Source: Roseibium sp. MMSF_3412 (GTDB taxonomy: Bacteria > Pseudomonadota > Alphaproteobacteria > Rhizobiales > Stappiaceae). Taken from it: DNA of 64,000 nt. Under the pieces are notes generated by a model. That model was given only the letters and a program-made list of their open reading frames with translations, ran no database searches and had not been told where the DNA came from. This document shows, piece after piece, positions 1-64,000 of this stretch. Where the stretch lies: positions 1-64,000 of the forward strand of contig NZ_JASHJI010000013.1 of NCBI RefSeq assembly GCF_030733265.1. Direction: 5' to 3'. A program made the translations under genes and the position numbers. The stretch's first letter is position 1. The number at the start of each line of letters is the position of its first letter.

Positions 1-31
1 GTCGCAGGTTCAAATCCTGCTCCCGCAACCA
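1..31 (+). tRNA. 3' part of a probable initiator tRNA-fMet (5' end outside window)
   Basis: The first 31 bases fold as the end of a tRNA. They contain a T-stem GCAGG/CCTGC around the loop TTCAAAT, the acceptor strand TCCCGCA, discriminator A and an encoded CCA (29-31). This end resembles alphaproteobacterial initiator tRNAs, where A72 faces C1. The anticodon lies outside the window, so the fMet identity is an inference from the acceptor and T-arm only. Confidence 0.8.
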
Positions 32-39
32 ACAAAAAC

Positions 40-66
40 AGCCGCCCCTCTTGGGCGGCTTTTTTG
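40..66 (+). terminator. Rho-independent terminator of the tRNA gene
   Basis: A GC-rich stem AGCCGCCC/GGGCGGCT with a five-base loop is followed by six T residues, 9 bases after the tRNA CCA end. The other strand also has T residues after the stem, so it may also stop leftward transcription from the operon ending at 292. Positions 67-291 hold no recognisable feature. Confidence 0.9.
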
Positions 67-291
67 TTGGTAATGGATACAGATTTTAACATGACCGGGG
101 TCCCCGGAAGGAGGACAAAGTCCGACGCAACGGGGCAGAAAACACCAAATCCTGAGCACAAAACCAGTGAAACTTGTAAGCGCACAGAAGAACCTGCACC
201 GTTGTGCTTCCTTCCATGCCCGGGAGAAAACTGCGCCATCAAAACTCGGGATCGAAGGTGTGTTTCACGTAGAAAAGCAGATGTTCTCCAT

Positions 292-1032
292 TCAGTGTGT
301 AAGCACCTGCTCGAGAAACAGTTTGGTCCTGGGGTTGGTCGGATTATCGAAGAAGGATTCCGGATCCGCTTCCTCAACAATCTGGCCTGCATCCATGAAA
401 ATGACCCTGTCGGCAACGCGTCTTGCAAAACCCATTTCGTGCGTGACGCAGATCATCGTCATGCCTTCCTTTGCAAGCGTTTCCATCACGTCCAGAACCT
501 CGCCGATCATCTCCGGATCGAGCGCGGAGGTCGGCTCATCAAACAAAAGAATATCAGGCTTCATGCAAAGCGCGCGTGCGATTGCAACACGCTGCTGCTG
601 TCCGCCGGACAATTGACCGGGATATTTCAGCGCCTGATCGGCGATCCGGACCTTTTCCAGATATCCCATTGCGCGCTCTTCCGCTTCGCTCTGGCTTTCC
701 TTGCGCGCCAGCATCGGAGCAAGCGTGCAGTTTTCCAAAATGGTCATGTGCGGGAACAAGTTGAAGTGCTGAAACACCATACCGACGTCACGCCGGAGCG
801 TTTCGATATTCGGCGCGTCGGCGTAGATTTCGTCTCCATGGATCAGGATTTCACCCGACTGATGCTCCTCGAGCTGGTTTATGGTTCGGATCATGGTCGA
901 CTTACCTGATCCTGAAGGGCCGCAGACGACGATCTTTTCACCCTTGGTAACGGCAAAGTCGATATCCTTGAGCGCGTGGAAGCTTCCGTAATACTTGTTT
1001 ACCTTGCGGAGTTCGACAGCGGGCATGTCCAT
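292..1032 (-). CDS. Polar amino-acid ABC transporter ATP-binding protein (AapP/BztD/GlnQ type)
   Basis: This 246-aa ATPase should energise import of a polar amino acid or analogue from the cytoplasmic face of the membrane. Walker [10 protein letters not shown] (about residue 39), signature LSGGQQQR and Walker [15 protein letters not shown] are all present, and the length is normal for the family. It starts 1 base after the ridA-like gene with GGAGG 9 bases upstream. It is the last gene of a seven-gene catabolic operon and has no permease or binding protein beside it. The matching binding protein and permeases, which lack an ATPase, are at 15905-19246, so the two loci probably form one transporter (inference). 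Confidence 0.92.
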
Positions 1033-1033
1033 C

Positions 1034-1384
1034 TCAGGTGTCCTCCTTGACGGCAGCGGTCACGATGATTTCCACTTTCAATATGTCGCGGGCGAGGCGT
1101 GCTTCGCCGCAGGCGCGCGCCGGGGCATGTCCTTCCGGAACCCAGTGATCCCAGACGGCGTTCATTTCTGCAAAATCGGCCATGTCCGCCAACCAGACGA
1201 TTGCCTGCAGGATGTGCTCCCGGTCGGACCCCGCTTCGGTGAGAAGGGCGTCGACGCGTGCGAGGCAGTCTCGGGTCTGTTCGGCGACGCTGTCGCCTGC
1301 ACCAACCTGGCCGCAGAGATAAGCGACCCCGTTGTGCTTGACGATCTTGCTCATGCGCTGACCAGTGTGAATCCGTTCGATCAT
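1034..1384 (-). CDS. RidA/YjgF-family enamine/imine deaminase
   Basis: A 116-aa single-domain Rid protein. It has the family's C-terminal pattern with an arginine in a [11 protein letters not shown] context, followed by the beta strand [10 protein letters not shown]. RidA members hydrolyse reactive enamines and imines such as 2-aminoacrylate, made by PLP lyases and amino-acid oxidases, to keto acids and ammonia. Its start overlaps the prpE stop (ATGA). The operon also holds a DAO-type oxidase, and a PLP lyase sits in the neighbouring operon, so imine clearance fits the context. The exact Rid subgroup is not determined. Confidence 0.88.
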
Positions 1385-3288
1385 CCCTGCACCTTTCTGT
1401 AACCGTGGTCGACAAGCACGTCTGCAATTTCATCGAGGATCGCGGGGTCGTCGATTGCCGCCGGGATCTTGAATTCCCGGTTGTCGGCGAGTTTTTGCAT
1501 CGTCCCACGCAGAACCTTGCCGGATCGTGTCTTGGGAAGCCGCTTCACCTCCATGGCTGTCTTGAAGGCTGCGACGGCGCCGATTTTTTCCCGCACCAGG
1601 GCAACAAGTTCTTTTTCAAGCTCAACCTCGTCCCGGCCGGCACCATCGTTTTGAACGAAGAAACCGATCGGCATCTGTCCCTTCAGGGCGTCTGCGGCTC
1701 CGATGACCGCGCATTCGGCAATGTCCTTGTGCGCCGCGATCACCTCTTCCATGGCGCCTGTCGAGAGACGATGCCCCGCAACATTGATGATGTCGTCCGT
1801 GCGCGCCATAATGAAGACATACCCGTCCTCGTCAATGATGCCGGCGTCAGACGTCGTGTAATAGCCGGGGAAGTCTTTCAGATACGCGTTGAAAAAACGC
1901 TCCTCGGCGTTCCAGAGCGTGGGCGTTCCGGACGGCGGCAGGGGCAGTTTGCAGACAATGTTGCCCAGTGTTCCGGGCGGAACCGGATTGCCGGCGTCAT
2001 CCAGGACGTCGATCTTGTATCCCGGCATCGGGACCCCGGGGGATCCCGGTTTGACGGGCAGCACCCCAAGCCCCACGGGATTGCCGGACATCGGCCAACC
2101 GGTCTCGGTCTGCCACCAGTGGTCAATCACAGGGCGTTGCAGCTTCTGCTGCGCCCACTCGATGGTTGCCGGATCGGACCTTTCGCCTGCCAGAAACAGG
2201 GTCCGGAAGCGGCTCAGATCGTAGTTGTCGATCAGCTTGCCCGACGGATCTTCCTTGCGAATGGCGCGAAAGGCGGTCGGTGCGGTGAAGAGCGCAACAA
2301 CCTTGTGTTCCGCGATGACGCGCCAGAATGCGCCCGCATCCGGTGTTCCAACCGGCTTGCCCTCGTAAACAATCGTCGCACAGCCGTGGAGAAGAGGGGC
2401 ATAACAGATGTAGGAATGACCGACCACCCAGCCGACGTCGGACGCCGCCCAGAAGACGTCCCCCGGTTTCACGCCGTAATGATGTTCCATCGACCATTTC
2501 ATCGCGACCATGTGACCGCCAGTGTCGCGCACGACGCCCTTCGGCTGACCGGTCGTTCCGGATGTGTAGAGAATATAGGCCGGATCGGTGGCCTTGACGG
2601 GAACGCAGTCCGGAATGGCTCCACGCGCTGCGCCGACAGTCTCCGCGTAGTCCAGGTCGCGGCCGGAAATCATGTCCGCTGCCAGCGCGTCCCGCTGAAG
2701 AACGACGCACTTTTCAGGCTTGTCCTCCGACATCTCGATGGCTGCATCGAGAAGCGGCTTGTAGGCGACGACGCGATTGGGCTCGATGCCGCAGGATGCC
2801 GAAATGATGATCTTCGGTTTGGCGTCTTCAATCCGGGTCGCGAGCTCCGCCGCGGCGAAGCCTCCAAAAACGACGGAATGAATGGCCCCAAGGCGAGCAC
2901 ACGCAAGCATTGCGAATATGGCTTCAGGAACCATCGGCATATAGATGATGACGCGGTCACCCTTCTCGACACCACTGTCAAGAAGGACCTGGGCGAGCGC
3001 GCCGACCTCTGTTTGCAGTTCTGCGTAGGTGAAGCTTTGTCTGGACGCGGTGACCGGGCTGTCGTGCACGAGTGCGAGACGCTCTCCATGTCCGGCGGCG
3101 ACGTGGCGGTCTACCGCGTTCCAGCACGTGTTGCAGACCCCATCCGGAAACCAGCGCCCGTAGGCTCCGGCATCCGGGTCGAACGCGATGTCCGGAGCCT
3201 TGATCCAGTCGATATCCTTCGCAGCATTCATCCAGAACGCTTCAGGATCGTCCAGCCAGGCTCGATAGGTTTCCGTGTAGCCGCTCAT
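1381..3288 (-). CDS. prpE: Propionyl-CoA synthetase-like acyl-CoA ligase
   Basis: A 635-aa AMP-forming ligase of the acetyl/propionyl-CoA synthetase family. It activates a short carboxylic acid with ATP and CoA. Visible features are the AMP-binding loop [15 protein letters not shown], the core motif [11 protein letters not shown], and the C-terminal lysine region [10 protein letters not shown] that is the usual catalytic and acylation site. The N-terminal region with [11 protein letters not shown] is typical of PrpE and its relatives. The gene starts 4 bases after the SDR stop and overlaps ridA. No methylcitrate-cycle genes are nearby, so the true acid may be propionate, acrylate, 3-hydroxypropionate or another small product of this pathway. 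Confidence 0.88.
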
Positions 3289-3292
3289 AAGT

Positions 3293-4033
3293 TCATACCG
3301 TGTAGTTCAGACCAAGGCGGCCACCGTCGACATAAATCGTCTCGCCGGTGATGTAGCTGGCCTTTTCCGATGCAAGGAAAGCCACCGTGTTACCGATCTC
3401 GCGGGCGGTTCCGACCCGGCCCATCGGGGTCCGCGACATGACCTTTGCAAGGGCTTCCGGATTTGCGTTCACACCGGCCATCATTTCCGTATCGATGGAG
3501 CCGGGCCCGACAGCATTTACCCGAATGCCGTGAGGCGCCAGCGACAGGGCCGCGGCCTTGGTCAGCTGCATGACACCGCCCTTTGACGCGCAATAGGCAG
3601 GAATTGCGGGAATGGCGACCTGTGCGTTGATCGAGGACATGTTCACGATCGCACCCTTGATGCCGCGGTCGACCATCGTGTTTGCAGCCCGCTGGGTTGC
3701 GTGGAAGACGCCGATCAGATTGACGTCGAGCACCCTCTTGAAGTCTTCGAGCGAATATTTGAGAAAGTCTCCCGGCATCGCAATGCCCGCATTGTTGACG
3801 AGAGCTGCGACCGGCCCCGCCTCGGCTTCGATCCGGTCGAACGTGGCGTTAATCTGCTCGACATTGCCCATGTCGCAAACATAGCCCGTGCCGCCGAGAC
3901 GCGTGGCAGCCTGATGAACGCTTTCCTGAATGTCGGACAGGACAACTTTGAAACCGTCTTCGGCCAGTGCTTCGGCGCAGGCATATCCGATGCCCTGAGC
4001 AGCGCCCGTCACGAGTGCGACTTTCTCGCTCAT
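3293..4033 (-). CDS. SDR-family NAD(P)-dependent dehydrogenase
   Basis: A 246-aa classical short-chain dehydrogenase. It has the cofactor motif TGAAQGIG near residue 10, the NNAG strand motif, the catalytic serine in NMSSINAQ, and the YCASK pair of catalytic Tyr and Lys. The C-terminus ITGETIYVDGG is typical. It oxidises or reduces a hydroxy/keto group on an unknown intermediate. The start codon overlaps the hyuB stop (ATGA), indicating translational coupling within the operon. FabG-like and sugar-alcohol SDRs look alike at this level, so substrate cannot be assigned. Confidence 0.88.
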   Translation of the reverse strand: MSEKVALVTGAAQGIGYACAEALAEDGFKVVLSDIQESVHQAATRLGGTGYVCDMGNVEQINATFDRIEAEAGPVAALVNNAGIAMPGDFLKYSLEDFKRVLDVNLIGVFHATQRAANTMVDRGIKGAIVNMSSINAQVAIPAIPAYCASKGGVMQLTKAAALSLAPHGIRVNAVGPGSIDTEMMAGVNANPEALAKVMSRTPMGRVGTAREIGNTVAFLASEKASYITGETIYVDGGRLGLNYTV

Positions 4034-5685
4034 TTATCTTCTCCAGAATATCCGTAGTCTTTTGCGGCCTGATCAGCTGTGATCATTCCGGCTTCAATAT
4101 CTGCAATAAGCCGCGACCGGTCCCGTTGTTTGGGATCGCCATATCCGCCGCCGCCGGGCAGGCTCAGCTTCAGACGCTGTCCGTTGCGCACGCGTTGCCG
4201 CCCTTTGGACTTGAGGCGCGTTCCGTCAGTCAGTTCAACACGGCCTGCGGCCCCCGGATGGCCGCCCTCGCGTCCCCGCGCGGGATTTTCGACCCGGTCG
4301 AACATTGCATTGAACCAGAAGTCATAGCCGTCGCGCGCTTCGATCTCGATGACCTGGCCAAGGCCACCGCGCAGGGCCCCCGCGCCTCCGGACCCCTCGC
4401 GCAGATCCTTGCGCCAGACGGTAATTGGCCCGACATGCTCGGTTGCTTCGACGCTCATGGTCGAAACGCCTGAGGGAAAGGCCGTCGCCGAAAGTCCGTC
4501 TACAGAAGGGCGTGCACCCGTTCCACCGGAGTTGAACATCAGAATTTCTGCGTTTTCCAGGCCGGTCTCCGGATCGCTCGGACGGGCGGAAATCTGAATA
4601 TTCCAGAGCGCGGATGCGCCTTCGGCGGGAACCGTTCCGGGCATGGCCTTGTGCAGTGCGCCGAGAACGACATCTGGCACCAGATGCCCGAGAACGTGGC
4701 GCACAGAGACAGGCGCCGGCCGCTTCGCGGCAAGGATGCAGCCTTCGGGCGCGGAAATTTCAAAAGGATCCAGCGACCCGGTGTTGTTCGGGACACTTGC
4801 CGCAATCGCGCATTTCAGGCCGTAGCAGGCATAGGCTCTGGTATAGACTTCCGGCACATTCACACCGAAGGCACTCATGCCGCTCGTTCCGCTGAAATCC
4901 GCCGACAAGCGGTCACCGTCGATCTTCAGCGTCACCACGATCTCCACCGGACGATCATAGCCATCGACCGTCATGTCATGCCGGTAAGTGCCATCGGGTA
5001 CTTTTGCAATCGCTTCGCGGGTCGCCTTTCGGCTGGCATCCATGATGAAGTCGGAAAGGCCGTCCAGATCGTCGATCCGGAATTCGTCGAGCATTGCCTG
5101 CAGACGGCGATTGCCCGCTTCGTTGCAGGCTGCGAGTGAGTACATGTCCCCGACAGTCTGATCCGGCGTTCTGACATTTGCGCGAATGACGGAGACCAGA
5201 AGCTCGTTGACCTCGCCGCGCTCGGCAAACTTGCAGATCGGGATCAGGAGGCCTTCTTCGAAGACCTCACCTGCATCCGGTCCGAAGCCGCGCCCGCCGA
5301 TGTCGACGACATGCGCCGTGCAGGCGAAAAATCCGATATGCAGGCCGCGGCGGAACACCGGTGTAACAACGGTGATGTCATGCAGGTGCCCCGTCCCGAG
5401 CCACGGATCATTGGTGATGAAGACGTCGCCGTCGAAAATATTCTGCGAGCCGATTTCACGCGCGAAATGCGTAACGCTTTCAGCCATGGCATTGACGTGG
5501 CCCGGCGTGCCGGTCACTGCCTGCGCCATCATCCGGCCGCTGCGGTCGAAGAGGCCCGCAGAGAGGTCTCCCGCTTCGCGGACGGAGGTTGAAAACGCTG
5601 TCCGGATCAGGGTCGTTGCCTGCTCCTCGACGACAGCGACGAGGCGGTTCCACATGATCTGGTAGTCAATGGCGGTCGGCGTCAT
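4030..5685 (-). CDS. hyuB: Hydantoinase B / oxoprolinase beta-type subunit
   Basis: A 551-aa HyuB-family protein. With HyuA it forms an ATP-dependent enzyme that opens a cyclic amide (N-methylhydantoinase, 5-oxoprolinase), or in related members carboxylates ketones. The N-terminal ITNDPWLGTGHLHD segment and the C-terminal SLPGGGGYGDP stretch are hallmarks of the family. It overlaps hyuA by four bases (ATGA), so the two subunits are made in fixed ratio. Length is normal. Cyclic imide/lactam hydrolysis is the most common activity of this pair, but the acetophenone and acetone carboxylase branch cannot be excluded by eye. Confidence 0.92.
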   Translation of the reverse strand: MTPTAIDYQIMWNRLVAVVEEQATTLIRTAFSTSVREAGDLSAGLFDRSGRMMAQAVTGTPGHVNAMAESVTHFAREIGSQNIFDGDVFITNDPWLGTGHLHDITVVTPVFRRGLHIGFFACTAHVVDIGGRGFGPDAGEVFEEGLLIPICKFAERGEVNELLVSVIRANVRTPDQTVGDMYSLAACNEAGNRRLQAMLDEFRIDDLDGLSDFIMDASRKATREAIAKVPDGTYRHDMTVDGYDRPVEIVVTLKIDGDRLSADFSGTSGMSAFGVNVPEVYTRAYACYGLKCAIAASVPNNTGSLDPFEISAPEGCILAAKRPAPVSVRHVLGHLVPDVVLGALHKAMPGTVPAEGASALWNIQISARPSDPETGLENAEILMFNSGGTGARPSVDGLSATAFPSGVSTMSVEATEHVGPITVWRKDLREGSGGAGALRGGLGQVIEIEARDGYDFWFNAMFDRVENPARGREGGHPGAAGRVELTDGTRLKSKGRQRVRNGQRLKLSLPGGGGYGDPKQRDRSRLIADIEAGMITADQAAKDYGYSGEDK

Positions 5686-7766
5686 TTGGCATCCTTCCGG
5701 ACCAGCAACAGGCAGCCGTCGGATTGACCAACGGCGCGATAAGCGGACGTGACGATGGTGGTGGTTTCCGCCTCGATGATTACGGCCGGACCCGCGATGA
5801 CACTGTCTGGCGTCATCGCTGAGCGTTCGACTTCCTGCGCTTCGACGATGCTGCGCAGTGCGGCGTCAAATATCGGGCGCGTGCGCAGGACGGCGGCCCT
5901 CTTCGAACCTGCCTGCGACTTCGTTGTCTCCGGTTGAGGTCTTTCGGAGGCCACGATGAGAGACCAGTTTGTGATTTCCGGTGCGAGCCCGTCGATCGTC
6001 CTGCCGAACAGCATCCTGTAAGCACTTTCGAATTCGGCCAGAACAGCGTCCGTATCCCCGGTGGTGAAAGTCTTGTGCGGCAGCGGGACGGGGATTTCCC
6101 AGCCCTGCCCGGCATACCGCATGAACGCCGTGAGGCGGGTTGTTGTGCGGCCGTCTCCGATACCGGCACGAACAAAGGCGCGCGCTTCCGCTTCCATGGC
6201 TTCGAGTGCCGCGTTGACCGCATCGGCGTCGAACGACGCGAGGGTCTGAAAAAGGCCTCTGGTTGCTTCATAACTGAACGGCGCGCGCAAAAAGCCGATC
6301 GCAGAGCCGACACCGGCACCGGGAGGGATCAGCAGCGCTTTGATGCCGAGCTTCTCGCAGAGCCTGCAGGCGTGCAGCGGTGCGCCACCGCCAAAGCCGA
6401 TCATCGTGAAATGTTCGATATCCCGGCCGTTTTCTACCGTGTGAACGCGAGCCGCATTGGCCATGTTTTCGTCGACCATTTCGGTGACGCCAAAAGCGGC
6501 TTCGGTGACCGGGATCGATTGGGCTTCGGCAATCCGTTCTGAAAGCGCCTGCTGCGCGAGATCAACCGACAACGGGATTTCGCCGCCTGCGAAATTGTCC
6601 GGATCGAGCCGCCCGAGCACGAGATTGCTATCGGTGACAGTTGGTTCCGCGCCGCCGCGCTGATAACAGGCAGGCCCCGGTTCGGACGACGCCGAACGTG
6701 GGCCGACCTGGATACGCCCCATGGTGTCTATTGACGCGATGGAGCCGCCGCCAGCGCCGATCTCGACCATCTCGACAACTGGCGTGGACACGGTCATACC
6801 CGACCCTTTTTTGAAACGGTAGGTCCTGGCGACTTCGAACGTGTTTGCCGTTTTGGGAGCGCCATCCTCAATCAGACAGATTTTTGCGGTGGTTCCGCCC
6901 ATGTCAAACGACATGACCTTGTCGATCTGGTGGGATCTGGCAAATTCCGCGGCAAAGATTGCGCCTCCCGCAGGTCCGGATTCCAGAAGCCGGACCGGTT
7001 GCTCGGACGCTGTTTCCACCGAGATGAGACCACCGCCGGAGTGGAGCATGAACACCGGAGCGGAAATGTCCGCGTTCCGGAGTTTCGCCACAAGCCGGTT
7101 GAGATAGGCGGAGACCTGCGGCTGCACATATGCGTTTGCGATCACCGTGTTGAAGCGTGGCAGTTCGCGCATCTGTGGAGAGATCACCGAAGACAGCGAA
7201 ATCGACAGGTCAGGTGCCAGCTTTCGCAGCGCGTCCGCCATCATGCGCTCATGCGCATCGTTGGCATAGGCGTGCATCAGCCCGATTGCGACGGCCTGAT
7301 ATTCAGCGTCAACGATCCGTTGCGCCAGACGCCGCGTTTCGCCGGCATCAAGATCGAGAAGCACCTGGCCTTGCGGTCCGACGCGTTCGTTGAGCGTGAA
7401 ACGGTCCTTGCGCGGAACAAGCGGCTTCGGCAATTCGAGGTTGAGGTCATACTGCTCGAAGCGGTTCTCGGACCGCATCTCGATGACATCCCGAAAACCT
7501 TCGGTGGTGACAAACGCTGTCCGCGCACCACGCCGTTCGATCAGTGCGTTGGTGACCAGTGTTGTGCCATGGATGACCTGATCGATTGCGTGAAGTTGAA
7601 TGCCTGCCTTATGTGCGGCTGTCTCAATCCCTTTCAGGATCGCACGTTCGGGTTCGCTATAGTCCGTCAGCACCTTGCACGTGGCCATGCCACCCGGGTA
7701 ATCCAGTGCCACATCCGTAAACGTGCCGCCGATATCCACGCCAACACGAATGTCCGACATATCCAT
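5682..7766 (-). CDS. hyuA: Hydantoinase A / oxoprolinase alpha-type subunit
   Basis: A 694-aa HyuA protein with the actin-like ATPase fold. The phosphate-1 motif VGVDIGGTFTD lies at the N-terminus. A second glycine-rich nucleotide motif, MSFDMGGTTAK, and the conserved segment TDSNLVLGRLDP follow. It supplies ATP-dependent activation for the reaction shared with HyuB. The start chosen is the first ATG, 5 bases after the upstream oxidase stop; an ATG two codons later is also possible. Hydantoin-type operons often carry a racemase and a carbamoylase. None is seen here, which argues against simple hydantoin use. Confidence 0.92.
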   Translation of the reverse strand: MDMSDIRVGVDIGGTFTDVALDYPGGMATCKVLTDYSEPERAILKGIETAAHKAGIQLHAIDQVIHGTTLVTNALIERRGARTAFVTTEGFRDVIEMRSENRFEQYDLNLELPKPLVPRKDRFTLNERVGPQGQVLLDLDAGETRRLAQRIVDAEYQAVAIGLMHAYANDAHERMMADALRKLAPDLSISLSSVISPQMRELPRFNTVIANAYVQPQVSAYLNRLVAKLRNADISAPVFMLHSGGGLISVETASEQPVRLLESGPAGGAIFAAEFARSHQIDKVMSFDMGGTTAKICLIEDGAPKTANTFEVARTYRFKKGSGMTVSTPVVEMVEIGAGGGSIASIDTMGRIQVGPRSASSEPGPACYQRGGAEPTVTDSNLVLGRLDPDNFAGGEIPLSVDLAQQALSERIAEAQSIPVTEAAFGVTEMVDENMANAARVHTVENGRDIEHFTMIGFGGGAPLHACRLCEKLGIKALLIPPGAGVGSAIGFLRAPFSYEATRGLFQTLASFDADAVNAALEAMEAEARAFVRAGIGDGRTTTRLTAFMRYAGQGWEIPVPLPHKTFTTGDTDAVLAEFESAYRMLFGRTIDGLAPEITNWSLIVASERPQPETTKSQAGSKRAAVLRTRPIFDAALRSIVEAQEVERSAMTPDSVIAGPAVIIEAETTTIVTSAYRAVGQSDGCLLLVRKDAK

Positions 7767-7771
7767 TCTGT

Positions 7772-9046
7772 TTAAAAACCCTTGATGAACTGGTTGGCAG
7801 TGAAGGCAAGATTGTAGAAGCGGGACATCAGCGGCGCGGACGCAACGGCAGTTACATCTGTGATCGGCAAGGGAAGGTCTTTGGGATCCATGCCTGTCAG
7901 AAGTCCCGCCATGCCCTGTCCGAAAATCGTCCCTGTGGTAATGCCGCGGCCGTTGTAGCCGATGGGTGTGTAGAGCCCTTCGTCCAACGTGTGTATGCGC
8001 GGCAGATGGTCGGGCGTCATGGCAATCTGGCCATGCCAGGCTTCTTCAAACCGGACCCTGCCAAGATCGGGAAACATCTTCGAAATTCGCTTTTGCGCCC
8101 AACGTTGGGAAAGTCCGCTGGACTTCGTGCCTATGACCTTGCCCATCGACCCGATGATCAGCCGGTCGTTGTTGTCCTTGCGGAGTGAGAACATGACCGG
8201 TGCCGTATCCCAGAGCCCCTGTCTTTCCGGCAGGATGTGAGCAGCTTTTTCCCCCAGTGGCTCGGTGGCCAGCTGGAAATAGTGGATCATTGTGTAGGTC
8301 TTGTTGAGCCCGGGCCACAATGCATCTGTATAGGCGTTTGTGCCGAGAACCACAGCTTTCGACTGCACGTGCCCTCTGTCGGTTTCAACGGCCCAGCCAT
8401 CGGTCTGCTTCAGGAGATTGGTAACCTTTACGCCCGTGCAGATCTTGGCACCGGCCGCCGTTGCCGCACGCGCAAGGCCGCGGCAATATCCCATCGGATT
8501 GACGGTTCCGGCGCGGCGATCAATCAGGCCGCCGTGGAACGTATCCGTGCCGATTTTGTCTGCGATTTCCTCCCGCCCGAGCAGGTCGACCGGCTCGCCC
8601 ATGGAGTTCCATTCTTTCCATCGTGCCTCCAGGTCGCGAAATCCGGAAGGAGCATGCGCGGCATGGATCGTCCCCTGGCGGGTTGCCTCGCATCTGATCT
8701 GGTGCTTTTCGATGAGATCGAAAACCATCTCGGGCCCCTGACCGAACCGCTGCAGGAAGCGCGGGCCATAGGTGGTTCCCAGTTTTTCGCGGACCTGTGT
8801 CGGTGGCAGCCAGATCCCCGCATTCACCAAACCGACATTTCGACCGGACCCGCCGAACCCGACATGATTGGCCTCGATGACACAGGTGGAAAGTCCGGCT
8901 TCGGAGCAATGCAGCGCAGTGGACAGACCGGTGAAGCCACCGCCGACAATGGCAACGTCAAACGTTTCGCCTTCCGGCAACCGTCCTTCGAAGTCGCGTT
9001 CTTCGGCTGAAGCATCCCAAAGGGAAATCGGCATTGTTCGGGTCAC
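7772..9046 (-). CDS. FAD-dependent amino-acid/amine oxidase (DAO family)
   Basis: A 424-aa D-amino-acid-oxidase-fold flavoprotein. The FAD-binding motif VAIVGGGFTGLSTALH and the GGSGRNVG segment place it near PuuB and sarcosine-oxidase-like enzymes, which oxidise a C-N bond and release an imine and peroxide. The start is set at a GTG (9044-9046) because a perfect AGGAGG (9055-9060) lies 8 bases upstream. The in-frame ATG at 9079 has no ribosome binding site. This is the first gene of the seven-gene operon, with the promoter and operator just upstream. Product imines could be substrates for the RidA protein. The substrate is unknown. Confidence 0.88.
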   Translation of the reverse strand: MTRTMPISLWDASAEERDFEGRLPEGETFDVAIVGGGFTGLSTALHCSEAGLSTCVIEANHVGFGGSGRNVGLVNAGIWLPPTQVREKLGTTYGPRFLQRFGQGPEMVFDLIEKHQIRCEATRQGTIHAAHAPSGFRDLEARWKEWNSMGEPVDLLGREEIADKIGTDTFHGGLIDRRAGTVNPMGYCRGLARAATAAGAKICTGVKVTNLLKQTDGWAVETDRGHVQSKAVVLGTNAYTDALWPGLNKTYTMIHYFQLATEPLGEKAAHILPERQGLWDTAPVMFSLRKDNNDRLIIGSMGKVIGTKSSGLSQRWAQKRISKMFPDLGRVRFEEAWHGQIAMTPDHLPRIHTLDEGLYTPIGYNGRGITTGTIFGQGMAGLLTGMDPKDLPLPITDVTAVASAPLMSRFYNLAFTANQFIKGF

Positions 9047-9096
9047 CGCAACAGCCTCCTGTCTACCGTTGTTACACAAACGTGCCCATACTGGAT

Positions 9097-9156
9097 TAGT
9101 TGCAAAAATAATGGGTGTGTGTCAACATAAGAAATATTCGTTTTATATATCGAAAC
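9097..9156 (-). promoter_or_regulatory. Promoter and 17-bp operator of the hyu/prpE operon
   Basis: Read on the minus strand, 9156-9140 is GTTTCGATATATAAAAC, a quasi-palindrome with GTTT and AAAC ends. After exactly 14 bases comes TTGACA (9125-9120), a good -35 box. A weak -10-like CTAAT lies about 17-19 bases further on. The same arrangement recurs upstream of 12833, and a third copy of the 17-bp site precedes 15905. It also lies between the operon and the divergent rhodanese gene, so both could be controlled. The IclR protein encoded at 9636-10406 is the likely binder (inference). Confidence 0.65.
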
Positions 9157-9166
9157 AGAGAGCGAT

Positions 9167-9568
9167 ATGAAAAAACTCAGGAAGAACTCCGCAGGCATGG
9201 TCGCCGAAGCACGGGAACGTATTGAAGAAATCGAGATCCAGGACCTGATCCAGCTTCTGGATGATGACAATGTCGTGGTTGTCGACATTCGCGATGTGCG
9301 CGAGCGGCAAAGGTCCGGCTTCATACCCGGGAGCGTACATGCACCAAGGGGCATGGTTGAATTCTGGGTCGACCCGGAAAGCCCCTATTTCAAGGAGATA
9401 TTCGGCGAAGACAAAAAATTCATCTTCCACTGCGCGTCCGGTTGGCGCTCGGCGCTGACGGTTGCGACGCTTCAGGACATGGGCTTTGAGGCCGCGCATT
9501 TGAGAGAAGGTTTTTCCAAATGGGCGGAAAAGGGCGGTCCGGTGGACATGCCGGAACCCAAGTCATAA
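9167..9568 (+). CDS. Rhodanese-domain sulfurtransferase
   Basis: A 133-aa single-domain rhodanese. The strand VVVVDIRDVRER is followed by the active-site loop C89-A-S-G-W-R94, a complete rhodanese loop with the persulfide-forming cysteine present. There is no signal peptide, so it is cytoplasmic. It would carry sulfane sulfur between donors and acceptors. It is divergent from the hyu operon and shares its control region. With the C-S lyase, the BisC-like reductase and the persulfide-dioxygenase-like protein nearby, it points to sulfur metabolism in this locus. Confidence 0.88.
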   Translation: MKKLRKNSAGMVAEARERIEEIEIQDLIQLLDDDNVVVVDIRDVRERQRSGFIPGSVHAPRGMVEFWVDPESPYFKEIFGEDKKFIFHCASGWRSALTVATLQDMGFEAAHLREGFSKWAEKGGPVDMPEPKS

Positions 9569-9635
9569 TCAGGAAAGACCAGGAGCGGCGAGGCGCGTTC
9601 CGCCTGGCGAAAGCGCGTCTCGTGGTGCGTGGGGG

Positions 9636-10406
9636 TTACACTCTGGAGAGTTTGCGGGAAACCGCTTCGGCCGCATGCGCTGAAAGAGAACCGAAGCGTT
9701 CTTCCGCATTGTCGGGCAGGTTGACGTTCGGGACCGAGATGCCGATTGCCGCGACGGCTTCACCATCCGGCAATTTGATCGCAGCTCCAAAGCTCAAAAT
9801 GCGGTCGCGGAATTCGCCCGTGTCAAATGCATAGCCGCGCATTTGCGTGGCTTCGATGTCCGCATCGAGCTGGCTCAGCGAGGTCAAGGTGCGGTTCGTG
9901 AACGACTGCAGAGGTTCAGACAACTTTTCCCGCAAGCTGTTATAATTCGCGGCCAGGATTGCCTTGCCGGTCCCGACACAGTGGATCGGGGCCGATCCTC
10001 CGATCGGGTTCCAGGACCGGATCGGCTTCTTGCTTTCGATCTTGTCGATGTAAACGACATTGAATTGTTCGGGGACCGCCAGATAGATCGTCTCGCCCGT
10101 CTCGTCGGCGAGATAGGCCATTTCGGGAGCCGCGAGTTCTCTCAGGTTGAGACTGTCGACCGTTGAGCGTCCGACTTGCCACATCTTGAGTGTAACCGCG
10201 TAGCTGCCGTCTTCCCGCTGTGCGACATAGCCGAGTCTGGAGAGCGTCTGTAGCAGGCGGAACGTATTCGACTTGGTCAGGTCCAGTGCGCGGGAGATCT
10301 CTGTGACACCAAGTGACCGGCGCGCTTCGGCGAGCTTTTCGAGGATTGCCAGGCCTTTGGAGAGTGTGGAGTCTACTTTTGCTTCGGTCGGTTTTTTTTC
10401 GGACAT
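9636..10406 (-). CDS. IclR-family transcriptional regulator
   Basis: A 256-aa IclR regulator. The winged helix-turn-helix spans about residues 14-75 (with LGVTEISRALDL and KSNTFRLLQTL), followed by the IclR effector domain with GKAILAA and the C-terminal ISVPN motif that normally lines the ligand pocket. It starts 2 bases after the stop of the molybdenum reductase gene, so the two are co-transcribed from the promoter near 12740. IclR proteins bind short quasi-palindromes. The 17-bp sites at 9140, 12741 and 15874 are the obvious candidates and would include autoregulation. Confidence 0.9.
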   Translation of the reverse strand: MSEKKPTEAKVDSTLSKGLAILEKLAEARRSLGVTEISRALDLTKSNTFRLLQTLSRLGYVAQREDGSYAVTLKMWQVGRSTVDSLNLRELAAPEMAYLADETGETIYLAVPEQFNVVYIDKIESKKPIRSWNPIGGSAPIHCVGTGKAILAANYNSLREKLSEPLQSFTNRTLTSLSQLDADIEATQMRGYAFDTGEFRDRILSFGAAIKLPDGEAVAAIGISVPNVNLPDNAEERFGSLSAHAAEAVSRKLSRV

Positions 10407-10408
10407 AG

Positions 10409-12736
10409 TCAGTCTTTGCTGGCGGTTTTCGGCAATGTAGCGGACGTATCCGCAAAGGTAAATCGAGGCGGTACATGTGCCTGGACCGGAGGAACGGACC
10501 CTTGCGGTAGCCGGATTTCGATGTTTGTCGAATGCGCAGCCGTGCTTTGTGTGAGTGACGACGTCCTGTTGTCATGAGTCAGAACGTTCGGGTTCCCATG
10601 TCGGTCGCGCTGATCCGGGCGTGAGAAATCCGGGTCATACCAGGCCCCGGTCCATAGAAACACGCATCCTTCGCGAATATCTTCCGTCACCCTGGCGCCG
10701 GCAAGACAGCGGCCGCGGGCGTTGTAAAGCTCGACGACGTCGCCGTCGCAGATGTGCCGTTTCGCTGCATCTCTCGGGTGTATCAGGACAGGCTCGCGCT
10801 CCTGGATCTTCGATGCGAGGCTTGTTGCGCCGTTGTCGAGCTGGCTGTGGAGGCGGGTTCCCGGCTGGCCCGAAACAAGCGCGAGCGGATAGGTTTGGTC
10901 ATTCGCGGCCGCCCTGTCTCTCGGCTCGAACCAGCTCGCATGCCCCGGGCAATCCAGCAGGTTCATATCGGCTATCGCCTGGGAATACAGTTCGATACGT
11001 CCGCTGGGTGTCGGCAACGCGAATTTTTCCGGTTCCGCGCGGTAGTCTGCAAGGAAGACCTGGTTCGGCGACGGGTCGGGCAAGGTAATCACGTCACCTG
11101 AAATGAATGTGTCCCAGTCCGGCAACTCGATCCCGTGTTCGCTGGCGGCCGTTCTCGTTTCTTCCCAGAGCCTGGTGAGCCAGCCGTGCTCATCGAGGCC
11201 TTCTGAGAAATCGTCCACCTTCCCGAGGCGCCTTGAGAGGTCGCAGTAGATGTCGAACTCGGTTCGCGCGTCACCGGGAGGAGCAACAGAGGCAGGCATC
11301 GGGATCAACGCGTTGTCGGATTTTCCGGCACCAAAATCGGTTCGTTCCTGCGGTGCTGCGACGGGCAGGACGATGTCAGCGTGACGAGCCGTCGCGGTCC
11401 AGTTGATCTCATTGACAACAATCGTGTCCGGTGTTGCAAACGCGCGCCTCAGCCGGTTCAGGTCCTGATGGTGGTGAAACGGATTGCCACCCGCCCACCA
11501 GACCATTTTCGTATTCGGTAGTGTCAGATTTTGACCCAGATACGTATAGTCTTGCCCGGGGTGCAGCAGCATTTCGGAAATCATGCTCACCGGAATGAAG
11601 TCCGGTATCTGGCGTTGTCCCTGTGGCAGCGCTCCGGGGCGGAACAATCGCTCGATATTGCCGATATTGCCATTGACGCCGTAACCGATCGTGAAGCCGC
11701 CTCCCGGAAGTCCGACCTGGCCGAGCATGGCCGCAAGCGAAACGGTCATCCAGAGGGGCTGCTCCCCGTAGTCGGCGCGCTGCAGGCTGGCAGCGCATGA
11801 GATCATTGTGCGCTTCGCGGCCATTTCCCGAGCAAGCAGTCTCAGCCTCGCAGCTGGAATGCCGGAACGGTCTGCGGCCCATTCCGGTGTTTTGGCTATG
11901 CCGTCCGTTTCTCCGCGAAGACAGGCAGCCAGTTGGCCGAAGCCGACGGTGTAGCGGTCTAGGAAGGTCTGGTCGTGCAGATTTTCTTCCAAAAGCGTAT
12001 GGGCAATGCCCATCATGACGGCGACGTCGGTGCCTGGTAACGGCGCAATCCATTCAGCGTCTACGCACTCCAGAACATCGCTTCGTAGCGGGCTGAAATT
12101 GACGAAACGGACACCCTCGCGGGCACATCTGGCAAGGTTATCGCCGAGCCGGTGTTGCGTGATGCCGCCGTCGCTGACCTGGGCGTTGCGCATGGCGAGG
12201 CCGCCAAACAGAACAACAAGCTCGCTATGATCCGCAATGACTGACCAGCGTGTGGCCTGCGCAACGTGCTTCCGGAACGGGCCCACTATGAACGGCATCA
12301 GGCCCAAAGCCGCGTTGTAGCTGTAGTTTCCTTCCGAGCGAACGAACCCGCCCTGGGTGTTGAGGAACCGCTTGAGCTGGCTCTGGGCATGATGAAATCG
12401 GCCTGCACTCGACCAACCATAGGAACCGGCAAAAATCGCACTGTTGCCGTGCGTCTCCCTCACCCTCTTCAGCTCATCGGCAAGGAGGTCGATCACCGTG
12501 TCCCAACTGACTTCGACAAAGGGCTCGTCTCCGCGTGTTGAAGGACCGGGACCATTTTCGAGCCAGCCTTTGCGTACAGCTGGCCGTAGAACGCGGGCCT
12601 GGCCATTCAGGCTTGAGGCAATATTGCCGTTGATAGGGGAGGGGTCGGGGTCTGCGGGATACGGGTCGACTGAGACAATCCGGCCGTTTTCGACTTGCAC
12701 GCAGCCGATACCCCAGTGATTTGAAGTGAGTGGCAT
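10409..12736 (-). CDS. BisC-like cytoplasmic molybdopterin sulfoxide reductase
   Basis: A 775-aa DMSO-reductase-family enzyme. It resembles biotin/methionine sulfoxide reductase BisC throughout: the segment FAGSYGWSSAGR carries the serine that ligates molybdenum in this family, and FVSGQPGTRLHSQL and NPNVLTHD lie towards the C-terminus. There is no twin-arginine signal, so it acts in the cytoplasm, as BisC does. It should reduce a small-molecule sulfoxide or N-oxide. The start is only 4 bases from the 17-bp operator and no Shine-Dalgarno sequence is visible. It is co-transcribed with the IclR regulator and divergent from a MetC-like lyase. Confidence 0.88.
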   Translation of the reverse strand: MPLTSNHWGIGCVQVENGRIVSVDPYPADPDPSPINGNIASSLNGQARVLRPAVRKGWLENGPGPSTRGDEPFVEVSWDTVIDLLADELKRVRETHGNSAIFAGSYGWSSAGRFHHAQSQLKRFLNTQGGFVRSEGNYSYNAALGLMPFIVGPFRKHVAQATRWSVIADHSELVVLFGGLAMRNAQVSDGGITQHRLGDNLARCAREGVRFVNFSPLRSDVLECVDAEWIAPLPGTDVAVMMGIAHTLLEENLHDQTFLDRYTVGFGQLAACLRGETDGIAKTPEWAADRSGIPAARLRLLAREMAAKRTMISCAASLQRADYGEQPLWMTVSLAAMLGQVGLPGGGFTIGYGVNGNIGNIERLFRPGALPQGQRQIPDFIPVSMISEMLLHPGQDYTYLGQNLTLPNTKMVWWAGGNPFHHHQDLNRLRRAFATPDTIVVNEINWTATARHADIVLPVAAPQERTDFGAGKSDNALIPMPASVAPPGDARTEFDIYCDLSRRLGKVDDFSEGLDEHGWLTRLWEETRTAASEHGIELPDWDTFISGDVITLPDPSPNQVFLADYRAEPEKFALPTPSGRIELYSQAIADMNLLDCPGHASWFEPRDRAAANDQTYPLALVSGQPGTRLHSQLDNGATSLASKIQEREPVLIHPRDAAKRHICDGDVVELYNARGRCLAGARVTEDIREGCVFLWTGAWYDPDFSRPDQRDRHGNPNVLTHDNRTSSLTQSTAAHSTNIEIRLPQGSVPPVQAHVPPRFTFADTSATLPKTASKD

Positions 12737-12740
12737 TTTG

Positions 12741-12777
12741 TTTCGCTAATCAGAACAAATTTTCTATATATTGACAC
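12741..12777 (+). promoter_or_regulatory. Operator and -35 element between the BisC-like and MetC-like genes
   Basis: Positions 12741-12757 read GTTTCGCTAATCAGAAC; on the other strand this begins GTTCTGAT, like the site at 15874. After exactly 14 bases comes TTGACA (12772-12777), pointing at the lyase gene. Counting by eye, 31 of 42 positions match the hyu-operon control region when both are aligned from the operator through TTGACACACA. The -10 for the lyase is not clear. The operator also abuts the start codon of the divergent reductase gene (12736), so one site could control both operons. Confidence 0.62.
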
Positions 12778-12832
12778 ACATAAGGACCGGTGTCATCAAT
12801 TCAACACTACTCGAATTCGGGAGCCCACCAGA

Positions 12833-13990
12833 ATGAAAACGACGACACTGGCCGATGCCCTGGTACACGGCGGCAGGCCTGATGGTCCCGACGGAAGACA
12901 GGTGAACTGGCCTGTGGAGCTGGGATCCACCGTCGTCTTCGACACGCTCGAAGCCTTCGAAGCGGCAAGAGAAGCGCGTTACGAAAACGGAACGCCTTAC
13001 TACGGCCGCTATGGAAATGCGGCGACGTTTTCGCTTGAGGATCTGCTGGCCGCGCTCGATGGTGCGGACGGAGTAACGCTGACGTCTTCAGGCGTGTCGG
13101 CCATTACTTCAACGCTGCTGGCCCTGGCGACACCTGGCGCGCATCTGCTCGTTGCCGAAAATCTTTACGGCAACACCAGAAGTTTCTGCGACGGCATTCT
13201 CGCAGCAATGAATGTTGCGATCGAACCTTTCGATCCGATGAGCGGCATCGACGGCAGGATACGCGAAAACACATGTGCGGTGATGGCGGAAGCGCCCGGA
13301 TCCGGCACGTTTGAGGTCTGCGATCTGCCGCAAATCGCGCGCGCGGCAAAAGAAAGGGGCGTACCCGTCGTTTTCGACAACACATGGGCCTCGCCGGTCT
13401 TTTGCAAACCCCTGGCGCTCGGTGCGGACGTGGTCGTCTACTCCGGATCAAAGCATCTTTGCGGTCACTCCGACGCGATGATGGGCGTCATCGCTGCAAG
13501 CGGGCCATTTCACGCACGCATCCGAAAGACCGTCATGCTGCTCGGTGACAAGCCCGGCGCTCAGGAAGTCCTTTTGACGCTGCGGGGCGTACGCACACTG
13601 AAAATGCGGATGGAACATCAGGATCGTGCCGGCAAGGAAATGGCGCTCTGGCTTTCGCAGCAGTCGTGCGTTGACAGGGTGCTTCATCCGGCGCTTGAGA
13701 GTTGTCCGGGCCACCAAAACTGGAAACGCGATTTTTCCGGGGCCGCAGGGCTCTTTTCCGTGATTTTCAAACCGACGACCGAACGGAATTTCCGATCCTT
13801 CGTCAATGCGTTGCAGTGTTTCGGGATCGGGGTGAGCTGGGGCGGCTACGAAAGCCTGGTCCTGCCCATGACGTCAGACCGTAGCCGACAACTCGGCGAG
13901 GGACCCTTGCTGCGCTTCAGCATCGGGTTCGACGATCCGGAAACGCTCAGGACCGATCTGCGCCAAGCCTTCAATCTCCTTCAGGACTAA
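12833..13990 (+). CDS. MetC-like Cys/Met-metabolism PLP enzyme (C-S lyase)
   Basis: A 385-aa fold-type I PLP enzyme of the cystathionine lyase family. It has the YGRYGN segment, the aspartate motif FDNTWASP (D182) and the PLP lysine in YSGSKHLCGHSD (K207). The sequence is closest to cystathionine beta-lyase/MetC-type proteins, which split C-S bonds to a thiol, ammonia and a keto acid through an aminoacrylate intermediate. Pairing with a sulfoxide reductase and a RidA protein fits degradation of an S-substituted cysteine or homocysteine. Beta- versus gamma-lysis cannot be decided here. The start has GGGAG about 9 bases upstream. Confidence 0.85.
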   Translation: MKTTTLADALVHGGRPDGPDGRQVNWPVELGSTVVFDTLEAFEAAREARYENGTPYYGRYGNAATFSLEDLLAALDGADGVTLTSSGVSAITSTLLALATPGAHLLVAENLYGNTRSFCDGILAAMNVAIEPFDPMSGIDGRIRENTCAVMAEAPGSGTFEVCDLPQIARAAKERGVPVVFDNTWASPVFCKPLALGADVVVYSGSKHLCGHSDAMMGVIAASGPFHARIRKTVMLLGDKPGAQEVLLTLRGVRTLKMRMEHQDRAGKEMALWLSQQSCVDRVLHPALESCPGHQNWKRDFSGAAGLFSVIFKPTTERNFRSFVNALQCFGIGVSWGGYESLVLPMTSDRSRQLGEGPLLRFSIGFDDPETLRTDLRQAFNLLQD

Positions 13991-13997
13991 GTCTGTC

Positions 13998-14633
13998 ATG
14001 CAAAACAAGATCGACCATTTCGCCATCGGGTGTTCAGACCTCGAAACAGGTGTTGCCTATCTCCAGGATAAGCTGGGGGTCCATGTTCCTAAAGGCGGCA
14101 AACATGCAGCAATGAGCACGCATAACTGCGTCATGCAGGCAGGAAACGAGAGCTTTTTCGAACTCATCGCGATCGATCCGGACGCGCCGGATCCTGGCCG
14201 GGCGCGATGGTTTACTCTCGATGATGCGGCGACCCAAAAGAGATTGAGCGAGCGGCCGCGTGCGTTGACATGGGTCGTGAATACAACGGACCTTGACCGA
14301 ATCATCGCTGACAGCCCTGTCGATCTGGGAGAGGTAGTGGACTTCGCTCGCGGCGACAGGACCTGGAGGCTCACCGTCCCGCGCGACGGAAGCCTTCCTG
14401 AAAACGGTCTCTTGCCTGCTTTTATTGAATGGTCACCGGGTCCCCATCCATCGACCGGCCAACAGGATCTTGAGGTGAGACTGCAATCCGTGAAGCTCAC
14501 GCATCCCGACCCTTCGCGGATCGAGGCAATGCTCACTACGCTGAACGTGAGGCATCTGGCAGAAGTCTCGCAGGGTGAGGCAGGACTGGCCTTTGCTCTG
14601 AATTCTCCGTCAGGATCCGTCCTTCTGGACTGA
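13998..14633 (+). CDS. VOC (glyoxalase-like) family protein
   Basis: A 211-aa protein with two vicinal-oxygen-chelate modules. The N-terminal IDHFAIGCSDLETGVAYL is typical of a glyoxalase-like domain, and a second module ends in FALNSPSGSVLLD. VOC proteins are metal-dependent isomerases, lyases or dioxygenases, or substrate binders. It starts 7 bases after the MetC-like gene and is surely co-transcribed. Its role is unknown. It may act on the lyase product or a side product. No specific metal ligands were assigned. Confidence 0.75.
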   Translation: MQNKIDHFAIGCSDLETGVAYLQDKLGVHVPKGGKHAAMSTHNCVMQAGNESFFELIAIDPDAPDPGRARWFTLDDAATQKRLSERPRALTWVVNTTDLDRIIADSPVDLGEVVDFARGDRTWRLTVPRDGSLPENGLLPAFIEWSPGPHPSTGQQDLEVRLQSVKLTHPDPSRIEAMLTTLNVRHLAEVSQGEAGLAFALNSPSGSVLLD

Positions 14634-14699
14634 TCGAGAACGCCTTTTGGAGAAGGATATAACGGAGCGGAATAGGCTTCTTTTTCGCGAGCCGGCGTC

Positions 14700-15596
14700 T
14701 CAAAGCGCGTTCACAGGCACTTTCAGGAAGGTCTTTCCGCTGTCATCGGCAGGCGGCAGCTTGCCGGCACGCATGTTGACCTGGATGGACGGAATGATGA
14801 GCTTGGGCATGGAGAGCTGGGCATCGCGTTCGGTGCGGAACTTCACGAACTCTTCCCGGGTCTTGCCGCCGCCGACATGGATGTTGTGTTCCTTTTCGTC
14901 GCCGACTGTGGTCTCCCACTGGATGTCCCGCCCGTTCGGGCCGTAGTCGTGGCACATGAACAGGCGCATGTCCTCCGGCAGGGCGAGCACCTTCTGGATC
15001 GAATCGTAAAGCATCGCCGCGTCGCCGCCGGGGAAATCCGCACGCGCCGACCCGCCGTCGGGCATGAACAGCGTGTCGCCGGCAAAGGCGGCGTTGCCCA
15101 TCACGTGCACCATGCAGGCCGGCGTGTGGCCGGGTGTGGCCATGGCAAAGGCGGTCATCTCTCCGATCCGGTAGGTGTCGCCATCCTGAAACAGCCGGTC
15201 GAACTGGCTGCCGTCGCGCTGGAATTCCGTGCCCTCGTTGAAAACCTTGCCGAAGGTTTCCTGGATGACGGTGATCTGGTCGCCGATACCCAGTTTGCCG
15301 CCGAGTTTCTGCTGGATGTAGGGCGCTCCGGAGAGATGGTCGGCATGGACATGTGTTTCGATCAGCCATTCGAGCTCAAGCCCGTTTTCCTCGATATAGG
15401 CGATGATCTCGTTTGCGTTGTCATAGGTGATGCGGCCGGCTGCGATATCGATATCCATGACGCTGTCGACGACGGCGCAGGCCTTTGAGGACGGATCCCT
15501 GACCACGTAGCTGATCGTGTTTGTCGCCGGATCGAAGAACGCCTTCACCTCCGGTACGACCGCCATGTCGACAGGATAATTGGAACGGATAATCAT
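14700..15596 (-). CDS. Metallo-beta-lactamase-fold persulfide-dioxygenase-like protein
   Basis: A 298-aa MBL-fold protein with the metal motif THVHADHLSG, a later histidine in MATPGHTPAC and the aspartate of AFAGDTLFM. It resembles ETHE1/Blh-type persulfide dioxygenases, which oxidise glutathione persulfide to sulfite, but true hydrolases look similar. The frame is open 22 codons further upstream. The start at 15596 is chosen because AGGAG precedes it by 7 bases. It is monocistronic and convergent with the lyase/VOC pair. None of the 17-bp operators lies upstream, so it may be controlled separately. Confidence 0.82.
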   Translation of the reverse strand: MIIRSNYPVDMAVVPEVKAFFDPATNTISYVVRDPSSKACAVVDSVMDIDIAAGRITYDNANEIIAYIEENGLELEWLIETHVHADHLSGAPYIQQKLGGKLGIGDQITVIQETFGKVFNEGTEFQRDGSQFDRLFQDGDTYRIGEMTAFAMATPGHTPACMVHVMGNAAFAGDTLFMPDGGSARADFPGGDAAMLYDSIQKVLALPEDMRLFMCHDYGPNGRDIQWETTVGDEKEHNIHVGGGKTREEFVKFRTERDAQLSMPKLIIPSIQVNMRAGKLPPADDSGKTFLKVPVNAL

Positions 15597-15626
15597 CTTT
15601 ACTCCTGCTGAAGGCCCTTGGCACTG

Positions 15627-15639
15627 GAAACCGGGTTTC
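15627..15639. promoter_or_regulatory. Palindrome GAAACC-G-GGTTTC upstream of the MBL gene
   Basis: A 13-base interrupted palindrome lies about 30 bases upstream of the chosen MBL start codon. It sits where a repressor could block that promoter. Its sequence differs from the 17-bp site shared by the other promoters. No function is known. Confidence 0.3.
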
Positions 15640-15865
15640 AGGTGACTCCCAGGGCGTTGCAATCAAACTCCAGGCTTTGGCCCATCGCTCAACGTGCGAC
15701 TGATTGCATTGCTCGGATCTCGAGCGGACCCGGCATGCCCAAGGAATATGCGCCAGCGCGATAACCTGCCCAATGACCGGTCACACAGGTGAAAATTTGG
15801 CTTGTTTGAACCGGGGCACCAGAATTCACTTGACTCATTTTCGAGTGACCGTAACCTATTAAATG

Positions 15866-15890
15866 GAACACGTGTTCTGATATATAAAAC
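15866..15890 (+). promoter_or_regulatory. Overlapping palindrome and third 17-bp operator before the transporter genes
   Basis: A perfect 12-base palindrome GAACACGTGTTC (15866-15877) overlaps GTTCTGATATATAAAAC (15874-15890). The second sequence shares the 12-base core GATATATAAAAC with the hyu-operon site. The operator ends 14 bases before the binding-protein start codon. A possible -35 TTGACT lies at 15830-15835. So here the site is downstream of the likely promoter, unlike the other two places, which suggests repression or a second promoter. Confidence 0.55.
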
Positions 15891-15904
15891 AGGGAACAGC
15901 TAAA

Positions 15905-16945
15905 ATGGCAACCAATTTTGCAAAAATCGCCTGCGCGGTTGCATTTGCCGCGGGTGTTGCGGCTCCCGTAACAGCCGCCGCGAAAAGTTCGACGGTCACG
16001 GCTATCGAGGAACGGGGAACTCTTTTGTGCAGCGGCCACAACGGCAGCTATTTCGGATTTGTTGAGGTCAACGACAAAAACGAATGGAAAGGCCTGGACA
16101 TCGACATGTGCCGAGCTCTGACCACCGCGATCCTTGGCGATCCGGACAAGGCGCAGATCGTGCCGCTCAGCTGGGCGCAACGCTTTCCGGCGCTTCAGTC
16201 GGGTGATGTCGATGTGATCATCAAGGCAACCGGTTGGACGATGGGGCGCGATACCGAGGTCGGGTTGCAGTTCAGCCTCCCCTACTTCTTTGGCGGGACC
16301 CAGTTCATGGCCCATGGCGATCTGGGGATCACCGAAGCCAAGGAACTCGACGGCGGCACCATCTGTGTTGAAGCCGGAACCACAATCGAGCGCCTTGCAG
16401 GCAATTATCTCAAGACGATTGGTATCGAACACACCATGGTGTCCTATGAGAAGGCGTCTGAACTGCGCGCCGCCTACCTCGCGAACCGCTGCGATGCCTT
16501 CGCGGCGTGGGGACCGTTCCTGGCTGTCCTGCGTGCGACAGAACTTGAAAAGCCCGATGCCCATATCATCCTGTCGGACCAGCTCTCCAACGAACCGATT
16601 GCCGCAGCCATGCGCCAGGGGGACGAAGAGTTCGTCGATATGGTGAACTGGATGATTGCAGCTCTCCTGATCGCAGAAGAAGAAGGTGTGACGTCTGCGA
16701 ACGTGGAAGAAATGGCGTCCAATCCGCCCAATCCGAAAATCGCCCGCCTTCTTGGTGTTGACCCCGGCATGGGCGAGCGGCTCGGCATCCGCGACACATG
16801 GGCAAAGGAGATGATCGCGGCTGTTGGCAACTTCGGCGAGATTTATGATCGCAATCTCGGTGAAGGATCTCCTTACAAGCTCGAGCGCGGGTTGAACAAT
16901 CTGTGGAGCCACGGCGGCGTTCTCTACGCACCGATCCTCGACTAA
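15905..16945 (+). CDS. Amino-acid ABC transporter substrate-binding protein (AapJ/BztA type)
   Basis: A 346-aa periplasmic binding protein. Residues 1-26 form a signal peptide ending near VTAAA. The mature protein begins a type II periplasmic binding fold (VTAIEERGTLLCSGHNG, and later DVDVIIKATGWTMGRD), matching general L-amino-acid binders AapJ/BztA in length and pattern. It is the first of three transporter genes on this strand. Its promoter carries the shared operator, so uptake is likely induced together with the catabolic genes. The ligand is not known, but the context favours an amino-acid-like sulfur compound. Confidence 0.9.
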   Translation: MATNFAKIACAVAFAAGVAAPVTAAAKSSTVTAIEERGTLLCSGHNGSYFGFVEVNDKNEWKGLDIDMCRALTTAILGDPDKAQIVPLSWAQRFPALQSGDVDVIIKATGWTMGRDTEVGLQFSLPYFFGGTQFMAHGDLGITEAKELDGGTICVEAGTTIERLAGNYLKTIGIEHTMVSYEKASELRAAYLANRCDAFAAWGPFLAVLRATELEKPDAHIILSDQLSNEPIAAAMRQGDEEFVDMVNWMIAALLIAEEEGVTSANVEEMASNPPNPKIARLLGVDPGMGERLGIRDTWAKEMIAAVGNFGEIYDRNLGEGSPYKLERGLNNLWSHGGVLYAPILD

Positions 16946-16958
16946 GACAAGTTCGCAG

Positions 16959-16990
16959 GGCGGCGGCAGTGTGACCTGCTGCCGCCTTTT
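16959..16990 (+). terminator. Attenuating stem-loop between binding-protein and permease genes
   Basis: GGCGGCGGCAG (16959-16969) pairs with CTGCTGCCGCC (16976-16986), giving an 11-bp stem with one G-T pair and a six-base loop, followed by TTTT. It starts 13 bases after the binding-protein stop. Such partial terminators are common after binding-protein genes, where they keep permease levels below binding-protein levels and can protect the upstream mRNA. Confidence 0.75.
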
Positions 16991-17019
16991 GATTGTGTTG
17001 CGGCAAGGAGGATCCGGAA

Positions 17020-18156
17020 ATGGATGCTGCGGCTCTCAAGCTAAGGCGCAGTCGTCGGGACATGCTGGTCCAGACGCTTCTCGTCGTCTTTGTGGTTCTC
17101 GTAATCTGGGTTGCGATATCGACAGCCCACACGAATCTGACCGAACTCAACATGACGAGCGGCTTCGGATTTCTCGAGCGTGCGACCGGTTGGTCCTATT
17201 CTTTCTCGCTGATCGACCGGAGCATTGACGACAGCTACGCCAAAACCCTGCTGATCGGCTTCCTGAACACGTTGTTTTTGGGGCTGATCTGTATTGTTTT
17301 GTCGACCATACTCGGTTTCGCCATCGGAACCGCCAGAGATGCGCGGCAGCTTGGCTTAAACTCCCTTGCCACGGTCTACATCCAGCTTTTCCGTAACCTC
17401 CCGCTCATTCTTCAGCTTGTTTTCTGGTATGCGGTCCTGATCCACATGCCGGGGCCGCGTCAGGCCTATACGATGGGCGAAGTTGCGTTTCTGTCGAACC
17501 GGGGTCTGATGTTGCCCGGATTCAACGTTTCTCCGACTGTCGTGTTGGCAATGATTGCGGCTGTTGCGCTGCTGGCGGTGGTGATTTTCCGCCAGAAGAG
17601 CTTGCAACCGGTGCAGAAGCTGCTCCTCTGGCTGGTGTCGGGCATTGGCGCGATGCTCCTGCTTGCCTGGATTTTCGCACCTGCGGACAGCTCAATCTTT
17701 TCGATACCTGCCCAGCAGGGTCTGCGGTTTCGAGGCGGGATCGGCGTGCCGATAGAACTTGTCGCGATGATCCTTGCGATCACGCTCTATGGTTCTGCCT
17801 ATATTGCCGAAGTCGTTCGGGGCGGCCTCAACGAGGTTCCAAGCGGTCTCACCGAGGCCGGCAAGGCTCTTGGTCTTTCCTCGCGCGCCATCTGGTTCTA
17901 CATCAAGATGCCGATGGCGCTGCGCACCATCATGCCTCCGCTCGGCAACCAGTGGATCTTCATCATGAAGGCAACAACACTTGGTGTCGCGATCGGGTTC
18001 AGCGACTTGTTCTACATCGTATCGACGTCGATTACCCAATCCGGCCAGACGCTGGAACTCATGGGTCTGTTGATGCTGTCGTTCCTGCTGATCAACTACT
18101 CGTTGGCCCAGTTCGTCAATTTCATGAACGCGCGCCTCGCGCTGAAAGGGCACTGA
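17020..18156 (+). CDS. Amino-acid ABC transporter permease (AapQ/BztB type)
   Basis: A 378-aa inner-membrane permease. Several hydrophobic segments are visible (for example residues 15-35 and 70-95). The cytoplasmic EAA loop ends in LTEAGKALGLSSRAIWFYIK, which docks the ATPase. The long form, with an extra central hydrophobic block, is typical of AapQ/BztB rather than GlnP. The start is at 17020 because AAGGAGG lies just upstream; the frame extends nine codons further. It should pair with the next permease and with the ATPase at 292-1032. Confidence 0.9.
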   Translation: MDAAALKLRRSRRDMLVQTLLVVFVVLVIWVAISTAHTNLTELNMTSGFGFLERATGWSYSFSLIDRSIDDSYAKTLLIGFLNTLFLGLICIVLSTILGFAIGTARDARQLGLNSLATVYIQLFRNLPLILQLVFWYAVLIHMPGPRQAYTMGEVAFLSNRGLMLPGFNVSPTVVLAMIAAVALLAVVIFRQKSLQPVQKLLLWLVSGIGAMLLLAWIFAPADSSIFSIPAQQGLRFRGGIGVPIELVAMILAITLYGSAYIAEVVRGGLNEVPSGLTEAGKALGLSSRAIWFYIKMPMALRTIMPPLGNQWIFIMKATTLGVAIGFSDLFYIVSTSITQSGQTLELMGLLMLSFLLINYSLAQFVNFMNARLALKGH

Positions 18157-18157
18157 C

Positions 18158-19246
18158 ATGGCTTTGGCGAGTGAACTCCCGGCTCAATCGGATAGGTGGG
18201 CAACCTTTGCAAACACGCTCAGGAAGCGGGCGTTCAGGAGCCCGAGCGACAGTTTCACGAGCGTCTTCATCTTCGGGTTGATGCTCTATATGGCCTGGAC
18301 GATGATCGACTGGGCAATCCTCAGTGCCGTCTGGCGGGCTGAAGACGTCGAGAATTGTGCCAACACCGGCGGCGCGTGCTGGTCTGTCATTGCCGCGCGC
18401 CATCGTCTGATCCTGTTCGGACTCTATCCTTTTGAAGAGCATTGGCGCTCGACACTGGCTTGCCTCGCCATCGTTGCGACGGTGGTCCTGTCATGTCTGC
18501 CGCGCTTCTGGAGCACCAGCCGCCTGATAACCCTCTGGATCGTCGGGTTTGGCGCCTATGTAGTGCTCATGGATGGTCGCCTGATCGGACAGCCTGTCGT
18601 AACGACCGACCAGTGGGGCGGATTGGCGTTGACGCTGTTCATGTTTTCCGCCGTGGTTTTGCTCGGAATGCCTTTGGGGCTGCTTCTGGCCCTGGCACGG
18701 AGGTCCAAACTGCCTGTGGTCCGAGGCGCGGCGTCATTGTTGATCGACTTCATCCGATCGCTCCCGCTGCTGACAACGCTGTTTGCGGCTGCTGTGGTTA
18801 TTCCGCTTCTGCTGCCCGACTGGTTGAACGGCGACAAGATCTGGCGCGTGATCGTGGGCTTTGCGCTCTTCTTCGCCTGTTATCAGGCAGAGGTGTTTCG
18901 CGGTGGATTTCAGGCAATACCCAAAGGCCAGTTCGAGGCGGGAAAGGCGTTGGGCCTGACGCCGTTCCAGACGCTGTCGCGCATCGTCATGCCGCAGGTA
19001 TTCCGTCATGCATTGCCGTCAACGATCAACATGGTCGTCGTGACCTTCAAGGAAACGGCGATCGTGATCATCATCGGCTTCTTTGACGTTCTCGCCTCGG
19101 CAAACGCTGCATTCGGCACGGTTGAATGGGCACCCTATTACATCGAGGTATACGCATTTGTCGGCGCGATCTACTGGATCTTCATCTTCTCGCTGAGCCA
19201 GTACGGTGAGTACCTGAAGGCACGCATGGCTGTCGCCAAGCGGTAG
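18158..19246 (+). CDS. Amino-acid ABC transporter permease (AapM/BztC type)
   Basis: A 362-aa permease that follows the first by one base. Its EAA loop is FEAGKALGLTPFQTLSRIVMP, and the C-terminus has the usual segment FKETAIVIIIGFFDVL. The N-terminal region holds an extra membrane segment and a periplasmic loop with two cysteines (ENCANTGGACW), as in AapM/BztC. The transporter operon ends here without an ATPase gene; the next gene is a chemoreceptor on the other strand. Confidence 0.9.
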   Translation: MALASELPAQSDRWATFANTLRKRAFRSPSDSFTSVFIFGLMLYMAWTMIDWAILSAVWRAEDVENCANTGGACWSVIAARHRLILFGLYPFEEHWRSTLACLAIVATVVLSCLPRFWSTSRLITLWIVGFGAYVVLMDGRLIGQPVVTTDQWGGLALTLFMFSAVVLLGMPLGLLLALARRSKLPVVRGAASLLIDFIRSLPLLTTLFAAAVVIPLLLPDWLNGDKIWRVIVGFALFFACYQAEVFRGGFQAIPKGQFEAGKALGLTPFQTLSRIVMPQVFRHALPSTINMVVVTFKETAIVIIIGFFDVLASANAAFGTVEWAPYYIEVYAFVGAIYWIFIFSLSQYGEYLKARMAVAKR

Positions 19247-19824
19247 CTAAACCGGCACTCCGGCATTCTATGTTGGACAAATCCAAAAGCCTTTTTTTCA
19301 CAAAGGCTCTCACCCGAACATGAGTGGCTTCAGCCGCTCTGACGCTGTGTGTTCCGCTTTGTGCGCATCACGGCTGATTGTCCTATTTGCAGCGAACGAC
19401 TGCTATGGCGACCTGGGATGAACTGGTGGACGACCGCTGGGGACAGGAAGCGGACTGACCGCACATTCCAACACCAGTCCGGAAGTTATGGAGACGGAAG
19501 GAGACTGGCGAGTTTTGAACGCACCTGCTGTAAAATGGGCACTCAAGTGCCGTTGGTATGACCTTCCTCTCGAGCGAATTCGGTCGCTGAAAGGATAGTT
19601 TATCGAGATATGCCGTTCTCAGGCACCAGACGTCGTACCGATCAACGCTCGCGTTTGAGCGGATTATTGCCCCGGTCTTCGCAGCTCGAACAATTAAGAC
19701 AGGAATGACGAATGCCTGAAGCGCTCGGGCAATGCTCTCTAACAGCCGTTACATGCGGGTAGCATCAGCACTTTCGGACGAATTTCCAGCCCGAGCGTCT
19801 GCCACTTGAAGCTGACTTTTCCGC
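19247..19824. other. Gene-free stretch with a hairpin at 19288-19308
   Basis: Only short open frames without a ribosome binding site or recognisable protein pattern occur here. AGCCTTT (19288-19294) pairs with AAAGGCT (19302-19308). T residues fill the loop on the plus strand and follow the stem on the minus strand, so it is a weak bidirectional terminator candidate for the transporter operon and the convergent chemoreceptor gene. Confidence 0.5.
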
Positions 19825-22248
19825 CTACGCAGCTGCGACGCTTTGCAAGAACTGCTCAACCTCGGCCCGTAGACTGTCTGTTTTCTGGGTTAGCTCGCCC
19901 GAGGCGCCGAGGACGAAGTTGGCGGAGCGGCTGGTCTGGGAAACCGCGTCGGAAAGCCCGGACATGTTCTCCCTGACGGAACTGGTCCCCTGTGCAGCGC
20001 GTTGGACGTTGTCGGAGATCTCCGTTGTCGCTGCGCCTTGTTGCGCGACGGCGGTGGCAATCGTTCCGGTGTACTCGTTGACCTCAGCCATGATCGCTGT
20101 GATCTCCTCGATCGCGTGAACCGCTTCTTTCGTCGCGTCCTGGATCGCCGTGATCTGGCCGCCAATTTCGTCTGTTGCCTTCGACGTCTGAGTTGCGAGA
20201 TCCTTGACTTCGGCGGCGACGACCGCAAAGCCCTTTCCGGCCTCACCTGCGCGCGCCGCCTCGATAGTGGCATTGAGGGCCAGCAGATTGGTCTGTTCGG
20301 CAATCGCCTGGATGAGACTAACCACCTCGCCGATCTTGCCCGCGGCTTCAGAGAGCCCGTGGACCTTTTCGCTGGTAACCTGGGTGCCTTTTGTAGCGCG
20401 GCTCACGACTTCGGCTGTCTGGCCGACCTGGCGGGTGATCTCATCAATCGAGGTGGCGAGTTCCTCCGCAGCGCTCGCAACGGTTTGGACGTTCTGCGAC
20501 GCCTCGTTTGTCGCGCCAAAGGTGCTGTCTGCAAGCTCTGAACTTTGCTCAGCAACGGCCGTCAATTCTTCCGCCGTCCTGTCAAGCGTACCAGCGGTTT
20601 CACCGACGGAGCCAAGCACATTTGTCGCCGTCTCGCGGAAGGCGGCGATCAGGCCCTCGACCCGCTCGCGGCGCTCGTCGCGTTCCAGCGTTTCGGTCTC
20701 CTTGTCAGCCTCGAGCTGCTGACGGGCGATCATGCCCGCCTTGAAGCGGTCGATGGTGCGCGCCAGCTGGCCGAGTTCGTCGACCCGTTCCTGGCCGGTC
20801 GGTTGAACGGAGAGGTCGCCCTCGGACAGCTCATCCATGATGACAGTCATGGAGCGCAACGGCTTCAGGTAGTGGAAGAAGATGACACCGATCGCGATTG
20901 CGACAAAAAAGAAGCCGGCAACAAGTGCGGCGGCGATCTGCAGGACCGCCGTCCCAGCGGTCGAGACACCGGCTGTCTGGGTTGCCTGCACGCTTGATTG
21001 GATCGCCGTCGAGATTGAGTTCAACGTTTGACTGACGTTGGTACGTTGGTTGCCGAGGGCCGCCGAGGCTTCCAAAAGGGCGGCGATGTCTGCTGGCACT
21101 AGGGCCTCGATCTGTTTCAGCGTTTCGACAACTTTGCCAAGGTCTTCCTGCAAGGTTGGCAAGATCGCCGTTTCGCCGTGCGCCTGCTCCATGCGGATGA
21201 CCACCTGGTGCAGCGCGCCGGTGACGCTAGCCGCTGTCTCTTCATCGGCGCTTTGGATGAGGCCGCGCAGCGCCAGCTGGGCATCACTTGCCCCGGTCAA
21301 CGCCTTGCCGACATGGGTGGCGGCAACACCGATGCCGAGAACGACCTTCTGGTGTTTGGCCATCTTCTCGCTGGTTTCCGTAACAGCGTCGAGCGATACG
21401 GCCTTCAGCATGTTCATAGCGTTCCGGAGCCGTCTCGTTGCCTCGATTGCCTTTACGGATGCCTTTGGCGCGGCAGTGTCTGCGGAAATCGTGCCGAGAT
21501 CACCGAAAGCCGTGATGGCCTCAGCGTAGACGGGCTTGGCAGCGGGAGACTTTGCCTTGAAGCGCATACTTTTCAGCTGCTTGTCGATCACTTTCAGCTC
21601 CGCTTCGCCGGGGAAGACCGTCGGGGATGCGACTAAGCCTGCCTCGACCACTGAGAGGCCGTCCAGGAAGCCTGTGATGGAAGTGCCAAGCAGCGCTGCC
21701 TTGGTGACGGGACCCTCGATCGTGAGCCGCCGATCCTTCAGCTCCTGTTCCATTTGGTCGAAAGAGGTGTTCGCCTCCACAGCCATCCTGGATACATCCG
21801 TAACTTCAGCTGTCAGTTTCTCAATCGCGTCGTTTCTCGCCTTGCGCGTTGAGTCATAGGCGCGCATTTCGTCGCCAAGAGCTACCAGCTTGTCGCTTAC
21901 AGCCGTCAGCTCCTGGCGCACCTTGTCGAGATCGGCAAGGGCGGCGATCTCCTCTACGAAGACCTTCTTTTCATCAATCATCCTGGTCAGGTCTGAAAGT
22001 CCCGTACCGTCCGGGGCAGCCATAAAGCTCTCCGAGCGGACAGTGATAATCCGCAGCGCCTCGGAAAGTGCTGTCGAACTGCCCGTGGTGTTGATGTGTC
22101 CCTTGAGGGTGGTCGTCGAATAGATGCCCGCACCGCCGACAAGAATGGTGGCAAGCAGGATCAAACCGAAGGAAACTCCAACGAGGACTGAAGAATTCAA
22201 ACGGGAGAGGAAGAGGCGCATTGAGGGTAGTTCCAGTTTTTTGGCCAC
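19825..22248 (-). CDS. Methyl-accepting chemotaxis protein
   Basis: An 807-aa chemoreceptor. A membrane segment at about residues 19-42 is followed by a long periplasmic, mainly helical sensor, a second membrane segment near 430-455, a HAMP domain and the MCP signalling domain. The conserved tip [18 protein letters not shown] is near residue 650, followed by [11 protein letters not shown]. The protein should relay ligand binding to CheA/CheW and the flagellar motor. The periplasmic part is not a recognised Cache or PAS fold by eye. No chemotaxis operon is adjacent, so it is an orphan receptor. It lies beside the transporter genes, but co-regulation is not evident. Confidence 0.92.
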
Positions 22249-22428
22249 TCATGCTTACGTGCACCTCATAAATTAAGAGTTAAATCAAAATGTTCGATAG
22301 TTTTTGGTTTTCTCGCAGGAGTTGCGAAATTTACTTGTAGATGAATTGCTCTTTTGATTGAGCCAATCCGCGTGAGGAATAGCCCTTCAGTGTGATTGAG
22401 CGCAGTGCGCACAAGGCCTGCCTGGGAT

Positions 22429-22785
22429 ATTGCTAAATGTGAATGCGACCGGTCACGATGGCAGTCGCCAGTGCCTGCTCGCGCGTGCGTGCACCAGGTT
22501 TTGCCCGCGCGTTGCGCAAATGCAGGTCAACCGTGACTGCCTGGATCGACATATGTTCATCGATCCGGGCAGTTCTGAAACCCTTGGCCAGCAACGAAAG
22601 GCATTCGCGTTTCCGGCTGGTCAGGCTGGCTTGCGACAGGTTCTCAAGACGGCCGATCTTGTGATGCGCTATCGCCGCACAGATATGCAGCAACATGCCG
22701 AACTCTTTGTTGACCGCTTCAATGTCCGTCCGTGACAAGGCGCTGACAAGGTTCCAACTTTTGACGACCGGATCGTCCTCTCGCG
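22429..22785 (-). pseudogene. Duplicated C-terminal fragment of a LuxR-family regulator gene
   Basis: These 357 bases match 27398-27754 with only 7 differences counted (about 98% identity). They hold the last ~115 codons of the LuxR gene at 27402-28127, including the whole helix-turn-helix, but not the autoinducer-binding domain. The frame is open to the stop (22433-22435). However, three changes hit conserved helix-turn-helix positions: E to K in the SRERE motif, A to D, and L to P in KLGARTR. The fragment is therefore probably a dead copy. Its upstream boundary is abrupt after TCTCGCG. Confidence 0.88.
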
Positions 22786-22892
22786 CCAGAAAAACCATCC
22801 CTGTCACTGCGCTCCTTCGGAGGCCGGGCGAGTGGGATGCACTGTTCCGTCACCCACTGGAAAGAGACCCATGAGCGCTTATGTGGTTATGA

Positions 22893-25142
22893 CTACGCTC
22901 TAAGATCCCGCAAGAAAGTACCCAACTCATTCCGCAGAATATCCGACTGTGATGTAAGTTCATCGACAACCTTGACGACATGTCCGGCTGCATCGCTAGA
23001 TTGTTGGGCTGCCGAATTCACATCAATAATGTTCTCTGAGACATCGCGCGTTCCAGAGGCGGTCTGCTGGATGTTTTGAGCAATATGCTGTGTTGCCGTG
23101 TTCTGTTCGGCGACCGAAGCGGAAACAGCCGTAGTCATGTCGCTGATCCTCGACATGGCCGCGACCACGGTTTCGATTTCGCCAACGGTCTGTCGGGTTG
23201 AGTCCTGCATTGAGCTGATTTGCAGCCTGATTTCCTCGGTTGCCTTCGCGGTCTGCGATGCCAGCTCCTTCACCTCGGAAGCCACGACCGCAAAGCCGCG
23301 GCCGGATTCCCCGGCGCGGGCCGCTTCGATCGTTGCGTTGAGGGCGAGCAGATTGGTTTGTTCTGCGATGTCGTTGATCAGATCGACGACGTCGCCGATT
23401 TTCTGAGCGCCGGCGGCAAGTCCCTGGACCGTGGAGTTGGTGGAAATCGCCTGCTGTTCACCATTCGATGCGACCGATTTGGCGTCCTCCACCTGCCGGG
23501 AGATTTCCTGGATCGACTGGGACAACTGCTCAGCCGCCGAAGCAACGGTCTGGGCGGTTACGGTTGCCTCCTCAGATGCACTGGCAACCGTTGTTGCCTT
23601 CGAGCGGGTGCGCGCGGACGACTCGGACATGGTTTTCGCCGTCGCGGTCATTTCGTGGGTCGCGTTGGAAACGTGCTCGACTACACCCATCACACTCGAT
23701 TCCAGGTCGTCGGCCATGCGAAGGGTCGCTGCGCGTTTTTCCTCTTCGATACGCCGTTCGCTTTCCGCCTGTTCCTGCCGCAACGCTTCTGTTTCGGCTG
23801 CATTGTCGCGGAACACCTCGACGGCTGACGCCATCGCGCCGACCTCGTCCTTCTTGCCAAGGGCTGGAATATGTATGTCCAGTTTGCCGCTTGCCAGCGA
23901 TTGCATGGCTTGTGTCATGTTCACGATCGGATGGACGACCGTGTTGCGAACAATCAACATGAGAACGGCGGATACAACGATGAGCAGGACAACCGCCGTT
24001 GAAATGGCTATCTGCGCATTTGCGACCGTGATGGCACTTGCCTCATCCGCGCCATCGCTGATCGCGTCCGCCGCGGAGGCAACCTTTTCCAGGGCGCTTG
24101 CGACGGCATCGGCATCGGTTTCCAGTTCCTCCGTCGCAAGATCGGCATCGGCTTCCATTTTCAGCATGTCCCGGTGCGTGTCGAAAAGCTGCTCGTCCAT
24201 TGCGGCGGTGGAGAACCAGGTTTCGAAGGCTGCCTGCAACCTGGCGGCATCGTCTGTATCTTCCTGGGATTCGGCAAGATTGGCGAGGATGGCCAGGAAA
24301 GGCCTTGCCTTTTGCGAAAGCTCCTGGAATTCCCCAAAGGGAATGCCGAGCTTTGCAGGATCCTCCACCGCCAGATATTCGCCGGCCGTGTCCTGCATCT
24401 CGATGACGATACGTTGCAGCTTCAACGCAGCCTCGACAACAGGATAGTCCTTTTCGAAAAGCTCTTTCAGGATGGCGTTCACTTCAGCGCCAGTCGCGGT
24501 TCCTGAGGTCGCCAGCCTGTTTCCGTCCGCCTGGGCCTTGGCCATTTCGGCTTCGTTTTCCTGAGCGAATTCATCCAGCATCTGAATCAGAAGCGCACCG
24601 CTGTCGTCAAAGGCTGTCAGTAGGCGAGCGGCGGCTGTTTCCTCGTTCAGCTCCTCGGTATGCGCGAAGATCATTTCGTTGGTATGTTTGATAAATTCTT
24701 GGTGTTCACGACGTGCTTCTTCAATATGTGCAAGCAGTGTCTCGTCATGAACCAGTGCTTCCAGTTCACTCATGTAGGTGTAGAACATCTGCGACTTTTC
24801 AGCGAACTCTGCTGCGAGTTGCTCAACGTCGGAGAGTTCCTCGTCGGCAATGATCTCTTCGGCGATCTTGTTGGTTTCCCAGATATTGGCAATCATATCG
24901 TCCGCGGTCTCAACCGAAGGCGCGGTGATATCGGTTATCTGGTTCAGTGTGCGCTCGACGGATGCGAGGTAGGACAGTCCAGTGGCACCAATGCCGACGC
25001 CGAGGACAACAATCAGGCCAAGGCCAATGAGAAGACGCCCGGAAATGCCCCGGAACACCGGCCTGTGCTGCGCTCCTGACTGGGTCGGCCTTTGCCCTTT
25101 GCTTGGATTGCGGTGGTCTTGCGAGCTTGTGCCAACGTGCAT
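22893..25142 (-). CDS. Methyl-accepting chemotaxis protein
   Basis: A 749-aa chemoreceptor. A membrane segment lies at about residues 36-58, followed by a large helical periplasmic sensor rich in Glu and Ala, a second membrane segment near 372-394, HAMP, and an MCP domain with the tip [18 protein letters not shown] near residue 595. The frame is open 70 codons further upstream. The start at 25142 is preferred because AAGGA lies upstream and the basic segment before the first membrane helix begins there. It differs from the receptor at 19825 in its sensor part, so the two probably detect different ligands. It lies between the two copies of the 357-bp repeat. Confidence 0.9.
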
Positions 25143-25510
25143 CCTGCTGTCCTTGGGTGCTGATTCCGGGTAAGGACAAGAATGGCGGAGGCTTGCAAAC
25201 AAGCACTGAATGCGGGGTGCCTGACAACTATGGGTCAAATTCCGCGAGGTGGTTGTTAACCCTGTCTTTACGCGTGTTGGAACGCTCAAGGGTTGCGTGC
25301 TACTACCTACGGTATATTTTTTGGTTGCTCTAGCGACGATAAACGTCATCATCTGAAAAGGTGCTGATTCCTGGGCAGAGGAGCGAGCGCTGCACTTGTT
25401 GGAATACTATCAACTGTTTCGGGGGTACTCGTGTCTCTCCGGAGCAGATGTTGTTCTCTGATTGATTGCATCTATGGGACGTGGGGGCGGGCCACTGTTG
25501 AGTGGGCTGA
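25143..25510. other. Divergent intergenic region
   Basis: This 368-base region separates the chemoreceptor (minus) from a LuxR gene (plus) and must hold both promoters. No convincing lux-box-like dyad or sigma consensus was found by eye. An AT-rich block near 25310-25325 is the best candidate promoter area. Confidence 0.4.
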
Positions 25511-26233
25511 ATGGGTAAAACACTATTTGTCGGAGAGTGCTATCGGGAACTCTCGAACGTTCGAACAAACTACGATGTCTTCAAGTTTCTAAAAAAGCTC
25601 AGCGACGAGTTCGGCTTTGAAAGGTTTGCGGTTCTATTTCTGCCGGACCGGAATTCGACGCAAATATCGTCACACATGATTGTCAGCAATTGGCCGCCGG
25701 AGCTCATTCGCGCGTATGACGACATGAAGCTTGTGGTAAACAGCCCGATCATTGAGCAGTTGCGCTGTTCGATCGGTCCGTTGGAATGGGAGCTAGAGGC
25801 GGTCAACAAGAAGCGCTCACACGAAGAAACGCAGAATTCAGTCAACCTGTTCAGAGAATTCGACATGGTGGGTGGCGTTTACTTTCCAACCTATGATGCG
25901 ACAGGCCGCCGTGGTGCGGTTTCCTTTGCCGGCAACCGGCAAAAGCTCGATCCAGACGAGTTGGCAACGCTCCATCTGCTGGCACTTTTTACCTATAACC
26001 AGATCTCGGAAGTCGCCGATCGGCTGGCGGACAAGTCTGATAACCTGTCTCCTCGCGAGCGCGAATGCGTCTACTGGTCTTCGGAAGGCAAGACAAACAG
26101 TGAAATTGGTGTCATTTTGTCTATCTCAGAAAACACCGTTTCAAGTTACATGATATCTGCGTCAAGAAAACTGGGTGCGGTCAATCGATCACAGACCATC
26201 GCAATTGCGATACGCGCCGGCATTATTTCTTAA
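25511..26233 (+). CDS. LuxR-family regulator with autoinducer-type sensor domain
   Basis: A 240-aa regulator. The N-terminal part (about 15-165) looks like an autoinducer-binding domain, and the C-terminal helix-turn-helix begins at LSPRERECVYWSSEGKTNSE with KLGAVNRSQTIAIAIRAGI at the end. No luxI synthase is in the window, so it is a candidate LuxR solo that may answer exogenous or self-made signals from elsewhere. There is no phosphorylatable receiver domain. Its targets are unknown. The downstream gene (26374) is 140 bases away and could be one. Confidence 0.85.
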   Translation: MGKTLFVGECYRELSNVRTNYDVFKFLKKLSDEFGFERFAVLFLPDRNSTQISSHMIVSNWPPELIRAYDDMKLVVNSPIIEQLRCSIGPLEWELEAVNKKRSHEETQNSVNLFREFDMVGGVYFPTYDATGRRGAVSFAGNRQKLDPDELATLHLLALFTYNQISEVADRLADKSDNLSPRERECVYWSSEGKTNSEIGVILSISENTVSSYMISASRKLGAVNRSQTIAIAIRAGIIS

Positions 26234-26373
26234 GCGCAAAATCAACCTCGAGACTTTGCAAAAAAAACGTCCCGAACGCTTGGCTCGTCCCGCGTGTTAC
26301 ACGTGTGTCACATAGCTGTTACATTTGCGCGCTAATCGAAACGCGTACAAAAGAGAAAACATAGGAGGCTCCG

Positions 26374-27021
26374 ATGACCTCTCTGAATACTCAGCTATGG
26401 GAGCTGATTAAGACGCACAAGATGCCTGATGATGCTGCAGGCACGCCATTCATTAAACAACTGATGGCCGAAAACCGCATCTCTCCCGATACCGCAACCG
26501 TTGCGATCGCCGAATATCAAAAGTTCATGTATCTTTGCGCCACACGATCAGAGCGCAACGTCCCCTCGAAAGCAGTCGATTTGGTTTGGCATTTGCACAT
26601 GCAGCACAGCCGCGACTATTGGGACATTTTCTGCAAGAAACTGGGCAAACCGGTGCACCACAGCCCCGGCGCCAAAGGCCCGGATCATTTGGACGACTAC
26701 AAAGCCACCATCGATGCGTACAAAGATCTGTTTGGAACTCCCCCAAAAGGAATTTGGAAGCTCAACGATAGAGTTGGAGTTTTCGTGGCTCTGATCTTCT
26801 CGGCGGTGTTCATTTGCATCGGCGTCGTTTCGATCGCTCATGGTGGCAATCTCTTGTTCTGGGTGTTTTGGCTTGGCGTCTCGCTCTTGATTTTTGGGAC
26901 CACGCTCAACTACCTGACCACCAAAGGCGAGTTCACGTTGATTTTTGAATCAAATGACCCTTTCTCCGACAAGGATGCAGGCGACTGTGGCTCGGGAGAT
27001 GGTGGTGGCTGCGGAGATTGA
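26374..27021 (+). CDS. Glycine-rich-domain-like membrane protein, function unknown
   Basis: A 215-aa protein with three parts. The N-terminal ~125 residues contain the pattern VPSKAVDLVWHLHMQHS, seen in glycine-rich-domain proteins. Two membrane segments follow at about residues 133-175. The short C-terminal tail is rich in Gly, Asp and Cys (DCGSGDGGGCGD). The tail cysteines could bind metal or form disulfides, but this is not shown. AGGAGG lies 5 bases before the ATG. The upstream region 26285-26330 has repeated TGTTACA-like and CACGTG-like motifs that could be regulatory. Confidence 0.7.
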   Translation: MTSLNTQLWELIKTHKMPDDAAGTPFIKQLMAENRISPDTATVAIAEYQKFMYLCATRSERNVPSKAVDLVWHLHMQHSRDYWDIFCKKLGKPVHHSPGAKGPDHLDDYKATIDAYKDLFGTPPKGIWKLNDRVGVFVALIFSAVFICIGVVSIAHGGNLLFWVFWLGVSLLIFGTTLNYLTTKGEFTLIFESNDPFSDKDAGDCGSGDGGGCGD

Positions 27022-27397
27022 AACGTCACACGCCCTAACGGATCACAGTTGTTCTGGAACATACCGCAGCCGAGCAACGCACGCTTTGTCGGCAACTCGG
27101 TCACAGGGATCTGAATCGCATCAATCGTCATCATCTGGATCAATCAGCGTGTCCTGACCCTGGATATTCGAATTCTTTCAAATGTAGACATTGCGGTGCT
27201 GGAACTCAGCAGGTCACGATCATTTGCAACAAAAATTCCGTGCGAACATTTCCAGGCGATCCGATTCGGCAGCAGCGAGGCACTAGCCAATCGCATTTGC
27301 GCACTGAACCAGTCAGAACCTTGTCATTGCCGTTGCCGTCTCAGAAGCGCGGAAAGTGCGCCCACAACGCACGAAAGTCATGCAGGTACGCACCTTA
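27022..27397. other. Gene-free stretch between convergent genes
   Basis: No open frame with a ribosome binding site or protein-like composition was found. No terminator-like stem with a T-run was seen. The right end is the exact border of the 357-bp repeat (27398). Confidence 0.5.
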
Positions 27398-27754
27398 ATT
27401 GCTAAATGTGAATGCGACCGGTCACGATGGCAGTCGCCAGTGCCTGCTCGCGCGTGCGTGCACCAAGTTTTGCCCGCGCGTTGCGCAAATGCAGGTCAAC
27501 CGTGACTGCCTGGATCGACATATGTTCAGCGATCCGGGCAGTTCTGAAACCCTTGGCCAGCAACAAAAGGCATTCGCGTTCCCGGCTGGTCAGGCTGGCT
27601 TGCGACAGGTTCTCAAGACGGCCGATCTTGTGATGCGCTATCGCCGCACAGATATGCAGCAACATGCCGAACTCTTTGTTGACCGATTCAATGTCCGCCC
27701 GTGACAAGGCGCTGACAAGGTTCCAACCTTTGACGACCGGATCGTCCTCTCGCG
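27398..27754. repeat. Parental copy of the 357-bp direct repeat
   Basis: This copy has the same orientation as 22429-22785 and lies exactly 4969 bases away. Here it is the intact 3' half of a LuxR gene. The repeat starts at the sequence ATTGCTAAATG just past the stop codon and ends inside the gene, so it was copied from this location. Confidence 0.9.
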
Positions 27755-28127
27755 ACATTCTGAGCGCGATACCGGACGTCAGCCCATGTTCCTCGGCCCG
27801 GCGAATGACGGCAATGTCTTCCTCGGTCAGATACGCGTGATCCGGCAGGAAGTGTATTCCGGTCATGAACTGGCTGGGCAGATTGGGCGCGTAAATGAAC
27901 AGCGGGTCGCGCTCGTAGTCTTTTTGCTTGAAGTAGGCAGCCTTCCATTCGGTCAACTGATCGGAAAACCAGATATCGTTGACGGTCGGCACGACGTTTC
28001 GTCTGCGCTGGCCATAGACGGCCCCCTTAAAACCGAAGCTTTCGAAAAAACCGATCGTTTTTTCCCAAGCGTCCTGCGGGCTATTGGCCGACAGGACTTT
28101 GTCAGCAAACTGCTCCAGTTTCTTCAT
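27402..28127 (-). CDS. LuxR-family regulator with autoinducer-binding domain
   Basis: A 241-aa LuxR regulator: an autoinducer-binding-like domain (residues about 15-160, with conserved W and Y residues in IWFSDQLTEWKAAYF and DYERDPLF), then a helix-turn-helix (LTSRERECLLLLAKGF ... KLGARTREQA). The frame extends 44 codons upstream, but the Met at 28127 matches the family's usual N-terminus. No luxI gene is present, so it is a second solo LuxR. It is divergent from two small secreted-protein genes. A mutated copy of its 3' half lies at 22429-22785. Confidence 0.87.
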   Translation of the reverse strand: MKKLEQFADKVLSANSPQDAWEKTIGFFESFGFKGAVYGQRRRNVVPTVNDIWFSDQLTEWKAAYFKQKDYERDPLFIYAPNLPSQFMTGIHFLPDHAYLTEEDIAVIRRAEEHGLTSGIALRMSREDDPVVKGWNLVSALSRADIESVNKEFGMLLHICAAIAHHKIGRLENLSQASLTSRERECLLLLAKGFRTARIAEHMSIQAVTVDLHLRNARAKLGARTREQALATAIVTGRIHI

Positions 28128-28323
28128 TTCGCGTCTCTTTGCTCCCGGACCCACAAAGTGTTTTAGGCGCTCAGCTAATGAAATCCATAGCTTGAGGGTT
28201 TTTTGCGCAGCGTTAGTGTCGATGCAGAGAGAAGGATTTTCTGTTATCGCACAAGTCAAGAACCGTCCAAAAGTCGAGCGTCATTTAAACACCCAAGTGT
28301 TTTCCCCGATCCAAAGAAGCCTC

Positions 28324-28683
28324 ATGCCGCGCCTGTTTTCTGGCATTTTCGGGGCTTTTGCCTTGGCGTTTCTGCCCGCGTCCTCCACTGCACAGGCGAC
28401 TGAATGCGAAATCATTTCCGACGCCGGTCTTTACTATGAGCGTCTGGAACAGGCGCATGTGCTGATGGAATACAAAGACATCGTGGTGCGTGCGACGGAC
28501 GGCAAGATTCGTTGCGAAGAAGACGCCGGCAACGCGCGGCAAGTGTGTTCTGTCGATGGCCCCGGCGAAATGCTGGTCGATTCTGAACGAGGCACTTTCG
28601 TTGTGCGCCTGCCCGCAGACACCGCGAGTGAGGTTCAGATCTATCAGACGGGTGATCTTTCCTGCGGCTCGAAATCGAATTGA
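28324..28683 (+). CDS. Small secreted protein of unknown function
   Basis: A 119-aa protein with a clear signal peptide (MPRLFSGIFGAFALAF, cleaved near TAQA) and a mature part of about 95 residues with four cysteines (including ECEI, IRCEED and VCSVDG), which could form two disulfides in the periplasm. The frame is open much further upstream, but only the part from 28324 looks like protein. The family is not recognised. It is divergent from the LuxR gene and followed 40 bases later by another small secreted protein. Confidence 0.6.
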   Translation: MPRLFSGIFGAFALAFLPASSTAQATECEIISDAGLYYERLEQAHVLMEYKDIVVRATDGKIRCEEDAGNARQVCSVDGPGEMLVDSERGTFVVRLPADTASEVQIYQTGDLSCGSKSN

Positions 28684-28722
28684 CGTCTTGCAAGCTTCCA
28701 TTTCATTCAAGGAAACTCGATC

Positions 28723-28956
28723 ATGAAGATGGTGTGCCTCGCAGTGCTGGCCCTGTCACTGTCTGCAGCGGCCGCAAAATCGAACGGAACGGACACCAAA
28801 CCAAACTGCGAAAAGCTGGTCGCGCTCTACATCGAATTGGGAAAGAGCTCAGGTCAGGCCGTCAGCAAAGCAGCTGCGCGCGCAGCAGTGATGTCCGAAA
28901 CCCCAAGCGACGCAGACTGTGCGGCAATGCTGGCTCTCTTTTCCAAACAGAACTGA
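28723..28956 (+). CDS. Very small secreted protein of unknown function
   Basis: A 77-aa protein with a signal peptide (MKMVCLAVLALSLSAAAA) and a mature part of about 58 residues with two cysteines (PNCEKL and DADCAAM), which could form one disulfide. AAGGAA lies 10 bases before the ATG. It probably forms an operon with the 28324 gene. The family is not recognised. Positions 28957-29205 contain nothing further. Confidence 0.6.
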   Translation: MKMVCLAVLALSLSAAAAKSNGTDTKPNCEKLVALYIELGKSSGQAVSKAAARAAVMSETPSDADCAAMLALFSKQN

Positions 28957-29205
28957 TGGAAACACACGTGTTCGAAAGCATCTGCGATGCGGCAAAGTCG
29001 GCAAATACGATCAAGGCCGCCGTCACCGTCGAGCCGTTTAGTGGTTCCATGTGAGTCACGGTTTAAGTTCAGACAGCGGCGGCGGGAAGGACGAACAACC
29101 GCTTCGAGCTCAATCCCAGAAATGCCGCGCAGTCGATGTTTGTCGGTCTTGGCGAGTCGTGGAGACTGCTATCGCGATTTCCTGAACAGCGCGAGACCGT
29201 TTCCG

Positions 29206-29619
29206 TCAGTGGTTTACCCGTTCGGCCAAATCAGAAACAGATACAGCCTTGAGCTCTTGTTCAAATAGACGCCTTGCTGAGTCCATCGCTTCTCTTGTTG
29301 CGTCGGCCGCCGCGTGTTCGAGCAAGCAAGGCGAGGATGGTTCGGGTGCGCCAATTGCAAAGACGTTCGGTGAACCAAGGGCGACATAAACGTCCATCAG
29401 GCTGATCTCGGATGTCGGACGTTGCAAGCGCCAGCCGCCCCCGTGCCCTTTGATGGATTCAACCAGCCCATGTTTGCGAAGTCCGCCCATCATTCGCCTT
29501 ACAAGAGAAGCGTCCATACCAAACATTTCGCCCATGCGTTCCGATGTGACCGGGTCCTCGATCTCATCGAGGTGAAGCAGGATATGCAATACCCTTGGTA
29601 GCCGTGTGTCGGTTCTCAT
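29206..29619 (-). CDS. Rrf2-family transcriptional regulator
   Basis: A 137-aa Rrf2 regulator with a winged helix-turn-helix in the first 75 residues (VTSERMGEMFGMDASLVRRMM, then the wing KGHGGGWRL). Only one cysteine follows, so the three-cysteine Fe-S site of IscR/NsrR is absent. It probably senses its signal another way, like YwnA-type members. It is divergent from an MFS pump plus methyltransferase operon and likely represses it. Confidence 0.85.
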   Translation of the reverse strand: MRTDTRLPRVLHILLHLDEIEDPVTSERMGEMFGMDASLVRRMMGGLRKHGLVESIKGHGGGWRLQRPTSEISLMDVYVALGSPNVFAIGAPEPSSPCLLEHAAADATREAMDSARRLFEQELKAVSVSDLAERVNH

Positions 29620-29644
29620 GGGCGCATACTACAGCAGGAATATT

Positions 29645-29703
29645 CACGTGACAATTGTAAGCACGAGAGATTGACGGATGTTTATTGTGACTTTATATGT
29701 CAC
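29645..29703. promoter_or_regulatory. Dyads in the Rrf2/MFS divergent promoter
   Basis: GTGAC-N7-GTCAC lies at 29687-29703, and CACGTG followed by ACAATTGT lies at 29645-29657. Both repeat a (G)TGAC-type half site. They lie between the regulator and the pump and are candidate binding sites for the Rrf2 protein. Confidence 0.5.
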
Positions 29704-29731
29704 GTAAGTTTTCAATTTAGGAGCTTCAGCA

Positions 29732-31156
29732 ATGGCTGACCAAGCTGTTGACCTTTCTTCCGACCCGGCACGGCCTTGGTCGGCCGTATCGGCCCTTTTG
29801 TTAGGCGCCTTTGTTTCTCTCCTGGATGTGACGGTTGTGAACCTCGCTATCCCTGAGATTGCCCGCGACCTCAAGACGACGGGGACGCAAGCCCAATGGG
29901 TATTGCTGGCGTATGTTCTGCCACTCGCAGCCTTGTTGTTGCCAATGGGCCGGTTTGGTGATGCACTTGGACGCCGCCGTTTGTTTTTGACAGGCATCGT
30001 TGTCTTCACGCTTGGGGCTTGTTTCGCTGGCTTTGCGCAAAGTATCTCAACCCTGATCATCGCTAGAACCATACAAGGTATCGGCGCGGCTACGATGATG
30101 CCGCAGGTCCTTGCCCTGATCCAAGTTATCCTGCCATCTGATCAGCGCCGACGCGCAATGGGGTATTTTGCCATGGTCAGCGCATTGGGAGCGATTGCTG
30201 GCCCCATAATTGGCGGTGTCGTGCTGGAGGTGAACTTCTACGATCTTGGATGGCGCATTGTCTTTCTAATGGTCTTGCCGCCGTGCGCCGTGTCTGTGCT
30301 CATTGCAGCATGGTGCCTGGACAAAGACGTATCGCTTTCACGCAGGTCGATCGACCTCTGGCATGGCTTGATGATTGCTATGGCGATTGCGTTCCTTGTG
30401 TTCGCCGCCACACAGGGACGCGTTCTCGGATGGCCGTTCTGGCTGATGGCTTTGTTCACGACAAGCCTGCTTCTGCTGCGCCATGTGTTTCGGGCTCAAT
30501 TGAAGGGTCGGCCTCAAACCCTTGAACCGCTTTTGCCGCAAGACCTGCTGCATTCGCGGGAATTTGTTCGAGGAACGTCGATTATCCTCATCCTCTTTTG
30601 CGGCATCGCGGGCATTCCCTTCCTTTTGGCGCTGGCATTGCAGGCTGGACCTCAGATGTCGCCCGGCACGGTCGCTCTCACAGTTGTCGTCCATCCAGTG
30701 TTAGCAACCCTCGGCGCCTTCCTGGCCGGACGTGTTGCGCCAGGTAATCATTGGGTACTTCCCATGCTGGGCTCGATGACGACTTTCGGCGGCACTGCAC
30801 TGCTCGCCTTGATCTTTTGGTGGTTGGGCAACGAAGTCAGCGCAACGCATCTGCTGGTCCCCCTCGCGATGGTCGGATTTGGCATGGGATTGAGCAATGT
30901 CGCCTTGATGTCATTCACGCTCGCGGCAGCGCCGAAAGAGTGTTCCGGTGCAGCCTCAGGTGTCCTCCAGACTGCGCAGCAGATCGGTATCGCGCTCAGT
31001 ATCGCAATCGTTGGCGGGCTGTACTTCGGACACACTCACGGCGACAGCATGCAGGCAGCAACGGTCGCTCTCCTGTTTTCTGCGGGCGTGTTCGCTGTGG
31101 TCTGCATACTCTGCATTGCGGCCGTTCAATCTCATAGGAGAGGAATTCCCTCATGA
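29732..31156 (+). CDS. MFS drug efflux transporter, DHA2 (EmrB/QacA) type
   Basis: A 474-aa multidrug-type transporter with about 14 hydrophobic segments. The N-terminal LLDVTVVNLAIPEI motif and the loop motif GRFGDALGRRRLF are typical of the 14-helix DHA2 family. It should expel a toxic compound by proton antiport. It overlaps the methyltransferase gene by four bases and is divergent from an Rrf2 regulator, so the three form a resistance-type cassette. The substrate is not known. Confidence 0.9.
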   Translation: MADQAVDLSSDPARPWSAVSALLLGAFVSLLDVTVVNLAIPEIARDLKTTGTQAQWVLLAYVLPLAALLLPMGRFGDALGRRRLFLTGIVVFTLGACFAGFAQSISTLIIARTIQGIGAATMMPQVLALIQVILPSDQRRRAMGYFAMVSALGAIAGPIIGGVVLEVNFYDLGWRIVFLMVLPPCAVSVLIAAWCLDKDVSLSRRSIDLWHGLMIAMAIAFLVFAATQGRVLGWPFWLMALFTTSLLLLRHVFRAQLKGRPQTLEPLLPQDLLHSREFVRGTSIILILFCGIAGIPFLLALALQAGPQMSPGTVALTVVVHPVLATLGAFLAGRVAPGNHWVLPMLGSMTTFGGTALLALIFWWLGNEVSATHLLVPLAMVGFGMGLSNVALMSFTLAAAPKECSGAASGVLQTAQQIGIALSIAIVGGLYFGHTHGDSMQAATVALLFSAGVFAVVCILCIAAVQSHRRGIPS

Positions 31157-31782
31157 AACCACTGCCAGGACAAACGCCGCGCGCATTTTGGGAAGATCGC
31201 TACCGCGATGCCAGCGCAGAGACGACCGGGCGACCTTCCGCCATTCTCGAACATTATGCGAAAGAGTTGGTCCCAGGCCGGGCGTTGGACCTGGGCTGCG
31301 CCAAGGGCGATGACGCCATCTGGCTCGCGCAGCACGGCTGGGATGTCTGCGGGGTCGATATATCTGAGGAAGCCTTGTCGATCGCGCGGAGCAACGCTCT
31401 GAGAAGAGGTGTCGCCGACCGCATAATGTTCGCGTGCCACGACCTCACGGTTTCGTTCCCCAAGGGTGAGTTCGATTTGATCTCAGCTATGTTTTTGCAA
31501 ACTCCGTTCGAATTCCCACGGCGTGAGGTCATTGCGCGGGCCTATTCGCAGCTCCAACCAAAGGGGCTGTTGTTATCCGTCACGCATGGCTCTGCGGCAC
31601 CGTGGTCATGGAGCAGGGAAGGCCACGTCTTTCCAACCGCAGAACAGGAACTGGGAGAGCTAGGCTATGATGAGAGTGATGTCCTGGTCGCCTTCGTTGG
31701 GTCTGTTTCTAGAATAGCGACAGGACCGGATAGTCAAACTGCGAGTGTCTTGGACAATGTGATTGTTCTCCAAAAGAAATAG
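31153..31782 (+). CDS. SAM-dependent methyltransferase (TehB-like class I)
   Basis: A 209-aa class I methyltransferase. The SAM-binding motif I is ALDLGCAKGDDAIWLA, and the acidic end of strand 2 is GVDISEEALSIA. It resembles TehB-like and thiol/chalcogen methyltransferases, which can detoxify by methylating an inorganic or small organic compound. Translational coupling to the MFS pump (ATGA) suggests the methylated product or its parent is exported. Confidence 0.85.
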   Translation: MKPLPGQTPRAFWEDRYRDASAETTGRPSAILEHYAKELVPGRALDLGCAKGDDAIWLAQHGWDVCGVDISEEALSIARSNALRRGVADRIMFACHDLTVSFPKGEFDLISAMFLQTPFEFPRREVIARAYSQLQPKGLLLSVTHGSAAPWSWSREGHVFPTAEQELGELGYDESDVLVAFVGSVSRIATGPDSQTASVLDNVIVLQKK

Positions 31783-31964
31783 CGGACATTGCTTTCGCCA
31801 ACCAGGATGTCGGCTTTGTCCGAGCGGGGTGGCAGCCGTCTGCCGATATCTGGAAATCGTGGCATATCATGGCCCATTGAAAGCAGCCGAAACTTTGACC
31901 CAATCGTTGGTCCGGAAATTGACCCAATTCGACAGTTTCCCCTGAAGGCGAAAACCGTTTTAGT

Positions 31965-31995
31965 GTCTCAGTGTAATCTCAGGCTCCCGCGACCA
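31965..31995 (+). pseudogene. Decayed tRNA 3' end
   Basis: The bases end in CTCCCGCGACCA, close to the acceptor and CCA end of the tRNA at 1-31 (CTCCCGCAACCA). The T-arm part is recognisable only as GTGTAATC and no longer pairs, and no upstream tRNA body is visible. Like the intact tRNA, it runs straight into AACAAAA and a terminator. It looks like a dead or duplicated tRNA end. Confidence 0.45.
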
Positions 31996-32000
31996 ACAAA

Positions 32001-32032
32001 ACAACCGCCTAACCTGGGCGGTTGTTTTGTTG
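32001..32032 (+). terminator. Terminator after the tRNA remnant
   Basis: ACAACCGCC (32001-32009) pairs with GGCGGTTGT (32017-32025), followed by TTTGTT. The stem core and the flanks AACAAAA and TTTTGTTGG match the tRNA terminator at 31-70. It would also end the MFS/methyltransferase transcript. Confidence 0.8.
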
Positions 32033-32047
32033 GAAGCCGTCGTTTCC

Positions 32048-32302
32048 TCAAACACCTGGTTTCTCTTCCCTGGTCGCGCCGGGGCCAGACGGTTCACTCA
32101 GCCAGTCCTTCAGGCGGGCGGTGGCGAAGGGCATGGCGCCGTAGACCAGCGCGGGAACCATGATCAGGGACAGAACAAGAGTTCGCAGTGGCATGGCTGC
32201 ATTGCTCAGGACCGGTTCAAGCACGGCAAGCAGCACCGTGATCATCGGGTAGACGACCAGCCATGTGAGCAAGGCCATCTTGTGTCTATTGGGTTTTGTC
32301 AT
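32048..32302 (-). CDS. Small two-helix membrane protein
   Basis: An 84-aa protein with two hydrophobic segments (about residues 9-30 and 38-58) and a short polar tail. AGGAG lies 8 bases before the ATG, and the start overlaps the stop of the aldo-keto reductase (ATGA), so it is co-translated with it. The size and layout recall DUF2798-type small membrane proteins, but this was not confirmed. Function unknown. Confidence 0.65.
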   Translation of the reverse strand: MTKPNRHKMALLTWLVVYPMITVLLAVLEPVLSNAAMPLRTLVLSLIMVPALVYGAMPFATARLKDWLSEPSGPGATREEKPGV

Positions 32303-33093
32303 CTCTTTCTCTCCTGACCGGCTTGTTCTGCGATGTCCCAGGCGCGCCAGTTGTCTTCAAGGTGCGTGATGGAGGTCGTTCCGGGAATGACGATGATGTT
32401 CGGTGCGTGGGCGAGCAGCCACGCGATCGCCTGTCGCGGCTCAAGCCTTGCGCCCGTCTTCATGGGATTTGCGCCAAGCGGGCCATAGGGAATGAACGCA
32501 ATGCCGCGCTCCGCCGTGAATGCAACGAGATCCTGTTCACCGGTTTCGGCCATGTTGAAGCGGTTCTGCACGCTCGCAACCGGGGAGACGGTGAGCGCGC
32601 GCTCAAGATCAGTCCTGGTCACGTTCGATAGGCCGATGTGGCCTATGCGCCCGTCCGCCTGCGCTTCAGCAAGGGCTGCGACCGAGACCTCGATCGGTGT
32701 TTCGGGATCGACCCGGTGAAGCTGGAACAGATCGATCCGGTCGCGGCGCAAATTGACCAGTGCCTTGTCGATCTGGCGCAGAAGCGTATCCCGTGACCCG
32801 TCCGTGACAATGTTGCCGGGCGCAGGCTTGTCGACGCCGCCCTTGGTCGCGATGACCGCGGACCGGCCTTCCAGGGCCTCTCCGATGATCCGGTCTGCCG
32901 TTTCCGGCCCATAAGCCCAGGCGCTGTCGAAGAAGCCAACGCCCAGATCATTGGCGCGGCGCAGCAGTTCAAGTCCCCGCTGCCAGTCGGGATAGGGACC
33001 GAAATTGCCCGGTTGTCCGGTCAGGCGCATAGCGCCATAGCCGAGGCGGTTGACGGTAAGTTCGCCGCCGATCGTGAAGGTTCGATTGATCAT
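32299..33093 (-). CDS. Aldo/keto reductase
   Basis: A 264-aa NADPH-dependent aldo-keto reductase. The catalytic tetrad is visible: Asp and Tyr in FFDSAWAYG, Lys in ATKGG and His in FQLHRVD. The early glycine motif LGYGAMRLTG is typical of bacterial members that reduce aldehydes and ketones. It is divergent from a LysR regulator that probably controls it, and a TetA-like pump lies beyond that, suggesting response to a reactive carbonyl or toxic compound. Confidence 0.9.
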   Translation of the reverse strand: MINRTFTIGGELTVNRLGYGAMRLTGQPGNFGPYPDWQRGLELLRRANDLGVGFFDSAWAYGPETADRIIGEALEGRSAVIATKGGVDKPAPGNIVTDGSRDTLLRQIDKALVNLRRDRIDLFQLHRVDPETPIEVSVAALAEAQADGRIGHIGLSNVTRTDLERALTVSPVASVQNRFNMAETGEQDLVAFTAERGIAFIPYGPLGANPMKTGARLEPRQAIAWLLAHAPNIIVIPGTTSITHLEDNWRAWDIAEQAGQERKR

Positions 33094-33177
33094 TGCTCAT
33101 CTCCTGATGCCGTGTTGATGAGGACAAGATGATCGTTTGCTGCTTACTCGTGTAGCCAATTAATGAGAGTATCTGTT

Positions 33178-33192
33178 ATACGTAATGCGTAT
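33178..33192. promoter_or_regulatory. Dyad ATACG-N5-CGTAT at the LysR start
   Basis: A 15-base dyad overlaps the first start codon (33185) of the LysR gene and ends in its second possible ATG (33191). LysR proteins often bind T-N11-A dyads in divergent promoters. This position would suit autorepression, or indicates that translation starts at 33191. Confidence 0.4.
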
Positions 33193-34114
33193 GAGTAAGA
33201 CTCTCGACCGCCTGTCGCTGCTGGAAACCTTCGTTCGCATCGCCGAGCGCGGATCAATCAGCAGTGCGGCGCGGGACCTTGGACTCTCGCAGGCATCGGC
33301 AAGCCGGCATCTGCAGGAGCTGGAAAGCCGGTTTGGGCAGCAGCTGATGCGGCGGACGACCCATTCACTCGCGCTGACTCAGGCGGGGCTGGACCTTTTG
33401 CGCGACGCCCGAAGCCTCCTGTCCGGCTGGGATGCGATCCAGGAAAAGCACGCGGATGCCGACAGCGCCGTCCGTGGTCCGCTGAAGGTGGTTGCTCCTG
33501 TGGCGCTCGGTCAGCTTTATCTCGCCGACATTGCCGCAAACTTTCAGATGGCGCATCCGGAGGTCTCGCTGACCTGGAACCTCAATGACCTGCCGATCCG
33601 TTTTGCGGAAGAGGGATGCGACTGCTGGATCCGGATCGGGGGCGTGCCGGACGAGACCTTGGTCGTGCGGGAAGTCGGGCGGGTCGAGAGGCTGGTCGTG
33701 GCAAGTCCCGGTCTCGTTGACGAGTACGGCCCAGTGACGCAGAGCTCGGTTTCCAACCTGCCGTTCGTCGCCTTATCGCCATTCGAGGGTGGCCGCATAA
33801 GCCTTCAGGACACACAAGGTCAGGGCCTTGCCTTCGAACCGCGCATCAGTGTCGCGACCAACAATATCTTCGCCGTTCACAGAGCCGTTCTGAAAGGGGC
33901 AGGGGCCGCCATTCTGCCGCGCTGGTTCGTGCAGAGGGATCTCGACGCCGGCCGGCTGACCGACATTCTGCCCGCCTGGCGTGCGGAAGAACTCCGGATC
34001 AATGCGGCCTATCTTCCGGCCGGACGACAGCCAAAACGGCTCTCATCCTTTCTGCAATGTGTGACGGAACAGGTCGCCCTGGTGCCGGGCATCGGTGCAC
34101 CCGAACCACGTTGA
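33185..34114 (+). CDS. LysR-family transcriptional regulator
   Basis: A 309-aa LysR regulator. The N-terminal helix-turn-helix covers LLETFVRIAERGSISSAARD and SQASASRHLQELE, followed by the periplasmic-binding-like effector domain. It is transcribed away from the aldo-keto reductase, the classical layout for control of a divergent target. An internal ATG two codons downstream is an alternative start. The inducer is unknown. Confidence 0.9.
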   Translation: MRMSKTLDRLSLLETFVRIAERGSISSAARDLGLSQASASRHLQELESRFGQQLMRRTTHSLALTQAGLDLLRDARSLLSGWDAIQEKHADADSAVRGPLKVVAPVALGQLYLADIAANFQMAHPEVSLTWNLNDLPIRFAEEGCDCWIRIGGVPDETLVVREVGRVERLVVASPGLVDEYGPVTQSSVSNLPFVALSPFEGGRISLQDTQGQGLAFEPRISVATNNIFAVHRAVLKGAGAAILPRWFVQRDLDAGRLTDILPAWRAEELRINAAYLPAGRQPKRLSSFLQCVTEQVALVPGIGAPEPR

Positions 34115-34187
34115 TTTTCTGGTGCAGTGTGCGACCATTCGCTGACGTGCAACCGGCTGACGGTGCGGAAAAGGCAGGCGACCCGAC

Positions 34188-35504
34188 ATGGCAGACACCG
34201 TTTCCGAATTGACGCCGTCACCCATGCCGTCGATCCTGCCCATTCTCTCGGTCAACTTCGTCGGAACGCTGGGATTTTCAATCGTCGTTCCGTTCATGGT
34301 TTTCCTCGTGACCGATTGGGGCGGCAATGCGCTGGTTTACGGCGTGCTTGCCTCGACCTATTCGGCATTTCAGCTCATCGGCGCGCCAATCCTCGGCAGA
34401 TGGTCGGACCAGATCGGCAGGCGCAAGGTGCTGCTGGTGAGCCAGTTGGGAACCTTGGCGTCCTGGGTCGTTTTCCTCATCGCCTTTTACCTGCCCACCG
34501 ATGCAATCATCCAGATTGATTCTGGCCTCCTGGGGCAGTTCTCGCTGACCTTGCCGCTGATCGTCCTGTTTTTTGCGCGCGCGGCAGACGGTCTCACGGG
34601 AGGGAATGTGTCGGTCGCAAACGCCTACCTTGCCGACATCACCGATGATGCCCACCGCACGGAAAACTTCGGCCGGATGGCCATGTCGACAAACGCGGGG
34701 TTCATCCTTGGACCGGCGCTTGCCGGGCTTCTCGGCGCAAGCGTCCTGGGGGAAATGCTGCCTGTGATCGCTGCACTGCTGATTTCCGTTGTCGCGAGCG
34801 TCCTGACGTTTTTCGGACTTTCGGATACACATGCGGCGATGCTGCGGACCAAGCCGGGCCTCTCCAACGCCTGCAAGGTGTTCGGACAGGATACCAAGGA
34901 GGTTTACAGCCTGAAGGGATGCCGTGAAACGCCGAAGACGGATCTCATGCGCCTGCCGCGGATCCCGCAACTGATGCTCGTCAATTTTCTGGTCATGCTG
35001 GGGTTCAGTTTTTTCTACATCGCCTTTCCGGTCCACGCGGCCACGCGTCTAGACTGGACCGTGACGGATACCGGCATCTTCTTCGCCGTCCTGAGCCTGT
35101 TCATGATGCTCGTCCAGGGACCGCTGCTTGCCCGTGCTGCCAAGGTGGTCTCGCAACGCCTGCTGGTCACCGGCGGCGGACTGGTGCTCGGCCTCGGCTT
35201 CGTCGCTCTCTACTGGAACACGACGCCCAGCATCTATCTTGCAGCGCTCCTGATCGCTGTGGGCAACGGGCTCATGTGGCCGACCTTCACCGCCGTGCTG
35301 TCAGAATTCGCCGGCAAGGAACACCAGGGCGCCATTCAGGGAATGGCGAGCAGTCTCAGCGCCGCAGCAAGCATCATCGGCCTGATTGGCGGCGGTCTTC
35401 TTTATGACTGGATGACCGCCTGGGTTTTCCTGCTGTCAGCGGCAACGATCACGTTAGCTGCTCTCGTAGCCTTCCGGTTCTCGGAAAAGGACGTGTCTGT
35501 TTAA
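34188..35504 (+). CDS. MFS efflux transporter (TetA-like, 12 helices)
   Basis: A 438-aa MFS protein with about 12 hydrophobic segments. The loop between helices 2 and 3 reads LGRWSDQIGRRKVLL, the signature of TetA-like drug:H+ antiporters. A central hydrophilic loop with a cysteine is present near residue 245. It follows the LysR gene by 73 bases on the same strand and may be co-expressed. Substrate unknown. Positions 35505-35660 hold no feature. Confidence 0.88.
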   Translation: MADTVSELTPSPMPSILPILSVNFVGTLGFSIVVPFMVFLVTDWGGNALVYGVLASTYSAFQLIGAPILGRWSDQIGRRKVLLVSQLGTLASWVVFLIAFYLPTDAIIQIDSGLLGQFSLTLPLIVLFFARAADGLTGGNVSVANAYLADITDDAHRTENFGRMAMSTNAGFILGPALAGLLGASVLGEMLPVIAALLISVVASVLTFFGLSDTHAAMLRTKPGLSNACKVFGQDTKEVYSLKGCRETPKTDLMRLPRIPQLMLVNFLVMLGFSFFYIAFPVHAATRLDWTVTDTGIFFAVLSLFMMLVQGPLLARAAKVVSQRLLVTGGGLVLGLGFVALYWNTTPSIYLAALLIAVGNGLMWPTFTAVLSEFAGKEHQGAIQGMASSLSAAASIIGLIGGGLLYDWMTAWVFLLSAATITLAALVAFRFSEKDVSV

Positions 35505-35660
35505 CGCGCGATAGCGATATTCCTGGCCCCTCACGAATTGCTTCGCAGAACCACTGTCTTCCGCCTGTGCCCGGTCGGCAAACAGAGTGTGGATCAGCGA
35601 AACGACGTCTGTTGGGATTCCGGAAATTCGTTGCCGGCAGGGGAATGCAGACAACCGAAA

Positions 35661-36296
35661 TCAGGGGCAAGGCATGCCAGCGGCGGTCCAAAGGGCCATA
35701 TCTTGCAAGTGAGCGCGCAATCCGCCGGGAGCGGGTTCCCGGTTCCCGCCGGGATTAAATGCCCATGTGATAAAGCCTGTTTCCTTCATGTCGTCCAGGA
35801 TGTGTTCGACAAGTCCGTCTGCGTCTCTTCCGCCATTGCGATCAGGATCGCGCAGCTGCTTGCAGATCTCTGTGGAGCTTTTCCCAGTCCATTGCATTTC
35901 CTTGGGTGCCAGTTGCCAGTGCATTCCGGTATGGGGGGCGGCATTGGACACCTGATTTGGCCGCTTTGAAGTTTGATGGCAGGTTCTGCAGGAGAGTCCT
36001 TCCGCTCCGATGCGGCTCTCCCCCGCATTTACAGCCATTCCATGCGCGCGCGGCGGATCGCCGGGGTTTCTGGTCCATAATGGAACATTGTCTGCCCCGA
36101 CATGACAGTTTGTACAGCGCGGGTGGCTGGCGACCGCATGGATCTTGGCCCAGGCGGTTAGGCCCATTTCTTGCGTGACACGTTCCGTTGGAAAGGCAGT
36201 GTCTGACCCGGTGTTGCCTTTCTCTTCCGCGGACGTTGAAGCAACGGCACAAGCAAGAACAGCAATACAGACGCTTGAAACTTTTTTTGGTTTCAT
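35661..36296 (-). CDS. Periplasmic dihaem c-type cytochrome
   Basis: A 211-aa protein with a signal peptide (cleaved near STSA) and two haem-attachment motifs, CTNCH at residues 61-65 and CRTCH at 103-107. It starts 9 bases downstream of iorB and should accept electrons from that periplasmic molybdenum hydroxylase and pass them to the respiratory chain. The spacing and motif order resemble the small cytochromes encoded beside isoquinoline oxidoreductase-type operons. Confidence 0.85.
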   Translation of the reverse strand: MKPKKVSSVCIAVLACAVASTSAEEKGNTGSDTAFPTERVTQEMGLTAWAKIHAVASHPRCTNCHVGADNVPLWTRNPGDPPRAHGMAVNAGESRIGAEGLSCRTCHQTSKRPNQVSNAAPHTGMHWQLAPKEMQWTGKSSTEICKQLRDPDRNGGRDADGLVEHILDDMKETGFITWAFNPGGNREPAPGGLRAHLQDMALWTAAGMPCP

Positions 36297-36305
36297 CGTT
36301 CTCTC

Positions 36306-38549
36306 TTAAGCAAAATCAACATGTTTGTTGAATGGCATTTCCCTCATCCGAATGCCTGTCGCGGCGAAAATCGCATTCGCAAGGGCAGGTGCGGCAGGCG
36401 CGGTTGCGGGCTCGCCCAGGCCACAAATCTTTTCGGATTTCTCCAAGAGCGACGTGTGAAATCGAGGAGTTTGGTGAAGACGCATTCCTTCGAAAGCATG
36501 AAAGTTGGTTTGAACCGGTGCGTAGTTTTCATAGGTCAGTTCGCAGTTCATGGCATGTCCCAGTCCCCAAACAGCCGCGCCGGTGAGTTGCGCTTCTGCG
36601 TTGACGGGGTCAAAAACGAGACCACAATCCGCAGCAATCCACACCTCGTCGATCCGAATTCCGTTTTCAGTTAGTGTCACATCAATAACTTCGGCGACAG
36701 GGACGTGGTGAGAATGGCAGAAGGCAACACCTCGTCCCCGCCCCGGACCGATATCCGTCCCTGACCAGTTCGACATCTCGGCAATGGCCTCAAGAACACC
36801 GCGAGAAATCGGATCTTTGGTCAAACGCAGCCGCTCTTCCAACTGGTCCGCCCCTGCAACGTTGATGAGTTCCGAAAGGAAACTTTCGTGAAAGAAGGCG
36901 TTGGAACACGCTCCTGGAGAGCGCCAAGATCCAATCGGCACGAGTTTTGGCGCCTTGTATCCAGACACCCGATAATTGGGGATCTCGTACGGTTGATCAT
37001 AAGCCCCCCAAACCAAGAACGTATCCGGACCGGGCGGAACGACAAACACGCGCGAAAACCAGCTGTCTCCGAGAGACGGGCTGATCGTGTCCAAGTCGAA
37101 GGCCACAACCTTGCCGTCCGCAACCGATCCGCGTGCCCTGCAAAGGTGGAGCGGTCGCGGAAAGTCATGGGTGAAATCTTCTTCTCGGCTCCAAATCGTC
37201 TTGATCGGCCGACCCGGAAACCGCTTTGCGATTTCGATTGCTTGAATGACGTAGTCATGATCAAGCCGACGCCCGAAACTGCCACCAGCGGGCAGTGCGT
37301 GCACGGTAACTGCGTCACCGGCAACACCGGTAATCTCTACTGCTGCGTCTTTGATGGACACGGGAACTTGCGTCGCGGTCCAGATCGCAACGTCTTGGTT
37401 GGTTACAAGAACAGTCGCGTTCAGCGGTTCAAGCGGCGCATGTGCCAAGTAGGGAACCCGATACTCCGCGGCAAAGATGTCCGCCTCAGACATGACCTGG
37501 TCAACGTCGCCGTCGTCTCGCAAACGGGAGTCACGATTTTCACTCACGTGCGCCGCCTCGAGAACCTTCCACATTTCCGCGCTCGTTGCGGGATAGTCAG
37601 GAGCAGGCCAATCGACTTCCAGCGCTTCGGCTGCCTGAAATGCGCGCCAGGTATTATCCGCGATCACTGCCAGGCCGTCGTTCACCTCGACAATTCCCTT
37701 GACGCCTCGCATTGTCTTGGCCACCGACGCGTCATACGGTCCCAATCCGCCGCCACGGCCCGGATTTGCCCGAACCGTGGCGAACAGCATGTCCGGAAGA
37801 GTGACATCAATCCCGTAGGTTTGCGTCCCGGTTGATTTTGGCACGATATCCGTGCGCAAGAACGGTTTCCCGAGACGCCGCCACTCAGCTGGCGGACGAA
37901 GCTTGACGTCGGTGACCGGATCCATTCGAGCTGCTTGCGTGGCCAGGTTGGTGTAGGGAATACTTGTACCGTCCGGAAGAACGACTGATCCGTCTTCCGT
38001 TTTCAGTTGTTTGACCGGAACCCCTGTTTGGCTCGAAGCGGCAAGTTTCAGAGTTTCTCTCGCGACGGCCCCAGCATATCTCAACTTTTCCTGGAGATCT
38101 GCAACCGATGACGACCCTCCGGTGAACTGCGCACCGGAAAGTCGTGCGACGGTTGCCATCATTTCCCGCACTGTTTTCGGTACAATTCCGTCATCGAGCG
38201 GGTGAAATGGAAGCCCGTTGGCGGCAATCAATGTGTTGACATAGGCCGCGTGCGGTTGGCCAGGATCGAGTTTCACCTTCTGCGGGTCCACATCCAGTTC
38301 CTCTGCGATCAGATGCGCCTGCATCGACATAATGCCCTGTCCGGAGTCTGCTCTGGGAACAATGAGGGTTATTCCGCCGGAAGCCACTTTCACGAAGGGC
38401 GTTATGGCAGCCTCGTCTTCGGCCAAACCTTCAAGCAGCGGATTGGCTGCCGGTCGGGCGATCGCATAAATTCCAAACGCAACTCCGCCGGCAACCGCGG
38501 CGGACCCGACGAGAAATGACCGCCGTGTAGTGGTACTCTTTTTGCTCAT
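36306..38549 (-). CDS. iorB: Isoquinoline 1-oxidoreductase-type molybdenum subunit (IorB-like)
   Basis: A 747-aa molybdopterin hydroxylase large subunit of the xanthine-oxidase family. The N-terminal TTRRSFLVGSAAVAGG is a twin-arginine signal with a hydrophobic stretch, so the enzyme works in the periplasm. The molybdenum domain shows GGSFGRRLDHDY and the C-terminal GLGEPATAPAAPALANAIF with the catalytic glutamate of this family. The start at 38549 has GAGG 8 bases upstream; an upstream ATG 16 codons earlier lacks this. It hydroxylates an N-heterocycle or oxidises an aldehyde; which one is not clear. Small subunit: 39428-39910. Confidence 0.88.
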   Translation of the reverse strand: MSKKSTTTRRSFLVGSAAVAGGVAFGIYAIARPAANPLLEGLAEDEAAITPFVKVASGGITLIVPRADSGQGIMSMQAHLIAEELDVDPQKVKLDPGQPHAAYVNTLIAANGLPFHPLDDGIVPKTVREMMATVARLSGAQFTGGSSSVADLQEKLRYAGAVARETLKLAASSQTGVPVKQLKTEDGSVVLPDGTSIPYTNLATQAARMDPVTDVKLRPPAEWRRLGKPFLRTDIVPKSTGTQTYGIDVTLPDMLFATVRANPGRGGGLGPYDASVAKTMRGVKGIVEVNDGLAVIADNTWRAFQAAEALEVDWPAPDYPATSAEMWKVLEAAHVSENRDSRLRDDGDVDQVMSEADIFAAEYRVPYLAHAPLEPLNATVLVTNQDVAIWTATQVPVSIKDAAVEITGVAGDAVTVHALPAGGSFGRRLDHDYVIQAIEIAKRFPGRPIKTIWSREEDFTHDFPRPLHLCRARGSVADGKVVAFDLDTISPSLGDSWFSRVFVVPPGPDTFLVWGAYDQPYEIPNYRVSGYKAPKLVPIGSWRSPGACSNAFFHESFLSELINVAGADQLEERLRLTKDPISRGVLEAIAEMSNWSGTDIGPGRGRGVAFCHSHHVPVAEVIDVTLTENGIRIDEVWIAADCGLVFDPVNAEAQLTGAAVWGLGHAMNCELTYENYAPVQTNFHAFEGMRLHQTPRFHTSLLEKSEKICGLGEPATAPAAPALANAIFAATGIRMREMPFNKHVDFA

Positions 38550-38648
38550 GGCATTGTCCTCAGTGCAGTCGTGGTCGCTTTCAGTTGGCTGGTTCAACCA
38601 GTTTGTTGCCGCGCCTGGTTTGCAATGCGCTGATACGCGAGAACCAGT

Positions 38649-39290
38649 TCATTTCTGACAGGCCAGACGATTGAACGCGTCCAGCTCGTCGATGAACTGC
38701 GAAGTGGTGGTCCGGCATTCGCGAACCGGACAATCGGTCAGATTCGCCGGGTCTCCGGCCATGAGCCGCTGAACATCAAATGTTGCATCGGAGACCAGCG
38801 TGAGAGCGAGACCGAGTTCTTGAAAGTCTCTTGCGATTTTCTGCGCATGCTCGGTGGCGCAAAATCCTGCCAGCACGACATGTATCCGGTTGTTGTTCCA
38901 TAGTGTTGACAGCAAACCGGTCTCGGAAAGACACCCGTATTCCCACCGGTCTTCGAGGAGAATGTCTCCCCTGCGTGGAGAAATCGACGCGTGATAGTTT
39001 ACAAGCAGCCTTTCGATCAAAACGGAATTTGTCGGATTTAACGGATCCGAATTTGGAATCTCCGGGGAGCCGAACAAGGGCGCAGCTTGAGGAAGATCCT
39101 GAGGAACGGTGTAACAAATCAGGACATCTGAAGATCGGGCGCTCTGGACAAGCAATGAGAGCGTCTCCAGCGCAGCAAGATAGCGTCGCCACACATCGGG
39201 GTTTGCCGGTGTCGCCGCATTGAAAGTGTCGCGCTCGTTTAGCGGATCCATAAGGAGGAGAGCTGTGGCTCCTGGAGAAAAGTTCGGCAT
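38649..39290 (-). CDS. Isochorismatase-fold cysteine-hydrolase-like protein lacking the catalytic lysine
   Basis: A 213-aa protein with the isochorismatase fold. The first strand TALLLMDPLN carries the expected catalytic Asp (D15), and VVLAGFCATEHA carries the expected Cys (C144). The Lys normally found about 30 residues before the Cys is replaced (DILLEDRWEYG), so the triad looks incomplete. The start is the Met at 39290 with GTGAGG upstream. It is inserted between the genes of the two oxidoreductase subunits and is presumably part of the same operon. It may hydrolyse an amide product or may have lost catalysis. Confidence 0.75.
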   Translation of the reverse strand: MPNFSPGATALLLMDPLNERDTFNAATPANPDVWRRYLAALETLSLLVQSARSSDVLICYTVPQDLPQAAPLFGSPEIPNSDPLNPTNSVLIERLLVNYHASISPRRGDILLEDRWEYGCLSETGLLSTLWNNNRIHVVLAGFCATEHAQKIARDFQELGLALTLVSDATFDVQRLMAGDPANLTDCPVRECRTTTSQFIDELDAFNRLACQK

Positions 39291-39427
39291 GTTTCTGGCC
39301 TCACTGGATTTCCGAGCTTGCCGAGGCTGTTTCAAAATGCTGATGCGTTTCGCGCAGAACCATGACGATCGGCGATCACCCGGCAAGACGGTGCTGAACG
39401 TTTGGAATGCGCTGGTTTCGTTCCGGT

Positions 39428-39910
39428 CTAGCTTTCACGAAGCGAGCGCGCAGCATCATGGATTGCGGCACGGATGCGCGGATAAGTGCCGCAGCGGCAC
39501 AAGTTGGAAGACATGGCTGCATCAATTGCCGAGTCGGTCGGTGAAGTGTCTTTTTCCAACAAAGCCGCAGCTTGCAAGATCTGGCCAGACTGACAATAGC
39601 CGCATTGTGCGACCTGATGTTTTATCCAGGCAGTCTGCAAAGGGTGGTCGGCCCCGTCCAGACCCAAAGCTGCGATCGTGGTCACTGGACCCCAGACATC
39701 GCCGGCAGCAACTTGGCAGGACCTCACCGCGTCACCATCAATGAGCACCGTGCAAGCTCCGCATTGTGCAATGCCGCATCCGTATTTCGGACCAAGGATA
39801 CCCAGTTCATCCCTCAAAACCCATAGCAAGGGCATTTCTGCTTCAAGAGAAACTTCAAATGAAGCGCCATCTACTATGAGACTGATTGTTTCTTCTTCGT
39901 TGACTGACAT
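39428..39910 (-). CDS. iorA: Isoquinoline 1-oxidoreductase-type [2Fe-2S] subunit (IorA-like)
   Basis: A 160-aa iron-sulfur subunit with two clusters. Plant-ferredoxin-type ligands are C45, C50, C53 and C65 (within [11 protein letters not shown]), and the second cluster uses C103, C106, C138 and C140 (QCGYCQSG and LCRCG). The start is at 39910 with AAGGA upstream; the frame is open 27 codons further. It transfers electrons from the molybdenum subunit IorB to a cytochrome. It is the first gene of the operon, divergent from an AraC-type regulator. Confidence 0.88.
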
Positions 39911-40084
39911 ATCGGGTAGTCCTTGCTGGTGCCCTGACGCGACAGAGGCTAGACTCGCCGAAAAGACGTCGCCATATGCAAATCGGGTCAATGCACTGCA
40001 ATGCGGGTCAACCTGTTGGTGGGCGTTGTCATCAGGTCTATTTGATCGAAAAGCGCCAGACCAAGCAAAAGAAAATACTGTGTG

Positions 40085-41086
40085 ATGGAAGAGAAGTACT
40101 CATTGGCTATCGGCACCGATGTTGTTTGCCGGGTCCTTCAAGTCGAGCCGGCCGCCATGTTGAAACGGGCGGGAATAGTGGACCATCAGAGACCGGGCCA
40201 CGAGATGCGTGTGACGGCTGCGCAGTTCTTTCGGGCATGGGACGCTGCTGTCGCGCTGTATGGTCAACCAGATTATCTGCGCCGGCTCTGCAACAGGATG
40301 GCGAATGGACCCATCATACCGGTGTTCTTTGCGTTGACATGTGCCCCTGATCTCGCAATCGGCAGCCGCCGCCTTGCACAATTCAAAACACTGCTCGGAC
40401 CGACATCAATGCAGGCGGTCTGGGCCAGCAACATGCTTCGGATTTCCTACCGATCAGCTGATCAGAGGATTGAAATTCCTTCTGACCTTGCGGCTTTGCA
40501 TCTGATGTTTTCAGTTCAGATGGTTCGCAATGCGACAGGGGAACCAGTCATACCGTTGAGCGCCAGTCTGAGTGCAACCGAAGCTCAGAGGCGAACTGTC
40601 GGGGAGCATTTGGGCATCGTTCCTGACTATTCGACTGAAACAAGCCTGTGTTACGCGTCAGAAGATGCCCGCCGGCCCTTCATTTCCGAAAATCCGGCGC
40701 TTTGGCAGAAGTTCGAGCGTGACTTTGAGCTCCAGATGCGCGCGCAAAAGGCCGATTTGTCGTTTACAGATCGCGTCAAGGCAGCCCTCGTCGAATTGAT
40801 TGCAATGGGTCGAGCCAACGCGGAAGATGTTGGCATTGCGCTGAACATGAGCCGAAGCACCTTGCAGCGCCGGTTGCGCGCAGAGGGCAGTACTTTTCAG
40901 GACATCCTGGACAAGATGCGCGAAGAACTTGCGATCAGGTATCTCACGGACAGTGAGTTGTCGTCGCAGGAAATTGGCGTCCTGCTGGGATATCGGGATG
41001 CGAACAGTTTTGCGCGAAGTTTCAGGCGCTGGAAAGGGACCTCTCCCGGAGAATATCGAACAGACATGTCGCTTGGAAAACGCTAG
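40085..41086 (+). CDS. AraC-family regulator with arabinose-binding-like sensor domain
   Basis: A 333-aa regulator. The N-terminal ~200 residues resemble the ligand domain found in OruR/ArgR-like AraC proteins, and the C-terminal AraC helix-turn-helix includes [18 protein letters not shown] and [24 protein letters not shown] directly precedes the ATG, so the start could be three bases earlier. It is divergent from the ior operon and is its probable activator (inference from position). Confidence 0.88.
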
Positions 41087-41839
41087 CGCGCAACGTGATC
41101 TTGGTACTGCTCCGGATGAAGACATGTTGCCTGTCGCAGCTGAAGACCAGGAGGCAACCCGCAGGGCCTTAGGTGGAATCGCAAGATGTGATGACTTCGC
41201 TCTTCATTTTTCGAGCAGATAAACAGTGTCGCCGGTTTAGACGCTGTGATCATCGTTCATGTCAGCAGCAACGCTTGCCGCGACTGAAAACGTGGTGATT
41301 GAGCTTTGTTTCATCGGGTTTCTCCATTCGGACAGGCCATGCCTTCCGTGAATGTCGGCTTCGGCCTTCAAGTCGGAAGCACTCTTTTTGATGGACCCAT
41401 AGATCATGCAGGCGCCGCGAAACCCGAGGAGGGGCTCGAAAGTTGCCGCAGGTGTCGCGGCGCCGAGGCGGCGAGCTCGGCCAAGGCAGCGAAGTCTGCT
41501 TCTCAAGTCGCGCTCGCCACGGGTGTTGTCCCGTCCTCCTTTCTGTCTGGTCTTGGGCCCGCGGCACCTAGTTTTGGGCAGGATCGTTTGCTGGTCTTTC
41601 AGCCAGTTTTGCGATTCCAGAAGTTGGTTTTTCCGCCGCCCAGCCTGAGCGGTTTGGCGCGTCCGCGCTCTCGAATACGCCGAATTGCGAAGCTGTTCCG
41701 GCGCTGCGCAAATCTGAAAGACAGCCGCCTGAGTCGCCGCTAGGATCCTTCCTCGGCCATGCATTTCCGTGGTTTGTGGTGCGAGGGCATCTGCGGATGC
41801 GTGGATTGCAATTTGACCGTCGTCCTGGGAGACAATTGG
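41087..41839. other. 753-base stretch without a confident gene
   Basis: Several overlapping frames are open here, but their compositions (runs of Arg and Ser) look like shadows. On the minus strand a short frame (start 41311, 25 codons, GGAGA 6 bases upstream) could encode a peptide MKQSSITTFSV... ending at 41237, but nothing supports it beyond the ribosome binding site. The last part must contain the promoter of the downstream gene. Confidence 0.4.
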
Positions 41840-43450
41840 ATGGAGAGCTTTGCAGCGAACCTTCGTGAAATGACCCGAACACCCCTTCATGAAAGCCACG
41901 TGCAAGAGCTTTTGGCGCTGGGACGGGAAGTGCGTTTTCAAGCTGGCGAGACCATCGCGGATGTCGGGGATCCGATGGACCACTTCTATTACATCCTGAA
42001 AGGGCGGGTCGAGTTGATGGATCCCTATACCCGCGAGGCCTATTTCCCGACGAGTCTCGGGCCCACGCAGTTCATCGGTGACATCGCGTTCCTGAACAAT
42101 GGTGCGCACAACTTGCCCCTGCGCGCAAAGGAGGAGACCGTGGTTCTTGCGGTTCCGCGTGGTGAGATGCTGCAGGCAATGGCGCGCATTCCCGAGATGT
42201 CGGATATCGTGATCTCGGTGTTTGCGGCCCGCAGGAGACGGCAGATCGAGGAGAACGACTCCTCACTGGTGCTGATCGGGGCCGATTACGATCGCAATGT
42301 TCGCCGCGTTGCCGAGTTTGCGACGCGCAACAAGATACCGTACCGGATGATCGATCTCGGATCGAGCGACGCTCAGGAAATCGCGATGAGTTGCCGTCTG
42401 AGCCAACGTCAGCCCGCGGTGGTGTTTGGACACAATCGTGTCCTGGATCCGCCGACGCCTGCTCAGCTCGCGGCAGTGCTCGGTCTGGAACAGAGCTTCA
42501 AGTGTGACGAAACCGTCGATGTCCTGATTGTCGGGGGAGGACCGGCCGGTGTGTCTGCGGCGGTCTATGCAGGCGCCGAGGGCCTGTCCGCGCTCCTGGT
42601 CGAGGACATTGCCGTCGGAGGACAGGCGGGAACATCCAGCAGGATCGAAAACTACATGGGGTTTCCGACCGGAATATCCGGTTCGGATCTTGTCTGGCGC
42701 GGGGAAGTGCAAGCCTTGAAATTCGGGACACGCTTCATGCGTCCGCGACGCGCTGAATCCCTGCGAAGGCAGGCCGACGGCACGTTTTGCGCCACACTGG
42801 ATACCGGTCAGGAGCTTTGTGCACGCGCGGTTGTCGTGGCAACGGGCGTCCAGTACCGCAGGCTGCCTCTGCAGCGCCTCAAGGATTTCGAGGGACTGGG
42901 TGTCTACTACGCGGCGACCGATATGGAGGCGCGCTACTGCATCGGGAACGACGTGATCGTGGTTGGCGGTGGCAATTCGGCCGGACAGGCTGCGATGTAT
43001 CTTTCCCGGAAGGCAAGGCATGTGCATGTTCTGGTGCGCGGGCCGAGTCTGGCGATGTCAATGTCGGACTATCTGCTGTCGAGGCTTCAAACAGATCCGG
43101 CCATCACCATCCATTACAACGCACAGATCAAGTCGCTCGAAGGTGATTGCAAGCTGGAAGCTGTGGTTGTTGAGCGTGAGGGAGAAGACTGGCGCGTCGC
43201 GTGTCCGGCCGCGTTCCTCATGGTCGGCGCCGAACCAAATACCAAGTGGCTTGCTGCAACGTGCAACCTCGATCAGAAGGGATTTGTCCAAACAGGTCTC
43301 TTGGCGGAGCAAGGGTCGCCATTTGCAACATCTTGTCCAGGCCTCTTTGCTGTCGGTGATGTTCGTGCCGGCTCCGTAAAACGCGTTGCCTCCGCTGTCG
43401 GGGAAGGGTCGGTCGTCATTTCACATGTCTGGGACTATCTGAACGCCTGA
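41840..43450 (+). CDS. cNMP-binding domain fused to a thioredoxin-reductase-like flavoprotein
   Basis: A 536-aa fusion. Residues ~17-120 form a cyclic-nucleotide-binding-like domain (FQAGETIADVGDPMDHFYYI, FIGDIAFL). Residues ~140-215 look like a thioredoxin-fold segment without a CxxC. Residues ~225-530 form a two-dinucleotide-fold oxidoreductase with the FAD motif IVGGGPAGVSAAVYA, the NAD(P) motif VVGGGNSAGQAAMYL and the second FAD motif LFAVGDVRAG. The place of the thioredoxin reductase redox pair (CATC) reads AATD, so no dithiol chemistry is possible there. The start has GGGAG upstream. The likely role is a ligand-sensing NAD(P)H oxidoreductase, substrate unknown. Confidence 0.85.
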   Translation: MESFAANLREMTRTPLHESHVQELLALGREVRFQAGETIADVGDPMDHFYYILKGRVELMDPYTREAYFPTSLGPTQFIGDIAFLNNGAHNLPLRAKEETVVLAVPRGEMLQAMARIPEMSDIVISVFAARRRRQIEENDSSLVLIGADYDRNVRRVAEFATRNKIPYRMIDLGSSDAQEIAMSCRLSQRQPAVVFGHNRVLDPPTPAQLAAVLGLEQSFKCDETVDVLIVGGGPAGVSAAVYAGAEGLSALLVEDIAVGGQAGTSSRIENYMGFPTGISGSDLVWRGEVQALKFGTRFMRPRRAESLRRQADGTFCATLDTGQELCARAVVVATGVQYRRLPLQRLKDFEGLGVYYAATDMEARYCIGNDVIVVGGGNSAGQAAMYLSRKARHVHVLVRGPSLAMSMSDYLLSRLQTDPAITIHYNAQIKSLEGDCKLEAVVVEREGEDWRVACPAAFLMVGAEPNTKWLAATCNLDQKGFVQTGLLAEQGSPFATSCPGLFAVGDVRAGSVKRVASAVGEGSVVISHVWDYLNA

Positions 43451-43537
43451 TGGAGAGCCCGGCACAGGTCCGCTCTCCCAAATCTTGGGGGTTTCAGTGC
43501 CTGAACAAAAGAGTGCGCGGTGGTAGAAGGATCGCGG

Positions 43538-44044
43538 CTATTTGCGTTTCAGGTCCCTGATTGAACATCCCGCAATTATTGCTGCGGTTGCTTCGCTTAT
43601 GCGCTTCTGTTCCGTTTTCGGTGTCTTAGCGGATGAAACGTGAACCGAGAACATTCGTTTCTTGCCGGCAGTCAGTTCACCCCAAAGCTCCTTCAGTTCG
43701 GGATCAGAGTCGACCGCCAGCTTGAGCGCGTCCGGGACGTCGACATGGTTCTGGTCATCGACCCTGAAACGCATTTCAACGACATCTCCGACATCAACAC
43801 CCGAATTGGCCGTGACCTTCGGAGACACAATGAAATACCTGCGTCCGTCTCCGACCGGGATCCAGGCCCCTCGCACCGGGACGTCTGCAATCTCGCCCTC
43901 CACACGCAGGCGCGGATATTCGCCAAAGGGAAGACCGGCTTCCAGCTCGGGTGGCAGAAACAGGACCTTGTACATGACGACGCGCGACTTTCCGACACCG
44001 TGGCGCGAGATCTCCGCTTCGAACACATGCGTGAAGTAACTCAT
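43538..44044 (-). CDS. DUF1905/YdeI-domain protein
   Basis: A 168-aa protein. The first ~95 residues match the DUF1905 beta-barrel-like pattern (VEGEIADVPVRGAWIP, GVDVGDVVEMRF). The C-terminal helical part (ELKELWGELTAGKKRMFSVH) resembles the YdeI/OmpD-associated domain. Such proteins are linked to bacteriocin or peptide tolerance in enterobacteria, but their biochemical role is unknown. It is downstream of three AraC regulators on the same strand. Confidence 0.75.
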   Translation of the reverse strand: MSYFTHVFEAEISRHGVGKSRVVMYKVLFLPPELEAGLPFGEYPRLRVEGEIADVPVRGAWIPVGDGRRYFIVSPKVTANSGVDVGDVVEMRFRVDDQNHVDVPDALKLAVDSDPELKELWGELTAGKKRMFSVHVSSAKTPKTEQKRISEATAAIIAGCSIRDLKRK

Positions 44045-44138
44045 GCCTGTAGCCCGGACCTCCGGGTTTGCTCACTGCAAGGCCCGGATGCGATGTCATC
44101 CAGATCGGCTGGTCCCGCACTTGCCTGGCCGCGAAGGG

Positions 44139-45032
44139 TCAACCGTCCGTTTCCCTGCGGTAGCGGGCCGGAGAGACACCCAGCTTGCTGGTGAAGGTAT
44201 TTGTCATGTGCTGCTGGCTCGAAAAGCCGCACGCATATGCAATCTGCGCAATCGGTTCGTTTGAATTCAGGAGTTTGTCCCGAGCGCGCTCTATACGCGC
44301 GTCAAGCACCAACTGGTAAAGCGTCTTTCCGGTCTTGGAAACGATTGCGTGTTTCAGTTTGAGTTGCGGCCAACCAAGTTCGGATGCAATGGATGCAAGG
44401 GTTGGCGGCTCATACTCGTAGTCGCCTATCAGTTTAGTGATTCGCTGAAGCTCACTGTCAGAAAGACGTGGAGATGCTTGTGTATTTACGGCATCCGCAA
44501 GACTGAGCAAACGTTCAATGACGAGGAGTTGCAGCGCCTCGGAGCGCAAAATGGATGTTGGTGCTGTCGTTCCGGCGGTCTTCCAAAGTGCAAGCAGGTC
44601 CCGCCGCAGACGCACATCTGAAAAGAGCGGTCCGCAAAGGCTGTTAAGTTGAGCAAGGTCCAGACCGGTGTCCGCGGTTGCCGACTGCAAGTGGTCTATC
44701 GGCAGGCTCAGCATCAGCAAATCGTGTGGACCAGCGCAAGAATATGCGATCGCCGTCTCTGGCGGCGTGAGACAAAAGACGCCGGTTTTCGCGCGCTGAC
44801 TGCGTGACCAGTACTTTCCTTCCAGGTCCCACTTGAATTCCATGTCCGCTTTCAATGCGAACTGCAGCACAAACTCCGGAACCGCGGCATCTTTCATCTG
44901 GTGCGGTGTTTGACGGATCTCGATCATGTCGAGACGGTCGAAACCGGCTGTTCTGTGACTTCTGGGGAACGCGGCGTAGTCCGATGTCTCGATGAATTCG
45001 CGAAAACTGCTCGCTGTCTGTGGGCTGCTCAC
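44139..45032 (-). CDS. AraC-family regulator (paralogue 1)
   Basis: A 297-aa AraC regulator with a C-terminal double helix-turn-helix: LASIASELGWPQLKLKHAIV, then IAYACGFSSQQHMTNTFTSK and ending in SPARYRRETDG. The N-terminal ~190 residues are a sensor of unknown ligand. Its start overlaps the stop of the next regulator upstream (45029), so both are on one transcript. Its recognition-helix segment is identical in ten residues to those of the genes at 45029 and 45914. Confidence 0.87.
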   Translation of the reverse strand: MSSPQTASSFREFIETSDYAAFPRSHRTAGFDRLDMIEIRQTPHQMKDAAVPEFVLQFALKADMEFKWDLEGKYWSRSQRAKTGVFCLTPPETAIAYSCAGPHDLLMLSLPIDHLQSATADTGLDLAQLNSLCGPLFSDVRLRRDLLALWKTAGTTAPTSILRSEALQLLVIERLLSLADAVNTQASPRLSDSELQRITKLIGDYEYEPPTLASIASELGWPQLKLKHAIVSKTGKTLYQLVLDARIERARDKLLNSNEPIAQIAYACGFSSQQHMTNTFTSKLGVSPARYRRETDG

Positions 45033-45883
45033 GGGCCAAACTCCTTGCGATATCGCGCTGGCGTTGCACCAACTTTCGCCGTGAAAGAGTTGGTCATATG
45101 CTGCTGACTGGAAAACCCGCAGGTATAGGCAATGGCGGCAATCGTATCGTTGCCTTCGGCCAGAAGGGTCCTCGCTTTGTCGAGGCGCCGCTCCAGCAGG
45201 TAACTTGACAGGGAGACGCCAAAGCTCCGTTTGAAGCTCCGGGTCAGGACGTGAACAGGCACTTCGGCCACTTTCGCGATAGCACCCAGATCCAGAGTGC
45301 TTGCCAGATTTGCATCGATGAAATCGACAAGCCGGGATTTGCAGGCATCGGAGAGGCCACTCTTGCGGGTCTGTCTTTCACGGCTTTCTCGCGCCATCAG
45401 AGATGCAAGCCGGATGAAAATGGATGATGTGAGCATCTCCATGAAAATGGCACCCTCGACCTCACCGGTGAGCAGATGACGCTGCAGCTCGCGTGCCATG
45501 TTGCCGATGACGATGTCCTGTGTTGGCGGCAACACCTCCAGCCCGGCCCCCGAAAGACTGAACCCTCCAAGCAGCGTTTCTGCGCTCTCCGGTTCGTAGG
45601 TCAGGTAGAAGTGGCTCTTGTGTCCGCCGTCGTCGGTCTCGAATGCGTCCGTGCCACTCGGTCCAAAGATGATTGTGTTGGTTTCGTTTGAAAGTTGTTT
45701 TTGCACGTCGGAATTGAGAGCGAGCAGCGTCTTGTTCGGCCTGAGATTGATGGCCAGCAAATGCCCGTCCAGAACCGTTCGTGCCGAGTGGCCTTTGTAG
45801 ACGCCGGTCGTCAATCCTACGTGCACACTTGGAGCAGTGCGTTGAACGGGGCTTGTCAGAGATATCTGGTTTCTAACATGCAC
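45029..45883 (-). CDS. AraC-family regulator (paralogue 2)
   Basis: A 284-aa AraC regulator with a C-terminal DNA-binding domain (LGAIAKVAEVPVHVLTRSF; IAYTCGFSSQQHMTNSFTAK; ending ATPARYRKE). The N-terminal sensor begins with a segment typical of cupin-like AraC sensors. It overlaps the downstream paralogue by four bases and lies 30 bases downstream of paralogue 3. Tandem arrangement and shared recognition helix indicate local duplication. Confidence 0.87.
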   Translation of the reverse strand: MHVRNQISLTSPVQRTAPSVHVGLTTGVYKGHSARTVLDGHLLAINLRPNKTLLALNSDVQKQLSNETNTIIFGPSGTDAFETDDGGHKSHFYLTYEPESAETLLGGFSLSGAGLEVLPPTQDIVIGNMARELQRHLLTGEVEGAIFMEMLTSSIFIRLASLMARESRERQTRKSGLSDACKSRLVDFIDANLASTLDLGAIAKVAEVPVHVLTRSFKRSFGVSLSSYLLERRLDKARTLLAEGNDTIAAIAYTCGFSSQQHMTNSFTAKVGATPARYRKEFGP

Positions 45884-45913
45884 GATCGTGTCTCTCGTGA
45901 CTGCAGTCAGGCT

Positions 45914-46810
45914 TCATTTGCAAACCTCGTTCCGGTATCGCCGTGGCGTGATACCCAGCTTTGAGGTGAATGAGTTGGTCATGTGCTGCTGGCTCGAGAA
46001 GCCGCACGCATATGCGATGCTCGCGATCGGTTCGTCTGTTTCGGCCAACATGCTGCTGGCCCGCGCGATGCGCCTGCCCAGGACAAATGCGTGCGGCGGC
46101 TCGTTGAAACAGCTTTTGAAGGCGCGAAAAAAGTCGGCGACAGGTCTGTTCACGACCATTGCAAGTGTCTCGGCCGATAGATCGGTGTCGAGGAGATCAT
46201 CAATTGTTTCCGCGAGGATCGCTTTCTCTTTGTCGGAGAAGTTCTTTCTGGACCGAGGCGATTTCGTTTGGCTTGCGAGACGCAGGAGCCGCGCTGCGAT
46301 CAAACACAGCGCCCCCTCGGTGAACAGGGTTCCCGGGTCGTCCTTGCGGCCCATTTCATCGAACAGGTTACGCAAGATCGCGGCCAGCATCGGATCGCGG
46401 GCGCCGCGTGCGAACAGCGGTTCCAGATGATCCAGCAGATGCCTTTGCTCCAGGCCGCTGAGTGCTGCAAGACGCGCCGGGTCTATCGCGGTAAACAGAC
46501 CGGCATGGTCCCGGTCGACGGTGACCTCCAGAGAAGCCTCAGGCACCTTGAAGTCGAAGCCGTCGGGTATCCATGTTGCGCGGTAGCGCGCCGCAGTGTT
46601 GTCGAAGTCTGCCGGAATGGCCGTCGAGCCGACATTTTGGATGATAACCAGTTCAGGTGTCGGCGGGTCCGGATAGTCACCAGCCGGCTGTCGCGCCATT
46701 GTTGATGAAACGCCGCGGGCTTTGTCATATGTCCGACTGACGACGAATTCGCGGTAAGGTCCTTCGCGATACCAGTCGTAATAGTTCTGTGTGTGCAGAT
46801 GGTGCGACAC
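45914..46810 (-). CDS. AraC-family regulator (paralogue 3)
   Basis: A 298-aa AraC regulator whose DNA-binding half has IAYACGFSSQQHMTNSFTSK and ends ITPRRYRNEVCK. The N-terminal sensor differs from the two downstream paralogues, so ligand specificity probably diverged while DNA specificity stayed. It is the first gene of the three-regulator array; the upstream 836 bases are gene-poor. Confidence 0.87.
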   Translation of the reverse strand: MSHHLHTQNYYDWYREGPYREFVVSRTYDKARGVSSTMARQPAGDYPDPPTPELVIIQNVGSTAIPADFDNTAARYRATWIPDGFDFKVPEASLEVTVDRDHAGLFTAIDPARLAALSGLEQRHLLDHLEPLFARGARDPMLAAILRNLFDEMGRKDDPGTLFTEGALCLIAARLLRLASQTKSPRSRKNFSDKEKAILAETIDDLLDTDLSAETLAMVVNRPVADFFRAFKSCFNEPPHAFVLGRRIARASSMLAETDEPIASIAYACGFSSQQHMTNSFTSKLGITPRRYRNEVCK

Positions 46811-47646
46811 GTCTCCGGGCTTCCCTCCTCATCGACGCTATAATGATAGGGCCAGCGGCCATTCTTTCAATGACGCTGCGTCAATTTCAAGAAGGTGCGG
46901 GTGAAGGAAAAAAGAAGCGCGCAGCACTTGGAAGGGAGGTAGCGACGCTGGTGCTGCGCGCGGCTCCAAAGCAGGCGGATTGGAGCTCTCCGGAGCTTAG
47001 TTCCGCAGCTCGCTGTCTTCTTTCACAAAAATCCTGTTTTCAGCCAATTGACCACCTTCGTAAAGTAACTGTAAGCGGCATATTTTTGAAAGCGGATGAT
47101 GCTCGTGTTGTTTATGCTGTTCTCCTGAACTTCGTTGGAAGAAGAGATGGTCGACACGGTCATTGTGCGCGGGCTTTTGCGGTTTTTCGCCGGAACGGTA
47201 GTGCTTGCGCACAACATCACTTTTTCGGCTTGGCGAAGAGCCTCCGTTGACCAAGACCATCTTGCCGAGATCCTGAAGGACGATCGCGCATTTCTGGAGG
47301 GCGCAACGACCGATATCCTGGGGCTCTGCAAGGAAATCGGATGCTCCCTCCCAGGGGATTTCATGGGACTGTCAAAATTCTCGTCCATCCCGGTGGGGTC
47401 CTGCGTCGAAACGCAGGCTTTGCGAACCAGGTTCAGGAAAGACCATACACAAATGGCAGATGACGCAGCATTTCTGCTGAAGGTTGTGCCGTTCGAAACG
47501 CTGCCGATCTCGAAACCGATCCTCTCCCAGCATTCGGCCGCGCACGACATCTGGTCCAGGCGCTGGGGCTGAACATCGCAAAGACGCGTGCCGTGAGTAT
47601 TCCCTGAAAGAGCGTCGCGCCGGTCACATACGATCCTCTGGGTGCC
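46811..47646. other. 836-base gene-poor region with a long inverted repeat
   Basis: No convincing gene is present. GCGCGCAGCAC (46917-46927) and GTGCTGCGCGC (46951-46961) form a perfect 11-bp stem around a 23-base loop. On the minus strand the stem is followed by TTCTTTTTT, so it can terminate leftward transcripts, for example from the AraC gene at 47647. Overlapping frames at 47023-47572 on both strands have uneven composition. A 46-codon minus frame (47026-47163) is conceivable but has no ribosome binding site. The region may hold gene remains. Confidence 0.5.
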
Positions 47647-48522
47647 TTACCCCTCCTTGGCGGTTTTGGTTCTTTCGGCGGTAAAACTGTCCCGGTACCG
47701 TCCCGGCGTCACGCCCAGCACCTCCTTGAAGCTCGAGGTCAGGTGGGCTTGAGACGAGAAGCCGAGCGCATAGGCGATTTCGGAAATCGGCAGGTCGCTG
47801 TCTTTCAGCAATTCCCGAGCGCGACCGATGCGCCGCTCAATCACGTAGCGCTGTGGTGTGCAGCCGATACTCGCGCGAAACTTTCGCGAAAACGCGCTCG
47901 GCGTCATGTCGAAGCGTTTTGCCAGTGCTGCGACGCGGACCCCATCTTCTATCTGAGCATCGATCTCCGACAGAACGCTTCTGAGTGTCCCATTCGTGAA
48001 AACGGTCATTTGATCGTTTGCCGACATGTTGGTCGACGCTCCGATGGCATGAGATAGCAAGAGATCGGTTGCCGCACCCAGGAACGTGGTGTTCGGGCAG
48101 GATGGTTCGAAGAGGTGCCTGCGGATGGTCTGCGCAATCAAGGCGATGTCGCCGTGCCGGTGTTCGACAACGAGATCGGGAAGCCGCCATTTTTTTGAGC
48201 CGCATTGCGCAAGAAGCTTTGCGGCCCTGTTTGCGGTGACGGAGATGTAGATATGCTCGATGGCAGCCGACTGCCGGGCGTTGCGGGTTCTGCCGGAGGG
48301 CAGGTAACTCAGGCAAAATGCGCGCCGCACCCGTCCGACAGCGCCTTGCCCTCTCTCAACAATTGTCATGTCGCCCGAGGCCAGAGGGATCAGCAGCACA
48401 CATCTGACCGGATCGATCCGTGCTTCAAACGCGGTGGCTTTGGTCACCGCCGCGTAAATGTCCCCGGTCGATGCGTGCGCAATTGGCTCCGGCAAGCCAT
48501 GATCGGGAGACGGAACGATCAT
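47647..48522 (-). CDS. AraC-family regulator, likely regulator of the RND operon
   Basis: A 291-aa AraC regulator with a C-terminal DNA-binding domain (VAALAKRFDMTPSAFSRKF; ISEIAYALGFSSQAHLTSSF; ending TPGRYRDSF). The start at 48522 has GGAGG 8 bases upstream; the frame is open 31 codons further. It is related to but clearly apart from the three-regulator array (AHLTS in place of QHMTN). It is divergent from the efflux operon starting at 48908, which suggests that operon as its target. Confidence 0.88.
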   Translation of the reverse strand: MIVPSPDHGLPEPIAHASTGDIYAAVTKATAFEARIDPVRCVLLIPLASGDMTIVERGQGAVGRVRRAFCLSYLPSGRTRNARQSAAIEHIYISVTANRAAKLLAQCGSKKWRLPDLVVEHRHGDIALIAQTIRRHLFEPSCPNTTFLGAATDLLLSHAIGASTNMSANDQMTVFTNGTLRSVLSEIDAQIEDGVRVAALAKRFDMTPSAFSRKFRASIGCTPQRYVIERRIGRARELLKDSDLPISEIAYALGFSSQAHLTSSFKEVLGVTPGRYRDSFTAERTKTAKEG

Positions 48523-48907
48523 CGGTTGGCCTCCAACGCGTGAAGCAAGTGCCTGTCGGTTTGGTCTTTCATGCCTCCTACATGGCTCAAGTCTCACCGT
48601 CTTTCTTACAAGCAACGCGTTTTTACAGATTTCTGCACGAACGGGGCCTCAAGCGCGATCGAGAAGCCTGGCATGCCGCGGCACGTCACGCGTTTTTTGA
48701 GGGGAGAAGAGGCGAGCGCTCGCGGTTCAAGTGATTGCGTGCACACGTCGGCAGCCTCCCGTTTGTCTTCCGGTATGCAAGATTTTGTAAGCCGCTCAAA
48801 TCTGGAAGAACGCAGATGACCGTTAGCGCAGACTGTCCGCGGGCCGATGGGAGCGTGGTTTCCAACTGGCGTGTCACTCAGGATCAATCCGCGCGAGGGC
48901 AAGGGTA
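48523..48907. other. Divergent intergenic region upstream of the efflux operon
   Basis: This 385-base spacer between an AraC gene and the efflux operon must hold both promoters. No clear dyad or sigma-70 pair was picked out by eye. Confidence 0.4.
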
Positions 48908-49537
48908 ATGAGCACCACAGAAGGCTTGGGCAGTGACCTACCGTCAGAACCCGGTGATCGCGGCTTCGGTGGTCCGTCCCCGCGGGGTAACATTTCTCCT
49001 CTGGTTTCGTTTCGCGGCGCGGTCTCTCTGAAACCGCAAGCTGTTTGCGACACTGAAACCAACTGCATCCTTGAAGACTGGAACGCACGCCGGAGCGCGA
49101 CGCATGCCTCGCTGAAGCTCTTTCACAGGCTCGGCGATGCCTGCATGCTGGTTGATGCCGATTGTCGGCCCGCCGGTTACCTTCCGGATGCACAATCCAA
49201 CACGCTTACGGAGACGCTGATCCGGGAGTTTCTTTTTCCCGATGGGCTCCGGTTGCTCAGTCCCGGTCCGGCCTTCGTTCTTCGCGCGCAATACAGTCTG
49301 ATCGCGTTGGAAGGATTCTGGCACTTGCTGGTCTGTCCCATTCCAGATCCAGGCACCGACATCCCGGCTGGCGCAATTGTCGTCCACATAGACCGTCACC
49401 TGACAGATCGAACGGGTGGGCGGCGTTTGCATCAGGCTCCTGGCGTCTCAGATGGTCCCGGACCCGAGGACCCGCTCACGAAAATTTCGAAAATTGCCGC
49501 GCAGCAGCCGCAGTCAGGACGGAGGACGAATTCATGA
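48908..49537 (+). CDS. Unrecognised protein coupled to the RND operon, possibly PAS-like
   Basis: A 209-aa protein of no recognised family. Residues ~70-165 (DACMLVDADCRPAGYL, FLFPDGLRLLSPG, WHLLVCPIPDPG) have the rhythm of the PAS-like sensor domains that precede LuxR helix-turn-helices, but no DNA-binding domain follows. The tail is polar. The stop overlaps the start of the efflux adaptor gene (ATGA), and the adaptor's ribosome binding site lies inside this frame, which argues that it is translated. It may sense the efflux substrate or may be a regulator that lost its DNA-binding half. Confidence 0.6.
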   Translation: MSTTEGLGSDLPSEPGDRGFGGPSPRGNISPLVSFRGAVSLKPQAVCDTETNCILEDWNARRSATHASLKLFHRLGDACMLVDADCRPAGYLPDAQSNTLTETLIREFLFPDGLRLLSPGPAFVLRAQYSLIALEGFWHLLVCPIPDPGTDIPAGAIVVHIDRHLTDRTGGRRLHQAPGVSDGPGPEDPLTKISKIAAQQPQSGRRTNS

Positions 49538-50706
49538 CACTGAATGGAGTGGGAAAGTCGGGAATGGTCCGGTCCGCGCTGCGTTTCCTGTTGGCGGTGT
49601 TGCTTCTTTTTTCGTTGCAGGACCCGGCGCGCGCGCAGCAATCACAACCGCCTGCGGTTGTCGTTTCCAAACCCATCGCTGAAATGGTCGTTGACTGGGA
49701 CGAATACACGGGGCGCTTTCAGGCGGTTCAGACCGTCGACTTGCAAGCCCGCGTGACCGGATATCTCGCGGCCATCCACTTTGAAGACGGACAGCTGGTC
49801 GAAGAAAACCAGCTTCTTTACACGATCGATCAGCGTCCTTTTGAACTGGCCGTCAAACAGGCGAACGCGCGCCTGCAGGCGGCTGAAGCGACGCGCGATC
49901 TTGCCCTGCTCGAATTCGAGCGAGCGAGAGAATTGTTCAATCGGAATGTCGGCCCGCAGAGCGCGGAGCAACGCACGTCTGCCGCCTATCAGGAAGCCCT
50001 GGCAAACGTCGCCCTCTCCGAAGCGGAGCTCGAAATCGCGGAACTGGACCTGCAGTTCACGCAGATCCGGTCACCGATCAACGGTCGCATCGCGGAAACG
50101 CAAATCGATATCGGCGATCTTGTCATCGGTGGCCCCTCAGGGGCGACTGCTCTGACAACAATCGTCAGTGTCGATCCGATCGAGTTCGTCTTTACCGCGT
50201 CAGAAGCCGATTTCCTCAAATACGCGCGTCTCAACGTGACCGGCGAACGCGGAACGTCGCGAACGACACCCAATCCGATTTTTGTCCGGTTGCAGGACGA
50301 AGCGGCCTTTGACAGGGGAGGCGCAATGGACTTCGTCGACAACCGGCTCGATCCGAACTCCGGAACCATTCTTGGCCGTGCCGTGTTCGAAAACCGGGAA
50401 GGTTTTCTGCAGCCCGGTCTGTTCGGCCGCGCCCGTTTGTTGGGCTCGGGAGAATTCGAGGCTTTGCTGATACCAGATTCCGCGATCGTCGCCGATCAGG
50501 CGCGCTCGATCATCTACGTCGTCAACGAAAGCAATGTGGTCGAAACGCGTCAGGTCGTCAGGGGCGAAATCTGGTCGGGACTGCGGATCATCCGGTCCGG
50601 ACTGAGTGCCGAGGACAACGTTGTCATTTCTGGACTGCAGCGGGTGCGTCCAGGCGGTCAGGTCTCGCCGGTGCTTGAGCAGATCAAGCTTCCGGCGGCG
50701 GAGTAG
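49534..50706 (+). CDS. RND efflux periplasmic adaptor (AcrA/MexA type)
   Basis: A 390-aa membrane-fusion protein. The N-terminus is a signal peptide (about residues 1-34, hydrophobic FLLAVLLLFSL). The beta-barrel/lipoyl part begins at VVSKPIAEMVVDWDEYTG, a helical hairpin follows (LQAAEATRDLALLEFERARE), and then the second lipoyl half (SPINGRIAETQIDIGDLV). It joins the inner-membrane pump to an outer-membrane channel that is not encoded here. GGAGG lies 8 bases before the ATG. Confidence 0.92.
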   Translation: MTLNGVGKSGMVRSALRFLLAVLLLFSLQDPARAQQSQPPAVVVSKPIAEMVVDWDEYTGRFQAVQTVDLQARVTGYLAAIHFEDGQLVEENQLLYTIDQRPFELAVKQANARLQAAEATRDLALLEFERARELFNRNVGPQSAEQRTSAAYQEALANVALSEAELEIAELDLQFTQIRSPINGRIAETQIDIGDLVIGGPSGATALTTIVSVDPIEFVFTASEADFLKYARLNVTGERGTSRTTPNPIFVRLQDEAAFDRGGAMDFVDNRLDPNSGTILGRAVFENREGFLQPGLFGRARLLGSGEFEALLIPDSAIVADQARSIIYVVNESNVVETRQVVRGEIWSGLRIIRSGLSAEDNVVISGLQRVRPGGQVSPVLEQIKLPAAE

Positions 50707-50711
50707 TTCTT

Positions 50712-53700
50712 ATGGAGAAGAAGAACTTTTTCGTTGATCGCCCGATTTTCGCAACGGTCATTTCCATCCTCATCGCACTGATCGGTTTCGTTTCCTATCT
50801 GCGGTTGCCGGTTGCTGCCTATCCCGATGTCGTTCCTCCGACGATCCAGGTCACGGCGCTGTATCCCGGGGCATCGTCCGAAGTCATCGCAGACACGGTC
50901 GCAACCCCGCTGGAACAGGAAATCAACGGTGTTGAGAACATGCTCTACATGCTCAGCCAGTCGACCAGTGATGGCCGGATGGTGCTGACGATCACCTTTG
51001 AACTGGGAACGGACATCGATCAGGCACAGGTGCTGGTGCAAAATCGTGTTGCGATTGCCGAACCGCGGTTGCCCGAGGATGTCCGGCGCCTCGGCATCCA
51101 GACACAGCAGAACTCCCCCAGCCTGATGATGGTGGTCCATCTGCTCTCGCCGGATGGAAGCCGGGACCAGCTTTACATCTCAAACTACGCCCGCACCCAG
51201 ATTGTCGATCGTCTGCTCAGGATTGACGGTGTCGGCCAGGCTACTGTGTTCGGCGAACGGGCATATTCGATGCGCATCTGGCTTGACCCGGACCAGATCG
51301 CCGCCCGGAATCTCACGGTTGGCGAGGTTGTGAACGCGTTGCGAACCAACAACATTCAGGTCGCCTCGGGGGCATTGAACCAGCTGCCGGTCGACGATCC
51401 CGGGGCCTTTCAGCTGAACATTGAGACCCTTGGACGTCTGGTCGATCCTGAGCAGTTCGAGGATATTGTCATCAGCGCTGACGCGAACGGGCGGAAGATC
51501 CGCGTGCGTGATGTCGCCCGGGTCGAACTCGGCGCCCAAGATTACAGCACCAACGGGTATCTCGACGAATTCACGGCATTGCCGATCGGTATATTTCAAA
51601 GGCCCGGATCCAATGCGCTTGAGACGGCTGAGGAAGTGATCCGGCTGATCGAGGCACTGTCCGAGGAGTTCCCGCCGGGCATAGAGTTCGACATCATCTA
51701 CAACCCGACGGAGTATATCGAGGAGTCCGTCGAACAGGTTTATGTGACGATCGAAGAAGCGGTCATTCTGGTCGTCCTGGTGATTGTTGTCTTCCTTCAG
51801 TCTCTTCGCGCGTCGATCATCCCGATCCTGGCAATACCCGTATCCTTGATCGGCACCTTTTTCGTTATGCAGGTCTTCGGGTTTTCTCTCAACAATCTGA
51901 CCCTGTTCGGATTGGTTCTGGCCATCGGTATCGTCGTGGATGACGCGATCGTGGTCGTTGAAAATGTCGAGCGGTACATCGAAGAGGGGTTCACTGCCCG
52001 CGAGGCCGCCCACAAGACAATGTCGGAAGTGAGCGGTGCCCTGATTTCCATCGGCCTTGTGCTCTCCGCCGTGTTCATTCCGGCTGCCTTCATCGAAGGT
52101 ATCACCGGCCAGTTCATGCGCCAGTTCGCCATCACCATTGCTGCTGCCACGGCGATTTCGGTAACCGTCGCATTGACCTTGTCGCCGGCACTGTCGGCAC
52201 TCCTTTTGAAAGACAAGACCACCCGGGCACCGTCGGGTGTGTTAGCCCGGATCTGGTCGGTCGCCGGGATCCCGTTCCGGGCCTTCGGCCGGGGCTTCAA
52301 CTGGGTTTTTGACAGGCTTGCAGCTGCTTACGCGTGGCTTGTGTGCCGTCTGGTGAAGGTCACGATCCTGATGCTGCTGATCTATGCCGGTCTGATGTAT
52401 GCAGCCTATTTCCAGTTCAACAGGGCACCGGCCGGGTTCATTCCCGATCAGGACCAGGGCTACCTCATCACCGTTGTGCAATTGCCTGCAGGGGCATCGC
52501 TGACGCGCACGGATGCCGTCATACGCGAGGCCAGCGATTTGTTGCGCAGCATGGATGGGTTTTCGCATACAGTCGCCTTTGCCGGTCTTGATGGCGCGAC
52601 ATTCACGAACGCGCCGAATGCGGGCGCGATTTTCGTTGTGACTGATCCGTTTGAAGAGCGTCTGCCGAAGGGGCTGACCAATGATGTGCTGATTGGCCGG
52701 GCGTTTGCCGAACTCTCCAGCATCACCGATGCGGTCCTTTTTGTCATCGCGCCGCCACCCATCCAGGGGATTGGCAATGCCGGCGGATGGACGCTTTACC
52801 TTCAAGACGAGCGCGGCCGCGGCCTGCGCGCGCTGGAAACAGTGACGCTGGACGTGGTGCAGACGGCAAACCAGACTCCAGGCCTTTCGCAGGTTTTCTC
52901 GCTCTTCAACACGGCGACACCGAAGCTGTTTGCAGATATCGATCGCGTCAAGGCGGAGGAACTGGGCGTGCCGCCTGATCGCTTGTTCGAAACGCTGCAG
53001 GTCTATCTTGGATCGGCGTTTGTGAACGACTTCAATTTCCTTGGCAGGACCTACAGGGTGACGGCGCAGGCGGAGGGGCATTTCCGGGATGATCCGCAGG
53101 ACGTCCTCGATCTGCGGACCCGGTCCGACAATGGCAGCATGGTGCCGATCGGTTCGGTTTCAGTTCTCGAACAGCAGACGGGCCCTTACCGTGTCGCGCG
53201 CTACAATCTCTTTCCCGCAGCCTCCGTGCAGGGGGCGACGCTTCCCGGTGTGTCAACGGGGCAGGCGATCGCCACACTGGAAGCACTATTGGACGAGCGC
53301 CTGCCGGACGGCTTCGGATATGAGTGGACCGGTCTCACGCTGCAGGAAAAACTGGCGGGCAACACGGCAATCATCGCCTTTGCCCTTGCCGTTGTCTTCG
53401 TCTATCTGCTTCTGGCTGCGCTGTACGAAAGCCTCTTCCTGCCGCTCGCAGTCATTTTCATTGTCCCGATGTGTCTTTTGGCCGGGATCACAGGTGTCAT
53501 GCTCAGAGGCTTCGACAACGACATTCTGGTGCAGATCGGCTTTGTCGTGCTGGTTGGACTTGCGTCTAAAAACGCGATCCTGATTGTGGAGTTCGCGCGG
53601 CAGGCCGAAGAACGCGGTCTGTCGCGGATTGATGCCGCAGTCGAGGCTGCACGTCTTCGCTTCCGTCCGATCCTGATGACGTCGTTCGCGTTCATTCTCG

Positions 53701-53888
53701 GCGTCGTGCCCCTGCTTCTTGCACAGGGCGCAGGCTCTGAAATGCGCCAGGCGCTCGGAACCGTCGTCTTCTTCGGAATGCTCGGCGTCACGTTTTTCGG
53801 TCTTTTGTTCACACCGGTCTTTTACGTTGCGTTTCGATGGCTCGAGATCAAACTGGTAACTCCGCCAGTCAAAAGCCAGGCGGTATAG
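50712..53888 (+). CDS. RND efflux transporter (AcrB/MexB, HAE1 type)
   Basis: A 1058-aa inner-membrane RND pump of normal length. It has twelve predicted membrane segments and two large periplasmic loops. The proton-relay motif GIVVDDAIVVVENVER, with the two essential aspartates near residue 410, is intact. The N-terminus NFFVDRPIFATVISI is typical. It follows the adaptor by 5 bases. It probably exports hydrophobic or amphiphilic toxicants by proton antiport. No outer-membrane factor gene follows, so a TolC-like protein from elsewhere must be used. Confidence 0.94.
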   Translation: MEKKNFFVDRPIFATVISILIALIGFVSYLRLPVAAYPDVVPPTIQVTALYPGASSEVIADTVATPLEQEINGVENMLYMLSQSTSDGRMVLTITFELGTDIDQAQVLVQNRVAIAEPRLPEDVRRLGIQTQQNSPSLMMVVHLLSPDGSRDQLYISNYARTQIVDRLLRIDGVGQATVFGERAYSMRIWLDPDQIAARNLTVGEVVNALRTNNIQVASGALNQLPVDDPGAFQLNIETLGRLVDPEQFEDIVISADANGRKIRVRDVARVELGAQDYSTNGYLDEFTALPIGIFQRPGSNALETAEEVIRLIEALSEEFPPGIEFDIIYNPTEYIEESVEQVYVTIEEAVILVVLVIVVFLQSLRASIIPILAIPVSLIGTFFVMQVFGFSLNNLTLFGLVLAIGIVVDDAIVVVENVERYIEEGFTAREAAHKTMSEVSGALISIGLVLSAVFIPAAFIEGITGQFMRQFAITIAAATAISVTVALTLSPALSALLLKDKTTRAPSGVLARIWSVAGIPFRAFGRGFNWVFDRLAAAYAWLVCRLVKVTILMLLIYAGLMYAAYFQFNRAPAGFIPDQDQGYLITVVQLPAGASLTRTDAVIREASDLLRSMDGFSHTVAFAGLDGATFTNAPNAGAIFVVTDPFEERLPKGLTNDVLIGRAFAELSSITDAVLFVIAPPPIQGIGNAGGWTLYLQDERGRGLRALETVTLDVVQTANQTPGLSQVFSLFNTATPKLFADIDRVKAEELGVPPDRLFETLQVYLGSAFVNDFNFLGRTYRVTAQAEGHFRDDPQDVLDLRTRSDNGSMVPIGSVSVLEQQTGPYRVARYNLFPAASVQGATLPGVSTGQAIATLEALLDERLPDGFGYEWTGLTLQEKLAGNTAIIAFALAVVFVYLLLAALYESLFLPLAVIFIVPMCLLAGITGVMLRGFDNDILVQIGFVVLVGLASKNAILIVEFARQAEERGLSRIDAAVEAARLRFRPILMTSFAFILGVVPLLLAQGAGSEMRQALGTVVFFGMLGVTFFGLLFTPVFYVAFRWLEIKLVTPPVKSQAV

Positions 53889-54040
53889 TGCTCTGTTGTG
53901 GCGTTGAAATTGCGTTATGCTTTGGAGAGGAGGGAGGTGCTGGAAATTATTTCCGGACAGGCCGTTGAGGTTATGCCCAGGAACCCCGTTTCCGTCGATG
54001 CGGATGCTTTGAAAGCCCCAGCGCCAGGTACAAAACAAAA

Positions 54041-54067
54041 AGCCGCCCTCTCGGGCGGCTTTTTTTG
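54041..54067. terminator. Bidirectional terminator between the RND and sugar operons
   Basis: AGCCGCCC (54041-54048) pairs with GGGCGGCT (54053-54060). T runs follow the stem on both strands. It lies between the convergent RND operon and the leftward sugar operon and should end both. The stem equals that of the tRNA terminator at 40-60. Confidence 0.92.
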
Positions 54068-54071
54068 CGCT

Positions 54072-54749
54072 TCACGACAAGGGCGAAGCCTGAAGGCGCA
54101 AAGGCAAATTGACATCGATCCATCGCATGTCGGCCGCTTTCGCGGCTTCGATGCCTTGCGGACTGTCTTCAAAAACAAGACAGGCCTGGGGGTCGACTTC
54201 AAGGCGTGCTGCCGCTGTGAGGAACAGGTCGGGCGCGGGCTTTGCGCTGCTGACGTCATCGATGGTGACAACTGTTTCGAACAGGTGCAGCAGGCCGGAG
54301 GCCTGAAGGGAGGCCTGCACGATTTGGCGTGAACCGCCGGAGGCAACGGCCATGGGCTTCAGGCCGTTGTTGGCCCTGGCGATCGCGGCGATCCGGGGTA
54401 TTTCCTCAACCGTATCCATATGCGCCAGAATGTATTGCCGCAAATCCCGGACCGCGCGTGAGCGGTCGATGGCAACGCCCGTTTCGGCTTCAAACGCGGC
54501 CAGCAGCACGTGCTCGGACATGCCTGCCCGGGCATGATACCAATCGATTTTCATCTCAAGACCGGCGTTTGCAAAGGCCGATTGCCAGGCGGCCGCGTAA
54601 AGATCAGGCGTTTTCAGGAGGGTGCCGTCACAATCGAAAATCAGCGCCCCGGCCTCGCAAACACGTCGCTCCACGTCCTTCTGCTGCGCAGGAGCCGGCA
54701 CGCAGCCGGTGCGGCCTGTCCCGGATATCGGGTGCGGTGCCTCGGTCAT
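54072..54749 (-). CDS. HAD-superfamily phosphatase/phosphomutase-like protein
   Basis: A 225-aa HAD protein with motif I IFDCDGTLL, motif II in AVASGGSR and motif IV in VFEDSPQGIEAA. The cap domain arrangement suits beta-phosphoglucomutase-like or sugar-phosphate phosphatases. The start overlaps the stop of the LacI gene (ATGA), so it closes the long sugar operon. It may dephosphorylate or isomerise a sugar phosphate made by the pathway. Confidence 0.85.
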   Translation of the reverse strand: MTEAPHPISGTGRTGCVPAPAQQKDVERRVCEAGALIFDCDGTLLKTPDLYAAAWQSAFANAGLEMKIDWYHARAGMSEHVLLAAFEAETGVAIDRSRAVRDLRQYILAHMDTVEEIPRIAAIARANNGLKPMAVASGGSRQIVQASLQASGLLHLFETVVTIDDVSSAKPAPDLFLTAAARLEVDPQACLVFEDSPQGIEAAKAADMRWIDVNLPLRLQASPLS

Positions 54750-55759
54750 CCATCGAACCCGATGCTCGACTGGCGCTCTATCAGCCTGACGTCGTAATGT
54801 CTGACGTCGGGGGGGCGTGTGCCGTCCACGATCCAGGCCAGCATCGACTGCGCAGAACTCTGGCCGAAGTGCTTGGTGTCGCACCGGATCGAACTCAGAC
54901 GCGGATAGACAAGTGAACTTTCCTCGATGTCGTCAAAGCCGATCAGACGTATGTCCTTGCCGACCTCCACGCCTGCCTCCGCAAATCCCGAGATCATCCC
55001 GAGTGCAACAAGATCGCTGAAGCAGATGGCGGCCTCGATTTCAGGATGTTCTCTTGCGATCTCAAGCGCCAGATCCCGACCGAAGGCGCGCGAGGGCCGC
55101 CCGTGGAATGCTCTCGGCGGCAAGCCGTTTGCCTCCATGAAGGATCTGTAGCCCGACATGCGTTCTTCGGTGATGGGCCTGTCCTCCAGGCCGCCGACAA
55201 AGGCGATGTTCCGGCATCCCAGGTCAAAGAGATGCCGTGTGGCGAGATCTCCCCCTGCTGCGTAATTGTGTGAGGCAAAGGGAAAGATATCTGTACGGCC
55301 GTCAAGCTGACGGAGCACCTGCATCGTCGGAATTCCAGCGCGCTCGATCCGCGCAAAGGCGTCTTCGTCACCGCCATAGGCCGGTGAAATCACGAATGCG
55401 GAGACGTCATGTTCAATCATGGATGCAATCACCTGTGCCTGGATGACGGGATCTTCATCCGTGTTGGCGACCACCGTCGAATAGCCCTTCCTGGCGAATT
55501 CCATCTGGGCGCTGGCCGCGAACTCGGTGAAGAACGGGTTGCGCAGATCGTTGATGATCAGACCGATCAGGCCGGACGCTGCTCCCCTGAGGCCGGCGGC
55601 GGACCGGTTGTAGACATAACCGAGTTTCTTGATGGCCGCGCCGACAGCATTGCGTGTGGCCGGTTTGACAAGCGGAGAGTTCTGAAGCACCAGCGAAACG
55701 GTCGATTTCGACACACCGGCCTCTTGCGCAACATCCAGAATGGTCGGTCTTTTCTTCAT
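54746..55759 (-). CDS. LacI-family transcriptional regulator
   Basis: A 337-aa LacI repressor. The N-terminal helix-turn-helix reads ILDVAQEAGVSKSTVSLVL, with the hinge near LGYVYNRSAAGLRG, followed by the sugar-binding-type effector domain. It is encoded inside the operon it most likely controls, 20 bases after the DUF993 gene. The effector should be the transported sugar or its first product. Confidence 0.9.
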   Translation of the reverse strand: MKKRPTILDVAQEAGVSKSTVSLVLQNSPLVKPATRNAVGAAIKKLGYVYNRSAAGLRGAASGLIGLIINDLRNPFFTEFAASAQMEFARKGYSTVVANTDEDPVIQAQVIASMIEHDVSAFVISPAYGGDEDAFARIERAGIPTMQVLRQLDGRTDIFPFASHNYAAGGDLATRHLFDLGCRNIAFVGGLEDRPITEERMSGYRSFMEANGLPPRAFHGRPSRAFGRDLALEIAREHPEIEAAICFSDLVALGMISGFAEAGVEVGKDIRLIGFDDIEESSLVYPRLSSIRCDTKHFGQSSAQSMLAWIVDGTRPPDVRHYDVRLIERQSSIGFDG

Positions 55760-55779
55760 GCGCGCCCCGTCTTCCCTGT

Positions 55780-56943
55780 CTAGTCGACGCCGTGAAGCCT
55801 CAACAGGAGCTTCATGCGTTCGACCGCCTTGTCCGGCTTTGACAGCAAACGGGCCTGATCTGCAAGCCTGAACACCTCCGCGTAGTGGGTTATTTCACGC
55901 GAGGACTGGAAACCGCCGGGCATGATGAAGTGGCTCTGCGCGTCGTTCAACCAGGCAAGAAAGGCGATCCCGGCCTTGTAGAACTGGGTCGGGGCCTTGA
56001 AGATCTCCCGGCTGAGCGGAACCGTCGGCTCCAAAAGGCCGTGATAGGTCCGCAGGTCATTCCGGGCAAGGGCTTCGAGCGCCTGGCTCGCCGCAGGAGC
56101 GATAGCGGCAAAGGCACCAAGCAAGGCGTGCGAATGGCGCGTGCCGTCTCCCTCGATCAGCTCCGCATAGTTGAAATCGTCACCGGTATACAGAAGCACG
56201 CCTTCCGGCAAACGGGACCTGAGGTCCTCCTCGTAGGACTTTTCAAGAAGCGAGATCTTGATGCCGTCGACCTTGTCCCTGTGTGCTTCGATGATGTCCA
56301 GAACGGTCTGCATCGCCGTTGCTACGTCGCTTGATCCCCAATAGCCCGTGAGCTTCGGATCGAACATGTCGCCGAGCCAGTGGAGGATGACGGGTGACGC
56401 GGATTGCCGAAGCAGTGTCCCGTAGACCGCCTTGTAATCGTCTGCTCCGGCGTTTATCGCCGGAAAGGCCTGGGAGGCCATCAGGATGACCTGGCCGCCG
56501 GCGGCCTCGATCGCTTCCATCTGTTCCGTGTAGGCTGCGATGATGTCGTCCGTCGTGCGATACGCTTCGCGCGGCTTTTGATCCGTACCGGCCCCGCAGG
56601 CGACGCGCGGTTTCATGGGGTGGACCTTTGCCTCACGCATGGTTCGTTCGACAAGTTCCTTTGCTGTCGGCCAGTCGACACCCATGCCGCGCTGCGCAGT
56701 GTCCATTGCCTCGGCGAGGCCAAGGCCCTGATCCCAGAGCCAGTGCCGGAACCTGAGGGTGTTGTCCCAGTCGACGGCGGGCGATCCGATCCACGGATCG
56801 CGTTCGGCAAGCGGCGAGGAGACGACATGGGCGGCCGCGAACGCAATTCGGGTCAGCGGCGATTCCGGTGCGCGCGGGATCAGCGGATCGCCCGTGAGCG
56901 CATAGGCTTGCAGACGGTTGTCGAGCGTGGGGAGGGTCAGCAT
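55780..56943 (-). CDS. DUF993 family protein (aldolase-like TIM barrel)
   Basis: A 387-aa protein resembling the DUF993 family, thought to have a dihydrodipicolinate-synthase-like TIM-barrel fold. Segments GQVILMASQAF, VILHWLGDMFDPKL and DGIKISLLEKSYEE, the last with a lysine in a barrel strand, would suit Schiff-base aldolase chemistry. The biochemical role of the family is not established as far as I know. Here it sits among flavin oxidases, an SDR and a sugar transporter, which suggests cleavage of an oxidised (keto) sugar. Confidence 0.75.
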   Translation of the reverse strand: MLTLPTLDNRLQAYALTGDPLIPRAPESPLTRIAFAAAHVVSSPLAERDPWIGSPAVDWDNTLRFRHWLWDQGLGLAEAMDTAQRGMGVDWPTAKELVERTMREAKVHPMKPRVACGAGTDQKPREAYRTTDDIIAAYTEQMEAIEAAGGQVILMASQAFPAINAGADDYKAVYGTLLRQSASPVILHWLGDMFDPKLTGYWGSSDVATAMQTVLDIIEAHRDKVDGIKISLLEKSYEEDLRSRLPEGVLLYTGDDFNYAELIEGDGTRHSHALLGAFAAIAPAASQALEALARNDLRTYHGLLEPTVPLSREIFKAPTQFYKAGIAFLAWLNDAQSHFIMPGGFQSSREITHYAEVFRLADQARLLSKPDKAVERMKLLLRLHGVD

Positions 56944-56974
56944 CGGCTACTCCTGAAACGTGTGCCGCCGGTGA

Positions 56975-57289
56975 TCAGGCCGCAGTGGGGATGTCGAGAA
57001 CGAGGATGCCGTCCAGACCGCCGATTGCATTTGCAACCAGCTTGCCGCCAAGCGCCTTGTGATCCGGATGCGTCTGATAACGTTCCAGCGCATCCCAATC
57101 CTCGAAGTCGACGACGAAGCCATGCATGTAGCCGCGCTCGATCTGTTCCGGGCTTTCGCTCCGGCCCGACGTGATGTCGAGAATGCCGGACACCTGCTCC
57201 CGGATTTCACGCAGTTCCTGGAAAAAGCCGCGAATGATGTCTTCGCCGACTTCCGGCTTAAACCTGATAAGGACGATGTGTCTGATCAT
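56975..57289 (-). CDS. Dabb-domain (stress-responsive A/B barrel) protein
   Basis: A 104-aa single-domain protein. MIRHIVLIRFKPEVGEDII and GYMHGFVVDFEDWDALERYQTHPDHKAL are typical of the dimeric alpha/beta-barrel Dabb family. Some members act as cyclases or isomerases on polyketides or sugars, others have no known function. It lies between the DUF993 gene and a GMC oxidase gene, 6 bases from the latter. Confidence 0.85.
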   Translation of the reverse strand: MIRHIVLIRFKPEVGEDIIRGFFQELREIREQVSGILDITSGRSESPEQIERGYMHGFVVDFEDWDALERYQTHPDHKALGGKLVANAIGGLDGILVLDIPTAA

Positions 57290-57295
57290 GAAGGG

Positions 57296-58879
57296 TTACC
57301 CGTGGTCCTGCTTGATCATGTCGGCTCCCTTTTCACCGATCATGATGGCCGCAGCATTGGTATTGGAGGAAACAACGGTCGGCATCACGGACGCGTCTAT
57401 GACGCGCAGTTGAGCAATCCCGTTGAAGCGAAGTCTTGGATCGAGCACGGCCATTTGATCCGATCCCATCCGGCAGGTCCCCGCCGGGTGATGAGATGTC
57501 TTGGAATGCTCACAGATGAAGTTGAAATAGTCCTCGTCCGTCTTGACGCCGGGGCCGGGCAGGCGTTCCGCCTTGATGTATTTCTTCAACGGTCCCTGGG
57601 CGAGGATTTCCTGGGTCAGCTTAAGACCGCGGATGGACATTTCACGGTCCTGCGGATCTTCCAGGTAATTCGGGTCGATCAGCGGCGCGTCCTTGGGGTT
57701 GTCGCTCTGGAGGCGCACGCTTCCGCGCGAGCGCGGTCTGAGGTAACACGAATTCAGCGTCACGCCACCATCCGGCATCGCCGCCACGCCCGATTCAATG
57801 CCCGTGCCGAGTCCAAGGTGGAATTGCAGATCCGGCGATCTGGCTTCCGGGTCGGCATACCAGAACCCGCCTGTTTCAAACAGGCTCGATGATACCGGCC
57901 CACGCCTGGTGAAGAGATATTGCAGGCCGGCGATCGCCGACCAGTGCAGCTTGGCGTAGCGGTCATAGGTGTAGGGACCGCTCACTTCACAGATGCAATA
58001 AAGATCGAGGTGATCCTGAAGATTGGCGCCGACCTCGGGCTGATCGCAGATGACATCGATGCCGAGGCTCTTCAGATGGTCCGCAGGTCCGATCCCGGAC
58101 AGTTGCAGCAACCTGGGCGATCCGATCGATCCGGAGGACAGGATCACTTCGCTGCCCGCCTTCAAGAACGTGCCGTCAACAAGATCGACGCCCGTGGCGA
58201 TGCCGTTCTCCACGACGATGCGGCGCACCTGGGTGTCGGTCCTGATGTGAAGATTTGGACGGTGCCGGTTGGGTGCGAGATAGGCCATAGCCGCAGATGA
58301 TCGACGGGCATTTCTCTGTGTCAGCTGGTAATAGGCGGCACCGTCCTGTTTCTCACCGGTGACATCCTCGTTGCGCGGGATGCCGAGCTCGGCAGCTGCC
58401 TCGAAATAAGCTTCGCAGATCGGAAGCGGTGCGCATGGCTTGGAAACGCCAAGCGGTCCACCCTTGCCATGATAGCGGTTTTCGTAGGTGTCGTTGTCCT
58501 CGGCTTTCCTGTAATAGGGCAACACATCTTCGTAGCCCCAGCCTTCGCAGCCCATCTGGCGCCACTCGTCATAGTCCAGCGCGTTGCCGCGCGTGTAGAT
58601 CTGAGCATTGATGGCCGATCCGCCGCCGATCACCTTGGCCTGGGTGTAGCGGAACACCCGATCCTGCATATGCCGCTGCGGCACGGTGTGCCAGCCCCAG
58701 GACCCGATGCCCTTGGTCATTTTCGCAAAGCCTGCGGGCACGTGGAAGAACGGGTGCCAGTCGCGGCCGCCTGCCTCCAGCAGCAGAACATTGACGTCCG
58801 GGTTTTCCGTCAGCCGCGCTGCTAGAACAGAGCCTGCACTGCCGCCGCCGATGATGATGAAATCGTAGCCCTTTTCCAT
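57296..58879 (-). CDS. GMC oxidoreductase, choline-dehydrogenase-like
   Basis: A 527-aa FAD enzyme of the GMC family. It has the N-terminal dinucleotide motif IIIGGGSAGSVLAARL, the second GMC signature ILSSGSIGSPRLLQLSGIGP and the catalytic His-Asn pair in SHHPAGTCRMG and SSNTNAAA. It should oxidise a primary or secondary alcohol group on a polyol or sugar. It is similar to BetA-type dehydrogenases, but no betaine genes are nearby. A second, different GMC enzyme is encoded two genes upstream. Confidence 0.9.
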   Translation of the reverse strand: MEKGYDFIIIGGGSAGSVLAARLTENPDVNVLLLEAGGRDWHPFFHVPAGFAKMTKGIGSWGWHTVPQRHMQDRVFRYTQAKVIGGGSAINAQIYTRGNALDYDEWRQMGCEGWGYEDVLPYYRKAEDNDTYENRYHGKGGPLGVSKPCAPLPICEAYFEAAAELGIPRNEDVTGEKQDGAAYYQLTQRNARRSSAAMAYLAPNRHRPNLHIRTDTQVRRIVVENGIATGVDLVDGTFLKAGSEVILSSGSIGSPRLLQLSGIGPADHLKSLGIDVICDQPEVGANLQDHLDLYCICEVSGPYTYDRYAKLHWSAIAGLQYLFTRRGPVSSSLFETGGFWYADPEARSPDLQFHLGLGTGIESGVAAMPDGGVTLNSCYLRPRSRGSVRLQSDNPKDAPLIDPNYLEDPQDREMSIRGLKLTQEILAQGPLKKYIKAERLPGPGVKTDEDYFNFICEHSKTSHHPAGTCRMGSDQMAVLDPRLRFNGIAQLRVIDASVMPTVVSSNTNAAAIMIGEKGADMIKQDHG

Positions 58880-58888
58880 ATTGGTCTC

Positions 58889-59647
58889 TCAAAGGCGTGG
58901 AATGGAAAGCCCGCCATCCACATTGATGACGGAGCCCGTGGCAAAGGCCATCCGGCCTTCCACGAGCGGGAGGATTGTCGAGGCGATGTCGGCGGGGTAA
59001 CCCCAGCGGGCCGAAGGAACGAGACCGTCCTTGATCCGGGCCGTGTACTTGTCCTTGACGCCTGCTGTGAGTGCGGTCTCGATGACGCCGGGGCGGATCT
59101 CGAAGACGCCGATGTCATGCGGCGCCATGCGGACCGCGAAGAGTTGCGCCATCATCGACGCACCCGCCTTGGAGACGCAGTATTCTGCGCGTTCGATGGA
59201 GATCATCTCGGCACTGACAGAGGTGACGAAGGTCATGGACCGGTAGCTGTCGCTCGGCCGGTCCAGCATGCGCCGGGCAATTTCCTGCGCGAGGAAAAAC
59301 GCGCCTTTCAGATTGACGCCCATGACGAAATCGAAGCTGTCCGTTGTCACATCCAGCATGTCGCCGCGAATCTTCGCCGGCACGCCGGCATTGGACACGA
59401 ATGTCGTGATCGGACCCAGGTCGGCTTCCACCTTGCCAACGACGCCGACATGGCCGTCGATATTCAGAAGATCGTGGGAATAGAACGCCGCATTCGGCCC
59501 AAGCTCTTCCAGGGCGGACCTGACTTCGCTGTCGCCGGGGTCGCATTGTGCAAGCAGGGCCACCTTGTAACCTGCCTCGACGAGCGCTGCGGAAATCGCG
59601 AGGCCGATGCCGCGCTGTCCGCCGGTGACCAGAGCGACCTTGCTCAT
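58889..59647 (-). CDS. SDR-family oxidoreductase (FabG-like)
   Basis: A 252-aa short-chain dehydrogenase with TGGQRGIG at the cofactor site, the SNAG motif, serine in TSVSAEM and the catalytic Tyr/Lys in YCVSK. The C-terminus SVINVDGGLSIPRL is typical of the family. It overlaps the upstream GMC gene by four bases and starts 9 bases before the next. Its likely role is reduction or oxidation of a keto-sugar intermediate together with the GMC enzymes. Confidence 0.88.
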   Translation of the reverse strand: MSKVALVTGGQRGIGLAISAALVEAGYKVALLAQCDPGDSEVRSALEELGPNAAFYSHDLLNIDGHVGVVGKVEADLGPITTFVSNAGVPAKIRGDMLDVTTDSFDFVMGVNLKGAFFLAQEIARRMLDRPSDSYRSMTFVTSVSAEMISIERAEYCVSKAGASMMAQLFAVRMAPHDIGVFEIRPGVIETALTAGVKDKYTARIKDGLVPSARWGYPADIASTILPLVEGRMAFATGSVINVDGGLSIPRL

Positions 59648-61128
59648 GCTGCCAGCTCCTGTCGGATGGTGTCGGCGGTTCTGAGTGCAAGGGCGGCGAC
59701 CGTGAGCGCCGGATTGACGGCGGCGGATGTGGGCAGAGCCGCCGCGTCGGTCACGTAGAGGTTCGGATGGTCCCAGGACCGGCAGTCGGGATCAAGAACG
59801 CTGGTTTTCGGATCATCGCCAAGTTGCGCCGTGCCGCATTGATGCGACGGCACGCGTCCGTCGAACAGTCTTGAAAGCACAAGCGGAAATCCGGCCTTGC
59901 GCAGGGTGGTCTTCGTGCGTTCCACCAGCTTCCTGTGCGCGGTCATGTTGGATCTGCGCCAGATCAGCTGGATCTTGCCGTTTTTCAGGACGACCCGGCT
60001 CTCAGGATCGGGCAGGTCCTCGGAGATGAGGTAAAGGTCGAGCGCGTGGCCGGAGATCCACCTTGCGGCAAAACCGGGAAGCTGCGGGACCTGGATTTTC
60101 AGGATATCGGGCGTCACCCTTCCGAGCAGTTGTACATTGCCGAGCGGTCTGTCATCGTCCCCGTCGCTGAGATACCAGTCGTTGATGCCGAAGGTTTTCT
60201 GATAGACGGCGTCGTTGCGAAACCTTGGATCGATGGCGATCATCGCCGTTGCATTGTGGTTCATGAAGCAGCGGCCGACCTGATCGGAGCTGTTGGCAAC
60301 TCCGGACCTGAGCAGCAGGGCTGCCGTCTGGACAGCGCCGGCGCAAACGGCAACGATTGCCGGATTGAGCGTGGTTTCCTCACCGTCCTTCAGGAAGGTG
60401 ACGGAGCTGATTTTGCGTGTCTCCGGATCAGCCTTGAGGCTCGTGACTTCCGCGCCGGTGATGAGGTTGACGTTGTCATGCGCCAGTGCTTCGGCAAGGC
60501 CGCAGGTTTCGGCATCCATCTTGCCGCATCTGAGATCCGGGTATCCGTCCCAGCCGGTTTTCCCTGCTGCCAGCCATTGCTCGATATCCACGCCGAGCGG
60601 CAGCGAGAATGGTTTGACACCGGCTTTCATCAGTCTTTCGCGGGCGATCCGGATTGCGTCCTCGTCCGCGACGGCCGGGAACGGGTAGGGTCCCTCATGG
60701 TCCGGTTCCGTGGGATCGCTGGAAACGTCGCCGCGGACCTGGTAAAGCTTCTCAGCGGCTTCATACCATGGCGCGATGTCCTGGTAGCGAAGCGGCCAGG
60801 CCGGGGACACGCCCTCGTAGTGCTCCATCTGGTCGAAGTCTTGTGCGCGATAGCGGATCAGAACCGCGCCGTAGAGCTTCGAGTTCCCTCCGACGTTGTA
60901 GTAGTTCCCCGGTTCGAACGGGTTGTCCCGTTCGTCAAGCCAGGTCTCGGACGAGCGGAAGGCGCTGTTGGTGTAGATGCGCCAGGGATCGCGTGCCGGT
61001 GCATCGTCGGGAATGCGGTGCCCGCGTTCCAGGATCGTGATCCTGGCGCCGGACGGCGCAAGGCCGGCAGCAAGGGTGGCTCCCCCCATGCCGCTGCCGA
61101 CGATGACGATGTCCGGCGCTTCTTTCAT
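59644..61128 (-). CDS. GMC-type sugar oxidoreductase (glucoside dehydrogenase-like)
   Basis: A 494-aa flavoprotein of the GMC/pyranose-oxidase-like group. The N-terminal motif is IVIVGSGMGGATLAAGL, with NVGGNSKLYGAVLIRYR in the FAD-attachment region and HQCGTAQLGDDPKTS plus TSAAVNPALT in the C-terminal active site. It is unlike the choline-dehydrogenase-type protein at 57296 and nearer to FAD subunits of sugar or glucoside 3-dehydrogenases. No Tat signal is visible, so it acts in the cytoplasm. Confidence 0.85.
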   Translation of the reverse strand: MKEAPDIVIVGSGMGGATLAAGLAPSGARITILERGHRIPDDAPARDPWRIYTNSAFRSSETWLDERDNPFEPGNYYNVGGNSKLYGAVLIRYRAQDFDQMEHYEGVSPAWPLRYQDIAPWYEAAEKLYQVRGDVSSDPTEPDHEGPYPFPAVADEDAIRIARERLMKAGVKPFSLPLGVDIEQWLAAGKTGWDGYPDLRCGKMDAETCGLAEALAHDNVNLITGAEVTSLKADPETRKISSVTFLKDGEETTLNPAIVAVCAGAVQTAALLLRSGVANSSDQVGRCFMNHNATAMIAIDPRFRNDAVYQKTFGINDWYLSDGDDDRPLGNVQLLGRVTPDILKIQVPQLPGFAARWISGHALDLYLISEDLPDPESRVVLKNGKIQLIWRRSNMTAHRKLVERTKTTLRKAGFPLVLSRLFDGRVPSHQCGTAQLGDDPKTSVLDPDCRSWDHPNLYVTDAAALPTSAAVNPALTVAALALRTADTIRQELAA

Positions 61129-61131
61129 GCG

Positions 61132-62241
61132 TCAGGCGATCCTGTTTTCGCTCTGCGGATCGAAGGCGACCGCCTTTTCCATGTTGAAGGCAAACGGGAA
61201 CGTTTCGCCGGCGTTGACGGCAACATCAGCGCGGAAGCGGCCGGTGACGTCCTTGCCGCCGATCTGGCTGACGACGAACGTGTCAGACCCGGCAGGTTCG
61301 GTGACTTCGACGGGCGCGTCGACAATGTGAACGGCCTGCGAGTTCCTGTCGGCACCGTCCCTGTCGGTGATCGCCTCCGGGCGGATGCCCAGAATAATGT
61401 CCCGTCCGACGTCCGAGGCGAGCTTGTCCGTGGCGAAAGGGATTGAGGCCTTGGTACCGTCCGCAAGCGAGACCTCGGCCGCCGGTTGACCGTTTTCCGA
61501 GACCACCTTCGCAGGGAACAGGTTCATCGACGGCGATCCCATGAAGCCGGCAACGAACATGTTGGCCGGATTGTCGTAGATTTCCTTGGGCGTTCCGAGC
61601 TGCTGTACATAGCCGCCGAACATGACTGCGATGCGCGTTGACAGCGTCAGGGCCTCGATCTGGTCATGGGTCACGTAGACGATCGTGGTTCCGAGCTTCT
61701 GGTGAAGTTTCTTGATTTCCGTGCGCATGTCGACGCGCAGTTTCGCATCCAGGTTGGAGAGCGGTTCATCGAACAGGAACACGTCCGGCTCCCGCACAAG
61801 GGCACGCCCCATTGCGACACGCTGGCGCTGACCGCCGGACAACTGGCCGGGTTTGCGGTCGAGCAGATGCTTGATCTGCAACAGATCGGAGACCTGCGCG
61901 ATGCGCTTTTCGCGCTCCGACTTTTCGATGCCGTGCATCTCCATGCCAAAGGAAATGTTGCCGCTCACCGTCATGTTCGGATAAAGCGCATAGGACTGGA
62001 ACACCATTGCGATGTTGCGGTCGGCAGGTTTCACTCCGTTCATGCTCCGGTCGCGAATGGCGATCTCGCCGGATGTGATGTCCTCAAGGCCGGCGATCAT
62101 GTTCAGCAGGGTGGACTTGCCGCAACCGGACGGCCCGACCAGAACGAGGAATTCGCCTTCTTCGATCGAGATGTCGGTTTCGTGCAGAACCTGCACCGCT
62201 CCGTAAGACTTGGTCGCCTGTTTGATGTCGAGAAAGCCCAT
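61132..62241 (-). CDS. Carbohydrate ABC transporter ATP-binding protein (UgpC/MsmK type)
   Basis: A 369-aa ATPase of the sugar importer class. It shows Walker A GPSGCGKST, the signature LSGGQRQRVAMGRALVREP, Walker B FLFDEPLSNLDAKLR and a C-terminal TOBE/regulatory domain with the motif ILGIRPEAI. It serves the two permeases encoded upstream. The binding-protein gene is presumably beyond the right edge. Confidence 0.93.
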   Translation of the reverse strand: MGFLDIKQATKSYGAVQVLHETDISIEEGEFLVLVGPSGCGKSTLLNMIAGLEDITSGEIAIRDRSMNGVKPADRNIAMVFQSYALYPNMTVSGNISFGMEMHGIEKSEREKRIAQVSDLLQIKHLLDRKPGQLSGGQRQRVAMGRALVREPDVFLFDEPLSNLDAKLRVDMRTEIKKLHQKLGTTIVYVTHDQIEALTLSTRIAVMFGGYVQQLGTPKEIYDNPANMFVAGFMGSPSMNLFPAKVVSENGQPAAEVSLADGTKASIPFATDKLASDVGRDIILGIRPEAITDRDGADRNSQAVHIVDAPVEVTEPAGSDTFVVSQIGGKDVTGRFRADVAVNAGETFPFAFNMEKAVAFDPQSENRIA

Positions 62242-62245
62242 TGTC

Positions 62246-63118
62246 TTATCCTTTAACTGAGCCGGCCATCAGGCCACGGACGAAGTACCGGCCCGCGACG
62301 ATGTAGACGAAGAGAGTTGGCAGCGCGGCCATGATCGCGCCTGCGAAATGGACGTTGTATTCCTTCACCCCGGTCGAAGACTGTACCAGGTTGTTCAGCG
62401 CAACGGTCATCGGCTGACTGTCGAAATCGGAGAAAGACGCGCCGAACAGGAAGTCGTTCCAGATGTTGGTGAACTGCCAGATGATGCAGACCACGGCGAT
62501 CGGTCCGGACGACGGCAGCAGGATGCGCCAGAAGATGCGGAAGAAGCCGGCGCCGTCGATCTGAGCCGCCCGCACCAGTTCGGTCGGGAAGGCGGCGTAA
62601 TAGTTCCGGAAGTAAAGCGTCGAGAAGCCGATGCCGTAGACGAAGTGCACGAAGATCAGACCCGGCACGGACCCGGCAAGACCCATCAGGCCCAGCATCC
62701 GCGCCATCGGGATAAGCACCATCTGGAAGGGAATGAAGCATCCGAAGAGCAGCAGGCCGAACAGGATGGTCGCGCCGGGGAACGTCCACTTCGTCAGGAC
62801 GTAGCCATTGAGCGCGCCGACCATGGTCGACAGGGCAACCGCGGGGACAACCATGATGATGGAGTTGAGGAAATAGGGCCTGAGGCCTGTTGCCTCGACA
62901 CCGACCTGGGCGCTCGACCAGGCGCTGAGCCAGGGTGCGAAGGTCCATTCCTGCGGCAATGCCATCATGCCGCCCGCGGTGATCTCGGACAGAGGTTTCA
63001 GCGAGTTCACCACCATCACGTAGAGCGGCAGCAGGTAGTAGATACAGAAGACAGCCAGCAGCGTGTAGAGAACGAAGCGGGCAAGGTTGAAGGAGCTTTT
63101 CGCGTTTGCAGAAGCCAT
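62246..63118 (-). CDS. Carbohydrate ABC transporter permease (MalG/UgpE type)
   Basis: A 290-aa permease with about six membrane segments. The EAA loop reads TELVRAAQIDGAGFFRIFWRILLP, which docks the ATPase. The start at 63118 overlaps the stop of the first permease (TGATG) and has AGGGAG upstream; a longer frame of nine codons is less likely. Confidence 0.92.
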   Translation of the reverse strand: MASANAKSSFNLARFVLYTLLAVFCIYYLLPLYVMVVNSLKPLSEITAGGMMALPQEWTFAPWLSAWSSAQVGVEATGLRPYFLNSIIMVVPAVALSTMVGALNGYVLTKWTFPGATILFGLLLFGCFIPFQMVLIPMARMLGLMGLAGSVPGLIFVHFVYGIGFSTLYFRNYYAAFPTELVRAAQIDGAGFFRIFWRILLPSSGPIAVVCIIWQFTNIWNDFLFGASFSDFDSQPMTVALNNLVQSSTGVKEYNVHFAGAIMAALPTLFVYIVAGRYFVRGLMAGSVKG

Positions 63119-64000
63119 CACTTCTTCTCCCTCAGTTCGGACCACAGATAGGGCACGATGATCGCGGCAATCGTCATGAGCATGATCACGGCGGAAGCTG
63201 CACCGATGCCCATCTGGTTTCGCGTAAACGTGTAGGAATACATGAAGGTTGCCGGCAGTTCGGTGGCCGTTCCCGGTCCGCCGCCGGTCAGGGCGATGAC
63301 AAGGTCATAGGACTTGATCGCCATGTGCGCGAGCACCACGAAGGCCGACATGAAGGCCGGACGCAGCTGCGGGATCACGATGCGGCGGTAAAGGGCGAAG
63401 GTGGACGCGCCGTCGATCTGGGCCGCCTTCATCATTTCGCTGTCGATCCCGCGCAGTCCCGCCAGGAACATGGCCATGACGAAACCGGAGGTTTGCCAGA
63501 CGGCGGCTATGACAATCGTATAGATCGCCATGTCGCTGTCCTTGATCCAGTTGAACTCGAACGTTGTCCAGCCCCAGCCGCGCACCACGGCCTCCACCCC
63601 GATGCCGGGATCGAGAAACCATTTCCAGGCAACACCGGTCACGATGAAGCTGAGCGCCATCGGATAGAGATAGACCGTGCGGATGAAGCCTTCCGCGCGG
63701 ATACGCTGATCGAGCAGGATTGCCAGCAGCAATCCGAGCGCGCAGCAGATGACAATGTAGAGGACGCCGAAAATGACGAGGTTCGTGACGGCCGTGTCCC
63801 ACGCCCTGATGCGGAACAGGTTCTCGTAGTTCTTCCAGCCGACCCATCCGAAAGTCGGCAGGATCCGGCTGTCGGTAAAGGACAGGTAGAGCGTGAACAG
63901 GATGAAGCCGTAGACGAAGATCGCAACGATGGCGACGGTCGGGCTCAACACGATTTTGGGTAAAGCGTCACGCAGTCTGTCAACAACGGAACCGCGTGGG
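63118..64000 (-). CDS. Carbohydrate ABC transporter permease (MalF/UgpA type), 5' end outside window
   Basis: A permease with about six membrane segments and the EAA loop SEMMKAAQIDGASTFALYRRIVIPQL. A GTG occurs at 63949-63951, but the frame stays open to the window edge with protein-like sequence (RLRDALPKI before VLSPTVAIVAIFVYG), so the true start lies beyond 64000 and the gene is partial here. It is the first sugar-operon gene visible; the substrate-binding protein probably precedes it. Confidence 0.9.
   Translation of the reverse strand, partial: PRGSVVDRLRDALPKIVLSPTVAIVAIFVYGFILFTLYLSFTDSRILPTFGWVGWKNYENLFRIRAWDTAVTNLVIFGVLYIVICCALGLLLAILLDQRIRAEGFIRTVYLYPMALSFIVTGVAWKWFLDPGIGVEAVVRGWGWTTFEFNWIKDSDMAIYTIVIAAVWQTSGFVMAMFLAGLRGIDSEMMKAAQIDGASTFALYRRIVIPQLRPAFMSAFVVLAHMAIKSYDLVIALTGGGPGTATELPATFMYSYTFTRNQMGIGAASAVIMLMTIAAIIVPYLWSELREKK

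What the first reader, a model, noticed from the sequence alone, without database searches (positions are those of the whole stretch)
292..19246. Candidate undescribed pathway for a sulfur-containing amino-acid-like compound
The locus joins a BisC-like sulfoxide reductase, a MetC-like C-S lyase, a RidA imine deaminase, a rhodanese, a persulfide-dioxygenase-like enzyme, a DAO oxidase, ATP-dependent HyuAB, an SDR, an acyl-CoA ligase and an amino-acid importer. I know of no described pathway with this set. One model: import, ring opening or amine oxidation, sulfoxide reduction, C-S lysis to a thiol and keto acid, CoA activation of the remaining acid. Cyclic or S-oxidised cysteine/methionine derivatives would be natural candidates in the sea.
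Basis: inference. Interest (0 to 1): 0.75.

Follow-up and report, generated by a model that had tools for sequence, protein, structure and literature searches.

The report
Co-regulated sulfur amino-acid breakdown cluster
A conserved set of co-regulated bacterial genes, found mostly in sea bacteria, looks built to import and break down an unidentified oxidised, probably ring-shaped sulfur amino acid.

Summary
Of 50 close HyuA loci, 25 carry the BisC-type gene; 22 of those 25 also carry MetC (3 of 25 without BisC). One palindromic operator stands before the importer, the BisC/MetC pair and the rhodanese/DAO-HyuAB operon; in the 6.2-Mb genome the only matches with at most two mismatches are these three promoters. 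It is found in 28 of 28 tested promoters with the cluster IclR gene and 1 of 4 without. So this is one regulon, probably one pathway. The binding protein has an aromatic residue where relatives have the Asp that holds a free alpha-amine, so the ligand is probably cyclic or N-substituted. Inferred route: S-oxide reduction, amine oxidation, lactam formation, ATP-driven lactam opening, C-S lysis; chondrine is the first compound to test, unproven. SDR-HyuAB without DAO in some loci counts against a fixed order. My paper searches found no description of the set.

The parts
292..1032 (-). ABC ATPase (AapP/GlnQ-like) of the split importer
   Evidence: ABC_tran; GlnQ model 309 bits (cut-off 379); the importer genes have no ATPase next to them here, but in Vibrio the orthologue follows SBP-PermQ-PermM directly
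1034..1384 (-). RidA-family imine/enamine deaminase
   Evidence: Ribonuc_L-PSP 85 bits; PAR motif
1381..3288 (-). PrpE-like acyl-CoA ligase (ACS)
   Evidence: propionate--CoA ligase 735 bits (cut-off 955); second copy elsewhere in own genome at 69%
3293..4033 (-). SDR dehydrogenase
   Evidence: adh_short_C2; passes one broad subfamily model (PRK07231, 217 of 215 bits); present in 40 of 50 loci L001-L050
4030..5685 (-). HyuB, metal-site subunit of ATP-dependent lactamase/hydantoinase
   Evidence: Hydantoinase_B 499 bits; CapB-type metal ligands D40, H100, D103, H125 matched by motif and position, not by structure (sites from PMC8453981)
5682..7766 (-). HyuA, ATP-binding subunit
   Evidence: ATP motifs at D11 (DIGGTFTD), D288 (DMGGT) and PGP (sites from PMC8453981)
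7772..9034 (-). DAO-type FAD amine oxidase, nearest NCBIfam model L-pipecolate oxidase AmaA
   Evidence: 458 bits (cut-off 600); AF2 model pLDDT 88.3, best Foldseek hits glycine, sarcosine, proline and N-methyltryptophan oxidases
9118..9157 (.). two operator sites, 20 bp apart, between rhodanese and DAO
   Evidence: 26.6 and 12.7 bits with a matrix trained without this window
9167..9568 (+). single-domain rhodanese (CASGWR loop)
   Evidence: 66.9 bits; CxSGxR motif in 32 of 33 called orthologues
9636..10406 (-). IclR-family regulator
   Evidence: nearest model BhcR 164 bits (cut-off 350); operator follows its presence
10409..12736 (-). BisC-like molybdenum S/N-oxide reductase, no signal peptide seen by eye
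   Evidence: TIGR00509 884 bits (cut-off 1017.55); SYGWxS motif; aligned with DMSO reductase
12738..12778 (.). tandem operator sites between BisC and MetC
   Evidence: 20.5 and 19.5 bits (and 15.4 for the second read on the other strand)
12833..13990 (+). MetC-like PLP C-S beta-lyase
   Evidence: TIGR01324 347 bits (cut-off 365.9); Y57, R59, K207, W336 invariant in the window and 21 relatives aligned
13998..14633 (+). Glx3, VOC-superfamily protein (PF13468)
   Evidence: AF2 model pLDDT 92.8, best Foldseek hits 3p8a, methylmalonyl-CoA epimerase, HPPD
14700..15662 (-). MBL-fold persulfide-dioxygenase-like protein (Blh C-terminal domain)
   Evidence: 379 bits (cut-off 625), matching model residues 137-423 only; in 12 of 25 BisC-carrying loci
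15873..15892 (+). operator upstream of SBP
   Evidence: 29.9 bits, best in the 64-kb window
15905..16945 (+). SBP, family-3 solute-binding protein with W202 where AapJ-type paralogues have Asp
16993..18156 (+). permease Q
   Evidence: HEQRo_perm_3TM 53.4 bits (cut-off 42.2)
18158..19246 (+). permease M
   Evidence: HEQRo_perm_3TM 51.9 bits (cut-off 42.2)

Best explanation
One IclR-controlled regulon for the uptake and breakdown of an S-oxidised sulfur amino acid whose nitrogen is part of a ring (or otherwise substituted). Shown by computation: a single operator at three promoters, co-conservation, intact catalytic motifs, altered amine site in the binding protein. Inferred: import through SBP-PermQM-ATPase; the BisC-like enzyme (cytosolic, as no signal peptide is seen) reduces the sulfoxide to the thioether; the DAO (pipecolate/sarcosine-oxidase type) oxidises the ring amine to an imine; its hydrate is oxidised by the SDR to a lactam; HyuAB opens the lactam with ATP, giving an S-substituted cysteine; MetC splits it by beta-elimination into pyruvate, ammonia and a thiol acid, RidA clearing 2-aminoacrylate; rhodanese and, where present, the Blh-like protein deal with released sulfur; the PrpE-derived ligase activates the small acid. 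First candidate: chondrine (thiomorpholine-3-carboxylic acid S-oxide), via 5-oxothiomorpholine-3-carboxylate and S-carboxymethylcysteine to thioglycolate (a size match for propionate). Class and route about 0.4; chondrine itself about 0.15.
For: Operator: a matrix trained on 29 Rhod/DAO promoters of other genomes (window and three nearest relatives left out) gives its six best hits in 64 kb at the three cluster promoters, 29.9 to 12.7 bits, next hit 10.2. Own genome, 6.2 Mb: matches with 2 or fewer mismatches only at these three; 4 more with 3 mismatches, control pattern 3. Leave-one-out, 28 of 28 regions with the cluster IclR beat 100 of 100 shuffles; of 4 without it, 3 have no site. Co-conservation and short linkage. 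Upstream of SBP no ORF is shared with two or more of the others in 9 genomes, so the cluster seems to end there. SBP: aromatic at residue 202 in 13 of 13 SBPs fetched whole from cluster genomes (12 Trp, 1 Phe), Asp in 16 of 17 paralogues, Arg115 kept; SBP 78% identical in Vibrio against BisC 56%, MetC 48%. DAO: nearest model and fold are secondary-amine oxidases among others. HyuAB keeps the ATP and metal motifs of the lactamases; caprolactamase is its best NCBIfam model. MetC orthologue in Vibrio passes the cystathionine beta-lyase cut-off, 429 over 365.9. PrpE-type ACS in 22 of 25 BisC-carrying loci, 2 of 25 others.
Against: SDR and HyuAB occur together without DAO in the stretches held of L026, L041 and L078, so DAO-SDR-HyuAB is not a fixed chain. 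MetC is missing in 3 of 25 BisC-carrying loci (L033, L034, L038), and Glx3 has no place in the route. L026 has a peptide-type importer with an amidase under the same operator. Short clusters (Rhod, DAO, HyuAB, SDR) live in genomes without cluster-type BisC or MetC. Two decayed-looking SBP copies do not show the aromatic: L004 (a fragment ending there, Arg) and L013 (a stop there). No equivalog model shown reaches its cut-off in this window, so no reaction is certain. The role of the replaced Asp is recalled from other family-3 binding proteins, not seen in a structure of this one. No paper on chondrine breakdown turned up.
Confidence: 0.4

Rival explanations
1. Five-membered thia-ring substrate (thioproline, 2-oxothiazolidine-4-carboxylate or an S-oxide): DAO and SDR lead to 2-oxothiazolidine-4-carboxylate, HyuAB opens it to cysteine plus CO2, and MetC works as a cysteine/cystine desulfhydrase feeding sulfide to rhodanese and Blh.
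For: Fits the short clusters that have no cluster-type MetC or BisC and the rhodanese next to HyuAB without DAO. A sarcosine oxidase solved with L-thioproline is among the fold relatives of the DAO (rank 45). Opening of 2-oxothiazolidine-4-carboxylate by 5-oxoprolinase is recalled, not looked up.
Against: Gives no role to the acyl-CoA ligase; S-oxides of this ring are not known to me as natural products; a beta-lyase of MetC type is not needed for cysteine.
Confidence: 0.2
2. Acyclic S-oxide amino acid (S-methylcysteine sulfoxide, methionine sulfoxide or their N-methyl or betaine forms), with HyuAB acting on a hydantoin or other side product.
For: BisC-type reductases take methionine and biotin sulfoxides (recalled); methionine N-methyl sulfoxide is listed for marine organisms (PMC7545470, passages); DAO fold relatives include N-methyl amino acid oxidases.
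Against: HyuAB and SDR are the most constant parts (HyuB in 50 and SDR in 40 of 50 loci; HyuA was the bait) and would have no main role; loss of the alpha-ammonium Asp speaks against free alpha-amino acids, though not against N-methylated ones.
Confidence: 0.15
3. A lactam or hydantoin enters as such and HyuAB acts early; DAO acts later on the freed amine together with RidA, and the SDR on a product.
For: L026 has the operator, HyuAB, SDR, MetC and Glx3 but neither DAO nor BisC in the stretch held; a lactam NH would also not need the Asp in the SBP.
Against: DAO stands directly ahead of HyuA and is present in 25 of 25 BisC-carrying loci.
Confidence: 0.15
4. Sulfur-free substrate: BisC works as an N-oxide reductase and the sulfur genes are neighbours for other reasons.
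For: BisC-family enzymes also reduce N-oxides (recalled); all sulfur assignments rest on family membership.
Against: MetC, BisC and rhodanese share promoters and operator with the rest, and MetC follows BisC across loci, 22 of 25 against 3 of 25.
Confidence: 0.1

Closest known systems
ATP-dependent caprolactamase CapAB / lactam-responsive OplAB of Pseudomonas (PMC8453981: outline, sections 2.1 part 1, 2.7, 2.10 read)
   Same: Two-subunit HyuAB enzyme with the same ATP motifs and metal ligands; best NCBIfam model for HyuA (441 bits) and HyuB (203 bits)
   Different: Far below the model cut-offs (1000); a sulfur gene set around it
L-pipecolate catabolism (AmaA oxidase)
   Same: Nearest curated model of the DAO, 458 bits, also for the Vibrio orthologue (457)
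   Different: Below the cut-off of 600; no aldehyde dehydrogenase in the cluster; SDR and ATP-lactamase instead
BisC/TorZ/DMSO reductase family
   Same: SYGWxS motif of the Mo-ligand Ser, near full-length alignment with DMSO reductase
   Different: Own group: in 199 genomes 63% or more only beside HyuA (5 genomes), one partial match of 60% (G052), all other listed matches 51% or less; no signal peptide seen by eye
Cystathionine beta-lyase MetC
   Same: Catalytic residues and SWGGxES signature
   Different: Just below the equivalog cut-off in the window (347 against 365.9); at 50% or more found in 2 of 20 genomes whose loci lack BisC (L026, L043)
AapJQMP amino-acid importer
   Same: Fold family; permease domain passes its cut-off; nearest solved binding protein 4z9n
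   Different: Asp to Trp/Phe at the amine site and extra aromatics Y49 or F49 and W90; ATPase gene placed in the catabolic operon

Membership tests
HyuAB / ATP-dependent lactamase-hydantoinase superfamily | both subunits with ATP motifs (DxGGTFTD, DMGGT, PGP) and metal ligands in the small subunit | tested here: met
   Pfam far over cut-off; motifs in 77, 78 and 79 of 79 called HyuA proteins and GHxxD in 77 of 77 HyuB proteins
Caprolactamase CapAB | NCBIfam equivalog cut-off 1000 bits | tested here: not met
   441 and 203 bits
bisC_fam S/N-oxide reductase (TIGR00509) | model cut-off 1017.55 bits | tested here: not met
   884 bits: related, outside the curated subfamily
DMSO-reductase-type molybdenum enzymes | Ser ligand motif and Molybdopterin/Molydop_binding domains | tested here: met
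L-pipecolate oxidase AmaA | model cut-off 600 bits | tested here: not met
   458 bits
Cystathionine beta-lyase (TIGR01324) | model cut-off 365.9 bits | tested here: inconclusive
   window 347 (not met), Vibrio orthologue 429 (met)
Propionate--CoA ligase PrpE | model cut-off 955 bits (PRK10524) | tested here: not met
   735 bits; a second, separate copy in the genome at 69%
Blh bifunctional sulfur transferase/dioxygenase | full-length match over 625 bits | tested here: not met
   379 bits, C-terminal part only
Family-3 amino-acid binding proteins (AapJ type) | carboxylate-binding Arg and alpha-ammonium-binding Asp | tested here: not met
   Arg115 kept, Asp replaced by Trp; the roles of both residues are recalled
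IclR regulon | regulator binds the shared palindrome | not testable with these tools
   only correlation of operator and IclR gene

The most novel reading that the evidence does not exclude
An undescribed branch of marine organosulfur breakdown: a dedicated regulon, shared by alpha- and gammaproteobacteria, that imports a cyclic S-oxide amino acid of algal or animal origin and takes it apart by cytosolic sulfoxide reduction, amine-to-lactam oxidation, ATP-driven lactam opening and C-S lysis.
Probability: 0.4. Interest if true: 0.75.

Novelty: new variant of a known kind. Interest (0 to 1): 0.55.

Why it matters
Sulfur cycling by marine bacteria is mostly described for DMSP, taurine and sulfonates (recalled). 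A tightly kept regulon with its own importer in roseobacters, Roseibium, Hoeflea, Granulosicoccus and Vibrio points to a sulfur amino acid common enough in the sea to be worth a dedicated pathway. The binding protein and the operator make the unknown compound directly searchable: ligand screens and reporter strains can name it.

Tried and rejected
Ergothioneine breakdown: considered because of its thiohydantoin intermediate (recalled); no ergothionase- or urocanase-like gene among the cluster proteins scanned; the rest of the genome was not searched for one. Biotin sulfoxide breakdown: BisC and ring opening would fit, but the importer is of amino-acid type and the cluster has no side-chain beta-oxidation genes. 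Lanthionine/cystathionine ketimine rings: would not give a lactam for HyuAB (reasoning only). Neighbours as clue: ten neighbours from six loci without BisC (L007, L017, L022, L023, L031, L045) were scanned and differ from genome to genome (mechanosensitive channel, isocitrate dehydrogenase, YceI, 2-hydroxyacid dehydrogenase, IclR and others). Off-cluster operator look-alikes: in 12 other genomes 61 matches with up to 2 mismatches against 36 for the control pattern; of 21 with at most one, 19 lie at the clusters and 2 elsewhere, beside ORFs that look like other IclR regulators by eye (not scanned). Glx3 fold: VOC, but the nearest folds (epimerase, dioxygenase) do not fix a reaction. Rfam and tRNA scans of the window: nothing. 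Paper searches (listings seen) gave no description of this gene set.

The genome searches scored at most 5 candidates a genome. Operator shuffles were of single letters. The upstream-SBP test used the window and 5 of the 13 fetched cluster SBP loci, those stored with the gene on the plus strand. My ORF caller missed genes in AT-rich loci such as L039, so counts rest on tblastn. 'Mostly sea bacteria' rests on record titles and recall, not on a count.
Full report
What is there. Two parts were missed: an IclR-family regulator (9636-10406, minus) and a VOC-superfamily protein, here Glx3 (13998-14633, plus). The rhodanese is 9167-9568, plus. The window begins at base 1 of its contig in a 6.2-Mb genome; its HyuA is 96% identical to that of an uncultured Roseibium (L001).

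Is it one unit? Of the 50 closest, 25 carry the BisC-like gene; in those 25, SDR, DAO and IclR are in 25, Glx3 in 24, rhodanese in 23, MetC and the acyl-CoA ligase in 22 each, the ATPase in 21. In the other 25 the numbers are 15, 14, 6, 3, 13, 3, 2 and 0 in the same order (45% identity or more; some loci are cut by contig ends). Of the 30 more distant loci none has BisC, MetC, DAO or IclR at this identity; L078 has rhodanese, Glx3 and SDR. In 199 genomes of the order, BisC matches (E up to 1e-150) fall in two groups: five full-length at 63% or more (own included), one partial at 60% (G052), and all others listed at 51% or less. All five sit 2.6-3.0 kb from a HyuA of 69% or more; two further genomes have such a HyuA without that BisC (G201, G168). 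Twenty genomes whose loci lack BisC were searched whole: the best BisC match is 42-49% in 11 and absent at the threshold in 9; MetC at 50% or more is found in two (L026, L043), 39-45% at best elsewhere. The order Glx3-MetC-BisC-IclR-rhodanese-DAO-HyuA-HyuB-SDR-ACS-RidA-ATPase is kept, with single genes missing here and there, from Roseibium to roseobacters, Hoeflea, a Rhodospirillales MAG and Granulosicoccus (a gammaproteobacterium); the importer genes lie at the Glx3 end, but turned round in the three Roseibium/Labrenzia loci relative to the others. Vibrio (L039, L214) has a rearranged set: SBP-PermQ-PermM-ATPase divergent from BisC-SDR-MFS_4-IclR, and MetC-Glx3-DAO-HyuA-HyuB. Marinomonas (L044) has MetC, Glx3, DAO, HyuAB, SDR, IclR and an MFS_4 carrier in the stretch held. 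These two loci show no rhodanese, RidA, cluster-type ACS or Blh, so those look like additions; the rest of the two genomes was not searched for them. Upstream of SBP, in 9 genomes (8 alpha, 1 Granulosicoccus), no ORF is shared with two or more of the others.

One operator. The promoter stretches of other genomes show a palindrome close to TGTnCTGATATATAGAACA. A matrix trained on 29 rhodanese/DAO promoters, leaving out the window and L001, L002 and L021, was run over both strands of the 64-kb window. The six best places are upstream of SBP (15873-15892, 29.9 bits), between rhodanese and DAO (9138-9157, 26.6; 9118-9137, 12.7) and between BisC and MetC (12759-12778, 20.5; 12739-12758, 19.5; 12738-12757, 15.4, the same site on the other strand); the next is 10.2. 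For BisC/MetC promoters 20 of 22 beat 200 of 200 shuffles (L020 and L012: 3 and 4 shuffles reach them); upstream of SBP 6 of 6 (window and 5 of 13 fetched). In the own genome, matches with two mismatches or fewer to a matching pattern occur only at the three cluster promoters; with three mismatches 4 more, against 3 in all for the reversed control. In 12 other genomes, 21 matches have at most one mismatch: 19 at the clusters, 2 elsewhere; at two mismatches matches elsewhere are common (61 in all, control 36). Leave-one-out, 28 of 28 rhodanese/DAO regions with the cluster IclR gene beat 100 of 100 shuffles; of four regions without it, three have no site and one (L031, which has another IclR-family gene nearby) has. 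Sites are also found in Vibrio (20.6 bits, before SBP), Marinomonas (20.4, IclR/MetC) and Afipia (20.3 and 19.7) (highest in those stretches, no shuffles run). The set is thus one regulon, most likely of this IclR; binding itself is untested.

What the importer says. Of 13 SBPs fetched whole from genomes with the cluster, 12 have Trp and one (Afipia, L147) Phe at position 202, as the window has Trp; of 17 paralogues in the same set of genomes, 16 have Asp and one Leu. Two decayed-looking copies left out of that count differ: L004 (fragment, Arg) and L013 (a stop). In family-3 binding proteins this Asp holds the alpha-ammonium group of the ligand (recalled). The carboxylate Arg115 is kept, and the cluster SBPs have further aromatics (W90; Y49 or F49) not seen in the AapJ-type paralogues other than L150. 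So the ligand has a carboxylate but probably no free primary alpha-amine: a ring amine, N-methylated or betaine nitrogen, or a lactam. The SBP is the best-kept part between Vibrio and Roseibium (78%; HyuB 70%, HyuA 64%, BisC 56%, MetC 48%).

Enzymes. HyuA and HyuB keep the ATP motifs and metal ligands described for caprolactamase (PMC8453981, sections 2.1 part 1, 2.7 and 2.10 read; motifs) but score far below the caprolactamase models. The DAO is nearest to the L-pipecolate oxidase model, below cut-off (458 of 600; Vibrio 457), and its AF2 model (pLDDT 88.3) to glycine, sarcosine, proline and N-methyltryptophan oxidases, one of them solved with thioproline. BisC has the Ser ligand motif and no signal peptide by eye. 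MetC keeps the catalytic residues and is just under the cystathionine beta-lyase cut-off, its Vibrio orthologue over it. The ACS is a sister of PrpE: 70.5-96% to the window copy in other clusters (63% for a partial one, L004), 65.5-70.5% to the separate PrpE copy of the own genome. Glx3 is a VOC fold (AF2 pLDDT 92.8; nearest 3p8a, methylmalonyl-CoA epimerase, HPPD), reaction unknown.

Best reading. Import of an S-oxidised, ring- or N-substituted sulfur amino acid, then S-oxide reduction, amine oxidation to an imine, SDR oxidation of its hydrate to a lactam, ATP-driven opening by HyuAB, and C-S beta-elimination by MetC. Thiomorpholine-3-carboxylic acid S-oxide (chondrine, an algal compound; recalled) fits these steps: it is a thia-analogue of pipecolate, its lactam would open to S-carboxymethylcysteine, and MetC would release thioglycolate, which has the shape of propionate and could explain a PrpE-derived ligase. 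This is a chemical argument, not a result. Thiomorpholine-3-carboxylic acid (in human urine and mammalian brain) and, separately, methionine N-methyl sulfoxide in marine organisms are mentioned in PMC7545470 (passages seen).

Against it. SDR-HyuAB without DAO in the stretches held of L026, L041 and L078, BisC without MetC (3 of 25), the amidase and peptide-type importer under the same operator in L026, and the short clusters show that the core is HyuAB with SDR, and that DAO, BisC and MetC are modules. A five-membered thia-ring, an early-acting lactamase, or an N-methyl S-oxide amino acid remain open.

Novelty. Paper searches in the open-access library (listings) found no description of the set; most subscription papers are not held. 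All enzyme families are known; the combination, the regulon and the altered binding protein look new. I rate it a new variant of a known kind, interest 0.55.

Noticed in passing
L026 8785-9947 and 16280-18749: Hyphomicrobiales MAG with Glx3-MetC / IclR-HyuAB-SDR, no DAO, BisC or rhodanese in the stretch, and the same operator also between an amidase and a DppA-type importer: the importer of the regulon may have been swapped.
   Followed up: partly
L051-L080, e.g. L054 8273-21123: A sister HyuAB group in Pseudomonas, Burkholderia and Rhizobium relatives: an NAD-epimerase-like protein and another DAO in 24 of 30 loci, a GntR regulator in 23, an aminotransferase in 15, a thiamine-diphosphate enzyme in 13 (families named from L054): another unnamed pathway.
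   Followed up: partly
L029, L040, L041, L049 (about 9.1-9.9 kb): The rhodanese stands divergently next to HyuAB where no DAO is found beside it, so rhodanese and HyuAB are linked more basically than the rest.
   Followed up: no
L150: A further AapJ-type binding protein (48% identical) with Leu at the alpha-ammonium position, F49 and W90: a second altered specificity in a Pelagimonas genome.
   Followed up: no
L013 8873-9437 and L004 4096-4473: The SBP gene appears broken in the L013 MAG (pieces, a stop inside) and is only a fragment in L004.
   Followed up: no
window 19825-25352: Two methyl-accepting chemotaxis proteins directly beyond the importer.
   Followed up: no
window 54072-62241: Operon-like block with HAD hydrolase, LacI regulator, DUF993, two GMC oxidoreductases and a MalK-type ATPase; looks like sugar or polyol oxidation.
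   Followed up: no
L078: Xanthobacter tagetidis carries Glx3, rhodanese, HyuAB and SDR together without DAO, BisC or MetC in the stretch, next to antiporter-type genes.
   Followed up: no
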